Shown: positions 1 to 58,202 of the stretch, in pieces
Position numbering within the stretch: the stretch's first letter is position 1
Layout: each line of letters begins with the position of its first letter
Source of the DNA: a bacterium
Lineage (GTDB): Bacteria > UBP6 > JAFGXH01
Direction of reading: 5' to 3'
Assembly: GCA_027064085.1 (NCBI GenBank)
Contig: JAMOQH010000040.1
Span: 1-58,202, forward strand
Length of the DNA: 58,202 nt
Translations under genes and position numbers: made by a program
The notes under the pieces: generated by a model
The model's database searches: none
Told to the model about the DNA's origin: nothing
Seen by the model: the letters and a program-made list of their open reading frames with translations, nothing else

Positions 1-221
1 CTGCTTTCTTAGAATAAGTATTCTTTGGTGAGTAGTCAAATCGATTATAGTTTTAGTTGAAATTTATTTAAAATCAGTAAGGTTTATAGATTAAATAAAT
101 AAATTTCATGATAAAATGTATTGTAATACATTTAGCAAATATGATTTTGAACTGTTCATATTATCATTATCCTTAATTGCAATTGATATCATAGTTATAG
201 TTACAACTAGGAGCTGATGGA

Positions 222-1037
222 TTAGTTAATATCACATTCTCCGAATCCATTGTTATTTATTATGCAATCATTTGTACATTCACGGATTTTCTCCCAATTA
301 TTCTCATTACATATTTCAAGATTATTTCCAATTTTAGAACATCTTGTTTTACCATTATGCCAAGCTTTACAGTCGGAATTTGCAACACAAACTCCCCCAT
401 TAGATTCATGATAACCAATGGGACATACGGAGCATTTAAAGTTATCTGACTTATCTATTTCTGCCCCTGATTGAACACAATATTTATTATTGATTTTACA
501 ATTAGTTGTTGTTCCCCAGTTTTTATTCTCATCACAAGTTTCAATATTTCCGTCAAAACACCTAATATTTTGAGGCATACATTTGCTTCCATTTGTTACA
601 CATGTTCCATTCTCACAAATTGGTTTTGTGGAATTTGTACAATCTTCATTTGTTGTACATTCAGGAGTAGTATTTGTTACACATATTCCATTATCACAGT
701 GTTCGTTTATTTCACAATCTTGATTATTATTACATTTTAAACGACATTCTCCTTTGTTGTGGTCACAATATTCATTGTTACCACAATCACTGTTTATTTC
801 ACATGAATTGTCCCTGCAAATATGATTTTTAGTATCGCAATAGGTTTTTTCTTTATCGCATTCATTATCGGTATCACATTTATCAGAGAAATCTGTTTTG
901 AAAATACAGGAGTTTAATTCACATACTGCATTACTAGGGCAATTATTATCTGAATTACAATTAATTTTATCTATTTCCAAATCAGAACATGCAATGAAAA
1001 ATAATATAAGGAATAATAAAAATAATACTTTTGGCAT
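222..1037 (-). CDS. Cys-rich lipoprotein, paralog 1
   Basis: Predicted 271-residue outer-envelope lipoprotein of unknown function. The open frame extends further upstream, but the start at 1037 fits best: it has GGAGG three bases upstream and begins a clean lipoprotein signal (MPKVLFLLFLILFFIAC) with lipobox FIAC. The rest is mostly short Cys-rich units of the type CxxDxxC..GxC, resembling the disulfide-rich repeats common in secreted proteins of Myxococcota. The first unit (CSDLEIDKINCNSDNNCP) is related to the starts of the two genes to the right, so the three are paralogs. It is transcribed away from them, and the 1038-1180 gap holds divergent control sequences. Family membership is visible; any adhesive or surface role is a guess. 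Confidence 0.8.
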   Translation of the reverse strand: MPKVLFLLFLILFFIACSDLEIDKINCNSDNNCPSNAVCELNSCIFKTDFSDKCDTDNECDKEKTYCDTKNHICRDNSCEINSDCGNNEYCDHNKGECRLKCNNNQDCEINEHCDNGICVTNTTPECTTNEDCTNSTKPICENGTCVTNGSKCMPQNIRCFDGNIETCDENKNWGTTTNCKINNKYCVQSGAEIDKSDNFKCSVCPIGYHESNGGVCVANSDCKAWHNGKTRCSKIGNNLEICNENNWEKIRECTNDCIINNNGFGECDIN

Positions 1038-1123
1038 AATCCTCCAATGGGTAATAAAACTTAAGTATAGGATAAAATAAATTTTAAAAATTATCAAGTA
1101 ATTGCTTATTACATTGCGATTAT

Positions 1124-1177
1124 TTGAAAAAAATGATATTTTATAGTATAAGTGATGTATAAATACTTTTTGGGGGT
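1124..1177 (+). promoter_or_regulatory. Promoter and leader of Cys-rich paralog 2
   Basis: TTGAAA (1124-1129), 17 bases, TATAAG (1147-1152), then a leader ending in GGGGG just before the ATG at 1181. Nearly the same block recurs at 2350-2404 before the next paralog: the -35 and spacer are identical, and a 20-base leader piece (1158-1177 and 2385-2404) is identical. Conservation between paralogs supports a real promoter. Confidence 0.6.
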
Positions 1178-1180
1178 GCA

Positions 1181-2314
1181 ATGAAATGGTTATTTTACAT
1201 TTTGTTTTTGCTAATATTTATAGGGTGTTCTAATTTAAATGTGGATAATATTAAATGTGGAAATAAAGAGGATTGCCCCAAAGATGCTGAGTGTATTGAT
1301 GGTAGATGTAAATTAAAAGAGGCAAATACAAATTGTACGGAAGATAAAAACTGTGAAAAAGGAGAGTTTTGCAATAATGGTAAATGTGAAGTGTCTCAAG
1401 CATGTAATGCTGTGAGGTGTGGCGAAGGTGGAAAATGTGAAGCTGTAAATAAAACGGATTATAAGTGTAATTGTGATAATACCCATGAAAACGAAAATAA
1501 TAATCAGGATTCTCCATGTGTTTTAAGAAATCAGTGTAGTATTAATTCTGACTGTGGTGTATATAGTAGTAAATGTGATAACCATAAATGTCAATGTTTT
1601 ATAGGATTTCATTTTGATGAAAATGATAAGAAATGTGTTATTAATGGTAGTGAAAATAGTGGTTGTTTAAAGGAAAATGCTAATTATGCCAGATGTAATG
1701 GGAAAACCCTTGAGAGATGTATGAAAAATACAAGTTGTGCAGAAAATTGTACGGGTATTAACTGGGGAAAATGGGAAAGGGAAAATTATCCCAATGATAC
1801 ATATATTTGTGCTTATAACAATGGTGTTGCATTTTGGGGAATAAGTTGCAATAATAATGTGGATTGTACTATAAATGGAGATAATTATACATGTAAAGAA
1901 ACAATAAATAGTAATAAAAATGTATGTGTTCCCGAAAATATGTGTCAAAAAGATGATGATTATACTAATAACAACGAAATTTGCGTAAAAGGCGAATTTG
2001 GGAGTAATGTATTTACTATGACTGAAAATTGTATAGATGGAGAATTCAAATGTACCCCAATGAAAGAAGCCATAGAAATGTGTGTAAAATCGCTGGATTC
2101 AAATAAAACAGGGTGGATCTTTTTAGCTAGTTGTAACATAAATAATAAATACTGTAAAAAAGATGACGATATTGTTTATTGTGAAGAAAATAGTTGTAGA
2201 GATGATGATTCTAAGTGTGCTGATGATAAAACTTCTATGACATGTAATAATGGATATTGGAATTTTTCTTTATGCTCTGATAATGAAACCTGTAAGAATG
2301 GAGAATGCAAGTAA
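1181..2314 (+). CDS. Cys-rich lipoprotein, paralog 2
   Basis: Predicted 377-residue lipoprotein with a short hydrophobic signal and lipobox FIGC around residue 16. The mature part is a chain of Cys-rich units (CPKDAECIDGRCK, CEKGEFCNNGKC, an EGF-like unit near residues 79-115, then looser units). The first 75 residues are close to those of the next gene (shared CTEDKNCEKGEFCNNGKCE), which shows tandem duplication. GGGGG lies 4-8 bases before the ATG. Many disulfides are expected after export. Function is unknown; a surface or extracellular binding role is inference from the domain style only. Confidence 0.82.
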   Translation: MKWLFYILFLLIFIGCSNLNVDNIKCGNKEDCPKDAECIDGRCKLKEANTNCTEDKNCEKGEFCNNGKCEVSQACNAVRCGEGGKCEAVNKTDYKCNCDNTHENENNNQDSPCVLRNQCSINSDCGVYSSKCDNHKCQCFIGFHFDENDKKCVINGSENSGCLKENANYARCNGKTLERCMKNTSCAENCTGINWGKWERENYPNDTYICAYNNGVAFWGISCNNNVDCTINGDNYTCKETINSNKNVCVPENMCQKDDDYTNNNEICVKGEFGSNVFTMTENCIDGEFKCTPMKEAIEMCVKSLDSNKTGWIFLASCNINNKYCKKDDDIVYCEENSCRDDDSKCADDKTSMTCNNGYWNFSLCSDNETCKNGECK

Positions 2315-2349
2315 TTATTGCTATGGTGCAATAATGGTGCAATAATAGC

Positions 2350-2404
2350 TTGAAAAAAATGATATTTTATAGTACAAAGGAGTATATAAATACTTTTTGG
2401 GGGT
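2350..2404 (+). promoter_or_regulatory. Promoter and leader of Cys-rich paralog 3 (duplicate of 1124-1177)
   Basis: TTGAAA (2350-2355), 17 bases, TACAAA (2373-2378), then the same GGGGG-bearing leader as before paralog 2, with a one-base length change. Just upstream, 2315-2345 holds two close copies of GGTGCAATAAT, the first able to pair with ATTATTGC to form a small hairpin. Confidence 0.55.
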
Positions 2405-2406
2405 AT

Positions 2407-3558
2407 ATGTTTAAAATAATGCTACCATTATTTTTTATTTTGTTTTTCATTGCATGTTCTAATTTAGAATTAAATGAAATTGTTTGTAGTTCGGATAGTA
2501 ATTGCCCCAAAGATGCTGAATGCATTGCTGGTAAGTGTAAATTGAAGGAAGTGAATACAAATTGTACGGAAGATAAAAACTGTGAAAAAGGAGAGTTTTG
2601 CAATAACGGTAAGTGTGAAAAAACTCAGGATTGTAGGGTTGAGAATTTTTGCTCAAATAACGAAACCTGTAATCAAGATGGAAAATGTATTTCAAAATGC
2701 AATAATGGAACAGGTTGTAATGATAGTAATCATGAAATTTGTGTAGCTGATTCAACGGCTACTGGTGATTATATTTGTAAGTGTGATGAGCAAAATGGCT
2801 ATATAGACATAGGGGCAAATGGTAAATGTGAGAAACAAGAAGCTTGTGAAAACAATAATGAAAGATGTGACCCTTTGGGAACAGGAAAAATACAGGTTTG
2901 TAATGGTGGTAATTGGGAAGATAAGGCTGATAATTGCAACTGGAATGAAGAGTGCAATGACACGGACGGTACTCCTAAATGTGTTAAAATAAGTTGTGGT
3001 AATGAAGGTGATTTGAAATGTACCTCAAACAATGAAAGGTTATTAAGGTGTGATGTAGATGGTAGCTGGAAACTAAAAAAAAATTGTGAGGCATCAGGAA
3101 AAGTATGTAACAACGATACTAGTATGTGTGAAGATGTTTTAGTTTCGTGTGGTGAAATAAACTGTACTGAAACTGGAGAACAACCAAGTGATAGTAATCC
3201 CATTCATGGTGTGTGTGCTATATCAAGTAATACTGGAGGCGATGGCACTGATGTAATGCCAGAATGTTTTTGTGATTCTGATTATATGAATGATGGGCCA
3301 AAGTGTGTTTTTGCAACTAATACAGATTGTGAAGATGATACTATTTGTGGGGACAAAGATTTTGCAACATGTAGAGATATGGATGATATAATTGGGAATT
3401 ATATGTGTATATGTAAAGCTGGATATGTTAGAGAAAATAATAATTTAAATTCAAAATGCGTAGAATGTGTTAGTGATAATGATTGTTATAATAATTTAAA
3501 TTTTGGTACATTATATAAATGTAATACAAATACTCATAAGTGTGTAGAACAGAAATAA
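2407..3558 (+). CDS. Cys-rich lipoprotein, paralog 3
   Basis: Predicted 383-residue lipoprotein. The open frame starts earlier, but ATG 2407 follows the conserved GGGGG leader and begins the signal MFKIMLPLFFILFFIAC with lipobox FIAC. Residues 17-80 match paralog 2 strongly (CPKDAECIAGKCKLKE, CTEDKNCEKGEFCNNGKC). Later regions hold further Cys-rich units, including one with the pattern ACENNNERCDPLGTGKIQVC and a more EGF-like unit toward the end. Paralogs 2 and 3 diverge after the first 80 residues, so the N-terminal module and control region look like the duplicated core while the tails vary. No specific function can be assigned. Confidence 0.82.
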   Translation: MFKIMLPLFFILFFIACSNLELNEIVCSSDSNCPKDAECIAGKCKLKEVNTNCTEDKNCEKGEFCNNGKCEKTQDCRVENFCSNNETCNQDGKCISKCNNGTGCNDSNHEICVADSTATGDYICKCDEQNGYIDIGANGKCEKQEACENNNERCDPLGTGKIQVCNGGNWEDKADNCNWNEECNDTDGTPKCVKISCGNEGDLKCTSNNERLLRCDVDGSWKLKKNCEASGKVCNNDTSMCEDVLVSCGEINCTETGEQPSDSNPIHGVCAISSNTGGDGTDVMPECFCDSDYMNDGPKCVFATNTDCEDDTICGDKDFATCRDMDDIIGNYMCICKAGYVRENNNLNSKCVECVSDNDCYNNLNFGTLYKCNTNTHKCVEQK

Positions 3559-3664
3559 TTATATTACTCCCTATAGTTTACATGAGGATATAATAAAATA
3601 TATTTATTTAACATATTAAAATAATAAAAAAGAAATTTTATTTATAAAAGTTACTTTTTTGCAT

Positions 3665-3692
3665 GGAAAACACCATTTATGGTGGTTGTAAT
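3665..3692 (-). terminator. Possible terminator after the PLP enzyme
   Basis: The perfect hairpin CACCAT-TT-ATGGTG, extended by one wobble pair and AA/TT on each side, is followed on the minus strand by TTTTCC. It lies just past the stop of the gene at 3701. The T run is short, so this is tentative. Confidence 0.4.
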
Positions 3693-3700
3693 GCCTAAAA

Positions 3701-4909
3701 TTAAATCTTACTTAAAGCTTTTTCCAAATCAGCAATAATATCATCTGCATCTTCAACGCCTATAGATAATCTAATAAGTTCATCTTTAATTCCTGCAGCA
3801 AGTCTGTCTTCTCTTGGGATAGGGGCATGAGTCATCAATGCTGGTGATTGAGCTAAACTGTCTGTTGCACCTAAAGAAACAGCAAGAGTAAATAATTCAA
3901 GTGAGTTTAAAAATGTTTTTGCACTGTCTAAATTACCTTTTACTAAAAATGAAATCATTCCACCAAAACCATTCATTTGTTTTTTAGCTAGTTCATGTTG
4001 AGGAAAAGATTTTAATCCTGGGTACCATACTCTATCCACTTTAGGGTGATTTTCTAGAAATTCGGCAACTTTCATTCCGTTTTGGCAGTGTCTTTCCATT
4101 CTGAGTGAAAGTGTTTTTAAGCCTCTTTGAAGGAGCCATGCACTAAATGGAGGAATATAAGCACCATATTCTATTGTATCAGGCCTAATATCTTCCATAA
4201 TCTTTTTGCTTGAAATTACAACTCCTGCAACAACATCTCCATGACCTCCAATGTATTTTGTACAACTATGTAAAACGATATCTGCCCCTAATTTTAATGG
4301 AGATTGTAACATAGGGCTCATAAATGTATTATCAACAACTACAAGTAAATCATGTTTATGTGCAATTTTCACTACTTTAGCAATATCTGTAAGCTCTAAA
4401 GTAGGGTTTGCTGGTGTTTCTATATAAACAAGTTTAGTGTTTTCTTTGATTGCAGATTCAAAAGCTTTTTCATCATCTAGGAATACCGAAGTTGTTTCAA
4501 TATTAAATTTTTTAATTGTATGATGTAAAAAACCATGTGTTCCACCATAAAGAGATGGATTAGCAATAATGTGGTCTCCTGCACCTAATAATCCCATTAC
4601 TACACCGCTGATAGCTGCCATTCCACTATTATATGCAATTGCTCTTTCTCCACCTTCAAGAAGTGCCATCTTCTCTTCAAATATTCTTGCATTATCATGG
4701 CTTAATCTTGCATAAATATGTGGAGCTAAATCAAGAGTTTCCTTGGCATGTGCAACGGCCTGAAATGCAGCAGCTCCATCTTCTACTTTTTTAAACGAAT
4801 AAGTTGATGTTTGAAAAAGCGGTGACCCATGATGTCCCATTTCTCTTATAATATGTTCTCCCCCATGGATAGCTTTTGTTGACATTGCTTTTTTTTCTAA
4901 ACCTTCCAT
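3701..4909 (-). CDS. PLP-dependent Cys/Met metabolism enzyme (methionine gamma-lyase / cystathionine gamma-lyase family)
   Basis: 402-residue cytoplasmic enzyme, normal length for the family. The PLP-binding lysine is K218 in SCTKYIGGHGD; other family marks are YNSGMAAI, the VVDNTF loop, RGLKTLSLRM and the SLGATDSLAQSPALMTH stretch. Members cleave or form C-S bonds: methionine gamma-lyase releases methanethiol, others make or split cystathionine. It resembles methionine gamma-lyase overall (the PALMTH segment), but the Cys typical of classical methionine gamma-lyase after LYG is Gly here (LYGGTHGFLHH), so substrate should not be fixed from sequence. AAGGAG precedes the ATG. It stands alone, divergent from the Sel1 gene. 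Confidence 0.88.
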   Translation of the reverse strand: MEGLEKKAMSTKAIHGGEHIIREMGHHGSPLFQTSTYSFKKVEDGAAAFQAVAHAKETLDLAPHIYARLSHDNARIFEEKMALLEGGERAIAYNSGMAAISGVVMGLLGAGDHIIANPSLYGGTHGFLHHTIKKFNIETTSVFLDDEKAFESAIKENTKLVYIETPANPTLELTDIAKVVKIAHKHDLLVVVDNTFMSPMLQSPLKLGADIVLHSCTKYIGGHGDVVAGVVISSKKIMEDIRPDTIEYGAYIPPFSAWLLQRGLKTLSLRMERHCQNGMKVAEFLENHPKVDRVWYPGLKSFPQHELAKKQMNGFGGMISFLVKGNLDSAKTFLNSLELFTLAVSLGATDSLAQSPALMTHAPIPREDRLAAGIKDELIRLSIGVEDADDIIADLEKALSKI

Positions 4910-5051
4910 TATTTCTCCTTAAAAAATAAAAGTAAAAAATTAATCACACTGATATTAGTCAATAGTTAATTCAAAATCAAGGTTTTTATTTATTATATAA
5001 TAAAATTTAAAAAAACTTGCTAGTTTTCTAAATTTATTATAAAATTTTGCA

Positions 5052-5903
5052 ATGAAGATTATTGTTTTATTACTAATTAGTTTTAATATTTTTGCTGAAA
5101 CTGAATATAGAGTTTTAGAATTAAAATATGAAAAAGCGGTTAAGCTTTGGGAAAATGGACAGAACAAAGAAGCTTTTGATATTTTTGAGAAAAATTCACG
5201 AAAAAATCATCCTCCATCAATGTTTTATTTGGGCTTATATCATTTATATGGTTTCAATACTGTTGAGATATCTTATGATACTGCATTTTATTTTATAAAT
5301 AAAGCCGCTGATAAGGGATTTTTAAAGGCTGAACTACAAAGAATTATCCTGTATTATTACGGAATTGGAATACCAAAAGATAGGGAAATTGCAAAACATA
5401 GGTTTTCTGAAGTGTATCCATATTTTAAATTGATGAATAATGAATCAAAGTCATTTTTATTAATTTTAATTAATTTAAAAGTAATGTCTAAGAATAAAAA
5501 GAATAAATATGTGAAAAAATTAATCAAAAAATTAAATCATACTAAAAAGAGGTTGTCTAAAATTAATTTAATATTTTTTTATAGAACATTTAGGCATTAT
5601 ATCTATTTAAACAAAAGTAAGGTAAAAAAACTTATAAAATTAGAAATAAAAAGAGGTGATGCAGAGGCAGAGGCTTTATATTATGAAGAATTTCATAATG
5701 AATTAAGAAAATCAGAGGTGTTAGATTATATATTTAAGGCTGCAAAACAAGGGGATTCTAATTCTCAATACAATCTCTATTTACATTATGATAGAAAAAA
5801 TAATAAAAAAAAGAAGTTCTTTTGGTTAAAAAAGGCTGCTAAAAATGGTTCTGAATATGCAAAAAAGAAATTGAGGACTATGAAGACTTTTATGAGTGAA
5901 TAA
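5052..5903 (+). CDS. Secreted Sel1-repeat protein
   Basis: 283 residues with a short signal peptide (MKIIVLLLISFNIFA, likely cut after Ala15), so periplasmic or secreted. It carries Sel1-like (TPR-related) helical repeats: a clear pair near residues 50-115 (PSMFYLGLYHLYGF, AELQRIILYYYGIGIPKD) and a degenerate pair near residues 195-280 ending AAKNGSEYAKKKLR. The middle is Lys-rich. Sel1 repeats usually bind proteins; no partner is evident. There is no good Shine-Dalgarno before the ATG, and a TATAAA-like element sits close upstream, so the transcript could have a very short leader. It is not obviously in an operon. Confidence 0.75.
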   Translation: MKIIVLLLISFNIFAETEYRVLELKYEKAVKLWENGQNKEAFDIFEKNSRKNHPPSMFYLGLYHLYGFNTVEISYDTAFYFINKAADKGFLKAELQRIILYYYGIGIPKDREIAKHRFSEVYPYFKLMNNESKSFLLILINLKVMSKNKKNKYVKKLIKKLNHTKKRLSKINLIFFYRTFRHYIYLNKSKVKKLIKLEIKRGDAEAEALYYEEFHNELRKSEVLDYIFKAAKQGDSNSQYNLYLHYDRKNNKKKKFFWLKKAAKNGSEYAKKKLRTMKTFMSE

Positions 5904-5977
5904 TTTCTTTCAATTTTTAATGATTTTAATGAAATTTTTTTATAAATTGATTGTTTATAGATAGTAGAAAATTTTAG

Positions 5978-6006
5978 TTGAATAATAATTTTAATTTTGT
6001 TATTAT
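5978..6006 (+). promoter_or_regulatory. Promoter of the four-domain DsbA gene
   Basis: TTGAAT (5978-5983), 17 bases, TATTAT (6001-6006). Transcription would begin near 6013, so the upstream in-frame TTG codon at 5978 cannot be the start. GTG 6047, with AGGAG at 6037-6041, is therefore preferred. Confidence 0.55.
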
Positions 6007-6046
6007 TCACAGTTTATTTATGTTGGTTATATTTATAGGAGTTAAA

Positions 6047-8839
6047 GTGAATAAGTCTTTAAAGAATTTTATGGCAGTTACACTAGCATTATTTGGTTTT
6101 ATGTTAGGAAAAGCATGTGTTGAAGAGCCAACACCTGATTTAAAAGCCCAAAACAAATTGTTTAGTAAAAAAACAGCTGGAGTTGCAAATCGTGGTATTA
6201 AAAGAGCAATTGACCCTAGAGCTTTAAGAAGAGTTAATAGAAGAGTTGCTGCAAAAACAGTAAAAGACCCACGATACAAGATCCTTGTAAATAATTCTAT
6301 GCCTTGGAAAGGGGAGAAGGATGCTCTTGTAACAATAGTTGAATTTTCTGATTTTCAATGTCCTTTCTGTTCAAGGGTAGAACCTACTATTAATCAAATT
6401 ATGGATAAATATAAAGGACAGGTTAAAGTTGTTTGGATGAATAACCCTCTTGGGTTTCATAAAAATGCAATGCCTGCAGCAGAAGCCGCTTATGCTATTT
6501 TTAAATTAAAAGGTGATGCTGCTTTTTGGAAGGCACATGGGAAGTTTTTTCATAATCAAAAAAAGTTAAGTCCTGATTTCTATAAGGAAGTTGCAAAAGA
6601 ACTTGGTGTTGATATGACTCAATTTGAAAATATTACATCAAAGCATATATATCAGAAGGTTATAAAGTCTCAACAGGCAACTGGAGCTAAACTTGGTGCA
6701 AGAGGAACGCCTGCTTTCTTTATTAATGGTAAATTTTTAAGTGGTGCACAACCTTTTAGTAAATTTAAAGTTGTTATAGACAAAGAATTAGCTTATGCAA
6801 AAACTATTTTAGCTAGAACTAAAAATAAAGCTGGTTTATATAATGAAATTATTAAAAATGGTTTGACTAAAAAAGTTGCACAACCAAGAAAAAAGAATAA
6901 TAGAAAAAGACCAGGTACTCCTGACCCAAATAAAGTGTATTTTAATGATATATCAGATGCTCCTTTTAAAGGTCCAAAAGATGCTCTTGTAACTATAGTT
7001 GAGTATTCTGATTTCCAATGTCCATTTTGTGGAAGAGTTGAGCCTACTGTTGATCAAGTAATGAAAGATTATGCGGGTAAAGTAAGAGTGGTTTGGAAAA
7101 ATTTTCCACTAGGATTTCATAAAAATGCTATGCCTGCAGCAGAAGCAGCTCATGCTATTTATAAACTAAAAGGTGATGTAGCTTTCTGGAAGGCACATAA
7201 TAAATTTTTTCATAATCAAAGAAAATTAAGCCTAGATTTTTACAAAGAAACAGCAAAAGAACTAGGTGTTGATATGGGAAAATTTGAAAATGCTATTTCA
7301 AAACACACTTATCAAACAGTTATAAGAAAACAAATGAGCGAAGGAAGTAAAGTTGGTACTCGTGGAACACCTGCTTTTTATATTAATGGTAAATTTTTGA
7401 GTGGTGCACAACCTATAGCTAATTTTAAAAGAGTTATAGATAAAGAATTAAAAAATGCTGAATTAATGGTTAAAAAAGGTGTTGCAAAAAATAAAATTTA
7501 TGAAACCCTAATGAAAAAAGCAGAAAGAAAGTTGGCTGCTGCTCCTCAAAGAAGAAGACCAAATACTCCAGATCCTAAAAAGGCATATTTTAATGATATA
7601 AAAAATCGTCCTATTAAAGGAGCAAAAGATGCTATTGTAACAATAGTTGAATATTCTGATTTTCAATGTCCATTTTGTGGAAGAGTTGAACCTACTGTTG
7701 ATGCTGTAATGAAAAAATATGCAGGTAAAGTGAGAGTAATTTGGAAAAATTTTCCACTAGGATTTCATAAAAATGCTATGCCTGCTGCAGAGGCAATGGA
7801 GGCTATTTATCATTTAAAAGGTGATGCTGCATTTTGGAAAGCACATAATAAATTCTTTCATAATCAAAGAAAATTAAGCCCAGATTTTTATAAAGAAACA
7901 GCAAAAGAGCTTGGTGTTGATATGGCTAAATTTAATGATGCAAATTCAAAGCATACTTATCAAGGTTTAATTAAAAAGCAAATGAGTGAAGCTAGTAGAG
8001 TCGGTACTCGTGGAACACCTGCTTTTTACATTAATGGTAAATTTTTATCTGGTGCTCAACCTCTAGCTAATTTTGAAAAAATTATTGATCAAGAAATTAA
8101 AAATGCAGAAGCTATGCTTAAAAAAGGGATAGCTAAAAATAAAATTTATGAAACTATCATGAAAACAGCTGAGAAGAAACTTTCTGCTGGTCCTGCACCA
8201 AAAAGAAGACCTGGAAGTCCAGATCCTGCAAAAGTTTATTATAATAACTTAAATGGTGGACCAGCTCGTGGCCCTAAAGATGCTTTAGTAACTATAGTAG
8301 AATATTCTGATTTTCAATGTCCTTTCTGCTCAAGAGTTGAGCCTACTATGGATAGAATAATGAAAGAATATGCTGGTAAAGTTAGAATTATTTGGATGAA
8401 TAATCCACTAGGATTTCATAAAAATGCTATGCCTGCAGCAGAAGCAGCTTATAGTATTTATAAGTTAAAGGGAGATAAAGCTTTTTGGAAAGCACATGCT
8501 AAGTTTTTTAAAAATCAAAGAAAGTTAAGTTCAGAATTTTATACTGAAACAGCTAAAGAACTTGGTGTTGATATGGGAAAATTTGAAAACGCTACTTCAA
8601 AACATACATATCAAGGTATAATTAAGTCTCAGCAAATGCAAGGGGCTAAAATTGGAGCAAGAGGAACACCTGCTTTCTTTATCAACGGTAGATTTTTAAG
8701 TGGTGCAAGACCATTTGAACATTTCAAAAAATTAATTGATGAAGAACTTGCAAAAGCTCAAGCAATGGTTAAAAAAGGTACTTCTAAATCTAAAATCTAT
8801 GGTACTTTAATGAAAAATGCAGAAAAATCTGTAAAATAA
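6047..8839 (+). CDS. Exported protein with four tandem DsbA-like thioredoxin domains
   Basis: 930 residues from GTG 6047. An N-terminal hydrophobic segment (residues 8-24) ends in GKAC; this is a weak lipobox, so it may be a lipoprotein or be cleaved or anchored otherwise. Four copies of a roughly 217-residue DsbA/Thioredoxin_4 module follow, with CPFC active sites at residues 105, 325, 541 and 758. Each copy has the cis-Pro loop GTPAF and the conserved NPLGFHKNAMPAAEA-type stretch (NFPLGF in copies 2 and 3). Short basic Pro-rich linkers (RKRPGTPDP) separate them. Copies 1 and 4 share CSRVEP and SQQ..GA; copies 2 and 3 share CGRVEPTVD and KQMSE, so outer and inner pairs are distinct. All catalytic Cys are intact. 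Likely role: thiol-disulfide exchange in the periplasm, plausibly on the Cys-rich lipoproteins encoded on both sides. Confidence 0.87.
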   Translation: MNKSLKNFMAVTLALFGFMLGKACVEEPTPDLKAQNKLFSKKTAGVANRGIKRAIDPRALRRVNRRVAAKTVKDPRYKILVNNSMPWKGEKDALVTIVEFSDFQCPFCSRVEPTINQIMDKYKGQVKVVWMNNPLGFHKNAMPAAEAAYAIFKLKGDAAFWKAHGKFFHNQKKLSPDFYKEVAKELGVDMTQFENITSKHIYQKVIKSQQATGAKLGARGTPAFFINGKFLSGAQPFSKFKVVIDKELAYAKTILARTKNKAGLYNEIIKNGLTKKVAQPRKKNNRKRPGTPDPNKVYFNDISDAPFKGPKDALVTIVEYSDFQCPFCGRVEPTVDQVMKDYAGKVRVVWKNFPLGFHKNAMPAAEAAHAIYKLKGDVAFWKAHNKFFHNQRKLSLDFYKETAKELGVDMGKFENAISKHTYQTVIRKQMSEGSKVGTRGTPAFYINGKFLSGAQPIANFKRVIDKELKNAELMVKKGVAKNKIYETLMKKAERKLAAAPQRRRPNTPDPKKAYFNDIKNRPIKGAKDAIVTIVEYSDFQCPFCGRVEPTVDAVMKKYAGKVRVIWKNFPLGFHKNAMPAAEAMEAIYHLKGDAAFWKAHNKFFHNQRKLSPDFYKETAKELGVDMAKFNDANSKHTYQGLIKKQMSEASRVGTRGTPAFYINGKFLSGAQPLANFEKIIDQEIKNAEAMLKKGIAKNKIYETIMKTAEKKLSAGPAPKRRPGSPDPAKVYYNNLNGGPARGPKDALVTIVEYSDFQCPFCSRVEPTMDRIMKEYAGKVRIIWMNNPLGFHKNAMPAAEAAYSIYKLKGDKAFWKAHAKFFKNQRKLSSEFYTETAKELGVDMGKFENATSKHTYQGIIKSQQMQGAKIGARGTPAFFINGRFLSGARPFEHFKKLIDEELAKAQAMVKKGTSKSKIYGTLMKNAEKSVK

Positions 8840-9000
8840 TTATTTCACTCCAAAATTTAAATCTATATATTTAACATAAAAAATAAATAAAATCTTACCT
8901 AGCGATATGAATGATTTAAGAAAATAAATATTGTAATACTTTGTTTTTTTTAAATTTTATGTTATAGTATTCATTATAATATATTTATTTGGAGGATTAT

Positions 9001-10038
9001 ATGTTTAAGAAGTTTTTGCTTTTGTTTTTTATTTCTTTAGTCTTTATTTCTTGCGGAGAAGACAAAAATACTGATAAAAAAGATTTGTGTAAGGGTGTTG
9101 TTTGCCAAAATGATGGAACTTGTAAAGAGGGAAAATGTGAGTGCAAAGAGGGTTTTACTGGAGACACTTGTGAAACTGAAATCACCGTAGATAAGTGCAG
9201 TCCTAATCCATGTAAAAATAGTGGAGTTTGTAGTGTAACAAGTGATGGTTTTACTTGTGATTGTAGTAACACAGGTTATGAAGGAGATACTTGTGAAACT
9301 GAAATCACCGTAGATAAGTGTAATCCTAATCCATGTAAAAATAGTGGAGTTTGTAGTGTAACAACTGATGGTTTTACTTGTGATTGTAGTAACACAGGTT
9401 ATGAAGGAGATACTTGTGAAACTGAAATCACCGTAGACAACTGTAATCCTAATCCATGTAAAAATAATGGAGTTTGTAGTGCAACAACTGATGGTTTTAC
9501 TTGCGACTGTAGTAATACTGGTTATGAAGGTGATACTTGTGAAACTGAAATTACTGGAGGATGTATAGATAATAGTACTTGTGATGATGGTGATCCTTGT
9601 ACTGTTGATTCCTGTGACATTGTAACAGGTTTTTGTATGCACTATATTGGTAATGATGGACTTATTTGTGATGATGGGGATCCTACAACAATAAATGATG
9701 CTTGTAATTCTGGAGTTTGTGAAGGAACTAGTGCAGAAACTTGTGATGATGGTATAAAAAATCAAAATGAAAGTGATATTGATTGTGGCGGTAGTTGTTC
9801 AGGTTGTAGTGCGGGAGAAAGTTGTAATAATGTTCTTGATTGTAGCAGAGGACTTAGTTGCACGAGAGGAGTTTGTACTGATACAGTTACAGAAACTTGT
9901 AGCGATGGCATAAAAAACCAAGATGAAACTGATATTGATTGTGGCGGTAGTTGTTCAGGTTGTAGTGCGGGAGAAAGTTGTAATAATGTTCTTGATTGTA
10001 GTAGGGGACTTAGTTGCACGAGAGGAGTTTGTAATTAA
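9001..10038 (+). CDS. EGF-repeat lipoprotein
   Basis: 345-residue predicted lipoprotein: signal MFKKFLLLFFISLVFISC with lipobox FISC and GGAGG at 8991-8995. Domains in order: one divergent EGF-like unit (residues 34-57); three almost identical EGF units (CNPNPCKNSGVC...CDCSNTGYEGDTC, about residues 58-180); a Cys-rich unit with CDDGDPCTVDSCD; and two near-identical 52-residue units with DCGGSCSGCSAGESC. Both repeat types are known from secreted proteins of Myxococcota, and such proteins need many disulfides. It is the next gene after the DsbA protein. Function is unknown; extracellular adhesion or binding is the usual guess for EGF arrays. Confidence 0.85.
   Translation: MFKKFLLLFFISLVFISCGEDKNTDKKDLCKGVVCQNDGTCKEGKCECKEGFTGDTCETEITVDKCSPNPCKNSGVCSVTSDGFTCDCSNTGYEGDTCETEITVDKCNPNPCKNSGVCSVTTDGFTCDCSNTGYEGDTCETEITVDNCNPNPCKNNGVCSATTDGFTCDCSNTGYEGDTCETEITGGCIDNSTCDDGDPCTVDSCDIVTGFCMHYIGNDGLICDDGDPTTINDACNSGVCEGTSAETCDDGIKNQNESDIDCGGSCSGCSAGESCNNVLDCSRGLSCTRGVCTDTVTETCSDGIKNQDETDIDCGGSCSGCSAGESCNNVLDCSRGLSCTRGVCN
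9172..9540 (+). repeat. Three tandem 123-bp repeats (EGF units)
   Basis: Each unit begins GAAACTGAAAT(C/T)AC and encodes 41 residues. Units start at 9172, 9295 and 9418, with the next GAAACT at 9541. They are nearly identical at the DNA level, so copy number could change by slippage or recombination. Confidence 0.9.
9736..10035 (+). repeat. Two tandem 156-bp repeats (DCGGSCSGC units)
   Basis: Copies begin at 9736 and 9892, each encoding up to 52 residues; long stretches are identical between the copies. The second copy ends at the gene's stop. Confidence 0.88.
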
Positions 10039-10043
10039 AAATA

Positions 10044-10090
10044 ATTTTAGACCTAGACTAAAATTTCCATGGAAAATTTGACTAGTCAAA
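10044..10090. repeat. Three adjacent palindromes
   Basis: ATTTTAG-7 nt-CTAAAAT (10044-10064), TTTCCATGGAAA (10064-10075) and TTTGACTAGTCAAA (10077-10090) lie end to end between the EGF gene and the next operon's promoter. None has a T run, so they could be protein-binding sites rather than a terminator. Confidence 0.5.
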
Positions 10091-10140
10091 GTTGAAATGG
10101 CAAAAATCTTATACAATATAAATAACAAAGTAAAAATACC

Positions 10141-10169
10141 TTGATAAACGAATAACAATCTAATATAAT
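10141..10169 (+). promoter_or_regulatory. Promoter of the MotA/VWA operon
   Basis: TTGATA (10141-10146), exactly 17 bases, TATAAT (10164-10169). The expected start of transcription near 10176 is followed by AGAGG and ATG 10206. Confidence 0.75.
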
Positions 10170-10205
10170 ACGCCCTTATTGTTATACTTAATTTTAAGAG
10201 GTAAT

Positions 10206-10991
10206 ATGAGAAATGAATCAAGTAAGGGAAATTGGATCGCATTACTAGTATCAGTACTTATTGCAGTTGCTTTTATAGGAGCTTTAACTGTTTTTATTGG
10301 CGGAAGTCGCTCTGGTAACTTATTAATTGGTGAAACTAGCATGGCTGTTTATCCCTTTACTTTACAAAATATAATGCATTTATTTTTCTTTATTGGTTTA
10401 GGGCAATTAATGGTAAGATGGAAAAGTACAACTAGAGAAAATGTATTTTTAAATGAAATGGGTTTTTTACCTACTAGCGAAGCTGATAGTTTAAATACCG
10501 ATGCTGAAATACAAGAAATTAAAACAAGAGTTGAAAAGGCTGCAAATAGTAGTGCTTTTTTACCTGATTTAATAAATGTGAGTATAAATCAGTATTTTAA
10601 AACACATTCTGTAAGTGATACCTTATCTGTTTTAAACAGTAATTTAGAGTTAGAAACTCATAGGCTAGATTTAAGATATTCAATGACTAAATATGTTGTA
10701 TGGGCTATTCCTACTTTTGGTTTTATAGGAACAGTTGTTGGTATTGCTCAGGCTCTTGGAAACCTAAATATTGATGATTTGACAGGTGAAAAAAAAGCTG
10801 CCGCATTTAAGGTTTTAACATCAAATCTTGGGCTTGCATTTGATACAACAATAATATCACTAGCTTTATCGGCAATACTTGTATTTATTTTACATGTTGT
10901 GCAGAAAGGAGAAGAAGAAAGTGTTAATAAAGCAGGGCAATATGTTCTTAGAAATTTAATTAATAGAATTAGTCCTGAAAAAAATAAATAG
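10206..10991 (+). CDS. MotA/TolQ/ExbB-family proton channel protein
   Basis: 261-residue inner-membrane protein. AGAGG lies before ATG 10206. Helices are near residues 10-31, 55-72, 160-182 and 208-235. The third holds the family signature WAIPTFGFIGTVVGIAQAL and the fourth LGLAFDTTIISLALS, equivalent to the GTVxG and polar Thr segments lining the proton path in TolQ/ExbB. A cytoplasmic region separates helices 2 and 3, as in this family. Partners of this family are ExbD/TolR/MotB proteins; the next gene (8-base gap) starts with just such a helix. Together they probably form a proton-driven stator. The physiological task is unknown. Confidence 0.82.
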   Translation: MRNESSKGNWIALLVSVLIAVAFIGALTVFIGGSRSGNLLIGETSMAVYPFTLQNIMHLFFFIGLGQLMVRWKSTTRENVFLNEMGFLPTSEADSLNTDAEIQEIKTRVEKAANSSAFLPDLINVSINQYFKTHSVSDTLSVLNSNLELETHRLDLRYSMTKYVVWAIPTFGFIGTVVGIAQALGNLNIDDLTGEKKAAAFKVLTSNLGLAFDTTIISLALSAILVFILHVVQKGEEESVNKAGQYVLRNLINRISPEKNK

Positions 10992-10999
10992 GAGTTAAA

Positions 11000-12085
11000 A
11001 TGCAACGAAGAAATAAAGAGGTTACAATCTTTAATCTTTCTATGCTTGATGTTATGACAGGAGCGTTGGGTGCAGTTATGATTATTATGATAGTGCTTTT
11101 AACTCAAAAGATTGGTGCAGAAGAGGATAAATCTCCTACTAAATTATCTCAAAATGCTGATTCTTTAGCTAAAAATGCTAAGAAATTAACTCAAAAGGCA
11201 ATAGAGTTATCTAAAAAAGACAAGGAAACTCAAAAGGAAACAAAAGAATTGGTTAAAAAAGCAACAGAGTTATCTAAAAAAGCTATTGAGTTAACTAAAA
11301 AAGCTTTAGAAATAACAAAACAGAAAATTTTTCTAAAAGAATGGGAAGCAGAATTAAAAAAGAGAGAACAAGTTGTTAAGAAAAAAGAAAAAGAACTAAA
11401 AGTTAAACCAAAGAAAATTGTTGAATCTGGTGGAAAAGTAGGTTTTAAAATACCTAAAAATGTTGTGCTTATGATTGATTTATCTGGAAGCATGACAGAT
11501 AATCCAGATCATGAAAATAGAATGGACCAAGTTAGAGCTGGTTTAAAAATGATGATTGCAACAATGAGTAATGAATCAAAAGTTGATATAGTATTCTTTC
11601 CTACTTTTGCTAATTTAAAAGATACTGCAAGCTGTAAAGCTTTGTATACAATTCCTGCAGAATGTAAGGGAAAAAGAAGAGATTTAGCCTATAAAGATAA
11701 AAATTTAAACTGTTATAAATATGGGAGCTTTAATAATAAATTAATATCTTTAGATAATGATAAGGTTAAGTATGATTTTTATAAAAAAATATCTTGTTTA
11801 AAAGCAAACTGGAATACTCCAACAATTCCTGCATTAAAATATGTTTTAGAAAATTATAAAGATGCGGAAGGTGTTATTCTTTATAGTGATGGTACTCCCG
11901 ATACAATGAAAGAAGGAGAATCGGCAGATGAATTAGTTGCTGAAGTTAAGGCTTTAAATAAAGATAATAAAAAAATATATACTATTGGTGTAGGAAGCGA
12001 GTTTAGAAATAATAAAAATACACCAGCTGTTAATTTTCTAAAGAAATTAGCTAGTGATAACAATGGACATTTTGTTGGCTTTTAA
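11000..12085 (+). CDS. ExbD-like membrane helix fused to coiled coil and von Willebrand A domain
   Basis: 361 residues. The N-terminus reads FNLSMLDVMTGALGAVMIIM with Asp17 at the start of the only membrane helix, matching the FIDVMLVLLIIF pattern of ExbD/TolR where that Asp carries the proton. Residues 45-135 are a Lys/Glu-rich heptad coiled coil of repeated (A/T)ELSKKA-type units. Residues about 150-361 form a VWA domain with MIDAS residues D160, S162 and S164 (IDLSGS), then VILYSDGTPD and IYTIGVGSEF. The domain should be periplasmic. AGGAG precedes the ATG. It sits directly behind the ExbB-like gene, so the pair looks like a stator whose usual peptidoglycan-binding or TonB-like domain is replaced by a metal-dependent ligand-binding domain. 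Confidence 0.8.
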   Translation: MQRRNKEVTIFNLSMLDVMTGALGAVMIIMIVLLTQKIGAEEDKSPTKLSQNADSLAKNAKKLTQKAIELSKKDKETQKETKELVKKATELSKKAIELTKKALEITKQKIFLKEWEAELKKREQVVKKKEKELKVKPKKIVESGGKVGFKIPKNVVLMIDLSGSMTDNPDHENRMDQVRAGLKMMIATMSNESKVDIVFFPTFANLKDTASCKALYTIPAECKGKRRDLAYKDKNLNCYKYGSFNNKLISLDNDKVKYDFYKKISCLKANWNTPTIPALKYVLENYKDAEGVILYSDGTPDTMKEGESADELVAEVKALNKDNKKIYTIGVGSEFRNNKNTPAVNFLKKLASDNNGHFVGF

Positions 12086-12123
12086 GTAGATATAATATTT
12101 ATATGTATATGAATTGAGGAGAT

Positions 12124-13152
12124 ATGGATAGTAGTAAGATGCTTGAATTCAAAGTTGGAATTGTTGTGATTATAACTATATCAATTGCAGCTGCTTTTAT
12201 TATATTTATGGGGGATTTTAAATCTGAAAAAGGAATTAATATTTTTGTTGATTATACTTTTTCTGGTTCAATAAAAGATGGAGCTGCTGTTAAAATATCT
12301 GGTATAAAGGTTGGGGTAGTTAAAAAAGTTGAATTTAAGCATGGTAAGAAAAACAAATTTGGTAAAAATATTCTTGTTAGATTGCATATCTTTATCAACA
12401 ATAAATATAGAGATACAGTAAGGGAAAATGCAGTTTTTTATATTACAACAGCAGGCATACTTGGAGAGTTGTATGTTGAAGTTAATCCCGGTGATTTTAA
12501 CAAAAAAGAATTAGCTGATAAGTCAGTTGTAATGGGAATTGCTCCACCTAAAATGGATTTAATGTTAACACAAGCTTCACAATTATTAGACTCTGCATCA
12601 AAATTGCTTAATGAAAATGGAGATCTAATCACTGATTTATTATCTGAATTATATACTTTAACTAAGTCAGCAAATTCAATAATAAAAGAAAATAGAGAAA
12701 AAATTACATCTGTATTAAATTCTACTGATGATTTATTGAAAAATTCTGTGAAATTAACAAATTCTGCAAATAATATAGTCGGAGATGGTCATAAAATCAG
12801 AAATATGATTTCAGACCTTGCAAATATGATTAGTAAAATAAATAAAAAATTAGACCCTATGTTAAATTCTGTTGATACAACCTTATTATCTGCAAATGAT
12901 CTTTTAATTGAAACAAATGGATTTCTTAAAAAAAATAAAGATAATATAGGCAAGCTAATAGACAATTCTGTTAAACTTACAGATAAAACCAACGATACTT
13001 TAAATACTACAAATAAAATGTTAAATGATGTTTATGATGGAAAAGGAAATATTGGTAAGTTTTTTAAGGGTAGTGAAATTTACTATGCTGTAAAGGAATT
13101 GGTATTTACTCTAAAAAAAGATCCATGGAAGGTTATGTGGAGAGGAGAATAA
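12124..13152 (+). CDS. MCE/MlaD-family protein
   Basis: 342 residues. One N-terminal membrane helix (residues 8-30) is followed by an MCE domain (about 38-118: VKISGIKVGVVKKVEF, TAGILGELYVEVNPG) and a long helical region to about 325. MCE proteins form periplasmic rings or tubes that pass lipids between membranes, normally with an MlaE-type permease and MlaF-type ATPase; neither is encoded nearby. GAGGAG lies before the ATG. It stands between the VWA and CvpA genes in one transcription unit. The MCE assignment is firm; its link to the ExbB/VWA pair is inferred from position. Confidence 0.82.
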   Translation: MDSSKMLEFKVGIVVIITISIAAAFIIFMGDFKSEKGINIFVDYTFSGSIKDGAAVKISGIKVGVVKKVEFKHGKKNKFGKNILVRLHIFINNKYRDTVRENAVFYITTAGILGELYVEVNPGDFNKKELADKSVVMGIAPPKMDLMLTQASQLLDSASKLLNENGDLITDLLSELYTLTKSANSIIKENREKITSVLNSTDDLLKNSVKLTNSANNIVGDGHKIRNMISDLANMISKINKKLDPMLNSVDTTLLSANDLLIETNGFLKKNKDNIGKLIDNSVKLTDKTNDTLNTTNKMLNDVYDGKGNIGKFFKGSEIYYAVKELVFTLKKDPWKVMWRGE

Positions 13153-13155
13153 TAA

Positions 13156-13947
13156 ATGATTATTGACTTAGTTTTAGCTGGAGGAGCGTTGCTTTGGGCA
13201 ATATTAGGCTATATGTCTGGTGCATTGAAGCAAATATTTAAATTAGTTGTTATTATTGCATCATATTTTGCAGCAAAACCTATTTCTAAAATGTTTACGG
13301 GAAATGTTGAAAATTTAACAGGCCTTCCTAAAGAAATGGCTACGGGAATATCTTTAATGCTTGTTTGGTTTATTATTGCACTGATTTTATCTATAATTTC
13401 TTCTATAATTATAAGAAAGTTATTTGATTTAGGTGGTAGTGAGCTAAAAGGAATAGATTCAATAGGTGGGCTTTTATTATCTTCTTTAAAATATTTGGCA
13501 GTAATTTATCTTTTGATTGCATCAATACTATCTTTCAGGATGTTTCTTAATAGTAAATTTCCATCATTTATAGATAAATTGGATGAGTCAAATATAGTTG
13601 GCTTTATTGAAAATAATAATTTTTTAAATGATGTTGAAAGAGTAGAATTTCCTTCAAGACTAAGTAAAATTGCTATTTTACCTTCAGTAATGCCTAAAAT
13701 AGGGAATGATTGTCTAAAAATGCATAAAGCTAAAATTGCTCCTAATTTTTGTTATAATTTACTTAAATTAGCTCCTAAAACTAAAGATGGAAAAATAAAT
13801 GTTTTAGATAAAGATTTCAGAAAAATTTTGCAAGATCCTTCATTTAAAAAATATATAATGAGTAAAAAAGTAGGGTATTGGATTAAAAAGGCTCAAAAAG
13901 AAAGAAAAACAGGTGTTAAATTAAAAAATAAAAAAGAGGAAAAATGA
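13156..13947 (+). CDS. CvpA-family membrane protein
   Basis: 263 residues with several hydrophobic helices in the first 130 residues and the CvpA pattern (IDLVLAGGALLWAILGYMSGALKQ, then LGGSELKGIDSIGGLLLSSLKY). CvpA was named for colicin V production in E. coli and is linked to envelope integrity; its biochemistry is unclear. This protein has a longer polar C-terminal half than the usual 160-170 residue form. It follows the MCE gene by three bases and overlaps the next gene by four (ATGA), so the three are probably co-translated. Confidence 0.72.
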   Translation: MIIDLVLAGGALLWAILGYMSGALKQIFKLVVIIASYFAAKPISKMFTGNVENLTGLPKEMATGISLMLVWFIIALILSIISSIIIRKLFDLGGSELKGIDSIGGLLLSSLKYLAVIYLLIASILSFRMFLNSKFPSFIDKLDESNIVGFIENNNFLNDVERVEFPSRLSKIAILPSVMPKIGNDCLKMHKAKIAPNFCYNLLKLAPKTKDGKINVLDKDFRKILQDPSFKKYIMSKKVGYWIKKAQKERKTGVKLKNKKEEK

Positions 13948-15026
13948 GTAAATTATTTTATCAAACGGTTTTTGGAAATGGAGAATTGCTTACTCCTATA
14001 ATAGAAAAAAAATTTGAAGAAAACAATATAATAGATTTGGTATCTGTTTCTGCTTATAAAAAAGATTTTGAATTAATAAAAAAAATATATCAGAAGAGTA
14101 CAGAACAAGAAAATGAAGATTTTGAACTTTTAGATGAACTTATATTTTATTTAGCTTACTTTAAAGATGGAATAGAATTATTAGAAAAAATATATGAAGT
14201 TACTAAAAATAGTAAATTAAGATTAGAGATAATTTCTTCTATAACAGAAATTGATAGAGAAAAGGGGGGCGAGTACATAAAAGAGTATGTTAGTTCTGAT
14301 GATTTAGGAAAATTGAGTATAGGGATTTATTTAATTGATAGATTCAATGTTGTTGAATTAAAAAAAGAATTGATTCAAGTAATGAGTAGACCTATGCTTG
14401 AAGATTTAAAATATCAGGCATTATTTACATTAGGTAAATTAAAATATGAAAAGATATTACCTCTTCTTTTAAAAGGTACTGTTAATAAAAATGACCAACA
14501 ACTTTTATATATAGAAGCAATAAAAAATTTTGATGATGAAAAGATAAAAAATATTTTAGTAAAAGAAGCAAAAAAAATGTTTCAAGATAAATTAATTAAA
14601 TTGAAGTTGGCTCAAATTATATATCCATATAATAAAGATGTTGCTAATTCTATATTTGCTAAATTTTTAAAATCTAAAAAGCTAGATATACAAGGTTTTA
14701 CTATTGAATTGATTGCAAGTTTAAAAAATGATAAATTTATTAATGAAGTAAGTGAAATATTTAAGTCTTCTCAGTCATTTAATAAAGCTAATGCTATTAT
14801 GTATTTTAGAAAGATAAATTATAGCTCTAAACTAAAGGATTTACAAGAATTTTATTTTTCTGATAATGCTAATAATAATATGAAGATGGAAATATTAAAA
14901 TTTGTTTCTGAAGTTGATAAAGATGAGAATTCAATTAAAGAGTTTCTAGAAAGATTACCTGAAAATGATAAAAAGATATTATTAAAAAATATTATTGATA
15001 ACTCACTAAAGAAAAGGAATGTATAG
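13944..15026 (+). CDS. HEAT-like helical repeat protein, unknown function
   Basis: 360 residues, no signal peptide or membrane helix, so cytoplasmic. It is built of helical pairs resembling HEAT repeats (for example EDLKYQALFTLGKLKYEKILPLLLKG and QLLYIEAIKNFDDEKIKNILVKEA), without invariant catalytic residues. It overlaps the CvpA gene by four bases and abuts thymidylate kinase with no gap, so it is inside the operon. HEAT proteins usually act as binding scaffolds. No specific family is recognised. Confidence 0.6.
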   Translation: MSKLFYQTVFGNGELLTPIIEKKFEENNIIDLVSVSAYKKDFELIKKIYQKSTEQENEDFELLDELIFYLAYFKDGIELLEKIYEVTKNSKLRLEIISSITEIDREKGGEYIKEYVSSDDLGKLSIGIYLIDRFNVVELKKELIQVMSRPMLEDLKYQALFTLGKLKYEKILPLLLKGTVNKNDQQLLYIEAIKNFDDEKIKNILVKEAKKMFQDKLIKLKLAQIIYPYNKDVANSIFAKFLKSKKLDIQGFTIELIASLKNDKFINEVSEIFKSSQSFNKANAIMYFRKINYSSKLKDLQEFYFSDNANNNMKMEILKFVSEVDKDENSIKEFLERLPENDKKILLKNIIDNSLKKRNV

Positions 15027-15671
15027 ATGGGTTTTACTAGAGAATATGTTGAAAAGAAAGGATTATTTTTAGTTTTTGAAGGAACTGATGGTGCAGGAAC
15101 AACTACTCAAACCAAATTGTTAAAAAATATTTTGGTAAAAAAGGGTTATAAAGTTTTGCTAACATCGGAACCATCTACTGAATTTATCGGAACTACTATT
15201 AGGCAAATATTAAATGGTAGGATTACTTCAAAAACATCAGAAGAAATAGATCCTAAAACAATTGCATTATTATTTGCTGCGGATAGATTAGATCATTCTC
15301 AAAATGTTATTATACCTGCTTTAAAAAATGGTTATATTGTTATCTCGGACAGATATAAACTATCCTCCTTTGTGTATCAGGGAAAATTTACCAAAGATGA
15401 GTCTTGGGTTGAATTAATAAATAAATATGCACTTGAACCTGATATGACATTCTTTATAGATATTAATGGTGAAAAAGCATTTGAAAGAATTAGTAGAAAT
15501 AGATCTTCTCTAGATATTTTTGAAAAAAGGGAATTTGTTATTGATGTAGCAAATAGGTATAGAAAAGTATTTAAAAAATATAGGAACACAAAATTATTTA
15601 CAGTTGATGGAAGTTTAAATATTAATAATATTAATAAATTAATTACAAATTCACTTAAATCTCTTTTTTAA
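15027..15671 (+). CDS. tmk: Thymidylate kinase
   Basis: 214 residues, standard length. It phosphorylates dTMP to dTDP for DNA synthesis. The family marks are the P-loop region FEGTDGAGTTTQ (residues 18-29), the DRY motif (SDRYKLSSFVYQG), EPD..F.ID and a C-terminal helix. The Walker A Lys that normally follows GAG is Thr (GAGTTT rather than GAGKTT). I recall this variant in some Myxococcota-type sequences but cannot confirm it here. It ends the plus-strand operon, and its last 17 bases overlap the convergent permease gene. Essential housekeeping at the end of an envelope-protein operon would tie the two expression levels together. Confidence 0.87.
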   Translation: MGFTREYVEKKGLFLVFEGTDGAGTTTQTKLLKNILVKKGYKVLLTSEPSTEFIGTTIRQILNGRITSKTSEEIDPKTIALLFAADRLDHSQNVIIPALKNGYIVISDRYKLSSFVYQGKFTKDESWVELINKYALEPDMTFFIDINGEKAFERISRNRSSLDIFEKREFVIDVANRYRKVFKKYRNTKLFTVDGSLNINNINKLITNSLKSLF

Positions 15672-16419
15672 ATAATACTTCAAACTTTAGTTTTATATTG
15701 TTTATAATATAGCTTAATTCAAAGATAAATGAGTACATTATTGCAACAACTATATATAAATTCTTATAGTTTTTATTTTGAATAAAAACATTTATCATTG
15801 TTCCTATGCTTGGGTATTTATATATTTGAATGATGTTAATAAATGAAATAATAAATTCAAGAACAATAAACCAAATTATTGTTTCTAAAAAGAAAATTGC
15901 TATAGGAATTGTTATTATTGGTAAAATGTGTTTTCTTATTATTTCAAATCTTTTTAAGCCCATGGAATAAAGAGCATTAATAAATTCCTTGTTTTCAATT
16001 TCACTAATCTCTTGTATGAGGGTGTTAGAGAAACTATATCCTCTAATTATTGAAACTATTAGAATTAAGTTTAATGTTGTTATTGGAGAGAATAGAAATA
16101 GTAAAATAAATATATATAGTATTTCGGGGAAAATAAATATATTATCTAGAATAATTTTTATTATTCTAATGCTCTTTGTCAAATTAATTAAAATAAGTAC
16201 TATGCCAACGAGCATAGACACTAGAGCAACTCCTAATGATAATATTATGGATTTTCCTAGTGAATATAATATGTTATTGTAATTCAGAGTGGTACTTGTT
16301 GTGTAATCAAATATTAAAAAATAAATAATAATAAAACTTAAAAAAAAGTAGAAAAAACTATGTTGCCAATTTATTAAAAATTTTATATTTGAAAATAATT
16401 TTTTAATTATTTGTTTCAT
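15655..16419 (-). CDS. ABC transporter permease, Opp/DppC-like
   Basis: 254-residue inner-membrane protein with about six helices. The cytoplasmic EAA loop is visible as EFINALYSMGLKRFEIIRKHILPI, which docks the ATPase in importers of the binding-protein-dependent class. It overlaps the upstream permease gene by 17 bases, so the two should form the membrane dimer. No ATPase or binding protein is encoded nearby. The substrate is unknown; peptide-type import is suggested by the OppB-like partner. Confidence 0.75.
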   Translation of the reverse strand: MKQIIKKLFSNIKFLINWQHSFFYFFLSFIIIYFLIFDYTTSTTLNYNNILYSLGKSIILSLGVALVSMLVGIVLILINLTKSIRIIKIILDNIFIFPEILYIFILLFLFSPITTLNLILIVSIIRGYSFSNTLIQEISEIENKEFINALYSMGLKRFEIIRKHILPIITIPIAIFFLETIIWFIVLEFIISFINIIQIYKYPSIGTMINVFIQNKNYKNLYIVVAIMYSFIFELSYIINNIKLKFEVLFKKEI

Positions 16420-17836
16420 TTTGACTAATCTCTTTTAAATTTATAAAAATCATGAAATCTATAAAAATTTTTGTAATTAATATCATTATACCTATAAATA
16501 AAATATCTATTCTTAATATATTAAAATTTTGTTTTATTAAAAATTTTAGAAATAACTTTCCTAATCCATTAAAATCCAATAAGTATTCAAGTATTATAAC
16601 ATAAGAAATAATTGGTATAATTAAGGTTTTAATTTTTTTTAATAAAAATATATTTATATTTTTATATACATACTTTTTAAAAATAGTAGATTCTTTTATC
16701 CCATAGAACCTTAACGCATTAATTTCTTTTTTATTTTTTTCTCTAATGATAATTGATTCAATACTTCTAAAAATAATTAGTATGGTTATTGTAAAAAGTA
16801 GTAAAATATACTGAAGTAATTTTTCTTTATTTGATAAATCAAGTATATGAGTAAACAGTGCTAAAAATACAATGAGCATTAGTGATGGGATCAATGATAA
16901 TAGATAAAGAGATTTATCTATTATTTTATAAAATAAATTTGATTTTCTTTTTATTTTTAATATAACTATAATTATAAAATAATATGAAAATATAATAGTG
17001 AATAATGTTATAATTAGAGTCCTGAAAAATAAAATTGAAAAAACTTGATATATACTTGTTTTATTTATTGTACCAAAATTAAATGAAAAGGTTGATATAA
17101 TCCAATTCGCAAATTGAGTATCTGTAAAAATTGTTTTTATTTGATTTGAAAGGGTAAATTCTTGATAGTAGTAATGATATTTCGTATGAAAATATTTAAA
17201 ATATTCTATAATTAACTCTTTATGTTCAAATGATTTTTTTTTAAAAATAGGCTTTTCTTTAATATTATTTATTAATCTATATAAGGGTTTGCTTGCGTTA
17301 TAATTTAATGAGTCATGATCAATTAAAAAATTTAGAATATATGGAGTTGCAAATTTTCCAATATTTTTCAACTTGATTTCTGTTTCTTTTCTCGTTTTAG
17401 AATCTAAAATCCATTTTCTTAATAAAAAATTTATATGTTTTTTGGTATATTGTTTTTTTATTTTAGACCATCTTTCAAGATAACAGTCTAGGTTATATTC
17501 TTTACAATTATTAATTACTTCTAGTTGTTCTAATATTTCAATATATTCAGTCTTATGTGCTTTGTCTTGATATATTCTATTAAAAAGAGGATTTAATAAA
17601 AAACTTCCTTTATTTAGTAACTTTTTATTTATTGTTTTCTTATCCTTTTTGTTAGTAGATAATAAATATTGATCAATAAGTTGTTCTATGCTATTGATAT
17701 TATTAGATGGAGATAAGTTTAATAGAATTGGTTCTTGATTCTTAAAAAATAAAATTGTTAGAATAAAAGTAATAACAACTAATACAATATATTGAAATAA
17801 TACTTTATTTAGATAATTAAATATTTTTTGAAACAT
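16403..17836 (-). CDS. ABC transporter permease, Opp/DppB-like, with large insertion
   Basis: 477 residues, longer than the usual 300-340. One N-terminal helix (15-32) is followed by a roughly 220-residue polar, Lys-rich segment before the remaining helices. The C-terminal half matches OppB/DppB: an EAA-like loop (EINALRFYGIKESTIFKK) and EYLLDFNGLGKLFLKFLIKQ, the usual E-x-x-x-x-x-x-G-L-G stretch. The insertion should be periplasmic; similar extended forms may exist but I cannot name one. The start overlaps the RHH stop (TAATG), implying coupled translation with the ParA/RHH genes. Confidence 0.72.
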   Translation of the reverse strand: MFQKIFNYLNKVLFQYIVLVVITFILTILFFKNQEPILLNLSPSNNINSIEQLIDQYLLSTNKKDKKTINKKLLNKGSFLLNPLFNRIYQDKAHKTEYIEILEQLEVINNCKEYNLDCYLERWSKIKKQYTKKHINFLLRKWILDSKTRKETEIKLKNIGKFATPYILNFLIDHDSLNYNASKPLYRLINNIKEKPIFKKKSFEHKELIIEYFKYFHTKYHYYYQEFTLSNQIKTIFTDTQFANWIISTFSFNFGTINKTSIYQVFSILFFRTLIITLFTIIFSYYFIIIVILKIKRKSNLFYKIIDKSLYLLSLIPSLMLIVFLALFTHILDLSNKEKLLQYILLLFTITILIIFRSIESIIIREKNKKEINALRFYGIKESTIFKKYVYKNINIFLLKKIKTLIIPIISYVIILEYLLDFNGLGKLFLKFLIKQNFNILRIDILFIGIMILITKIFIDFMIFINLKEISQNETNN

Positions 17837-18084
17837 TAATCTTTTTTAGGCATATTTTTAATATTTACATTTCTTAGGGCGTATCTAATGATTTTGGATT
17901 TATTGATTCTGTGATACCCTTGTTCTTTAAGCTCTTTTAAATAGTCTTCTAGAAGATCATAATCATCATTGTATAGTGAAATTGTTATCACTTTGTATGT
18001 TTCTTTATTATTAATTTTTCTTTTTTTCACTTCTTTTTCTTCTTCGACAATACCAAATAAAGCTAATTTAGCGTTTTCGTCCAT
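17836..18084 (-). CDS. Small ribbon-helix-helix protein, likely ParA partner
   Basis: 82 residues. The C-terminal half fits a ribbon-helix-helix DNA-binding fold: a strand (TYKVITISLY), a helix (DDYDLLEDYLKELKEQG) and a second helix (NKSKIIRYALRNV). The N-terminus is polar and flexible. It lies 8 bases after the ParA gene. Small RHH proteins paired with a ParA are the centromere-binding and autorepressor half of type Ib plasmid partition systems (ParG, Omega). The repeats upstream of ParA are the obvious candidate target. RHH is inferred from pattern, not from a database match. Confidence 0.65.
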   Translation of the reverse strand: MDENAKLALFGIVEEEKEVKKRKINNKETYKVITISLYNDDYDLLEDYLKELKEQGYHRINKSKIIRYALRNVNIKNMPKKD

Positions 18085-18092
18085 TTCAACTC

Positions 18093-19235
18093 CTAATTAT
18101 ATCGTTTAATATTTTTAATTCTCTTTTTATCTGAGATTGTTTGAGCTAATGCTTGATATTCGTGGTATCCTTTTAGTTTAGGACTTAAAACAACTGCAAC
18201 TCCATCGAATGAAGCTGCCCTAATATCAGCTCTGTCCCTGATTGGTGCTAAAATCATTGATGGGCCATATTTGGTTTGCAATTCTTTTACTATTTTCTTG
18301 GATATTATTCTTTCACCAATAAATAATGTAGGAAGGATTCCTAAAATATCTATTTGGTGGTTATAGAATTTTTTAATATCTTTGATTGTTCCCATAACTT
18401 TTTCAACTGTTGCAAAGGATAAGTAATCACAAGATGCAGGTATAATGATTTCATCTGCAGCATATAGTAAATTTTGATTTAACACGCTTAAAGCAGGACC
18501 TGAATCTGTAATTATATAATCATATTGTTTTTCTACTTCTTTTAGTTTTCGTGCAAACACTTTATGCCTTGTTTTGATGGCTTCATACTTTACTAAATTA
18601 ATATTTACTGCGGCTAAACTTTGGTCAGAGAGTAATAAATCTAGGTTATTTAGACCTTCATTGTTTTTATAAATAACATCTTTAATAGATGTATTATCAG
18701 AAAAAACATTATATAGAGTCTTTCTTTTTTTATTATCTTTTAATCTTAAAGAAATACTTATGTTGCCTTGAGGATCACCATCAATCAATAGCACTCTAAA
18801 TCCCATCTGAGAAAGAGCGACTGAAACATTTAAAGCACTTGTTGTTTTACCTGTCCCCCCTTTTTGGGTGTATATAATTATTTTTCTGGTTGAGTCTGTC
18901 GCTTTATTTAAACCACTTGCTTCCCTAGCTTTTCTTTTAATGTCAGAAATAAAGTTTCCCTGACATTCTGTAGAACATAAGTAGTACTCTGCTTTTCCAC
19001 CTAACTTTAATGTTTGATAATTATGAACAACTCTAAATTCTTTGCCACATTGATCACATTTTTGAACCGGTCTATCCTTTTCTAGGTATTGCTCTTTACA
19101 GTTATATGAACATAAGTAAACTTTTTCTCCATTTTCATTTTCTATTGTATATGCTGAGATTTTAGGAGTAAATTCTTTGCCACAAATTTTACATTTTTTA
19201 CGATTTCTTCCAGAAAGAAATGATATCTCATCCAT
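18093..19235 (-). CDS. ParA-family ATPase with two N-terminal zinc fingers
   Basis: 380 residues. A longer frame reaches 19292, but that start would lie in the -35 box; ATG 19235 has AGGGGAAG upstream and begins MDEISFLSG. Two treble-clef-like fingers come first: C15/C18...C42/C46 and C60/C63...C87/C91 (CxxC, 23 residues, CxxxC), resembling TRASH/MYM-type fingers. The ParA domain follows: deviant Walker A KGGTGKTT (125-132), LLIDGDPQGN and IITDSGPAL. ParA ATPases position plasmids, chromosomes or large complexes by binding DNA and a partner. The fingers replace the DNA-binding N-terminal region of type Ia ParA. It leads an operon with an RHH protein and two permeases. Confidence 0.82.
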   Translation of the reverse strand: MDEISFLSGRNRKKCKICGKEFTPKISAYTIENENGEKVYLCSYNCKEQYLEKDRPVQKCDQCGKEFRVVHNYQTLKLGGKAEYYLCSTECQGNFISDIKRKAREASGLNKATDSTRKIIIYTQKGGTGKTTSALNVSVALSQMGFRVLLIDGDPQGNISISLRLKDNKKRKTLYNVFSDNTSIKDVIYKNNEGLNNLDLLLSDQSLAAVNINLVKYEAIKTRHKVFARKLKEVEKQYDYIITDSGPALSVLNQNLLYAADEIIIPASCDYLSFATVEKVMGTIKDIKKFYNHQIDILGILPTLFIGERIISKKIVKELQTKYGPSMILAPIRDRADIRAASFDGVAVVLSPKLKGYHEYQALAQTISDKKRIKNIKRYN

Positions 19236-19263
19236 AGATCTTCCCCTAATTAAACATCCAATA

Positions 19264-19292
19264 ATTATACTCTTGTAGTAATTAAATGTCAA
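19264..19292 (-). promoter_or_regulatory. Near-consensus promoter of the ParA operon
   Basis: On the minus strand TTGACA (19287-19292), 17 bases, TATAAT (19264-19269): perfect match to the sigma-70 consensus and spacing. The transcript would begin near 19257, which fixes the ParA start at 19235. Such a strong promoter touching the repeat block suggests it is held down by a repressor. Confidence 0.85.
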
Positions 19293-19293
19293 G

Positions 19294-19368
19294 TTATTAA
19301 GAACTTAATAATTAGATAACGGTTATATTTTTAAGTTATTAAGCTTATAATAACTAATTATTAAGTTC
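19294..19368. promoter_or_regulatory. Repeat cluster TTATTAAG, probable operator or centromere-like site
   Basis: TTATTAAG occurs at 19294-19301, 19336-19343 and 19358-19365, with the inverse CTTAATAA at 19304-19311. The outer 15-base segments 19301-19315 and 19354-19368 are perfect inverse copies. The block begins two bases upstream of the -35 box. Its arrangement fits binding by the RHH protein. Confidence 0.6.
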
Positions 19369-22300
19369 TACCTGTTAAATCCTTTAGTGTTTTTTCCACA
19401 AATATCAGAGTAAATACATGTTCTACAATGTAAATTTTCTTCAATAGCCAAAAAATCTTCTCCTAAATCAAAAATTTCTTTAAATAATTCTTTTAATAAG
19501 CTTTCAAATTCTTTGAATATGTGTTCTTTTATGTTGTTATTGATTATTACATTATCATAAATATTTAAAGAATTTTCTATTTTAGACTTATCCATAATAA
19601 AAAATGCACTAGATTTAAAACTATTATTAGGGTTATAGCAATAGGCATAGTGTAAAAGTTGAAAAGATATTTCATCTAAATTATTATTAATTTCTTTTAA
19701 CTTTTTGAAATTACTTGATTTACCTGTTTTATAGTCTATGATTCTTATCACTTTTTGTTTATTTAAATTTATAATATCAATTCTATCAGCACTCCCTTTT
19801 AATTTGATAATAGAATCTTTATATTTAAATTTTCTTTCTAGTTTCTCTTCTAGTTTTAATATTTGAAAAGGATTTTTTTCATCATATTCTAAAAGTTGTA
19901 GTATAACTTTATCTAGAATATTGTAAATTAATTTTCCTGCACCTCTATCAACCTCTTCAAGAAGCTCCTTACTTATTTTATCTAAAATGATTTTATACGA
20001 GTTTTTTAAGTTTGAGATTACTTTAGTATTAATAATCTTTTTATTTTTATATAAATTTTCTAAAGTTTTGTGAAATATTAATCCAAATGTTCTTGGATCA
20101 TTTATCGTATTTGGAGAGTCATATTTATTTAATTTTAAAATATAATCAAAATAAAACTTTAATGAGCATGTTCTGTATGTATTTAACATACTTGGAGAGA
20201 AGTTATAAGTTTTTAGTACATTGATAATGTCTTCATTTTTATTTATCTTAATATTTTTAAAATTATTTTTCTTTGCTTCAAATGTTAAAAAATTATTTTC
20301 TAAATTGAGGTTTTTATTAATGTTTGTATACTCTAATAAAATTTGTTCAATATATCTAGATTTTTCTCCTTTATCTTTAATATTATCGTGATAAAATATT
20401 TCAATATTTTTAGCGTGTTGTATAAGTCTATAAAATAAGTAGGATGTGTCTGATTCTTGTGTTTCATAAGTTGTTAGATTGTAGTTAAGTCTTGTTTCAA
20501 GTGGAATAGAAGTATTTAATTCTTTTTTATGAGGAAAAATATTTTCATTCACTGATAAAAATAAAACATTTTCAAAATCTAATCCTCTTGTGTCTTCTAA
20601 AGTTAATATTTGAACACCATTAAATAAAGGGGTATCAAAAGGAACTCTTTGAGATGAAAAATAATCATTGTATAGCCTCCAAACTATTTTAGGAGGGAGT
20701 TTTATATCTAACTTATCAAGGTGATCGTTAATTAAATTTGTAGTTATTTTAAAATATTCTAGTACAACTGTTTCAAGTTTTCTTGTTTTAAATATATCAT
20801 CATTTAGAACAACTGTAGTTAAGGTATCGTTGACAAAATTTATTGTTTGAATAAAATTAGTTTTTGTTTTCCAATTTTCTATTATATTTGAATATAAAGA
20901 ATTATTTAATAATTCTTTTATTTTTCTTTTTGGAATAAAATTTTTACCATAATTTTCAATTTCACTTATTAAAAAAGTTGTATTTTGAGAGTATTCAGAT
21001 GCTATTATTTTAAAATATGGATGGATTAATAAATTTAATATATCTTTTTTATAGATGTATTTGTTATTTTTATAATTATTTTCATGTAATAGTATAATTG
21101 TTTTTATTAATCTATAAATTAAAGTTTCTTTAAGTGGATAATTTATAGATATATTTAATTCTTTAATTTCTTTGGGTAATGATGTTAATAGGGGAGTTAA
21201 GTACTCTTTATTTTCTAAGATAATTGCAGTATTATTACCTCGTACTTTGTTGTCAATAATTAAATCTTTTAATTTATTAGCAAGAGCTTTAATTTCTGCT
21301 ATTTTTGTAGATGTTGCATTTATTGAAATATTGACTTTCTGAGCTTTCATTTTGTTTTGAGTCCAATTTATTCGTTTTAAATCTAATTCTTTAATATGTT
21401 TTCTTAATAAATTGCCTGCTTCATGTTCTAGATTTTTTAGATAATAATCATCTGTATCAAAATATATTTTTGCTTTGTTTTCGTTGATTAATTTTTTAAT
21501 TATATATATTTCTGATTTTGTAAATTTATTAAATCCTGCAAAAATAAAGTAATCCTTTTCATTTATATATTTACTCATTTCATTATAAAAGTATTGATAA
21601 ATTTTACCAGTATATAGTTTTTTATTTTCTAATAGTTTTTTATTTAAATTTTTATAAATAGAATATAAGTCTTTCATTGATTCAATGTGCTTATATTTTA
21701 TTTCATCTTTTAAGTCTATAAATCTTTCGTCTATTTCATTTAAATTTGTTAAATAATTAAAAAAGTCTTCAGGGGCTACTAAATTTGCATCTAATTCATT
21801 AAAATCATTTATAATGTTTTTACTTAAATTAAAAAAAGAATTAAAATTATCCTCTATTTTATTAGGCATTATTTCAATAAGAGCAAATAAGATATCCATA
21901 AATTCAGCTTTTTGATATCCTTTTTTATATTTAATTTTATTTGTAACAAAATCATCAAATGAAGTTGTAAAAATATCATTATTATTTATTTTTTTATAAA
22001 TTGCATTAAAATATCTTGCAGTTTTTTTATTGGGAAGTACTATGATTTTATTTTTATTTTCTAAATTTAATTTATCAATATCCCGTATTACATCTTTTAT
22101 AAATTCAAAATGTTCTCCATCTATGTTAATTGATTCAGATAATTTTTGGGTATAAATTTCTTTATTTATTTCTTTTTGAGAAATAACCGTTAATTTAGAT
22201 TTCCAATCTGATATTAAAAAGTTTTTTATAGGAAGATAGTTTTCTGTTTTAATTTTAGAGTTAAATTTCTTTGGTAATTTACCTTTTATATATATTAATT

Positions 22301-24779
22301 CTCCATTTGAATCTTGGTTTTCAAAAAGAGTTTTATGAATTAAATTTGCTATATTATTCTTTTTATTATAATAAGCGAAAATAAATAATGACGAAATTGC
22401 TCTTGTGAAACTAACATATAATTTGTTAATGCTATCCATAAAATACATTTTCTTTTCAAATTCGTAATTTTTTTTAAAAACACTATTTTCTAATTCTTGA
22501 TTAGGGGTTACTAAATGTGAAAGTCCATCTTTGTTTTTTAACCAAATATCATGTTTATTACTCAAGCGATAATCCCAATTTGCAAATGGAATAAAAACAA
22601 CAGGAAACTCAAGTCCTTTGGCTTTGTGTATTGTTATTATTTTAATTGCATTATAATCTTCCTGTGAAATTAATGATAAATTTGATTTATTTTCTTCCCA
22701 CCACTCTAAAAAACTATAGATATTGTCTTTATCTGATTCTTTTATTAAACCTAAAAATCTTTCTAAAAATCTACCTGTTTTGCTATGATTTTGGTCTAAA
22801 TTAAATATTTTTATTAAAGATTCTATAATATCATAAAGAGAATAAGTTAATAATTGCTCTCTCTTAGATGACAGTTCTTTTAATTCTGTATTGATTCCTT
22901 GTATTTTTAAAACATCAATTTCTTTATTCTCTAGAAATTGTTTTTTTTCTAATTTCCTAAATAGCATTCTATTATTTTTATCATTAATTAAATTTAAAAA
23001 ATATGCTATTTTGGTAGATAATAATATGTTTTCTGGTGAAATTAACCAATTTATGGCGTTTATTAATAGTAATACTATTGGTTCATTTGCAATCAATAAG
23101 GATTCTGATGAGCTAACTTCTATTTCCTTTTCAAAAAGAGCATTTGCAATGAGTTCGCCCTCTTTATTTGTATTAACAAGTATCGCAATATCTTTTAATT
23201 CATATATTTCCTCTGTGATTAAATCTTCTATTTTTTCAATTAATTTTTTTGTGATTACTTCAGTAGCTTCTTTTTTATTTGGTAAATTAAAGATGTTTAC
23301 AGAAACAAACCCATTGTCATGTTTTTTAGAAATTTGTTCTACATTTTGATATATTTTTGTTAAATAATCATTATCGGTTTTTTTGAGTAAATTTTTAAAA
23401 AATGAATTATTAAAATCTATAATTGTTTTACTACTTCTATAATTATATTTTAGATTGATTTTTTTTACATCATTAAGTTTTTTTTCTATTTCATAATTCA
23501 TTATATTAACATCACCACCACGCCATCTATAAATAGCCTGTTTTGGGTCGCCAACTGCCATTCCAAAATGTCCTTCTCCTTGAGAGTTTTCAATAAGTGG
23601 ATATAAATTGTTCCATTGCTTCAAAGAAGTATCTTGGAATTCATCAATAAGATAATTTTGATAATATTCACCTATTTTATAGTATATAAATGGAGTTGAG
23701 TCTTTTTTTATTATTTCTGACACTCTCCTATTTATTTCAGAAATAGGAACAATATCATTTTCAGTAATATAGTCTTCAAGAAGTTCTTTCATTTTTTTAA
23801 TAAGTATCATGTCAAATACATGCTTTAAGAAGATTTTATTGCTGGTTAATATTTCAATGTTTTCATAATATAATACTTTTAGTTCTTGTATGTTTTTATG
23901 AAAGCCAAGTTCTTTTAAGTCGTTTTCTAAGTTATTATTAGCTTTTTTGAAAAAAATTTCATTTTCTAATTGCTTGGTAATTAATTTATTTTTTGGGGTA
24001 AAAATTCTATTTCTAAATGAGTTTAGTTTTTTAATTAAATTTTTAAAATTTGATATTTTGCTTGAAGTTTCTTCGTCTAGGCCGTTTAAAATATTAAGAG
24101 CATCTTTTGTTTTATTGTCAATTGTTTTTAAAATTAAACTTTGCTCTTTAATTACTTTTTGATAGTTTCTTAAATCTATTTTTTCAAAGTTTTCATCATA
24201 TATTGGAGATGTTTCATTGAATAGTTGTTTACTAATATTACTTGTAAGTGCATCTAATTTAGATTTAATATTATTTTCTTCATCAAGTGCAATAAAATCA
24301 ATAAATTCATCGAAAATTTTAGTTATTTCTTTGTTTTCCCCAATACTATCAATTAATTTATCTTTAATTCTTTCGGAAAGTTGTTCTTCCTTTAAATCAA
24401 GTTCAAAGTATGGGGGTAAATTTAATTCAAAGGCAAAGGATTTTACTATTTTATAAATAAAGCTATCAATTGTTGTAACTGCAAAATTAGAGTAATTATG
24501 TAGTATTTTAGTTAATAAAATACTTGCATTTTTTTTAATGTCAACATCAATTAAATCTTTTTGTAAATCCTCTTTTAATAACAAATTTTTATTGTTAGAT
24601 AACTCTTTTAATGCAGTCAATATCCTTGTTTTCATTTCTTTGGCTGCCTTATTTGTAAATGTAATTGCTAATACATTTTTAAAAGATTTTGGGTCTTTTA
24701 AAGTTAATATTAAATATTCTTTTACTAAGACATAAGTTTTTCCACTTCCTGCACTTGCTTGATAAATACTAAAAGGCAT
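19368..24779 (-). CDS. AddA-AddB fusion: UvrD-type helicase joined to AddB-like nuclease
   Basis: 1803 residues in one frame. Part 1 (about 1-830) is an AddA/UvrD helicase: Walker A QASAGSGKT (7-15), motif II LIDEFQDTS near 376, GDPKQAIYRWRG, ITIHKAKGLEFPVV and motif VI YVSFTRA near 788. Part 2 (from about 905) is AddB-like: degenerate IIVLPNKKTARYF, FIFAGFNKFTKSE, LTLEDTRGLDFENV, then a PD-(D/E)XK nuclease (GSADRIDI, IIDYKTGK near 1680). Cys at TYRTCSLKF plus CRTCIYSDIC near 1785 fit the AddB iron-sulfur cluster. The helicase half lacks its own nuclease domain. AddAB resects double-strand breaks for RecA. GGAG lies before the ATG. Confidence 0.85.
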   Translation of the reverse strand: MPFSIYQASAGSGKTYVLVKEYLILTLKDPKSFKNVLAITFTNKAAKEMKTRILTALKELSNNKNLLLKEDLQKDLIDVDIKKNASILLTKILHNYSNFAVTTIDSFIYKIVKSFAFELNLPPYFELDLKEEQLSERIKDKLIDSIGENKEITKIFDEFIDFIALDEENNIKSKLDALTSNISKQLFNETSPIYDENFEKIDLRNYQKVIKEQSLILKTIDNKTKDALNILNGLDEETSSKISNFKNLIKKLNSFRNRIFTPKNKLITKQLENEIFFKKANNNLENDLKELGFHKNIQELKVLYYENIEILTSNKIFLKHVFDMILIKKMKELLEDYITENDIVPISEINRRVSEIIKKDSTPFIYYKIGEYYQNYLIDEFQDTSLKQWNNLYPLIENSQGEGHFGMAVGDPKQAIYRWRGGDVNIMNYEIEKKLNDVKKINLKYNYRSSKTIIDFNNSFFKNLLKKTDNDYLTKIYQNVEQISKKHDNGFVSVNIFNLPNKKEATEVITKKLIEKIEDLITEEIYELKDIAILVNTNKEGELIANALFEKEIEVSSSESLLIANEPIVLLLINAINWLISPENILLSTKIAYFLNLINDKNNRMLFRKLEKKQFLENKEIDVLKIQGINTELKELSSKREQLLTYSLYDIIESLIKIFNLDQNHSKTGRFLERFLGLIKESDKDNIYSFLEWWEENKSNLSLISQEDYNAIKIITIHKAKGLEFPVVFIPFANWDYRLSNKHDIWLKNKDGLSHLVTPNQELENSVFKKNYEFEKKMYFMDSINKLYVSFTRAISSLFIFAYYNKKNNIANLIHKTLFENQDSNGELIYIKGKLPKKFNSKIKTENYLPIKNFLISDWKSKLTVISQKEINKEIYTQKLSESINIDGEHFEFIKDVIRDIDKLNLENKNKIIVLPNKKTARYFNAIYKKINNNDIFTTSFDDFVTNKIKYKKGYQKAEFMDILFALIEIMPNKIEDNFNSFFNLSKNIINDFNELDANLVAPEDFFNYLTNLNEIDERFIDLKDEIKYKHIESMKDLYSIYKNLNKKLLENKKLYTGKIYQYFYNEMSKYINEKDYFIFAGFNKFTKSEIYIIKKLINENKAKIYFDTDDYYLKNLEHEAGNLLRKHIKELDLKRINWTQNKMKAQKVNISINATSTKIAEIKALANKLKDLIIDNKVRGNNTAIILENKEYLTPLLTSLPKEIKELNISINYPLKETLIYRLIKTIILLHENNYKNNKYIYKKDILNLLIHPYFKIIASEYSQNTTFLISEIENYGKNFIPKRKIKELLNNSLYSNIIENWKTKTNFIQTINFVNDTLTTVVLNDDIFKTRKLETVVLEYFKITTNLINDHLDKLDIKLPPKIVWRLYNDYFSSQRVPFDTPLFNGVQILTLEDTRGLDFENVLFLSVNENIFPHKKELNTSIPLETRLNYNLTTYETQESDTSYLFYRLIQHAKNIEIFYHDNIKDKGEKSRYIEQILLEYTNINKNLNLENNFLTFEAKKNNFKNIKINKNEDIINVLKTYNFSPSMLNTYRTCSLKFYFDYILKLNKYDSPNTINDPRTFGLIFHKTLENLYKNKKIINTKVISNLKNSYKIILDKISKELLEEVDRGAGKLIYNILDKVILQLLEYDEKNPFQILKLEEKLERKFKYKDSIIKLKGSADRIDIINLNKQKVIRIIDYKTGKSSNFKKLKEINNNLDEISFQLLHYAYCYNPNNSFKSSAFFIMDKSKIENSLNIYDNVIINNNIKEHIFKEFESLLKELFKEIFDLGEDFLAIEENLHCRTCIYSDICGKNTKGFNR

Positions 24780-24803
24780 AATAGCTCCAATATATAATAA
24801 ATA

Positions 24804-24832
24804 ATTTTAACATAAAAGCACAAGTTCAACAA
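24804..24832 (-). promoter_or_regulatory. Possible promoter of the AddAB fusion
   Basis: Minus strand TTGTTG (24827-24832), 17 bases, TAAAAT (24804-24809), about 25 bases before the ATG. Confidence 0.4.
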
Positions 24833-24947
24833 GGAGGAAGTGTTTTTTTAATCAGATGAAAGAATTAATAAAAGCTCTTGAATAGATTATATTTATTATA
24901 TTTTGTAATCAACAATTAAACAATCTATGATTGGTTAATTGTTCAAA

Positions 24948-25038
24948 TTACTATAGTATTTTAATTCTTTAGAAGATTTCTCATAGCCTTCATCATTTAA
25001 ACCTTTTCCAGATAAGAATGTATTAAGCTCTGATATTT
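24948..25038 (-). pseudogene. atpC: Perfect 91-bp copy of the atpC 3' region
   Basis: Identical over 91 bases to 27809-27899 inside the real epsilon-subunit gene, same orientation. It encodes the segment from the 'ISELNTFLSGKG' region to KYYS, then runs into unrelated bases and stops. It lacks the final codons and terminator of the true gene. A weaker repeat lies next to each copy: 24910-24947 resembles 27658-27695 (GGTTAATTnTTCAAA). The pair marks the edges of the island between them. Confidence 0.9.
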
Positions 25039-25186
25039 GAATCTGAAATTTTCGTTTTAAAAAAGCCTGCCTAACCTGTTGAATCTATGTGGCAGGAAAA
25101 CCCTACCACTACGGGGAATAATATGGTTATAGGCAAACAAAAGGTGTTATGTAAGAATCCACATTGTTAAACATAAGGTATTATTT
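25039..25186. other. Non-coding stretch with GC-richer hairpin potential
   Basis: No coding frame is evident. CCTGCC (about 25066) can pair with GGCAGG (about 25091), followed by CCCTACCACTACGGGG and GGTATTATTTTTACC. Its composition is richer in GC than its surroundings. It could be a leftover mobile-element end or a structured RNA; I do not recognise it. Confidence 0.3.
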
Positions 25187-25693
25187 TTACCATATCTTCA
25201 ATTTTAGATTTTCAAATATAATATTAGATTCAGGCCAAAACATCTCCTTATTACTTCCATCATTAGCTCTTACAGGTTCTATGATATAGTAATTTTTATC
25301 TTCATTCTTTAATTCAATAACTTGCATATAAAACTTCATTTCATCTTTTGTAAACTTATTATCTTTAAAAATATAACCATTTTGTTCAATTTTATTCTTT
25401 ATAAAATTAAACATTTCACTTTTTACTTTTAAAAATGAAAATCTATTTAAACGGTCAATATGTTTAATTAATATTTCCTTTAAGTAATTTATTTTATCTT
25501 CCTTCTTCTTATCAGAATCAAGCTTACTGATACTCAAGCCATCGCTTTTAAAACCAAAAAAATAGTTTTTATTTTCTGCTATAATTTTATCATCATAAAC
25601 CTTTATTGAAAAACCTTTATATTCCATGATGGATCTACCATCTTTTCCAGAATATTCTCCATAATAAAATTTTAAACCTTGATTTTTATCCAT
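25187..25693 (-). CDS. Unknown protein, 168 residues
   Basis: No family recognised. There is no signal peptide or membrane helix. The first third looks beta-rich (FYYGEYSGKDGRSIMEYKGFSIKVYDD), the middle is a Lys-rich helix, and the end is mixed (YYIIEPVRANDGSNKEMFWPES). GGAAC lies before the ATG on the minus strand, a modest ribosome site. It stands alone in the accessory island, between the atpC fragment and the SBBP remnant. Confidence 0.5.
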   Translation of the reverse strand: MDKNQGLKFYYGEYSGKDGRSIMEYKGFSIKVYDDKIIAENKNYFFGFKSDGLSISKLDSDKKKEDKINYLKEILIKHIDRLNRFSFLKVKSEMFNFIKNKIEQNGYIFKDNKFTKDEMKFYMQVIELKNEDKNYYIIEPVRANDGSNKEMFWPESNIIFENLKLKIW

Positions 25694-25709
25694 AATTAGT
25701 TCCTACTAT

Positions 25710-25898
25710 TTATTGAGGAATTGTTATTAAAAAAATATCACCACCACCTTGATTTATATTTCCACCTAAATCCCCTTCTGTGTAATCAGTAATATAAATA
25801 TTATTATCTTTAACAAAAATAGAGTTACCACGATCATAATTAGATGTCCCCCATTGATAATATATTGGAGAAAGAGCACATATATTACCCAGTAATTC
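25710..25898 (-). pseudogene. C-terminal remnant of an SBBP beta-propeller protein
   Basis: Reading the minus strand gives WGTSNYDRGNSIFVKDNN, then IYITDYTEGDLGGN, then GGGDIFLITIPQ and a stop. This is one complete seven-bladed-propeller (SBBP) repeat with the usual D-x-G-x-S-I, N-x-Y-x-T and D-I-F-L positions, as found at the ends of secreted propeller proteins. An in-frame stop lies about 12 codons upstream and no start fits, so this is only the tail of a lost gene. Confidence 0.65.
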
Positions 25899-25950
25899 TC
25901 ACTGAAAGTCCAAAGAATTGATATTTTGCATATTTTCATCTTTTTTTTAA

Positions 25951-26271
25951 AAAAAACTTGTTAAAGGAGGTAAGGGAAGGTGGAATATAGAAAATAGACA
26001 GTTTTTAACAACCAAAAAAAGTGGATATAATTTAGAACATAACTTTGGGCATGGAAAAGAAAACTTATCATTTAATTTTTATATTTTAAATGTTTTAGCT
26101 TTTTTCGTTCATCAAATCCTACATATTACAAGTAAAGATTTTAATAGGTTTAAGGAAATTGAAGGTTCATATCTAACAATGTATGAAGCTATGAAATGGT
26201 CACTTAGATATTTTATATTTGAAACTTTTGATGAATTAATTTTATTTAATATTGAGGATCATTCTTCTTAA
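25951..26271 (+). pseudogene. C-terminal remnant of a DDE transposase
   Basis: The plus strand reads GRWNIENRQFLTTKKSGYNLEHNFGHGKENLSFNFYILNVLAFFVHQ in outline, continuing to a stop at 26269-26271. The R-W-x-I-E-N and N-L-E-H-N-F-G-H-G marks are the C-terminal end of a DDE transposase type known from unclassified (ISNCY-like) elements. A stop lies directly before 25951 in this frame, and no terminal repeats were seen. It is a dead fragment inside the island. Confidence 0.7.
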
Positions 26272-26481
26272 AAAAAACAATATTTTTTAATTACAATTTA
26301 GATAAAAAAGAGCTATATAATCAAAAATTATAAAGATAAAATTACAATAAAAATAAAAACATCAAAAATTATATATACTGCTTAAAATAAAGAGAACTTT
26401 TTACTATATTTTTATCAAAATAAAACCATTTTATACTAAATTATCATAAATTTTAGATATTTTGGGAAAAAAGGAGGTAAC
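26272..26481. other. AT-rich non-coding stretch in the island
   Basis: I see no coding frame, repeat or promoter that I would defend between the transposase remnant and the gene at 26482. Confidence 0.4.
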
Positions 26482-26802
26482 TCATAAAGAATTACTAATC
26501 TTTTCTGAACTAGCTTTCCTCATCTCACTTCCATCTAAAATAATATAATTACTATCCGTTTTAGATAATTTAACTCTATCCTTGTTTAATATTTTACTAT
26601 TAATTACTTTTACTGTTAACTCTTTTTGTGATAATAATCTATTCATCTTTCTTCCATCTCCTTCTGTTTTATTGTAGCCCCAAAAGTTAGGACTCTTATT
26701 TTTTAAACTATCTTTAACTAATTTATGAAAATTATTTTCATTACGAATATCTTTGAATATTCTACCACTACCTAAAAAAGAATTTATTATTGAAAAACTC
26801 AT
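26482..26802 (-). CDS. Unknown basic protein, 106 residues
   Basis: No family recognised. It is Lys/Ser/Asn-rich with no signal or membrane helix. Features that can be seen are FWGYNKTEGDGRKMNRLLSQKE and YIILDGSEMRKASSEK. AAAGG precedes the ATG by six bases. It is isolated in the accessory island, and the next genes are a toxin-antitoxin pair on the other strand. It may be real or a chance frame. Confidence 0.4.
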   Translation of the reverse strand: MSFSIINSFLGSGRIFKDIRNENNFHKLVKDSLKNKSPNFWGYNKTEGDGRKMNRLLSQKELTVKVINSKILNKDRVKLSKTDSNYIILDGSEMRKASSEKISNSL

Positions 26803-26955
26803 AAAAAACCTTTAAGATACTGATATTACTACTTTTTTAACAAAAAATACAACTATTTTAAACTTTTAAGATAATTTTAAGATAATTTAATTGAAAAAAG
26901 AACTACTTGAGAGATGTGTCAGGTTTAAAATTAATAAAAAAATAATACTATATAA

Positions 26956-26983
26956 TTGCAATATTGAAAAAATAAGTTATAAT
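26956..26983 (+). promoter_or_regulatory. Promoter of the VapBC-type pair
   Basis: TTGCAA (26956-26961), 16 bases, TATAAT (26978-26983). GGGAGG near 26993 is followed by a 17-codon GTG frame (27003-27056) that runs across the antitoxin start. Confidence 0.6.
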
Positions 26984-27043
26984 TAAGTAGTAGGGAGGTT
27001 TTGTGAGTAATAAAAAAATCTTATATAGTTACTGGAGGTACTT

Positions 27044-27265
27044 ATGTTACAACTAAATATAAATAATGAAAAAATAGAAGATTATTTCAACAATTCTGAT
27101 GAAGAAATTATTAAAGCTTTAAATTATATTGTAGATAATAAAATAGAATTGAATAATCTTAGAAAAAATAAAGATTTAACTAATCAAATTCTTAATCTTG
27201 CAGGAAAGGTTGATTGGAACGGAAGCCTAGATGAAATGAGAGGTTTAAGAAATGATATTAGTTGA
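27044..27265 (+). CDS. VapB-like antitoxin
   Basis: 73 residues, acidic. ATG 27044 has GGAGG close upstream. The C-terminal end GKVDWNGSLDEMRGLRND matches the toxin-wrapping tail typical of VapB antitoxins (VDWxGxLDEMR). The start does not show a clear AbrB or RHH DNA-binding fold. It overlaps the toxin gene by 14 bases, as is common in type II pairs, so translation is coupled. Role: it neutralises the PIN toxin and probably represses its own promoter. Confidence 0.75.
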   Translation: MLQLNINNEKIEDYFNNSDEEIIKALNYIVDNKIELNNLRKNKDLTNQILNLAGKVDWNGSLDEMRGLRNDIS

Positions 27266-27629
27266 TACTTCTGCATTAATTGATTTCTTTAAAAATAAGA
27301 ATGATAAACTATCTAAAATAATAGAGAATAATAAAATTTGCACTTCTGATATAATTATTATGGAATATTTACAAGGTGTTAAATCAAATAAAGAACACCT
27401 AATTATTAAAGAATGGTTACTTCGCTTGCCAAATTATAAAATAACTCAAGAAACTTATCTATTTTCTAGTCAAATATATAGAAAATGTAGAAAAAGTGGT
27501 ATTACTATTAGAAAACCTATTGATTGTTTGATTGCTTCTATTGCAATTAAAAATGATTTACCTATTTATACTTTAGATAAAGATTTTGAATATATATCCA
27601 AGTGTTTTAATTTAGATATCATGAAATAA
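27252..27629 (+). CDS. VapC-like PIN-domain toxin
   Basis: 125-residue PIN ribonuclease. Acidic metal-binding residues are all present: D5 (ILVDTSALIDF), E38 (IIMEYLQG), D91 (KPIDCLIASIAI), and D109/D111 (LDKDFEYI). VapC enzymes cut specific tRNA or rRNA sites and stop translation. The toxin overlaps its antitoxin. It is the last gene before the atp operon terminator and sits inside the island flanked by the atpC repeat, consistent with a module that stabilises accessory DNA. Confidence 0.85.
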   Translation: MILVDTSALIDFFKNKNDKLSKIIENNKICTSDIIIMEYLQGVKSNKEHLIIKEWLLRLPNYKITQETYLFSSQIYRKCRKSGITIRKPIDCLIASIAIKNDLPIYTLDKDFEYISKCFNLDIMK

Positions 27630-27700
27630 TTCATAAAAAAATAATTGCTGTATATCAAATAATTAAATAAACTTTAGTTGGTTAATTTTTCAAATGAAAA

Positions 27701-27740
27701 CGCGGTCATGCCGTACTTGATACGGTAGCGGTTGAATGCC
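27701..27740. repeat. GC-rich palindromic intergenic element
   Basis: GCGGTCATG-CCGTA-CTTGA-TACGG-TAGCGG: a hairpin with 5-bp arms CCGTA/TACGG inside a GC-rich patch. The GTCATnCCG-n-CTTGA-n-CGG form resembles widespread palindromic repeats of bacterial intergenic regions. Only one copy was noticed in this window. Confidence 0.45.
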
Positions 27741-27746
27741 CTAAAT

Positions 27747-27791
27747 AAAAACCTTTTGTAAGGGTATGATTTTCATACTCAAAAGGGTTTT
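27747..27791 (-). terminator. Terminator of the ATP synthase operon
   Basis: Long hairpin: outer arms AAAACCC-TTTTG / CAAAAGGTTTT with one bulge and inner perfect GTATGA-TTT-TCATAC; on the minus strand it ends in TTTTTATTT. It overlaps the atpC stop codon. Confidence 0.85.
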
Positions 27792-28191
27792 ATTTCATCT
27801 CCAACATTTTACTATAGTATTTTAATTCTTTAGAAGATTTCTCATAGCCTTCATCATTTAAACCTTTTCCAGATAAGAATGTATTAAGCTCTGATATTTT
27901 TGACTCTATCACTGAAGATTCTAGCTCATTAGGAGCTTTTGCATCTTCTACAAGAATTTTCACATTGTCATCATCAACTTGTATGAAACCAATAGATGCA
28001 ACAAAGTAATTTTCTTTGTTTTCGGAATCAGCAAATCGTATAATTCCTGGCTCTGTAGTTGAAATAAAAGGAACATGGCCAGGTAATACACCAATTTCTC
28101 CATTGGCAGCATTAGCATATACTTCTTTTACATCACCACTGTAAATCATTCCAATAGGTGTAACAATTGAGAGTTTAATAACTTCACTCAT
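27790..28191 (-). CDS. atpC: F1Fo ATP synthase epsilon subunit
   Basis: 133 residues, standard length. The beta-sandwich domain shows LSIVTPIGMIYSGDVKEVYANAANGEIGVLPGHVPFI, and the C-terminal helices end in SKELKYYSKMLEMK. Epsilon links the rotor to the catalytic head and can inhibit ATP hydrolysis. It is the last gene of the atp operon, 9 bases after atpD, with AAGGGG before the ATG. Its 3' part (27809-27899) is duplicated at 24948-25038, but this copy is intact. Confidence 0.95.
   Translation of the reverse strand: MSEVIKLSIVTPIGMIYSGDVKEVYANAANGEIGVLPGHVPFISTTEPGIIRFADSENKENYFVASIGFIQVDDDNVKILVEDAKAPNELESSVIESKISELNTFLSGKGLNDEGYEKSSKELKYYSKMLEMK
27809..27899 (-). repeat. Right copy of the 91-bp direct repeat, inside atpC
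   Basis: Identical to 24948-25038; the offset is 2861 bases. It may be the attachment or recombination site that defines the island between the copies. Confidence 0.9.
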
Positions 28192-28200
28192 ATTATCCCC

Positions 28201-30502
<2,302 letters not shown>

Positions 30503-30504
30503 TA

Positions 30505-32058
30505 TTACCCTTTGTAATCAACAGTTTTATCAAATTCAACTAATGCAGTAACAATTTTATCTTCTAAGTCACCAGCAATAACTAATTCTTTTGAAAGTCT
30601 TTCTAATAAATCCTTATTGTTATTATCAAAATAAGACAATAAGTCTTTTTCCCATCTTGAAATATTATCTGTAGGGATATTAACAATAAAATGAGATCTT
30701 CTGAAATTAGCAGAATCTTCTTTTCTATGAGGAAACTGTGCCGCATATAAAACAAGTATTTGTTCTTCAATTTTCATTGGTAAATATTGACCTTGTTTTA
30801 ATAACTCAGTCATTCTTTCTCCAATAGCAAGTTCCATTTTAGTTACATCATCTAAATCTGAAGCAAAAGCGGAGAAAGCTTTTAATTCGTTATATTGAGC
30901 AAGAGTAAGTTTTAAAGTTCCTGCAACTTTTTTCATACCTTTAACCTGAGCAGAACCTCCAACTCTTGATACTGATATACCAACATTAACAGCAGGTCTA
31001 ATTCCAGAGTAGAATAAATCAGATTCTAAGAAAATTTGTCCATCTGTAATAGATATAACATTAGTTGGAATATAAGCAGAAACATCACCTGCTTGTGTTT
31101 CAATAATAGGTAGAGCAGTTAAAGAACCTCCACCTAACTCATCATTAAGTTTACAAGCTCTTTCAAGTAGTCTTGAATGAATATAAAAAACATCTCCTGG
31201 ATAAGCTTCACGCCCTGGTGGTCTTCTTAGTAGTAATGATAATTCTCTATAAGCAACAGCTTGTTTGGATAAGTCATCATATATAATAAGAGCATGTTTT
31301 CCATTATCTCTATAGTATTCACCAATAGCAACACCTGTATAAGGTGAAAGATAAAGCATAGGAGCTTTTTCACTTGCTCCTGCAGCCACAATAGTTGTGT
31401 ATTCCATAGCCCCAGCTTCTTCTAATTTTGCAACAACCTGAGCTATTGTTGATTGTTTTTGTCCAATTGCAACATAAATACAATAAACATCTGTATCTTT
31501 TTGATTGATAATAGTATCAATAGCGATTGCTGTTTTACCTGTTTGTCTATCACCAATAATTAGTTCTCTTTGGCCTCTACCAATAGGTATCATTGAGTCA
31601 ATAGCTTTTAAGCCCGTTTGTAAAGGCTCATGAACTGATTTACGAGTTACAATACCAGGAGCTTTAAGCTCTATCTTTCTGTATGTATCTGTTTTGATTT
31701 CACCCTTACCATCAATTGCTTCACCTAAAGTATTTACAACTCTACCAAGTAAAGCTTCACCTACAGGAACTTCAGCAATTTTACCAGTTCTTTTAACTGT
31801 ATCGCCCTCTTTAATAAGAGTATCATTACCAAGTAAAACAACTCCAATATTGTCTTCTTCTAAGTTAAGGGCTAAGCCTTTAACTCCATGAGGTAAATCT
31901 ACAAGTTCACCAGCTTGAATATTTTCAAGCCCATGAATATGTGCAATACCATCACCAACAGTTAAAATACTTCCTGTTTCAGAAATGTCGGTTTTAACTT
32001 CCGCATTCTGAATCTTTTCTTTGATAATTTTACTTATCTCTTGTGCTTTGATACTCAT
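30505..32058 (-). CDS. atpA: F1Fo ATP synthase alpha subunit
   Basis: 517 residues. Non-catalytic nucleotide-binding subunit: Walker [24 protein letters not shown], the visit-loop [12 protein letters not shown], and [19 protein letters not shown]. It pairs with beta in the catalytic head. AGGAG lies before the ATG. Order in the operon is b'-b-delta-alpha-gamma-beta-epsilon. Confidence 0.97.
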
Positions 32059-32077
32059 TGATTCATGCTCCTATTTA

Positions 32078-32629
32078 TTAACCAATAGCCGACTTTATAG
32101 ATTCTAATGAATTTTTAACACTAAAATCATATAATTTATCACCAATTTTTACAATAACTCCACCTATGATAGACGGATCAACTTCTGTTTTATATATAAT
32201 TTTTTTACCTAATAAATTAGATTCTACCTCTTTTTTTACAGAAATAAGTGGGTCACTTAATAGACCTTTTTTAAGCTCTCTTGCTGAAATGATAGTAACA
32301 TTAACTCTATTCAATGCTTCATCTACTAATTTCGATAACTCTATAGCTATTTCGGGAATAAAAGAAAATCTATTTGACTCTAAAATAAAATTTAGAGATT
32401 TAATAGTTAATGATTTGTATGAAGCTTTTTTAACAATTTCTGATAAAATATTTTTTTTGAAATCAAATTTTAAAGTAGGGTTATTAAAAACTTTTTTAAT
32501 ATCTGTACTTTTTTTATAGAGATTACCTATTTCTAAGAATTCATTTGCTACCATTTCCTTAGATTTATCAGTTTCTTTTTCCATTAACTCAAAAATTGCA
32601 TCTGCATAACGCTTTGCGAGTGTACTCAT
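32078..32629 (-). CDS. atpH: F1Fo ATP synthase delta subunit
   Basis: 183 residues, standard length. The N-terminal helical bundle begins LAKRYADAIFELMEKE, and the C-terminal part ends in the conserved VDPSIIGGVIVKIGDKLYDFSVKNSLESIK. Delta joins the head to the peripheral b stalk. AGGAG lies before the ATG. The distance to atpA is 19 bases. Confidence 0.94.
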   Translation of the reverse strand: MSTLAKRYADAIFELMEKETDKSKEMVANEFLEIGNLYKKSTDIKKVFNNPTLKFDFKKNILSEIVKKASYKSLTIKSLNFILESNRFSFIPEIAIELSKLVDEALNRVNVTIISARELKKGLLSDPLISVKKEVESNLLGKKIIYKTEVDPSIIGGVIVKIGDKLYDFSVKNSLESIKSAIG

Positions 32630-32640
32630 AAGTGAGACTC

Positions 32641-33201
32641 CTATGAAATTTTAAATTTTTTAATAAATTCTATCTCTGCTTTTGAATCTTTAACAAAATT
32701 TTCAGTTATTAACTCTTTAGATAAATTAATTGCATTCTCCATTAATTCTGACTTTAATTCATTATGAAGCAATTGCATTCTTGTTTCTAATTCTCTCTCA
32801 TAATTAGTTTCTAACTTTTTAATATCTGCTTCATTTTTCTTTATGAGAGCTTCTTCTCTTAATTTTGAAGTTTTTTCATAATTCATTTTTATTTCAGCAA
32901 TTTCTAAATCTAAACCAGACAATCTAGTTTCATATTCTTTTAATTTAGCTTGAGCCTCTTCTTTTTCATTTTTATATTTATTGATTTGTGCTTCCATTTC
33001 CTCTTTTCTTTTTTTGAGAGCTTCTTTTATTGGTTTTTTAGTAAAATAAATCAATAATCCAATTAATAGAAAAAAATTAAATATTGAGCCACCTAAAATA
33101 TTCCAATCTATTCCATGATGAGCACCATGTTCGGCATGTTCTGATGCATAAAGCCCAACAGTTGAAAAGATTGCAACTAAAGAATATATAAATAATTTCA
33201 T
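32641..33201 (-). CDS. atpF: F1Fo ATP synthase b subunit
   Basis: 186 residues. A signal-like hydrophobic start (MKLFIYSLVAIFSTVGLYA) is followed by a His/Glu-rich segment, one membrane helix (GSIFNFFLLIGLLIYFT) and a long Lys/Glu coiled coil typical of the stator stalk. Two adjacent b-type genes indicate a b/b' heterodimer. A cleavable leader before the anchor helix is also seen in some other lineages. It overlaps nothing and lies one base after the b' gene. Confidence 0.9.
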   Translation of the reverse strand: MKLFIYSLVAIFSTVGLYASEHAEHGAHHGIDWNILGGSIFNFFLLIGLLIYFTKKPIKEALKKRKEEMEAQINKYKNEKEEAQAKLKEYETRLSGLDLEIAEIKMNYEKTSKLREEALIKKNEADIKKLETNYERELETRMQLLHNELKSELMENAINLSKELITENFVKDSKAEIEFIKKFKIS

Positions 33202-33202
33202 T

Positions 33203-33682
33203 TTACCCCATTACCTTTTTAACAATTAAATCAGCTATTTGCTTGCTTTCTTTTTCTAAATCTTTTTTTAAATCCTTTTTTTCATCTTCAAGTTTTTTAG
33301 CAAATTCTTTGATTTTAAGTTCTACTTTAGCTTTTTCTAGAGAAAATTCATCAGTAAGTTTAGAATTTATTGTTTTAATATAGTTATCTTGTTCAATTAA
33401 TGCTTCTTTTTTAGCTAATTTTAGTTTGTTTTCGTAATCAGAAGATATAATATTTATCTTTTCTAACATATCTTTAGAATCATCTTTTGCACCTGTTGTT
33501 GCCGCTTCTCTTTTGTCTAATATGTCAACAACTGGATTTACAATTAACTTTTGGATTATAATACCAAAGATAATAAAAATTATAAATTGAATAAATATAG
33601 TTTTATCAAAATCAATAACAATACCATTTGCAAGTATTATATTAGGCAGTAAAAAAACCATTAACTTATAGTAAAAATTCAT
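33203..33682 (-). CDS. F1Fo ATP synthase b' subunit
   Basis: 159 residues. A signal-like start is followed by a membrane helix (FIQFIIFIIFGIIIQKLIVNPVVDILDKREAA, with the usual P-V-x-x-I-L-D-x-R), then a coiled coil. It is the second b-type stator subunit and the first gene of the operon. GGAG precedes the ATG. The a and c ring genes are not in this window. A possible minus-strand promoter (TTGACT at 33730-33735) lies upstream, but its -10 is poor. Confidence 0.88.
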   Translation of the reverse strand: MNFYYKLMVFLLPNIILANGIVIDFDKTIFIQFIIFIIFGIIIQKLIVNPVVDILDKREAATTGAKDDSKDMLEKINIISSDYENKLKLAKKEALIEQDNYIKTINSKLTDEFSLEKAKVELKIKEFAKKLEDEKKDLKKDLEKESKQIADLIVKKVMG

Positions 33683-33933
33683 TCAGTACTCCACAAGAAC
33701 GATTCTAAGTATCATAATAGGAGCAAAAAGTCAAGATAAAGCGACATTTTATAGAAATTTATTTGTTTGTAATATCAAACACAATCTGTGTTTTCAATTT
33801 ATAAAAGTAACTTATTGTAAACAATAATTTCTTTTATTTATATTAATAAGTGAAACATAAATAAAACTGATAATAAAGCTCCTTATTTTAAAGGAAGATG
33901 AGTAAAATAATACCAAATAAAGATATTTTAAAC

Positions 33934-33963
33934 TTTACAAACTTTAAAATAAAATACTATAAT
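33934..33963 (+). promoter_or_regulatory. Promoter of the SsnA-like gene
   Basis: TTTACA (33934-33939), 18 bases, TATAAT (33958-33963). GGGAG follows before ATG 33992. The rest of the 33683-33991 gap holds the divergent start region of the atp operon and no other gene that I would defend. Confidence 0.6.
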
Positions 33964-33991
33964 ATCTTTTTATGATTTTAAGGGAGAGTAT

Positions 33992-35290
33992 ATGAATACA
34001 GCATTAAGAAATGGTTTTTTAGTAACTCCAGAAAATGGAAGTTTTAAAGTAGAAAAAAAAGATGTGTATATTTACGATGGAGTAATTTCTTTTGAAAGAA
34101 AAAATATAAAATTTGATAAAGAATTAGATTTGAATGAAGCTGTTATTATGCCCGGTCTTGTAAATGCACATCATCATATATATTCAACTCTTTCAAAAGG
34201 TATTCCTGTTATTGGTCCACTTAATGATTTTCAGGGAACTCTTGAAAAACTATGGTGGAAACTAGACAGAGTACTTGAAAAAGATGATGTTATTGCATCA
34301 ACGGTTATAACTCTTGAAGATAGTATAAAACAAGGTGTTTCAACTATTTTTGACCACCACATATCAGTTCCTTTTATTAAAGGTTCTCTAGAGGAAATGA
34401 AAAAAGTTTTTGGGAAATATTGTTTGAATGCTGTTTTAGCATTTGAAATATCAGATAGAAATGGCAAGGAAATATTTAATGAATCATTACAAGAAAATAT
34501 TGATTTCTATAAAAAATATTTAGATTCTAAATATATAAAAGGAACTATAGGGATGCATGCCTCATTTACAATTAATGAAGACAGTATGAAAATCATCAAA
34601 GATACAATAGGGAATGCACCAATTCATATTCATGTTGCTGAAGCTAAACGAGATGTAGATGAAACTATAAAAATGAGTGGTTTAAGAGTAATTGAAAGAT
34701 TAGAAAAGTATAATTTATTAAATAAGAATTCGCTTATTGTTCATGGAAATATTTTATCTGATAATGAGCTTGATATTTTATCTAAAAAAGATTTATTTGT
34801 AATTCACAACCCCGATTCAAACATGAATAATACTTTAGAAATTAAAAATATTTCAGAAACCCTAAGTAGAGGGCTAACTTTAACGGTTGGAACAGATGGA
34901 ATGACATCAAATATGTTAAAATCGTATAAAAATGCTTTTTTGTTAAACCGATATCTAAATCAAAATCCTGATACTGGTTGGGGAGAAGCTAATCAAGTTT
35001 TGTCAAATGCTTTTAAATTAAAAGAAGCTTATGGATTTAATTTAGGGGTTAGGGAAGGTGAGGAGGCTGATTTAATTGTTTTTGACTATATTCCTGCTAC
35101 GCCATTTAATGATGATACATTTCTAGGACATTTCTTATTTGGACTAACTGAGTCAAGGGTTAGGTATTTCTTTAAAAGGGAAAATATTTTATTAGATGAT
35201 TATAAATTAACAAAATCAACAGATAGAGATTTTTATACTAATACTAGGCAAAATACTGATAAATTATTTGATAGATTTAAAAACTTGTAG
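33992..35290 (+). CDS. ssnA: SsnA-like metal-dependent amidohydrolase
   Basis: 432 residues. TIM-barrel amidohydrolase with metal motif GLVNAHHHIYSTLSKGI, then the F..LEKLWWKLD stretch characteristic of SsnA-type proteins, GMHASFTI, IHIHVAEA, LIVHGNILSD, HNPDSNMN and the metal Asp in TVGTDGMTSN. The family (chlorohydrolase/guanine-deaminase-like, COG0402) hydrolyses C-N bonds in ring or amidino compounds; SsnA itself has been linked to selenate metabolism but its substrate is uncertain. A single gene from its own promoter, its last 14 bases overlap the convergent gene. Confidence 0.85.
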   Translation: MNTALRNGFLVTPENGSFKVEKKDVYIYDGVISFERKNIKFDKELDLNEAVIMPGLVNAHHHIYSTLSKGIPVIGPLNDFQGTLEKLWWKLDRVLEKDDVIASTVITLEDSIKQGVSTIFDHHISVPFIKGSLEEMKKVFGKYCLNAVLAFEISDRNGKEIFNESLQENIDFYKKYLDSKYIKGTIGMHASFTINEDSMKIIKDTIGNAPIHIHVAEAKRDVDETIKMSGLRVIERLEKYNLLNKNSLIVHGNILSDNELDILSKKDLFVIHNPDSNMNNTLEIKNISETLSRGLTLTVGTDGMTSNMLKSYKNAFLLNRYLNQNPDTGWGEANQVLSNAFKLKEAYGFNLGVREGEEADLIVFDYIPATPFNDDTFLGHFLFGLTESRVRYFFKRENILLDDYKLTKSTDRDFYTNTRQNTDKLFDRFKNL

Positions 35291-35708
35291 GGTTTACTAA
35301 AAAGTAGGAAATCTCTTTTATTGCTGAATCTAGTAACGTTTTAGAAGTAGAAAATCCTATGCTTAATCTTGTGTAATCATTTTCTGTAATTACTTTATTT
35401 ATTAAAATATCCCAGTTAGCCAAAGATTCATTTTCAGAGCTATTTGATATTTTTATTATTAGATTTTTCTTTTTTTCAAAAAATTCAGCCGTTTCTGTTT
35501 TATCATCTTTAAGGGCTTCAATTTTTTGTAAAAAAGTTCTAAACATTTTCATATCATAAGAAAACTCCGTACTTAAAACAGTAAATCTCTCATTTTCAAA
35601 ATCACTAAAAATACTTATTTTAGTTTCACCATTAATTAAGCCATTTTCAATGTGATTAGGTGTTAATTTAAACTTTAACTGATTATTTTTAAATTTTAGC
35701 TTCCCCAT
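35277..35708 (-). CDS. Unknown protein, 143 residues
   Basis: ATG 35708 with GGAG seven bases upstream is preferred over the longer frame. There is no signal or membrane helix. It starts with beta-like strands (GKLKFKNNQLKFKLTP), then mixed polar sequence, and ends in a helix (SKTLLDSAIKEISYFL). It is convergent with the SsnA gene, overlapping by 14 bases, and 50 bases downstream of the TPR-like gene, so it may be the last gene of the polysaccharide cluster. No family recognised. Confidence 0.55.
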   Translation of the reverse strand: MGKLKFKNNQLKFKLTPNHIENGLINGETKISIFSDFENERFTVLSTEFSYDMKMFRTFLQKIEALKDDKTETAEFFEKKKNLIIKISNSSENESLANWDILINKVITENDYTRLSIGFSTSKTLLDSAIKEISYFLVNPTSF

Positions 35709-35758
35709 ATTTACTCCAAATAAATTAACTTTATCACATAAGCCTATAAGTATCAAAT

Positions 35759-36898
35759 TTATTTAAGAATATTCATTTCTAAATTGTATAAATCGTACTT
35801 TTCTCTATTACCTGCTTTTTTATAGTAATTAGATAATGCTGAGTAAATTTGTTTTTTATTACAAATATGTTTTACTCTTTCTAAATACCTTCCTCTATTT
35901 AGAAAGGGGAGTTTATTTACATATTTTATATATCTATAACAATATCTTTTTATTAGCTTGTTGTTAGTATTAAAAATTACATTAATAGCTTTAGTATATT
36001 TTTTTTGTTTATAATATTCTTGTGCAAGATAAATCATATAGTATTTATTATAATTATCTAAGTCTCTAATGTTTTCTAATGCTAGAATTTCCTTATTTAT
36101 TTCATTATTATTTTTATATAGTATGGATAAGTAATAGTATAAATAATCTATTTTTTCTTTTTTTATTAGATTAAGAATAATCTTTTCAGATTTTTTAAAA
36201 TCTCCTATTTTTATAATATTTGAAGCCATGCTTTTATCTAAAGTCTTTATGTCTATATTTATTTTATGAGTTTCAATATAATTAATAATTTTCTTATAAT
36301 ATTTCGTTCTTATTAGATAATTAAAGTAACTATTTTTTTCTACTAGGTTTTTGGGTTTATAAAACTTAATAATATCTTTAGAGTATTTTGCTATCATTTC
36401 TTTTTTTAATAAAATTCTATGATTTATTAAATTATTGTCTATTTTTAGGGATAATTTTATTAAGCTGATTATTTCGCTCTTAGGATAATTCCATTTGGTA
36501 AAAATAAGTATTTTTAAATCTAAGAATAGAGATGATATTTTTATTTTTTGTAAAATATCTATGCTATAAATAATTAAATTGTTTTTTATTTCGGATTTAA
36601 TATTTTTTTTAATTAATAATTCTATAAATAATGTATGAATAAAATAAATATTATATTCTCGTTGCATTATTTTAGTTATAAATTCTTTTATTTCAATATT
36701 TTTTAAACCTTTTGATAGAATTTTTTTAGTTGAGGGTTTCAAAATATTCTTATAACTGTAATTTAGTTTTTGTGAATACTTATAATCCTTATAGACGATA
36801 ATTGAATAAAAAGTAGAATTAAAAATTATTAATAAGAGTAATAGATAATATACACTCATTCTTTTTACTTTTTTAATTTTAATTTTATAATAATTCAT
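35759..36898 (-). CDS. Membrane-anchored TPR-like protein
   Basis: About 379 residues; ATG 36898 overlaps the ligase gene, and another candidate start lies at 36859. One N-terminal membrane helix (SVYYLLLLLIIFNSTFYSIIV) leads a helical Lys-rich region in which several TPR-like pairs can be seen (YYYLSILYKNNNEINKEILALENI, KYYMIYLAQEYYKQKKYTKAINV). Long TPR proteins beside polymerases or ligases are common in polysaccharide loci, sometimes fused to Wzy-type proteins. The exact start and family are uncertain. Confidence 0.6.
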   Translation of the reverse strand: MNYYKIKIKKVKRMSVYYLLLLLIIFNSTFYSIIVYKDYKYSQKLNYSYKNILKPSTKKILSKGLKNIEIKEFITKIMQREYNIYFIHTLFIELLIKKNIKSEIKNNLIIYSIDILQKIKISSLFLDLKILIFTKWNYPKSEIISLIKLSLKIDNNLINHRILLKKEMIAKYSKDIIKFYKPKNLVEKNSYFNYLIRTKYYKKIINYIETHKINIDIKTLDKSMASNIIKIGDFKKSEKIILNLIKKEKIDYLYYYLSILYKNNNEINKEILALENIRDLDNYNKYYMIYLAQEYYKQKKYTKAINVIFNTNNKLIKRYCYRYIKYVNKLPFLNRGRYLERVKHICNKKQIYSALSNYYKKAGNREKYDLYNLEMNILK

Positions 36899-38201
36899 TG
36901 CTATTACTTTTATAATATTTATCAAAATTATATACTATTATATATAAAGAGGCCACTAAAAATATTAATATTTGGAATAAAATACCTATATGGGATTCAA
37001 AACTAGTAAAAATCTCAAAATGAAACATTAATATTGAAAACACTGTTGCCAAAAATAAATGATATGAATTACCTTTTAATTTTTTTAAAGCATATCTTAT
37101 AAAAACAATCATTTTGTAATATAAAAAAAGTATTATTAAAACGCCTACAGTACCATATTCTACTAAAAATTGTATGTAATCATTGTGAGCATGGTGTATA
37201 AATACTAATTCATTCCCGTTAGAATAATAAGGATAAATTATAGGGAATTGACCAGGTCCTATACCAAATAAAAAATTATCTTTGAATATATTTAAACTAT
37301 TTGTAAGGATTTCTTCTCTTAGTTTTAAGCTTACAGAACTTGTAATTTGTTTTGTAATAATAATTTTGGAATCAACAATTCCTTTATTTATGAAAATAAT
37401 GATAAAAACAATGAGAATTAAACTTAAAATTAATAATATATATTTTTTATTAACTCGTTTTCTTTCAACAATTGTATAAACTAACATCAAAATAAAAATT
37501 GAGGTAATTGCAGTTCGTCCATTTGTTAAATAAATAATAAAAATTAAAATAAAAACATGTAATGCTTTTATTATATTTAAAGAAATATCCTTGTTTTGGT
37601 TTTCTTTCTTCATAAAATAAAAATAAAAAATAATTGGTATTGGAATTGAAATAAACATTGCCAAATGATTAGGATTGACTAAAAAATAACTATTAGATAT
37701 TTTATTGTTAAATATATTAATTAATGAGTAGAAAGCCAATAAATTATATAGAGCAAAGGCTATATTGTATAGTAGTTTTATGTTCTTCCTAGTATTTAAA
37801 ATAAGTTTAATAAATAAGTAATTGCTAATAATTGTTAATAAAGTTAAAATCCCTGTCCAATAATTAAAGTTTATATGGGGCTTGGGAATAATATCGGAGG
37901 CCTTTAGGAATCTTAATTGAATCCATAGATTATTAAATTCAGTTAAATTATTATTAAGTTTAATGTTTCTATAAAACAAAGGGAGAAAAAGTATAATAGA
38001 ATAATAAATAAAAACGACAATTGGTAATTCAATAGAAAAATCAAATTTTTTATATGTTTTATGTTTGATTGATCTAAAAACAAAGTAATATGTATAAATA
38101 ATTAATATTAAAATAAAATTGATAATATCGTAATATGAGTAAACCCCACCATTAAAAAAAATTGATATTGTAAAAATAATTAATATTAAATACGCTCTTA
38201 T
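36885..38201 (-). CDS. O-antigen ligase / Wzy-like membrane protein, probable AUA start
   Basis: From 38201 it is 438 residues with about 11 helices, a normal size. The family signature lies near the end: GIGPGQFPIIYPYYSNG, HHAHNDYIQFLVEYGTVG. No ATG, GTG or TTG is in frame between the upstream stop and a TTG at 37979, which would cut off 74 residues including several helices. Right after the Wzc stop, GGAG, five bases and ATA give the start (M)RAYLILIIFTISIFF. So either AUA is the start, or the ATG was lost by mutation. The enzyme would polymerise or ligate the polysaccharide exported by the Wzc/Wza system beside it. Confidence 0.7.
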   Translation of the reverse strand: MRAYLILIIFTISIFFNGGVYSYYDIINFILILIIYTYYFVFRSIKHKTYKKFDFSIELPIVVFIYYSIILFLPLFYRNIKLNNNLTEFNNLWIQLRFLKASDIIPKPHINFNYWTGILTLLTIISNYLFIKLILNTRKNIKLLYNIAFALYNLLAFYSLINIFNNKISNSYFLVNPNHLAMFISIPIPIIFYFYFMKKENQNKDISLNIIKALHVFILIFIIYLTNGRTAITSIFILMLVYTIVERKRVNKKYILLILSLILIVFIIIFINKGIVDSKIIITKQITSSVSLKLREEILTNSLNIFKDNFLFGIGPGQFPIIYPYYSNGNELVFIHHAHNDYIQFLVEYGTVGVLIILFLYYKMIVFIRYALKKLKGNSYHLFLATVFSILMFHFEIFTSFESHIGILFQILIFLVASLYIIVYNFDKYYKSNSNELL

Positions 38202-38203
38202 TT

Positions 38204-40333
38204 CTACTCCTCTTTTTCTCCATAGTAATAACTATAATATCTTCCGTATTTATTATATTTATAAGATTTTGTCATACTTGCTTGATTTAAAACAATTCCA
38301 ATAACATTAGATTTAGCAAATAGAAACTTATCTCTTGATTCTTTTAATATATGTTTATTAGTTTTAGCATATTTAGCAACTAAAACAACTCCATCTACTT
38401 TTTTAGATATAACTAATGCATCTGAAACAATAGAAACAGGAGGAGTATCAAAAATTATTCTGTCATATTTTTCTTTTAAGTTTTCAATTAAAGAGTCAAA
38501 TTTATTTCCATTTAAAATTTGTATTGCATTTGGTGGAATTATGCCTGCTGTAATAATATCTAAGTTTTTAATTTTAGTTTTTCTTATAATTTCAGGAATA
38601 GATTTATTACCAGATGTAAATAATGTTAAACCAATTTTATTATCCACTGTAAATACCTTATGAACTCTTGGTTTTCTTAAGTCGGTATCGATTAATAAGG
38701 TTTTAAGCCCTTGCTCTGCCATTGAAGATGCTAGATTTGCCGCAATAGTAGTTTTACCTTCCATTGGACTAGAAGAAGTAACCAACATTGTTATCTTTTT
38801 ATTTTCACTAACTAGTTCAATATTAGTTAATATTGTTCTACAACTTTCAGCAAAGTTACCTCTTGGATCATGAAGAGAAATAATTTCTTTGTAATTTTTA
38901 TATTCTTCTTTCTCTATTTTTATATTATTAATTTTAGGCAAACTACCTAAAAATGTCATCTTATATTTATCTTCTATTTCTTCTTTTGTTTTTATTGTTT
39001 GGTCTAAGAATATCAACAATAGCATAATCATAAAACTTAGAATTCCTCCTAAAAAAACTGCTATTACTAAATTTAACTTTAAGTTTGGCTTTATTGGAGT
39101 AGTTGGTTCTTTTGCATAATCCAAAATTTCAACATTATTTGTTTGTAGCAAAAGTTTTAAGTTAGATTTTTTTAAATCTTTTAATAACATTTTATATACA
39201 TCTGTTTCACTATCTGCTTTTCTTTTATTTTGCTTATATAATAATTCATTTTTTTCAATGATAAGAGCACTATCCAAAGCTTCTTTTTTTAATGAAGCAA
39301 ACTTTTTTTCTTTAGAGCGTAATAATTTATATGAATTTTCAATTTGATTTCTATAATTTTCTTCTAGGTTACTAATGCTATCCTTAATATTATTAATCTG
39401 TTTTTTTAAAGAAATTACTTTAGGGGTATCGTTATTATATCTTTCTAGCAATTCTTCCATTTTATTTTTTTTATCTAGTAATCCTTTTTTTAATTCTTTG
39501 ACATTTTCTTGTGCGTTAAATGGCAGATAATCATTAAGGTTTTTAATTTTTTTTAAAAAATAATATTCTCTTTCTCTTTCTATTCTTTTTAACTTCATAT
39601 CATTGTATTTATTATCTAAATTATATATTTTCTGTATAATACTATTTCTTTTATCTTCAGAGAGAGTTAGAATAACCTTATTTTCATTTTTAAATTTAAA
39701 TAAATTATTTTCAGCTTCAATAACAGATTTATTAGCTTCATTTACTCTTTTTTCTAACCATACAATTGATTTTTTTAAATGGTTAGTTTTCCTGACTTTA
39801 TTATATAATTTATAATTATCAACATAATAATTAGTTAACTCTGTAATAAATTTTTTGTCTGTACCTATAATACTAATTAGAACTTTGTGAGTGTCTTCTA
39901 CTGGAGTAATTTCTAGCATATTTAATATTGTGCTGGATAAATCAAATTTCTTTTTATTTTTTTTATTTTTGTCTATTAATTTTCTAAAAAAGTCTGAATT
40001 TACTAAGTTATAATTTTTTATTAAAGTATTTATTAAATTTTTAGATTTTAATCTTTCAAATTCGGTATTATAAAAAGCATCATATTCTTTGAAAGATGTG
40101 TATGAGTAATCTTTTATTTCCTGAACAGGAGTTTTATCTTTAAAATTTATGATAATAGATGCAGTTGCTTTATACACTTTAGCTTGTTTCTTAGTATAAA
40201 AGTATGCTACAATAATGGATGATATTGTAATTAAAAGAATTAAATATTTGTATTGGTACATATAATTGTATATATCTTTTAATGATAAAAAATCATTTTC
40301 ATTATTTTCATTCTGCTCTATTATTTTATTCAT
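38204..40333 (-). CDS. wzc: Wzc-type polysaccharide co-polymerase and BY-kinase
   Basis: 709 residues. N-terminal Wzz domain with membrane helix (about 30-50), long periplasmic coiled coil (170-420), second helix with the Pro-rich PTTPIKPNLKLN before it, then the cytoplasmic tyrosine kinase: Walker A SSSPMEGKTT, A' LLIDTDLRKPR, B IIFDTPP. The C-terminal Tyr cluster (YKYNKYGRYYSYYYGEKEE) is the autophosphorylation site. It controls chain length and drives export through Wza. It is four bases from the wza gene, and the ligase gene starts three bases after its stop. Confidence 0.92.
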   Translation of the reverse strand: MNKIIEQNENNENDFLSLKDIYNYMYQYKYLILLITISSIIVAYFYTKKQAKVYKATASIIINFKDKTPVQEIKDYSYTSFKEYDAFYNTEFERLKSKNLINTLIKNYNLVNSDFFRKLIDKNKKNKKKFDLSSTILNMLEITPVEDTHKVLISIIGTDKKFITELTNYYVDNYKLYNKVRKTNHLKKSIVWLEKRVNEANKSVIEAENNLFKFKNENKVILTLSEDKRNSIIQKIYNLDNKYNDMKLKRIEREREYYFLKKIKNLNDYLPFNAQENVKELKKGLLDKKNKMEELLERYNNDTPKVISLKKQINNIKDSISNLEENYRNQIENSYKLLRSKEKKFASLKKEALDSALIIEKNELLYKQNKRKADSETDVYKMLLKDLKKSNLKLLLQTNNVEILDYAKEPTTPIKPNLKLNLVIAVFLGGILSFMIMLLLIFLDQTIKTKEEIEDKYKMTFLGSLPKINNIKIEKEEYKNYKEIISLHDPRGNFAESCRTILTNIELVSENKKITMLVTSSSPMEGKTTIAANLASSMAEQGLKTLLIDTDLRKPRVHKVFTVDNKIGLTLFTSGNKSIPEIIRKTKIKNLDIITAGIIPPNAIQILNGNKFDSLIENLKEKYDRIIFDTPPVSIVSDALVISKKVDGVVLVAKYAKTNKHILKESRDKFLFAKSNVIGIVLNQASMTKSYKYNKYGRYYSYYYGEKEE

Positions 40334-40336
40334 CGT

Positions 40337-40948
40337 TTATAACCATGATTCTGATACGTAAATTATATCTTCTGGAGATAATAATAAATCTCCAATTAAT
40401 CCTTTAATTATTAAGGAGGCTTCTATGGTAATAGAATTAATCTTTCCATTAATTTCTCTCTTTAATATTATCTTATCAATATCTGCAATATTTGTTAGAC
40501 CTCCACTTGTAGCAATTAACTTTAGTAGTGTTAATTTATGTTTATAACTATATGCTCCAGGTTTTTTTACTTGCCCAAGGATATAAACTTTTCTACTATT
40601 AGATTCTTTTAAGAAAATTGTTACTTGTGGATCTTTAAAAAATTTTTTATTTAGTTTTTTCTCAATTTCTTTAGTTAATGTGTAGATAGGCCTATCTATT
40701 ACTTTTATCTTTCCAATAATTGGATAAATAATTATGCCACTACTATTAATTCTGTAAGTACGAGTTAATTGAGCTTCTCCATAAACCCTTATTTCAATTA
40801 AATCATTAATTCCTAATATGTCAGATGTTTTAATACTACTATTTAATTTATAGATTAAATCTTTTTTATCTTTAGAAACTGTTTCCAATGAAGAATTACA
40901 AGATAGTATAAATAATGATATTAAAAGAATTAATATTTTTTTTGACAT
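40337..40948 (-). CDS. Short Wza-like polysaccharide export lipoprotein
   Basis: 203 residues with lipobox FILSC. The Poly_export domain (DLIEIRVYGEAQLTRTYRINSSGIIIYPIIGKIKV) is followed by SLBB-type repeats (RKVYILGQVKKPGAY, ATSGGLTNIADIDKIILKR). It is shorter than E. coli Wza (about 380) and lacks the C-terminal membrane-spanning helix, as in myxobacterial Wza proteins that depend on a separate beta-barrel. Such a barrel is encoded one base upstream of it. Role: periplasmic channel for the polymer. Confidence 0.87.
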   Translation of the reverse strand: MSKKILILLISLFILSCNSSLETVSKDKKDLIYKLNSSIKTSDILGINDLIEIRVYGEAQLTRTYRINSSGIIIYPIIGKIKVIDRPIYTLTKEIEKKLNKKFFKDPQVTIFLKESNSRKVYILGQVKKPGAYSYKHKLTLLKLIATSGGLTNIADIDKIILKREINGKINSITIEASLIIKGLIGDLLLSPEDIIYVSESWL

Positions 40949-42184
40949 TTAAAAAAATATATAAAAATTTAATGAAATTAAATGCTGTAAATAATCATAA
41001 TGAGTAGTGTTACCATTAAATGTAGTTGTGAAGTCTGTAAAAATTTTTCTTGCAGAATATTTTAATTCTGCTTTATATGCTTTATAACTATATGCTACAA
41101 ATGTAGAAAATCTCCCATCTATTTCAGATCTTGAACTAGGAGAGCTAATACCATTTCCTAATGATACATTAGAATATGCATTTAAGGTTGTATTTAAATT
41201 AAATCCTAAGTTGACATTATTTGTAAGAGCAATGTCTGTATTTAAGTAAATATCATAATAAGATAAATAATTTGAGAATAATACATCTTTAAATGAATTT
41301 TGAAAACCCAAAACAAAACTTGTCTTTTTTGAAAAATTATATGTTAATTCAGCATTGGCAATAAAAGAATTAAAGTTAGACCCTGAATCATACATAACAT
41401 AGGCCCAACCCAACATTAATTTTAAGGCAAGTTTAGGAGTAATAACACCTTTCAATCCAATTTTAGAAAGTATTGGAGTTGAATCAACAATATTTAATGA
41501 TGCCGAAGTTGATGTATCATTATTGTAATGTATTATAAACCCATATGATGTAGTTGATAATAATGCTGTTTTAGGCAAAAATCTCCATTCTATATCAAAA
41601 TTGAAATTATGTTCCATGTTATCTTGAGCTTCAGAAGCAATTTTAGTTCTATCAGATAAGTTATCAGTAAAGATTGTTTTATTAAATCCAAAAGAGTAAC
41701 CTAATCTAAATCTTAAAGCTTTGCCAAATGGAGTTGTTTGTATTCCAAAATTAAAATTATTTATAAATTTATTAATTGGAGTAGAGTAGCCTGAGTATGT
41801 TAGTTTAGAAAAGTTATCACTTGTGTATACTGAAAAATTACCTGTTTTAAAAAATGATAAATTTAAAGAACCATCTATGTCAAAATCGTTATTATTACCA
41901 ACAGTAGTTTTTGCTCCATCAACTAATGAAATAAAATGTCTATAGGATGTGTTTAAGCTGAATTTTAATTCGGTATTTGTTTTATTTCTATTTTCTAATT
42001 TTACACCAGGAAGAATTTTAAGCATTATGACATCAACTTCATTATTGGTTGATTTAAAGAAATTTGAGTTATATTCATTATAAGATGTTATATATGGTGT
42101 GAACTTAAATGCTCCTTTTTCTATTTCACTAGATAGTAATAAGGTGGTTAATCCTAAAAATAATACTAAAATAATATGTCTCAA
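40949..42184 (-). CDS. Outer-membrane beta-barrel of polysaccharide export
   Basis: 411 residues from a TTG start (AGGGG six bases upstream). A signal peptide (to about residue 18, LLLSS) is followed by alternating amphipathic strands and a terminal Phe (LNFYIFF), the usual barrel end. It is the partner type seen next to short Wza proteins in Myxococcota (ExoB/EpsX/Wzp-like), where the barrel replaces Wza's outer-membrane ring. Its position directly before wza and after the GltG-like gene supports the role. Sequence recognition is by pattern only. Confidence 0.75.
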   Translation of the reverse strand: MRHIILVLFLGLTTLLLSSEIEKGAFKFTPYITSYNEYNSNFFKSTNNEVDVIMLKILPGVKLENRNKTNTELKFSLNTSYRHFISLVDGAKTTVGNNNDFDIDGSLNLSFFKTGNFSVYTSDNFSKLTYSGYSTPINKFINNFNFGIQTTPFGKALRFRLGYSFGFNKTIFTDNLSDRTKIASEAQDNMEHNFNFDIEWRFLPKTALLSTTSYGFIIHYNNDTSTSASLNIVDSTPILSKIGLKGVITPKLALKLMLGWAYVMYDSGSNFNSFIANAELTYNFSKKTSFVLGFQNSFKDVLFSNYLSYYDIYLNTDIALTNNVNLGFNLNTTLNAYSNVSLGNGISSPSSRSEIDGRFSTFVAYSYKAYKAELKYSARKIFTDFTTTFNGNTTHYDYLQHLISLNFYIFF

Positions 42185-42242
42185 TTAATACCCCTATCAT
42201 GAACTAAGAAAAGTTATACCATAAGTTATAAATTTTGTCAAA

Positions 42243-43667
42243 TTATCCACCTGCAGAAAATGCAGCTGTAAATTTTATATTAATAGGAGGATTTGCTGGA
42301 GCAGGGAATTTAACTCTCTTTAACTTTTTCTTAATACAGCGACCCAATGACCTTGCCAAACTACTATCATTCATTCTAGTGCTTAATATTTCAATGTTAG
42401 AAGGTTTTCCACCTTTACCAACAGTTATCAAAATAGTTACACGACCAGCAAAAGAATTGTTTTTCTTAGCTTCTTTTTGATAGCAACGGTCAACCTTTCT
42501 TTTAGCTTTTTTAATTGCTCTAGTTGCAGTTTTCTGAGTCAGTTTGCCATCACCTCTTATGTTTATTTTTATTTTAGTTTTACCTTTTATTGCTACTTTT
42601 TTTATTTTTTTAGTATTTAGTTGTTTTCTGTTTTTACCAATATCAGGGTTTAAAGAAGTTGGACCTCCCTTACCAGTACCACCTTTTCTTGAATATCCAC
42701 TTCCTCCAGTAACTCCTGTACCAGAACCTCGTCCTCCAATTCCATCACCAGAACCAGAACCATAACCATAACCATTTCCCGAACCACCTGAATTCGTAGC
42801 TAAATCAGATAATGAGCCAATAGAATCATCTCCACTACCTCCACTAGTTCCATCATTAATTGCACCAAAACCACCATTACCTCCACCAGAGGATTTTAAT
42901 GAATGTAAGGCACTAATCATTTTACTTTTCTTTTTAATAGAAGCTTTAGCAACAGCTTTTCTTTCAGTTTTACTCATAGAAGATTTATCTACTTTCACTG
43001 TTTTAGTTGCCTTTTCTTTAGTTTTAACAACTTTTTTACCTTCTCCATCTTTATCACCTTTTTCATCACTTTTGATTTCAACAGGTTTTTTATCTTCAAT
43101 GGGTTTGTTCTGAATAATAACTTCTTTAAATCTATCAGGGATTTGATCCATTGTTAAAACCGATTCTTCATAATCTGCAGTTTGCAATACAACAATCCAA
43201 GCTATATGTAGTATCATAGATATCATTAAAGGAATAAAAAACTTTAAATCTAAGTAATCGATTGGTTTATTTCTAAATTGAGGTGGAATTTTATGTGGTG
43301 TCAAAAAATCATCTAGTGGTTCAATAAATTGAAATAAAATTTTTATATTATCATCAACTTTAACTTTACCCCTATCCTTTTGGGATAAAGGTATGGATAT
43401 AGATTGCCCCTTATATTGTTTTTTATTTACTCCATCACTTATTTCTGCTTCCATTACATCAGATAGATATAATGTTGCAGTACCTTTTTTACTAATAAAA
43501 AGTTTATATTTATTAGGAATCTTACTGTTAGTAACAATAATACTACTCTTAACTGTTGATCCTAAAGTTATAGGTTTGTTATCTTTAACAATAAATTCTT
43601 CAATTAGTCTACCAGATTGTAGAACACCTATTCTAAGTGCTAGTGTCTTTTTATCTTTAGAAGCCAT
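42243..43667 (-). CDS. GltG/PglI-like protein: FHA-like domain, membrane helix, AgmX/PglI C-terminal domain
   Basis: 474 residues. Residues 1-115 look like an FHA-type beta-sandwich (cytoplasmic); one membrane helix lies at about 140-162; a long low-complexity Lys and Gly/Ser/Asp-rich periplasmic linker follows; the last 95 residues are the TonB-like AgmX/PglI domain (VDRCYQKEAKKNN, GRVTILITVGKGGKPSNIEIL, CIKKKLKRVKFPAP) with its Cys pair. In Myxococcus the same architecture (GltG/PglI) couples the Agl motor to the outer Glt parts. The motor genes are immediately upstream, fitting that job. Confidence 0.82.
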   Translation of the reverse strand: MASKDKKTLALRIGVLQSGRLIEEFIVKDNKPITLGSTVKSSIIVTNSKIPNKYKLFISKKGTATLYLSDVMEAEISDGVNKKQYKGQSISIPLSQKDRGKVKVDDNIKILFQFIEPLDDFLTPHKIPPQFRNKPIDYLDLKFFIPLMISMILHIAWIVVLQTADYEESVLTMDQIPDRFKEVIIQNKPIEDKKPVEIKSDEKGDKDGEGKKVVKTKEKATKTVKVDKSSMSKTERKAVAKASIKKKSKMISALHSLKSSGGGNGGFGAINDGTSGGSGDDSIGSLSDLATNSGGSGNGYGYGSGSGDGIGGRGSGTGVTGGSGYSRKGGTGKGGPTSLNPDIGKNRKQLNTKKIKKVAIKGKTKIKINIRGDGKLTQKTATRAIKKAKRKVDRCYQKEAKKNNSFAGRVTILITVGKGGKPSNIEILSTRMNDSSLARSLGRCIKKKLKRVKFPAPANPPINIKFTAAFSAGG

Positions 43668-43687
43668 CTATATCCTTTAAATACCTA

Positions 43688-44272
43688 TTAGCTACCCTGA
43701 ATTACAGCAAACTTAATCTTTTTAAATCCGGATACAGAAGATGTTTCTACCACATCATTTATAACTCTGTAAGGGATTGTTTTGTCTGCAATGATAGTAA
43801 TTAATCCTTTAAATTTTCTTTTTCCTCCAGATGCTCTTTGTAAATCTTTTAGATATTCTGCTTTTTCTTCTAGAACATCCTTAAGCGTTGCAATCACATG
43901 AGTTTCTGGAGAACCATTTAACATATCTGCATCATCAACCATTTCATTTTGAAGTTTAACTTCTCTAGCTTTCGGATCTTTTTCTACAACAATACTATTT
44001 TTAGTAACATAAACTTTAATAGTTTGTTCTAGCTTTAATAAACCCGTTGACTTGGGAAGTTGTAGTTCTTCAGACATTTGTATTGAATCAGCTTTATTAG
44101 AGAAACTTTTCAACAAGAAAATTAATAAAATTGTCATAATATCCATTAAAGAATTCATTCCAAGGCCTCCACTTGCCTTTTCTCTCTTTAATTTACGAAT
44201 AAACTTTTTGAGATTTTGCTGATCCTCAAACATTTTATCTACTTTTAATTGATGCTCTTTATTTTTATTCAT
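43688..44272 (-). CDS. ExbD/TolR/AglS-like motor protein
   Basis: 194 residues from ATG 44272 (AGGAG upstream). The cytoplasmic start is Lys-rich; the single helix is LGMNSLMDIMTILLIFLLKSF with the proton-carrying Asp (residue 44) in place. The periplasmic part shows QLPKSTGLLKLEQTIKVYVTKNSIVV and a C-terminal TIIADKTIPYRVINDVVETSSVSGFKKIKFAV, the usual ExbD fold. It is one of two ExbD-type genes behind the ExbB gene, as AglQ and AglS accompany AglR in Myxococcus. It probably powers the cluster. Confidence 0.85.
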   Translation of the reverse strand: MNKNKEHQLKVDKMFEDQQNLKKFIRKLKREKASGGLGMNSLMDIMTILLIFLLKSFSNKADSIQMSEELQLPKSTGLLKLEQTIKVYVTKNSIVVEKDPKAREVKLQNEMVDDADMLNGSPETHVIATLKDVLEEKAEYLKDLQRASGGKRKFKGLITIIADKTIPYRVINDVVETSSVSGFKKIKFAVIQGS

Positions 44273-44336
44273 CAATAACTCCTATAATACCTACTCTTAA
44301 TTAATATGACACTATTAATTAATAAAAGTTCCAACT

Positions 44337-45170
44337 CTACTCAATTAGTTTTGAATTAAGTATAACATCATAATAATAAGTGTTAGCATCTTCATCACCC
44401 AAGGCATTTAAATCTAAAATACAACCATATTTGTTTCTATTTTTGATTTTACTTCCTCCCTCAGCTTTTTTTTCTGCGAGCTTTTCTTTACGAGCTTTTT
44501 TTTGTTCTGGAGTAAGCATTTTACATCTAACTGTATCCATAACTTTAATTAAAAGTTCATAAGGAATATTTCCCTGCGCTGCAATAACAATCTGATCTGC
44601 TTTATCAAATTGGGATTCTCCCTTTTGAATATCACCATTTGCCATTGCTTGTTGATCACCATTCTTAATAGCTTTCTTTATTATACCAATTTTAGAATTT
44701 AATTCCAAGAAATTATAGGAATAAACTCTTTTTGTTGCGTCGAATAGTGATTCGGGTACGGGTTTTTTCTTTTCTTTGTATTCTGCTCTAAGCTTTTCAA
44801 GTTGAGTCTCTGCCTTAGATTCGTCAACATCAATAGTGTAAAGTTCTACAGGAGCAGCTGCACCATCATCACCTGGTGTTGCAATCATTGTACCTTCATC
44901 TAAGATAGCAGCTGCTTCAATAACAAAGCCTTCTTCTGTTATCTTAACCATTAATTTCAAAGGTGGTTTTGGATCATCATCAGGATTTGCTTCCTTAGGC
45001 TTACCTTGACCACTAGCTTTTGTTGCATTAACTGAAGCAAATTTAATAAATGATGCAGAGTAAAGCAACATTGGAATTAAAACAACCATCAAATTCATGA
45101 TAGGTTTTAAGTTCAATTCTGGCGCTGGCTTAGGAGCAAATTTCCTTTTAGCAGTAGATTTACTAGCCAT
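44337..45170 (-). CDS. ExbD-like protein lacking the transmembrane Asp
   Basis: 277 residues. The N-terminal helix reads LNLKPIMNLMVVLIPMLLYSA; where ExbD/TolR/AglQ have Asp, this has Asn26. The long periplasmic domain (60-277) ends with QIVIAAQGNIPYELLIKVMDTV, matching the ExbD fold, and has a Lys-rich tail with Cys. AGGGGG precedes the ATG. It stands between the ExbB gene (11 bases) and the Asp-bearing ExbD gene. Possible meaning: an asymmetric heterodimer in which only one subunit carries protons. Confidence 0.8.
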   Translation of the reverse strand: MASKSTAKRKFAPKPAPELNLKPIMNLMVVLIPMLLYSASFIKFASVNATKASGQGKPKEANPDDDPKPPLKLMVKITEEGFVIEAAAILDEGTMIATPGDDGAAAPVELYTIDVDESKAETQLEKLRAEYKEKKKPVPESLFDATKRVYSYNFLELNSKIGIIKKAIKNGDQQAMANGDIQKGESQFDKADQIVIAAQGNIPYELLIKVMDTVRCKMLTPEQKKARKEKLAEKKAEGGSKIKNRNKYGCILDLNALGDEDANTYYYDVILNSKLIE

Positions 45171-45181
45171 ATGTTAACCCC

Positions 45182-45844
45182 CTATTGGTTATCTTTGCTA
45201 GATTTAACTCTTGCAACAAGAAGATTTTCAAGTTTAACTGAGTACTGGTCAATTTCATCTAAAATCTTTTTAGTAAAACCAGAAAGAATCATGTGAAATG
45301 TTAAACCAGGGATAGCAACAATAAGACCAAAAGCAGTTGTCATCATAGCTGCAGAAATACCTCTAGCCAATAATTTAGCTTGAGTTTCAGGGTCAGCAGC
45401 AGCAAGAGCTTTAAAAGCCTCAATCATACCAATAATAGTACCAAGTAGTCCAAGTAGTGTTGCAATGTTTGATAAAGCTGCAATTGACTCTGTCCTTTTT
45501 TGAACAACTGGAATAACAGCAAGTTGAGCTTCTTCAATAGCTTGAGATATTTCGTATTCTTGTCTATTCGCTCTTGTTAATCCTGCCTTGATAACTTTAG
45601 GCAACGCTGCAGCTGCAGCTGAATTACAAGTGTTAATTGCTTCATTAATTTTATCTGACATTACATATTTTTGTATTTGATCAAAAAAAGATTTGGCATT
45701 AATATTAAATTTAATAACTAAAAACAAAAATCTCTCAATTGCTACACCAAATAAAAATATTGATACAACTAAAATAGCCCACATAAAAGGAGCTCCCATT
45801 CCACCACCTTCAAATGTAAAGCCTTTTGCAAATTCTTCAACCAT
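45182..45844 (-). CDS. TolQ/ExbB/AglR-like proton channel
   Basis: 220 residues from ATG 45844 (GGAGG). Three helices: first near residues 20-43 (FMWAILVVSIFLFGVAIERFLFLV); then SIAALSNIATLLGLLGTIIGMIEAFKAL (the GTIxG hallmark) and GISAAMMTTAFGLIVAIPGLTFHMILS (polar Thr pair). It forms the stator ring around ExbD. It starts the motor and GltG subset of the cluster, after a 59-base start region from the small secreted protein gene upstream. Orthology to AglR is inferred from neighbours. Confidence 0.9.
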   Translation of the reverse strand: MVEEFAKGFTFEGGGMGAPFMWAILVVSIFLFGVAIERFLFLVIKFNINAKSFFDQIQKYVMSDKINEAINTCNSAAAAALPKVIKAGLTRANRQEYEISQAIEEAQLAVIPVVQKRTESIAALSNIATLLGLLGTIIGMIEAFKALAAADPETQAKLLARGISAAMMTTAFGLIVAIPGLTFHMILSGFTKKILDEIDQYSVKLENLLVARVKSSKDNQ

Positions 45845-45927
45845 AGTTTCCTCCAAATAAATCAAAAATTAAAACTAGAACGAATAATAACATAAAGATT
45901 TAATAATTTCTACTTTTTTTTAAAAAA

Positions 45928-46173
45928 TTAGAAAGGTTTTTCATTTACACTGTTAATTATATCAGGTATTAAATCTTTATCTCTTTTTAAGTTCTTTATC
46001 TTTAGTCTTTTATGAGATAGAGTTGATAGTAATTCCGGCTTATGTATCTTAGGATGGAACTCTATTGTATCTAACTCAATTGTCTTAATATTTTTACTTT
46101 CTTGCTTTTTTGCTAAAGCAATATTTGATAGTAAATAAAGAGATAGAAATATAAAAATTAATGTTTTTTTCAT
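45928..46173 (-). CDS. Small secreted basic protein, 81 residues
   Basis: Signal peptide MKKTLIFIFLSLYLLSNIALA, then about 60 basic residues (KTIELDTIEFHPKIHKPELL..HKRLKIKNLKRDKD). No family recognised. It lies 8 bases after the TPR lipoprotein gene and before the ExbB gene, so it is co-transcribed with the machine and may be a small periplasmic partner. Confidence 0.65.
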   Translation of the reverse strand: MKKTLIFIFLSLYLLSNIALAKKQESKNIKTIELDTIEFHPKIHKPELLSTLSHKRLKIKNLKRDKDLIPDIINSVNEKPF

Positions 46174-46181
46174 GTTATCTC

Positions 46182-47801
46182 CTACTTTTCATCATCATCA
46201 ATATTTTTTTCTTTTTTTTCTTCTTTTTTCCCCTCTTCAGTTTTGTCTTCAGTTTTGTCTTCAGTTTTATCTTCAGTTTTGTCTTCAGCTTTATCTTCAG
46301 CTTTGTCTTCAGCTTTATCTTCAGCTTTATCTTCAGCTTTATCTTCAGCTTTATCTTCAGCTTTGTCTTCAGCTTTGTCTTCAGCTTTGTCCTCTATCTT
46401 TTCGGTAAGTTTAGCCTGTTGAACTGCCTTAGCGGTTTTAGCTTCATTAATTAAATTATTAGCATTCATCTTTTTAAAATCCTTTTTAGGCAATAATTTA
46501 TTATATTTTTCGAAAGCTTCTACTGCCAAATCATATTTTTTTATAACATCTATACCCTTTAAAGTTCTAGTTAAGTATAAAACTCCTAGATTATAATATA
46601 CTGCGTAACTGTTTTTATCAAGATTTTCTGCTTTTAGCAAATATTTAAATGCTTCATCATTTTCATCAAGCTCATACAGTACTAATCCGTAGTTCATATA
46701 AGTAAATGCAGTTTTTCTTAGTTTAATTACCTTTTCATAATTAGCTTTTGAACTTAAGAGCATTTTCGTTTTAGCTTCTTTCGCCTTTAGCTTTAACGAA
46801 ACTTTGTAATCCAGATATGCAAGCCAATCACCTGCTTCAAAAAATTTTGGATTCAAATTAAAAGCTTCTTCAAATGAATCATGGGCTTCTTTAAAATTTT
46901 TATTTTCATATGATATTAATCCTTTGATAAAATATAGCTCAGGAAGCTGATACATTAGCTCATCTACTTTAGTTATAACATAAAAAGCTAAATCTTTTGA
47001 ACCTGTATAATAATAAGCAAGGGCAAGTAATTTTAAAGCCTCTTTGTTATTTTGATTTAATTTTAGAATTTCTTTTGACATATAAATAACTTTTTTATAT
47101 TTTTGAAGAGAATAGTACCCTTTATCAACTAAAAGCATAATTTTATAATTATCAGAAAACTTTTTTAACAATAAAAATAGCATTTCTTCTGCTTTTTTAG
47201 GATTTTTACTTAAAAGTATTCTGAATTTAAGACTCAGACTATATATATTCTCAGGATTTAATTTTAATGATAGGTCTATGTTAAATAAAGAATTATCATT
47301 ATCTTTCAAATCGTAATAAAATTTAGCTTTATAATAATATAAAATATCACTTTTAGGATATTCTTTCAATAAATTATCAATCTTATCTAGTTGTTCCTTT
47401 CCTTTTAGTTTGAGAAAAGCTGTAATTTCCGAATTAATTTTAATTTTATCATTAACCGTAATTATATCAGTCTTTTTCTCTTCTTCCATTTTTTTGTCTT
47501 CAGCTTTATCCTCTTCATCAGTTTTAGAAGAAATATTTTCTATTTTACTGTCTTTTGATGGTTCAACGGGAAGATTTTCTTTTTTTTCTTTATCTCCATC
47601 TGAATCTTTAGTAGGATAAGACGCCGTCTTATCCTTACTATTGGCTTTATCAGAAGATTTATCCACTTCTCCTTTTTTATTTTTTTTCTGTTCTAAAACT
47701 GTATTTGTCTGAGGTTTGGTCTTTTTTTCTGTTTTGGATGCACCACTACAGGAAGACAAAAACAGAAGCAGTAATGTGATTAATATAATTATTTTTTTCA
47801 T
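46182..47801 (-). CDS. TPR lipoprotein with EDKA repeat tail (GltE/AglT-like position)
   Basis: 539 residues. Lipobox LSSC (Cys18), a Lys/Glu/Ser-rich linker to about 115, then TPR pairs from about 130 to 460 (SDILYYYKAKFYYDLKDNDNSLFNIDLSLKLNPENI, EALKLLALAYYYTGSKDLAFYV, KNFKEAHDSFEEAFNLNPKF). The tail has nine EDKA and four EDKT units in a row, then a Lys/Glu end. The only TPR lipoprotein in the cluster, it corresponds in kind to AglT/GltE of Myxococcus. It overlaps the upstream gene by four bases. Confidence 0.78.
   Translation of the reverse strand: MKKIIILITLLLLFLSSCSGASKTEKKTKPQTNTVLEQKKNKKGEVDKSSDKANSKDKTASYPTKDSDGDKEKKENLPVEPSKDSKIENISSKTDEEDKAEDKKMEEEKKTDIITVNDKIKINSEITAFLKLKGKEQLDKIDNLLKEYPKSDILYYYKAKFYYDLKDNDNSLFNIDLSLKLNPENIYSLSLKFRILLSKNPKKAEEMLFLLLKKFSDNYKIMLLVDKGYYSLQKYKKVIYMSKEILKLNQNNKEALKLLALAYYYTGSKDLAFYVITKVDELMYQLPELYFIKGLISYENKNFKEAHDSFEEAFNLNPKFFEAGDWLAYLDYKVSLKLKAKEAKTKMLLSSKANYEKVIKLRKTAFTYMNYGLVLYELDENDEAFKYLLKAENLDKNSYAVYYNLGVLYLTRTLKGIDVIKKYDLAVEAFEKYNKLLPKKDFKKMNANNLINEAKTAKAVQQAKLTEKIEDKAEDKAEDKAEDKAEDKAEDKAEDKAEDKAEDKAEDKTEDKTEDKTEDKTEEGKKEEKKEKNIDDDEK
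46235..46390 (-). repeat. Thirteen 12-bp tandem repeats (EDKA/EDKT)
   Basis: Thirteen copies of a 12-base unit with single-base variants, without interruption, in frame inside the TPR lipoprotein. Copy changes would keep the reading frame and alter the length of the charged tail. Confidence 0.92.
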
Positions 47802-50800
47802 TTTCCATCCTCCTCTACATTATCAGGAGTATTTTCAGATTTTTTACTTTTTATTTCATAGAGAGGTATAGAATTATCTTCTAGTTTCAAGATTCTATTT
47901 TCTTTATCTATTAACTTCTTAGGTATTTTATAGGTATCTTTATCTATTTTGTTTAACTCAAGTAATAGTTTTTTTGTCCAATCGTTATCAATATTCAATT
48001 TAATTGCATAAGTGTATGCTTCTTTATATAGCTTTTCTGCAGTATCTAAGTATGGTTCTGCAAAATCTTCTAAATCTTCTTTGTAGGCATCCTGTTCATC
48101 TTCATCCAAGTTTTTTGGTGCTTTAACTGCAAACAATGCTTCTGCAAACTGTTTATTTAAGTACCCTTTTCTGAAATATGCAGCAATTGCCCACTCTGGT
48201 TCTTTATATTTTGCAATCAGGCTATTATACAGTTTTGTCATTTTTACAGCATATTTGATTTTCTTTTTGATATTAATTAAAGGGTTTCTTCCTCCTACAG
48301 GCATTCTTTCATATATAGGCAATAGTTTTTCAACTTGTAGAAAATTTGTTTTTGATGCAAGATATTTTGCTCTTAAATATTCTTTACCTAAAGGAGACTT
48401 TAAATCATTAGGCTGTTTTAGCTTTGCAAATATCTTATAAGTGTTTCTCAAATATTTATCAGCGTTTTTCTTTTGATTTAGCTTTAAATATGTTTCATAG
48501 ATATAATAATTCATAATTACAGCTCTATACCTATATTTTGGTTTTTTTCCAAAAGTTTTAATGAAAAGTTTATATGTTTTTATTACTTTATTCCAAGCCT
48601 GTGCTTTCTTATAGGCTGCTATTGCATTCTGGATATATAAAACATGATTTTTTTCATCTAGTTTTGAACCATATTTTAAATAAAAACTAGCTGATTTTTG
48701 ATAATTCTTATTGTTGTAGTAAAGTTGAGGTAACTTACTATATACAAATTTTACATCGCCTCCATTAGGAAATTCTTTTAAATATTTCTCATAATAATTT
48801 ATTGTCATATTAAAATCAAAAAACCTTTCTGAAATATCTGCTATTGTTAGAATATTAGAAGATACTTCAATTTTATATTTTTTTTCAGAAAATAATTTTT
48901 TCTTATTTCTGATATACTTGTTTATTTCTTTTAATAAATTTATTCTTTTTAATGGTGTCTTAGCTTCTTTATATGCAAAATCAGCATTTCTTAGTGCTTG
49001 TAAGGCATTTGGGGAATTAGGATAATTTTTATATAAGGACATGTATGCTAAGGCTGCTTTTTCATATTTTTTATTTTTATAAAATTGTTCTGCTTTTTTG
49101 AATACAGAGGCAGATTGTAATGTTTTTATGTTTTCTAAATCTTCTTTTTTTAAATTAGAGTATTTAGGGTCTTTTATGATATTTGCATAAAATTGTTCTG
49201 CTTCATCATATTTTCTTTGTGCCATATAACTAAAATAAATATCTTCAAGAGCATATTTAGCTGGTTCTGAATCTGGATAATTCTGCATTAACTTAAAATA
49301 TCTCTTTCTTGCTTCTTCAAAATAATAATGTCTGTAATAGTCATTTGCTGACTTAAAAGAATAAATTGGAGCATCCTTATCTTTTGGAAACATTTTAATA
49401 AATTCATCACGAACTTTGATTAACTGAATATATTCCTTCGGCATTTTAAGTTTTTCAATTTTATCTTCTGAAGCCAATTTTTCTGAATCAGGTTTTCCTG
49501 CAAGTTTTAGCTCATTGTTTTTAATTTTTTCTTTTAGGATTCCTTCATAACAATCAATTAATCTTCTTGATGAGTCTTCGGTAAATTCAATATGTTCATT
49601 ATTATCTCTTACTTTTTTAAACATTGTAATAGCTTTTTTATACTGTTTTAAAAGGTATAATGTTTCAGCATAATAAAATTGAATTTTATAGTAATCCTTA
49701 TTTAATGGAAAATTAATCAATAGATTATCGTATAAACTAGCAGCCATTCCAAATGATAACATTGCTTTATCATTTTCTCCTTTTTCAAGGTAAGAATAAC
49801 CATTATTATAATGATAAGCTGCAGAATCATATAAATATCGAGCATTAAAATTTTGTAATAAAGCCATTGCTTTTTCATTGTCAGCATTTGCATTATACCA
49901 TGGACTTCCTTTTTTATAATCTTTTAAGAATCTTTCTCTTGCCTCAATTGCACCTTTTTCATCTCCAAGTTTAGCATACGCTGATATAATAAAGTCGTAA
50001 AAAGCTGGGTTTTCAGGGTGTAATGGATAGTATTCAAAAATCATATTATATATTTGTATTGAAATTTTCCACAAAGCACCATCATAATATGCTCTTGCCA
50101 CTTCAGATAAAACCTCTCTTGCATATTCAGGTTTCCCTTGCTTTTCCACATATTTTTTTAATACATCCGTATTGTTTTCAAAACCTTCGACAAATGAAAT
50201 CGCGGTGAAGGAAATTGCTTCTTCTCTGTATAATTTTATTTCATCTTCATCATTAGTATCATATTTCTGAACCAAACTAGAAAATATATCAATTGCATTG
50301 TTATAATCATTAATATGACTTGAATCTGCCACAGTATAATAAGACCAAGCCATTTTATACATAGCGTAATCATAGACATCATTACCTTTAACATTTAATG
50401 CTTTTTTATAGTTTTTTATAGCAAAATACTTGTAATAAGTTGCTGGTTTATCTGATTCCGGTCTTTTGTCATAATAATATTCAGCAATTCTTAAATATGC
50501 TCTTGCTGTATAATTACTATCAGGATAATTATCAACTAACATTTTAAAATATCTAAAAGCTTGTTCTGAGTAAATATTTTTCTTTCTTTCATTGTCAGTA
50601 TCTGCCTTTAACTGAAGATATATATATCCTGTTAAATAGTATGAGCCAGCAATTTCTTTATATTCAGGGAATTCATTAATAATTCTTTTAAAATAATACA
50701 GCGTTTTAGTATATTTTTTTTCTGGTTCAATTGGTTTAACTTTGGTTTTACCTGATTCATAGGCATCCATTTTGTTTTCATATTCATCTTTTTTATTTGA

Positions 50801-51328
50801 ATAATCAAGCTCTTCCTTTTCAAAATATAAATCAGCAAGTCTAAACAAAACATCAGGAGTATATTTTTTATTATTAGGATATCTTATAATGAAATCCTCC
50901 ATAACATTTATAGCCTGTTTCCTTTTTATTTCTTCTTCACCCATTAACTCTTTTGTTAGTTTATCATATCTTAATTTTATGAATTTTCTTTTATTAGAAT
51001 ATTCTGTTTTAACATGATCTAAAATGTAATTATAATAAGAGCTAGCTTGACTTTCATAAAGTTTATAAGCTTCTTCAAAATCATTTAAGGATTCTTTTTT
51101 TTCTTTAATTGTTTTTAATTGTTTTTTTACAGTTTCTATATCTCCTTTTGTTTCAGGGTGAGCAGAAGCATCACCCTTACTAGACGCAATTTTTTGCGTT
51201 TGGTTAGTATCAGGAGTTTTATTTATTTCTTTTTTTACATTTTCTTTTTTTTCTTTATTTTCAATATTTTGACTTGAAAATAAAGAAAAAGATAATAAAT
51301 ATATAAAAATAACTAATATTATTCTCAT
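47798..51328 (-). CDS. Large secreted TPR protein (GltD/AgmU-like position)
   Basis: 1176 residues. Signal peptide (to about residue 19, LFSS), low-complexity Lys/Glu/Thr linker, then many TPR repeats over residues 150-1060. Examples: KYTPDVLFRLADLYFEKEELDYSNK, NDKAMLSFGMAASLYDNLL, EEARKRYFKLMQNYPDSEPAKYALEDIYF. Long TPR proteins with many repeats (AgmU/GltD, AgmK/GltI) are structural parts of the Glt machine. It overlaps both neighbours by four bases (ATGA), so the three TPR genes are translationally coupled. Orthology is inferred from domain type and neighbours, not from sequence identity. Confidence 0.8.
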   Translation of the reverse strand: MRIILVIFIYLLSFSLFSSQNIENKEKKENVKKEINKTPDTNQTQKIASSKGDASAHPETKGDIETVKKQLKTIKEKKESLNDFEEAYKLYESQASSYYNYILDHVKTEYSNKRKFIKLRYDKLTKELMGEEEIKRKQAINVMEDFIIRYPNNKKYTPDVLFRLADLYFEKEELDYSNKKDEYENKMDAYESGKTKVKPIEPEKKYTKTLYYFKRIINEFPEYKEIAGSYYLTGYIYLQLKADTDNERKKNIYSEQAFRYFKMLVDNYPDSNYTARAYLRIAEYYYDKRPESDKPATYYKYFAIKNYKKALNVKGNDVYDYAMYKMAWSYYTVADSSHINDYNNAIDIFSSLVQKYDTNDEDEIKLYREEAISFTAISFVEGFENNTDVLKKYVEKQGKPEYAREVLSEVARAYYDGALWKISIQIYNMIFEYYPLHPENPAFYDFIISAYAKLGDEKGAIEARERFLKDYKKGSPWYNANADNEKAMALLQNFNARYLYDSAAYHYNNGYSYLEKGENDKAMLSFGMAASLYDNLLINFPLNKDYYKIQFYYAETLYLLKQYKKAITMFKKVRDNNEHIEFTEDSSRRLIDCYEGILKEKIKNNELKLAGKPDSEKLASEDKIEKLKMPKEYIQLIKVRDEFIKMFPKDKDAPIYSFKSANDYYRHYYFEEARKRYFKLMQNYPDSEPAKYALEDIYFSYMAQRKYDEAEQFYANIIKDPKYSNLKKEDLENIKTLQSASVFKKAEQFYKNKKYEKAALAYMSLYKNYPNSPNALQALRNADFAYKEAKTPLKRINLLKEINKYIRNKKKLFSEKKYKIEVSSNILTIADISERFFDFNMTINYYEKYLKEFPNGGDVKFVYSKLPQLYYNNKNYQKSASFYLKYGSKLDEKNHVLYIQNAIAAYKKAQAWNKVIKTYKLFIKTFGKKPKYRYRAVIMNYYIYETYLKLNQKKNADKYLRNTYKIFAKLKQPNDLKSPLGKEYLRAKYLASKTNFLQVEKLLPIYERMPVGGRNPLINIKKKIKYAVKMTKLYNSLIAKYKEPEWAIAAYFRKGYLNKQFAEALFAVKAPKNLDEDEQDAYKEDLEDFAEPYLDTAEKLYKEAYTYAIKLNIDNDWTKKLLLELNKIDKDTYKIPKKLIDKENRILKLEDNSIPLYEIKSKKSENTPDNVEEDGK

Positions 51329-53991
51329 TTATTTTCTCCTAAAATCTCTTTAAACTCATTATTAAGAATCTTTAAACGATCTCTTTCTTGAGAATAATAG
51401 GATTGAATTTCTTTAGATAACTTATCTTTTCCTTTCCATATAACTTCTAATCCACCAAGGTCAGCATTTAGAATTAAATTATGAAATTTTCTATTTATTG
51501 CTCTAAAACTTGTTAAAGCTATAATTGTAGATAGTTTTTTTGATATCGCAATATTTTTATCAACTTCTAGTTTATATCTTGCTAGATCCTTTTTCTCTTT
51601 AAGAATATCTTCTTTTATTACCATCGCTTTTTTAAATATAATATCATCCAAACTATTTGACAGTTGATTAATCTTTTCTTTATAAGAATTTACTCTTTTA
51701 ATTAGTACAGCAGATTTTTTATATTCTGTAGTGTTAGTGTAAAAATTTCTTTCTTGCAATAGTAGTTTATATAATTTTTCTCTTATCTTTTTATCTGCAA
51801 CATGAGCTTTATCAACACTGTTAATACTTAGCTTCCATGCTTCTATTTTTTGGGCTACGGCTTTTACTCGTTTTTCCAGCAAAGATATTTTTTTCTTCTT
51901 TTTGGCTATTTCCTTATAGAAAGTATTTTGCTTACCCTCTGTGTAATGGATTGTTTTTATGTTTTCAGAAAATAAAAACTCCATCGCTTTAACTTCTTTT
52001 TTAAGATTCTTCACAAACATTTCTGATTTATAAAGCTTTTTATTAAGCCTGATATACTCATTATTTAGCTTTGATTTTCTTTTTTGATATTGACTCTTTG
52101 ATTTAGGAGTTTTATCTATTAATTCCCATAACTTCAAAGTTTTTAATCTTAAAATCTTTAACTTCTTATCATTTTTATTTACATAGTATTTATGAAAGTA
52201 GTTATTTAAGTGATAGTCTATTTCTAATAATTTTTTACTATATTCCAATAATCTTTTTCTTACATCTTCTGTTTTAGGAAAAAGAGCATTTATGCTTGTT
52301 TTATCAGAAAGCATTTTTAATAGAGTGTTTAATATATTCATAGAATCTTTTAGATACATTTTAGTATCATTAATATCTTTAACAATATTTTGTGCTTTTT
52401 TTACTAATTTTTCTGCTCTAACATATTTTAAAGCTTCTTTTGGTAGAAATTTTGATGCTGAAAAGCTATTGATATCAGAAGAAAGTATATTAGAAAAATA
52501 TGCCTCTAAGTCATTGTTATCGTTTATTATTTTTTGTAATTCTTCTGAAATAAGAGAATACCTATCTTCAATATAGCTATATGCCTCAGTCGCTTTTTCA
52601 AATTGATTCATTTCATTATATAAGTTTGCTCTTAGTAATAAAGCGTCTGGCACAATTGTTGAATCTGGTAGTACATCAATCAATAAATCAACAGCATATA
52701 ATGCTTTTTTAGGCGTTTTGGCTTTAACATAAGTCCAAGCTGATTCATATAACGAAGTATCATAAAATTTAGAATTTCTATTGATATCTTGATATGCATT
52801 TATTGCTTCTTGTAGATTATTTACCGTATAGTTAATTCTAGCAATAGATAGAATTGCTTGGTCTATAATTAATCTATCATCTGAATTATTTACTTTTCGT
52901 TTTGAGACTTTTTTAAATAGAGCAATAGCCTTATCATAAATTTTTAATCTTTCTAAATATGGTTTTTTAATTTTATCTCTTTTAGATGATAATTCTAGGA
53001 GGAGTTTTTTTAGCCTTGTTTCATTATTTTTTATTTTATTATATTTAATTTCCTGCTCTTCAAATCTTTTTTTTGTATTTTCATAAGATTCTTTAGCTAA
53101 TTTATAATTTTCATCAAATTCCTTTTTTTGTTTTCTTAATTTTTTATTTACTCTTTTTAAGCTGTAGTACCATTTATTAAATTGAATGTATTTTCTTCTA
53201 ATTTTCTTATATTTTAACTTTTCTTCATTGAAATCATCTTTTGTTTTTTTATATAAATCTTCTTCATCTATAAGCTTTGAATTTAAAACTAATTCTGCTC
53301 TATCTTTGGCTAAATAAGAATTTCTAATGTTTTCAAATTGATATTCTAAACTTTTGGCTTTTGCCGTATATGAAACAGCCGCATAGTAAAGTGCTTTAGA
53401 ACAAATATTACTAGTGTTTTTTATTTTTAAAAAGTTAGAAATGGCTTCATCGTATCTTTTTTGTTCAAACAAGGCTTTTCCCTTTTCATAATAAACACTA
53501 TCATCAATATCCTCACTTGAAGATTCCAATTCATTCATATATTTATCAGTTCCTCTAAAATCACCAACCTTTCTTGATATTTCTAAAAAATACCTTAAGG
53601 CTTTTTGATGGAATTTTTTATTATGATATTCTAAAACTTGTTGATAGTATTCTCTTGCACCAAGATAATTTTTTAAATATCTGAAGGATTCAGCAAGGTA
53701 AAATAAAGACTCTATATAAACAGGTTCATTTTTATATTGTTTTCTAGATACAATATCATAAAAAATCATTGTTGCAACAGGATAATCTCCTAGTAAATAA
53801 GTAACATATCCATCATTGAATCTTTTACTTAGCTTATAATCGCTTTTGAGAGCATTATCATCTAAATAATCTTTAGATAGATATTCAACTCCATTTTTTA
53901 CATTATCAAACTGTAATTGATAATCCTCTAAAGTTTCAGAGAATATATTTACAGTTATAAAAATTAAAATTATTACAAAGTTTTTATTCAT
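51325..53991 (-). CDS. Large secreted TPR and coiled-coil protein (GltI/AgmK-like position)
   Basis: 888 residues. Signal peptide MNKNFVIILIFITVNIFSE; TPR pairs near residues 55-260 (SLFYLAESFRYLKNYLGAREYYQQVLEY, KGKALFEQKRYDEAISNFLKI); a long Lys/Glu coiled coil about 235-350; further TPR (about 365-490); then a mainly helical, charged C-terminal half. Periplasmic. The mixture of TPR and coiled coil suggests a scaffold spanning the periplasm. It is coupled by a four-base overlap to the next gene and lies 2 bases after the first gene of the cluster. Confidence 0.78.
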   Translation of the reverse strand: MNKNFVIILIFITVNIFSETLEDYQLQFDNVKNGVEYLSKDYLDDNALKSDYKLSKRFNDGYVTYLLGDYPVATMIFYDIVSRKQYKNEPVYIESLFYLAESFRYLKNYLGAREYYQQVLEYHNKKFHQKALRYFLEISRKVGDFRGTDKYMNELESSSEDIDDSVYYEKGKALFEQKRYDEAISNFLKIKNTSNICSKALYYAAVSYTAKAKSLEYQFENIRNSYLAKDRAELVLNSKLIDEEDLYKKTKDDFNEEKLKYKKIRRKYIQFNKWYYSLKRVNKKLRKQKKEFDENYKLAKESYENTKKRFEEQEIKYNKIKNNETRLKKLLLELSSKRDKIKKPYLERLKIYDKAIALFKKVSKRKVNNSDDRLIIDQAILSIARINYTVNNLQEAINAYQDINRNSKFYDTSLYESAWTYVKAKTPKKALYAVDLLIDVLPDSTIVPDALLLRANLYNEMNQFEKATEAYSYIEDRYSLISEELQKIINDNNDLEAYFSNILSSDINSFSASKFLPKEALKYVRAEKLVKKAQNIVKDINDTKMYLKDSMNILNTLLKMLSDKTSINALFPKTEDVRKRLLEYSKKLLEIDYHLNNYFHKYYVNKNDKKLKILRLKTLKLWELIDKTPKSKSQYQKRKSKLNNEYIRLNKKLYKSEMFVKNLKKEVKAMEFLFSENIKTIHYTEGKQNTFYKEIAKKKKKISLLEKRVKAVAQKIEAWKLSINSVDKAHVADKKIREKLYKLLLQERNFYTNTTEYKKSAVLIKRVNSYKEKINQLSNSLDDIIFKKAMVIKEDILKEKKDLARYKLEVDKNIAISKKLSTIIALTSFRAINRKFHNLILNADLGGLEVIWKGKDKLSKEIQSYYSQERDRLKILNNEFKEILGENK

Positions 53992-53993
53992 AT

Positions 53994-54728
53994 TTATTTC
54001 TTCTTGTTTTTATTGATATTACCTGCTGTCAATTCTTTTGCAATACCTGCTTTAAAGACAATATCAGGCTTATCAGTGATGTTATTAAAATATCCACCCT
54101 TTTCTTTTAGTTCTACACTGATTGTGGCAACCGTACCTTCTTGTATATGAAAAGAACGATTTGCTTTTATTTGAAATTGGTAGCCTTTTGCATAATTAAA
54201 TAAACCCAATTCACTTATTTCTAGTTTTACAACAACAGAAAGCATATGAATACCAGGAACAACAACTTTATCATATAATATTTTTTCTTTTAATTTTGTA
54301 AGATTACCATCAATATCTACAAAAGTCCAAAGTTGTTCTCCATCTAGATAATACATAATAGATTTTACATTAAAATGAGAGAATTTATTTACATGCTTTA
54401 TTATTAATTTAGCAGATTGAATTGATTTACCGCTAATTAATGTTTCTTGTAGAGTTGATAATCTAGCTTTGGAACGAAATATCTTTTCTTTTAAAATATT
54501 AACATCTGTTTCTAAGCCTTTTAATTTAATTTCAAATTCTTGTTCGGTTAGCTCAGAAACCGTTTTTTTATTTTTAGGTAATAGCTCTTTGTTTTCAGCT
54601 TTTGTTCTATTCTTTTTAGCTATTGGTTCTTTAATTTTTGCATTATCTTTAATATTACTCACTTCTTTGGTTTGAGATAAAGCAATTATACTTATAAAAA
54701 ACAGGCCTATAATAAATAATTTTTTCAT
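53994..54728 (-). CDS. Secreted coiled-coil and beta-domain protein, first gene of the machine cluster
   Basis: 244 residues. Signal peptide (MKKLFIIGLFFISIIALSQ), a Lys/Glu-rich segment with a short coiled coil (residues 63-95), then a beta-rich domain (HFNVKSIMYYLDGEQLWTFVDIDG, VPGIHMLSVVVKLEISELGLFNYAKGYQFQIKAN). No family is recognised with confidence. As the promoter-proximal gene it should be produced with the TPR proteins that follow. Confidence 0.65.
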   Translation of the reverse strand: MKKLFIIGLFFISIIALSQTKEVSNIKDNAKIKEPIAKKNRTKAENKELLPKNKKTVSELTEQEFEIKLKGLETDVNILKEKIFRSKARLSTLQETLISGKSIQSAKLIIKHVNKFSHFNVKSIMYYLDGEQLWTFVDIDGNLTKLKEKILYDKVVVPGIHMLSVVVKLEISELGLFNYAKGYQFQIKANRSFHIQEGTVATISVELKEKGGYFNNITDKPDIVFKAGIAKELTAGNINKNKKK

Positions 54729-54752
54729 ATAATTCCCAAAAATATAATCTAT

Positions 54753-54781
54753 AAAATATCAAATGAGAGTTTAAAAGTCAA
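54753..54781 (-). promoter_or_regulatory. Promoter of the motor/polysaccharide cluster
   Basis: Minus strand TTGACT (54776-54781), 17 bases, TATTTT (54753-54758), 24 bases upstream of the first ATG. The only good candidate before the cluster. Confidence 0.55.
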
Positions 54782-54859
54782 ATTAAATCTAAATAACATT
54801 AAAACTCTGTTACTTTTCGGCATATTTAAAATATAAATAAACACATATCTTACTTAAAC

Positions 54860-57808
54860 TTATTCTTTACCTATAACTAAAGAATTATTAGCAGGTATTG
54901 TAAGGTTTCCATTAAAATCTATAACCTCACCCGTAAAAGCATTCCTAAATGAACCAATTACATCATTACATGTAACATTAACAGCACTACTTCCTTTATT
55001 TATACCAATAATTACAATATCATCATCATAAGTCATTTTATAAACCCAGTAATCATTATCTATAGCACAAGTAGTTCTTGTTCCTCTTCTTGTTGCACTA
55101 TGTTTTACTCTAAAAAGGCCTAGTTTTTGTAAATGAGTCCTTGTTTCAATTTCATTATTATCAGTTAAATCAAATCTCATAAATCTTCTGTTATCAGGGT
55201 CTGTTCCACCAGGCATTCCAAATTCATCACCTTGATAAATTAATGGGATTCTTGGAGATGTCATTAAAATAGTTTGAGCCAACTGTAATAATTTGTAATT
55301 ACCATTAGCTTCATTTAAAGCTCTCATCACATCGTGATTACCTAGAAAATTAGACATTAAAGCACCATTCCATTTGTCTGTATAAAAAGTATCATTCCAT
55401 TCAGTAAAAGATTTTAAATCATTTAGATTACCATTATGTAAAACAGTATCTCTGATTGTAAAATAAAAACCAAATTCAAATTGACCAAATAATTTATCAT
55501 CACCAACAAATGAATTTAAAAAATCTGCATTTCCATCAAAAGTTTCTCCTATTGTGTAAAAATCATAACCAGTTGTTTGTATTTGTTCTTTAATTCTTTG
55601 TCTGATAGTTGTTGTGAAATCCATCACCATATGCTTAACAGCATCAAGCCTATAACCATCAAAATCATATTCTTGAATAATCCACATTGCATGATCCATT
55701 ACCAAATTCATTAAAATTGGATTACTATAATTGAAGTCTGGTAAATAATTTGTAAACCAACAGGTTATAGGTTGATCCCAGCCACAGACATAAGGATTAT
55801 TTAAATTATGAAAATATGATGCAATATTTGCCCAAGGACTTACTGAACCTGTTGCTGTAGTATTATCCGTAACTGCGAAAACATGATTTGCAACAAAATC
55901 AGCTAAAACTCTTATTCCATGAGTATGTGCAACTCTGATTAATTGTTTTAATTCTTCTTCTGTTCCAAAATGAGGGTCTATTGGAGAATCAATTCCATCC
56001 AGATGGTTAGTATCTGTCCAGCCTGTTGCAATTGGCCAATAAGAATGATATGCAGAGTACCATTTTCCATCACTAACCCCTATTCCCTTACCATCGGTAT
56101 TTAAAATCGGAGAAGAAATCCATAAAACATTAACTCCCATATTTTCAAAATAACCAGATTCTATTTTTGCAATAATTCCTGCAAAATCTCCACCTTGCCA
56201 GTTTTTATCAGTATCTACGCCCACAACAGGAGCATCATTTGTAGCATCAGCATTATTAAATCTGTCTGTCATAATTTGATAGATAAAAGCATCTTTCCAT
56301 TTAAAGGGATGATCTTCTATCCAAATAGGAACATAAACAGCTTGGTTGTTTAAACCATTTGTATCTGTAACTCTAAAAAGATATGTATATTTTCCATTAG
56401 CTAGATTATCAGCAGAAATTGAGAAAGTTTTTGTTGCTTCGTTATAATTTGAACTCAAGTCAACTTCTTCACCATTAAGGTAAAATTTACTTTTTGTAAA
56501 GTCTATATCTGCATTACCTGTATAAGTAACAGAAAAGCTATAAGATTTACCATTAATATTTAAATCATTATTGTATTTTAGTTCTTTTGCTTTTTGATTT
56601 TCATCAATTATGGTAGCTGTTCCATAACTTATGTCGGAAGAATTAATTATATCTGGAGTTGGAAGTGCATCACAGTATCTCCATGTGTTTCCATTATCAA
56701 TAGAAAATCTAAAAATAAATTTAAAGCTTCCTATTTTATCTGATGGAAAATCAACCATGTATTCGTGGTTATTACCGTAATCACCTTTACCTGCAACGTT
56801 AAAACTTGCATCTACCCATGTTAATTGATTATAGTTGACAGGATATTTTATATCTTTACTAGTATAACCAAGTTGTGCTTTTATAAAAGATTGTTCGTGA
56901 TTTACATTAGTTACATTTTCTTCATAAATTTGAGCATATATTTTGGAATTCTCTCCAATATAGCCTTTTAGTATATTAATAGGGTTTGCAACATTGCTTC
57001 CAGTAGGTCCACCATACCAGTTTATTCCACACCAATCAGCAAGGCTATCTAGTGAAGGATTACAACCAGCAATTCCATTTGGGGTGTAGCCATCATTACA
57101 ATTACAAGAGGCAACTAAACCAACAGAAGTACATGTTCCATTATTACCACAAGTTATTCCACTACAAGGGTCAGCAACGCATTTATGAGCATCATCTTCT
57201 AGATTACAAATAGGTGTTGCTAATATGCCACAATCTGCATTTGAATTGCAAAAACCTGATTTTAATTCACATTTTCCATTTTCACTATTACATTGCTCCC
57301 AATTATTACAACTGACTCCTAAACATTTATCTGTTATTTCATCAGCAACACACTTTAAGCCTTCATCATGGAAACCTGTTGGGCATTCACAAGTTGTAGC
57401 TCCATAACCATAGCCTTCATTTTTGCATGTTCCACCATTACCACAGTTTACATTATCACATGGGTTAATATTTGTTCCTGTGCAGTTATGGTTTTCATCA
57501 CAAGTACCATTATTACAGTCATCATCTTTATTGCAATAGCCATCTCTTAAAACACATGCTTCAGCAACACATTTCTCCCATGAATCACAAGCAGGTTCAC
57601 AGCCAGTATTGTTTGGTAAACAAGCTAAGTCCCCATCTTGATGATACCCTATATCACAATTACAAACAGCTCTACCTGTTGAATCATCACATTTTCCATG
57701 GTTACTGCATTTAACACTAGAGCATAAATTACTTCCTTCAGTATCATCACAAGAGATAAAAATAAAGCTACTAGCAATAAGGATAAATATTAGATATAGA
57801 CTTTTCAT
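54860..57808 (-). CDS. EGF-bearing GH13 alpha-amylase-family lipoprotein
   Basis: 982 residues. Lipobox FISC (Cys20). Residues 28-245 hold about five EGF-like or Cys-rich units. Residues 250-380 form a beta domain of carbohydrate-binding or Ig type, a second Ig-like domain follows, and the GH13 barrel runs from about 500. GH13 motifs: DFVANH, GYRLDAVKH (nucleophile D722), IGETF (acid E755) and FLGNHD (D826), all intact. The C-terminal domain is the usual GH13 beta cap. A cell-surface enzyme acting on alpha-glucans such as starch or glycogen is likely; the exact specificity is unknown. Own promoter; good ribosome site GGGAG. Confidence 0.92.
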   Translation of the reverse strand: MKSLYLIFILIASSFIFISCDDTEGSNLCSSVKCSNHGKCDDSTGRAVCNCDIGYHQDGDLACLPNNTGCEPACDSWEKCVAEACVLRDGYCNKDDDCNNGTCDENHNCTGTNINPCDNVNCGNGGTCKNEGYGYGATTCECPTGFHDEGLKCVADEITDKCLGVSCNNWEQCNSENGKCELKSGFCNSNADCGILATPICNLEDDAHKCVADPCSGITCGNNGTCTSVGLVASCNCNDGYTPNGIAGCNPSLDSLADWCGINWYGGPTGSNVANPINILKGYIGENSKIYAQIYEENVTNVNHEQSFIKAQLGYTSKDIKYPVNYNQLTWVDASFNVAGKGDYGNNHEYMVDFPSDKIGSFKFIFRFSIDNGNTWRYCDALPTPDIINSSDISYGTATIIDENQKAKELKYNNDLNINGKSYSFSVTYTGNADIDFTKSKFYLNGEEVDLSSNYNEATKTFSISADNLANGKYTYLFRVTDTNGLNNQAVYVPIWIEDHPFKWKDAFIYQIMTDRFNNADATNDAPVVGVDTDKNWQGGDFAGIIAKIESGYFENMGVNVLWISSPILNTDGKGIGVSDGKWYSAYHSYWPIATGWTDTNHLDGIDSPIDPHFGTEEELKQLIRVAHTHGIRVLADFVANHVFAVTDNTTATGSVSPWANIASYFHNLNNPYVCGWDQPITCWFTNYLPDFNYSNPILMNLVMDHAMWIIQEYDFDGYRLDAVKHMVMDFTTTIRQRIKEQIQTTGYDFYTIGETFDGNADFLNSFVGDDKLFGQFEFGFYFTIRDTVLHNGNLNDLKSFTEWNDTFYTDKWNGALMSNFLGNHDVMRALNEANGNYKLLQLAQTILMTSPRIPLIYQGDEFGMPGGTDPDNRRFMRFDLTDNNEIETRTHLQKLGLFRVKHSATRRGTRTTCAIDNDYWVYKMTYDDDIVIIGINKGSSAVNVTCNDVIGSFRNAFTGEVIDFNGNLTIPANNSLVIGKE

Positions 57809-57836
57809 TTAAGAACTCCCAACTAATTCAAAAATG

Positions 57837-57865
57837 ATTTTACATGTATTTTAAATAATAGTCAA
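57837..57865 (-). promoter_or_regulatory. Promoter of the GH13 gene
   Basis: Minus strand TTGACT (57860-57865), 17 bases, TAAAAT (57837-57842), about 28 bases before the ATG. Confidence 0.7.
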
Positions 57866-57891
57866 GATTATTGGATATCAATTCTGATAAA

Positions 57892-57950
57892 TTGTAACTA
57901 TTCAGGCTAAATTTTATTAAAAAATAAAAAATTAGCCTGAATAGTTACAA
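57892..57950. repeat. 19-bp perfect inverted repeat
   Basis: Arms 57892-57910 and 57932-57950 are perfect inverse copies (start TTGTAACTATT). The 21-base loop is A/T-only. The arms cover the end of the small lipoprotein gene. It could be a bidirectional terminator, although the trailing T run is short. Confidence 0.8.
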
Positions 57951-58143
57951 ATTTTAACCAGTAATCATTAATTCTTCTATTATTTTTCCAAATAGAAACA
58001 TAAAAATAGTTATTTTTATTCAATGAAAATCCAGCACTATTTGATGTTTTGTTTTTATTTTTATTATTGCAAGAAGTTAATGACAGCAGAATTATTATTA
58101 ACAAGATATTATTTATGAGTTTTTTCTTTCTAATATTCGGCAT
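57907..58143 (-). CDS. Small lipoprotein, 78 residues
   Basis: Signal with lipobox LTSC (Cys25) followed by Asn/Lys-rich sequence (NNKNKNKTSNS) and a short aromatic end (YFYVSIWKNNRRINDYW). The last 15 codons lie in the inverted repeat at 57892-57950. AGGGG precedes the ATG by six bases. No family recognised. Its start overlaps the tail of the upstream partial gene. Confidence 0.5.
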   Translation of the reverse strand: MPNIRKKKLINNILLIIILLSLTSCNNKNKNKTSNSAGFSLNKNNYFYVSIWKNNRRINDYWLKFVTIQANFLFFNKI

Positions 58144-58202
58144 ACCATACCCCTATTGGTTCGTCTCGTAAACCCTTAGAACAACTTAATGAATTTTTAA
58201 AA
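58130..58202 (-). CDS. C-terminal end of a gene cut by the window edge
   Basis: The minus strand enters the window reading FKNSLSCSKGLRDEPIGVWY then AEY and TAG (58130-58132). Codon use and composition look coding. The stop overlaps the start region of the small lipoprotein, which would allow coupling. Identity cannot be told from 23 codons. Confidence 0.4.
   Translation of the reverse strand, partial: FKNSLSCSKGLRDEPIGVWYAEY

Follow-up and report, generated by a model that had tools for sequence, protein, structure and literature searches.

A predicted G4-type machine of the Agl-Glt-Nfs family adjoining a Wzp-Wza-Wzc exporter in a UBP6 bacterium

The window (the whole stretch of DNA analyzed here, a contig of 58,202 bases from a 3.65 Mb genome) carries on its minus strand, from 54728 down to 35759, a run of genes encoding F, C, D, E, a small protein, ExbB, ExbD1, ExbD2, G, Wzp, Wza, Wzc, a Wzy_C protein and a TPR-like protein. 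Judged from sequence, the cluster is a G4-type member of the Agl-Glt-Nfs family. The best explanation, to which we give a probability of about 0.6, is that a G4-type machine is tied to a Wzx/Wzy-type exporter, with its motor driving export or surface handling of the polymer.

Gene content of the cluster

The preliminary description had named TPR scaffolds, a TPR lipoprotein, ExbB, two ExbDs, a GltG-type protein, a barrel, a short Wza and Wzc, and all were found on the same strand and in the given place. It started the run at the TPR scaffolds, one gene too late, and overlooked an 81-aa gene. The true first gene, F (53994..54728), encodes a 244-aa signal-peptide protein without Pfam or NCBIfam match, for which an AF2 model predicts a conserved coiled coil (58-98) and a beta-sandwich. 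The fold matches of F are only middling (transthyretin-like and other beta-sandwich folds, Z under 9), and no function is claimed from them. C (51325..53991) is an 888-aa periplasmic TPR/coiled-coil protein matching TPR families and, weakly, the GltC model NF033756 (2.4e-9), and is considered GltC-like. D (47798..51328), a 1176-aa periplasmic TPR scaffold with TPR/YfiO matches, belongs to the GltD family. E (46182..47801) is a GltE-like TPR lipoprotein with a lipobox-like LPAM_1 match and homologues in the same place at other loci. Its C-terminus (46182-46400) is a run of EDKA repeats. The overlooked gene (45928..46173) encodes a small secreted protein with the C-terminal motif IHKPELL ... EKPF, which has relatives at G4-type loci and no credible Pfam match.

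The motor genes encode ExbB of the MotA/TolQ/ExbB family (45182..45865; PF01618, 1.7e-24), ExbD1 (44337..45170) and ExbD2 (43688..44275), both ExbDs matching PF02472, which places them in the ExbB/ExbD motor type. The transmembrane proton-binding Asp is replaced by Asn in ExbD1 (PIMN) and is present in ExbD2 (SLMD). Among the 27 distinct G4 motors compared (L114, a copy of L046, being left out), which are related by descent and thus display a pattern rather than a test, this ExbD1 position is Asn or Gly in 24, and the ExbD2 Asp is kept in all. The loss of the ExbD1 Asp with retention of the ExbD2 Asp is a new observation, and one acidic ExbD site may be sufficient for the motor. In 24/27 of these G4 motors, rows again related by descent, ExbB has a hydrophobic residue at the TM3 position occupied by Glu in AglR-like proteins. 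G (42243..43667) is a GltG-family transducer with one transmembrane segment, a Gly-rich linker and an AgmX/PglI (TonB-like) C-terminal domain that also matches TonB_C weakly. The combination of ExbB/ExbD with a TonB-like transducer resembles TonB-ExbBD. Unlike that system, the cluster has two dissimilar ExbDs, only one with a transmembrane Asp, a TPR scaffold, and an export porin in place of an import receptor.

The exporter genes follow directly. The outer-membrane porin (40949..42184) is modeled by AF2 as a barrel of exactly 18 strands (mean pLDDT 89). Its best fold matches are the AlgE alginate exporter (Z 21.4, 315 residues, 4.0 A), tied with OccK porins, and Wzp has been described as an 18-strand barrel (PMC9603273, PMC9601211). 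A phmmer comparison of the window barrel with UBP6 barrels gave no match, and the barrels of relatives were recognized by fold and profile matches. The adjoining Wza (40337..40948; PF02563, SLBB) is a short OPX protein of 203 aa that ends at its SLBB domain and is without an outer-membrane-spanning domain. From the short OPX protein and the adjoining modeled barrel, the pair is classified as a class 3 OPX/Wzp translocon, and polysaccharide export is predicted. Wzc (38204..40333; Wzz, GNVR, AAA_31; TIGR01007, 189 bits) is a predicted polysaccharide co-polymerase with a fused BY kinase. The next gene encodes a membrane protein of the Wzy_C family (36885..37979; PF04932, 3e-23). It had been called a ligase; because Wza and Wzc adjoin the gene, it is no less likely to be a Wzy polymerase. 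By their family matches, the kinase-bearing Wzc and the Wzy_C protein fit the Wzx/Wzy pathway, for which candidates for the Wzx flippase and the initiating transferase (four PF01943 genes and one PF02397 gene) are present elsewhere in the same genome. The last gene (35759..36925) encodes a 388-aa TPR-like protein with a weak ANAPC3 match only and overlaps the Wzy_C gene by 41 bp.

The start of the Wzy_C gene is probably further upstream, overlapping wzc. Its frame is open for 84 codons into wzc (37979-38231, minus strand) without ATG, GTG or TTG, and an AGAGGAG motif lies ahead of an in-frame ATA codon. The gene may use a non-standard start, or the sequence may contain an error.

Intergenic spacing from F through Wzc ranges from -4 to 62 bp. 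No terminator-like sites were found in a scan of the minus strand within the run, and a promoter scan gave no excess compared with shuffles. The spacing and the terminator scan are consistent with, rather than proof of, the F-to-Wzc run being a single operon, and its products may form one complex.

Assignment to the G4 branch and conserved gene order

In a phylogeny of 43 D proteins, the window D falls inside the G4 clade, that of the mglA-linked Myxococcus paralogue MXAN_1922, with 100/100 support. The G4 side contains loci from UBP6 and from records labeled Myxococcota and Bdellovibrionota. On the far side of the 100/100 branch are the Glt-locus D proteins of M. xanthus (contig C8) and Citreicoccus (C29), the latter adjoining a GltG that scores above the equivalog cut-off, together with the other Myxococcus paralogues and the D proteins of two further contigs of the same genome (C22 and C47). 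The D proteins of M. xanthus C31 (presumed Nfs) and C209 (presumed G5) are both outside the G4 clade.

Profile searches of G against the Glt families gave a mixed result. G scores 68.7 bits (4e-19) against the GltG equivalog model NF033760, approximately a tenth of the cut-off of 650, compared with 1094 bits for M. xanthus GltG. Against the AgmX/PglI C-terminal domain (NF033768) it scores 57.6 bits (1e-15) and passes the cut-off of 40. The preliminary description of an Agl/Glt/Nfs-like machine thus stands in that the machine is of the Glt/Nfs family and has an ExbB/ExbD motor of its own, with the GltC match weak, the AgmX/PglI domain passed and the GltG equivalog cut-off failed; the D and ExbB trees place that machine in the G4/M2 branch and not with Agl/Glt or Nfs.

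A gliding machine of the Agl-Glt kind, with the exporter making its slime, would be in keeping with the GltG-family protein, the GltC/D/E-like proteins and the ExbB/ExbD motor. We consider it very improbable, given the fully supported position of D outside the Glt clade, the low GltG score, the normal gliding of Myxococcus G4 and M2 mutants, and a separate Glt-like cluster on contig C22 of the same genome, whose GltG-like protein scores 187 bits and at which no exporter genes were found. A topA-like gene lies beside that cluster (L037) and also beside the presumed M2 motor (L253, M. xanthus C323). A third GltG-like protein of this genome, on contig C159 (L039), has its own ExbB and two ExbDs, with Ser at the Asp position of ExbD1.

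Searching one genome of each species with the D alignment as query retrieved 80 loci. At least 4 kb of upstream DNA was available for 59 of them, of which 57 have F upstream of D and 56 have C. Of the 43 loci with 9 kb or more downstream, all have G, 32 have Wzp, 31 have Wza and 17 have ExbB, compared with 0/9 paralogue clusters of equal flank for Wzp and Wza. The linkage of Wza to D (31/43 vs 0/9) has a Fisher p of 8e-5, a value that ignores the kinship of the loci. Of the 56 loci whose DNA extends over both E and G, 51 contain the 81-aa-type small protein, compared with 0/9 paralogue clusters, and on this sequence evidence a small protein between E and ExbB/G is a hallmark of G4-type clusters. 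One locus, L064 (DYRY01000014.1), is from a MAG labeled Anaeromyxobacter dehalogenans that falls in the family of this low-GC organism, and the label looks wrong.

The preliminary claim that motor and exporter are contiguous was borne out, and the order recurs in at least two phyla (UBP6 and Myxococcota). Since the order recurs in another phylum and the only Wza found in the genome lies inside this cluster, the association goes far beyond chance, and the conserved contiguity makes a functional link between motor and exporter likely. Far from being peculiar to an AT-rich genome, the arrangement occurs widely in Myxococcota and UBP6. It is not universal: the sister genus (G001, G002) has an intact Wzp-Wza-Wzc set, but in another context, away from the motor.

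Two envelope operons might also lie side by side through common descent without shared function. The broken linkage in the sister genus and the 12/43 G4 loci without a nearby Wza agree with this explanation. Against it, the order is kept from UBP6 to Myxococcaceae, between which the D proteins are approximately 25% identical, far beyond the usual lifetime of neutral gene order, and we regard it as unlikely. All 12 genomes of the loci without a nearby Wza carry Wza elsewhere.

Relationship to the Myxococcus G4, M2 and BPS genes

The function of the M. xanthus G4 cluster, which contains the gltD paralogue MXAN_1922, and of the M2 motor (MXAN_3003-3005) was given as unknown, the G4 and M2 mutants glide normally, and a polar mutation in MXAN_1922 caused no appreciable motility change (Luciano 2011, PMC3169522). 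In M. eversor, a single contig carries MglA, F, C, D, E, small protein, G, a cNMP-binding protein, H, Wzp and Wza. These genes are also present in M. xanthus AM003, spread over three broken contigs, one of which carries both Wzp and Wza. In the published tags, mglA is MXAN_1925, the gltD paralogue 1922, WzpB 1916 and WzaB 1915, and the numbering from 1925 to 1915 fits the observed gene count exactly, gene for gene; by this count, MXAN_1924, 1923 and 1921-1917 would be the remaining genes of the run, with 1920 as the predicted small protein and 1919 as the predicted G. The cNMP-binding gene between G and Wzp in Myxococcaceae (L079, 16245-16829) has similar counterparts after G in L069 and L108.

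Only two close ExbBs were found in the M. xanthus genome, on contigs C323 and C111. In the ExbB phylogeny, the C323 protein and its relatives nest in the G4-linked clade (93/92), and the C111 protein is outside. By elimination and the ExbB tree, and not by locus tags, C323 is presumably M2 and C111 AglR. The Asp position was uninformative for telling M1 from M2, as an Asp at residue 28 is possible in either M. xanthus candidate, and a search for the two by locus tags in papers gave no matches. In the Wza phylogeny, the window Wza forms a group with the G4-linked Wza proteins and the third of the Myxococcus Wza proteins (91/86, below the starred level), and the remaining two from Myxococcus are outside (99/97).

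Because the mglA-G4-WzpB-WzaB numbering matches and the ExbB of the presumed M2 motor branches within the G4-linked ones, G4 and M2 of Myxococcus are probably the envelope machine of the exporter of biosurfactant polysaccharide (BPS). In the literature searched, we found no published link of G4/M2 to the BPS exporter and no paper carrying the G4 tags together with the WzaB/WzpB tags; the passages of a 2025 review on BPS, Nfs, paralogues and OPX proteins contain no such link.

The window cluster and the M. xanthus G4 and M2 genes (PMC3169522) share F, C, D, E, the small protein, G, the ExbB branch and an adjoining Wzp-Wza pair. They differ in that the Myxococcus motor lies elsewhere, cNMP-binding and approximately 200-aa (H) genes lie between its G and Wzp, and the presumed M2 ExbD1 keeps the Asp that is Asn in the window. 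The WzaB/WzpB/WzcB proteins of the BPS pathway (PMC7310880, PMC9603273) likewise comprise a short OPX protein, an 18-strand barrel and a Wzc with fused BY kinase. There wzaB has been called orphan-like (Islam 2020), whereas in the window wzp-wza-wzc-wzy comes directly after the motor. These comparisons bear on the role of the G4 and M2 gliding-machine paralogues, without known function since 2011, and on the reason for the 'orphan' position of the BPS Wza, a megabase away from its pathway. They would link a functionless Myxococcus motor paralogue to one of the best-studied secreted polymers of this organism.

Possible roles of the motor

The tied machine and exporter would work as follows. ExbB and the two ExbDs would use the proton gradient through the single acidic residue in ExbD2 and move the GltG-like transducer. 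This work would be carried over the periplasm by the TPR scaffolds C, D and E, together with F and the 81-aa protein, to the outer membrane, where it would drive export or surface handling of the polymer passing Wzc, the short Wza and the 18-stranded Wzp. Two separate gene groups of Myxococcus, mglA-G4-WzpB-WzaB and the M2 motor, would together make up this machine, which would serve BPS.

Known systems offer an analogy. AglRQS uses the proton gradient and Agl-Nfs moves exported polymer (PMC3858216), and of the sister systems, Agl-Glt works on slime and Agl-Nfs on spore-coat polymer. Agl-Nfs resembles the window cluster in its ExbB/ExbD/ExbD motor, TPR scaffold, GltG/NfsG transducer and, as predicted for the window, action on exported polysaccharide, and differs in its D clade, a presumed nfs-type locus without Wza or Wzp nearby, and a motor shared with gliding. 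By this analogy the motor may move or handle the polymer, of which adjacency alone is no proof. The D, ExbB and Wza trees, the Wza linkage, the Wza genes elsewhere in 12/12 genomes, the single Wza of the genome itself, the Myxococcus numbering, the AlgE-like barrel and the sister systems argue for the tied machine. The 12/43 loci without a nearby Wza, the separate exporter of the sister genus, and the lack of any appreciable motility change in the polar MXAN_1922 mutant, although BPS mutants of M. xanthus spread less by pili, argue against it, as do Agl-Glt/Nfs, which are reportedly unneeded for slime or Exo export.

In a narrower form of the same explanation, whose probability is contained in that given above, Wzc-Wza-Wzp alone would export, and the motor would only move, release or arrange surface polymer, as Nfs does after export. 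Exo and slime can still be detected in M. xanthus lacking agl, and the step at which Agl-Nfs acts follows export. BPS is described as released from cells, which a shedding role would fit. In the account of Wartel 2013, Exo export and Nfs are separate, but the operon-like run described here, found in two phyla, combines the scaffold, the motor and the exporter and so points to a tighter coupling. We consider handling restricted to the exported polymer doubtful.

The motor might instead position or polarize the exporter, together with MglA, without moving polymer. An mglA gene lies upstream of the cluster, mostly directly, in 29/50 loci with enough DNA, and both motilities of M. xanthus are under MglA regulation. 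The window cluster, with no mglA beside it and the MglA homologues of its genome on other contigs, speaks against this role, which we judge improbable.

Returning to a motor acting on the polymer, we tentatively suggest, as a conjecture with the odds somewhat against it, that the third Agl-Glt-Nfs branch is a machine that exports polysaccharide with proton power and has an asymmetric ExbD1/ExbD2 axle with a single proton site, that the mglA-linked G4 and M2 of Myxococcus power BPS secretion, and that outer-membrane passage is motor-driven and not due to the push of synthesis alone. If the motor acts on export itself, outer-membrane polysaccharide secretion would have an extra energy source. 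The comparison further suggests that gliding arose from a conserved core whose work may have been on polysaccharide.

Other genes in the window were also noted. Just upstream of the cluster (54860-57808, minus strand) is a lipoprotein-like gene with EGF-like repeats fused to an alpha-amylase domain. Outside the cluster, a second MotA/ExbB-family protein (PF01618; 10179-12085, plus strand) is directly followed by a vWA-domain protein, and a 953-aa protein (5978-8839, plus strand) contains four DsbA/thioredoxin-4 stretches in a single chain.
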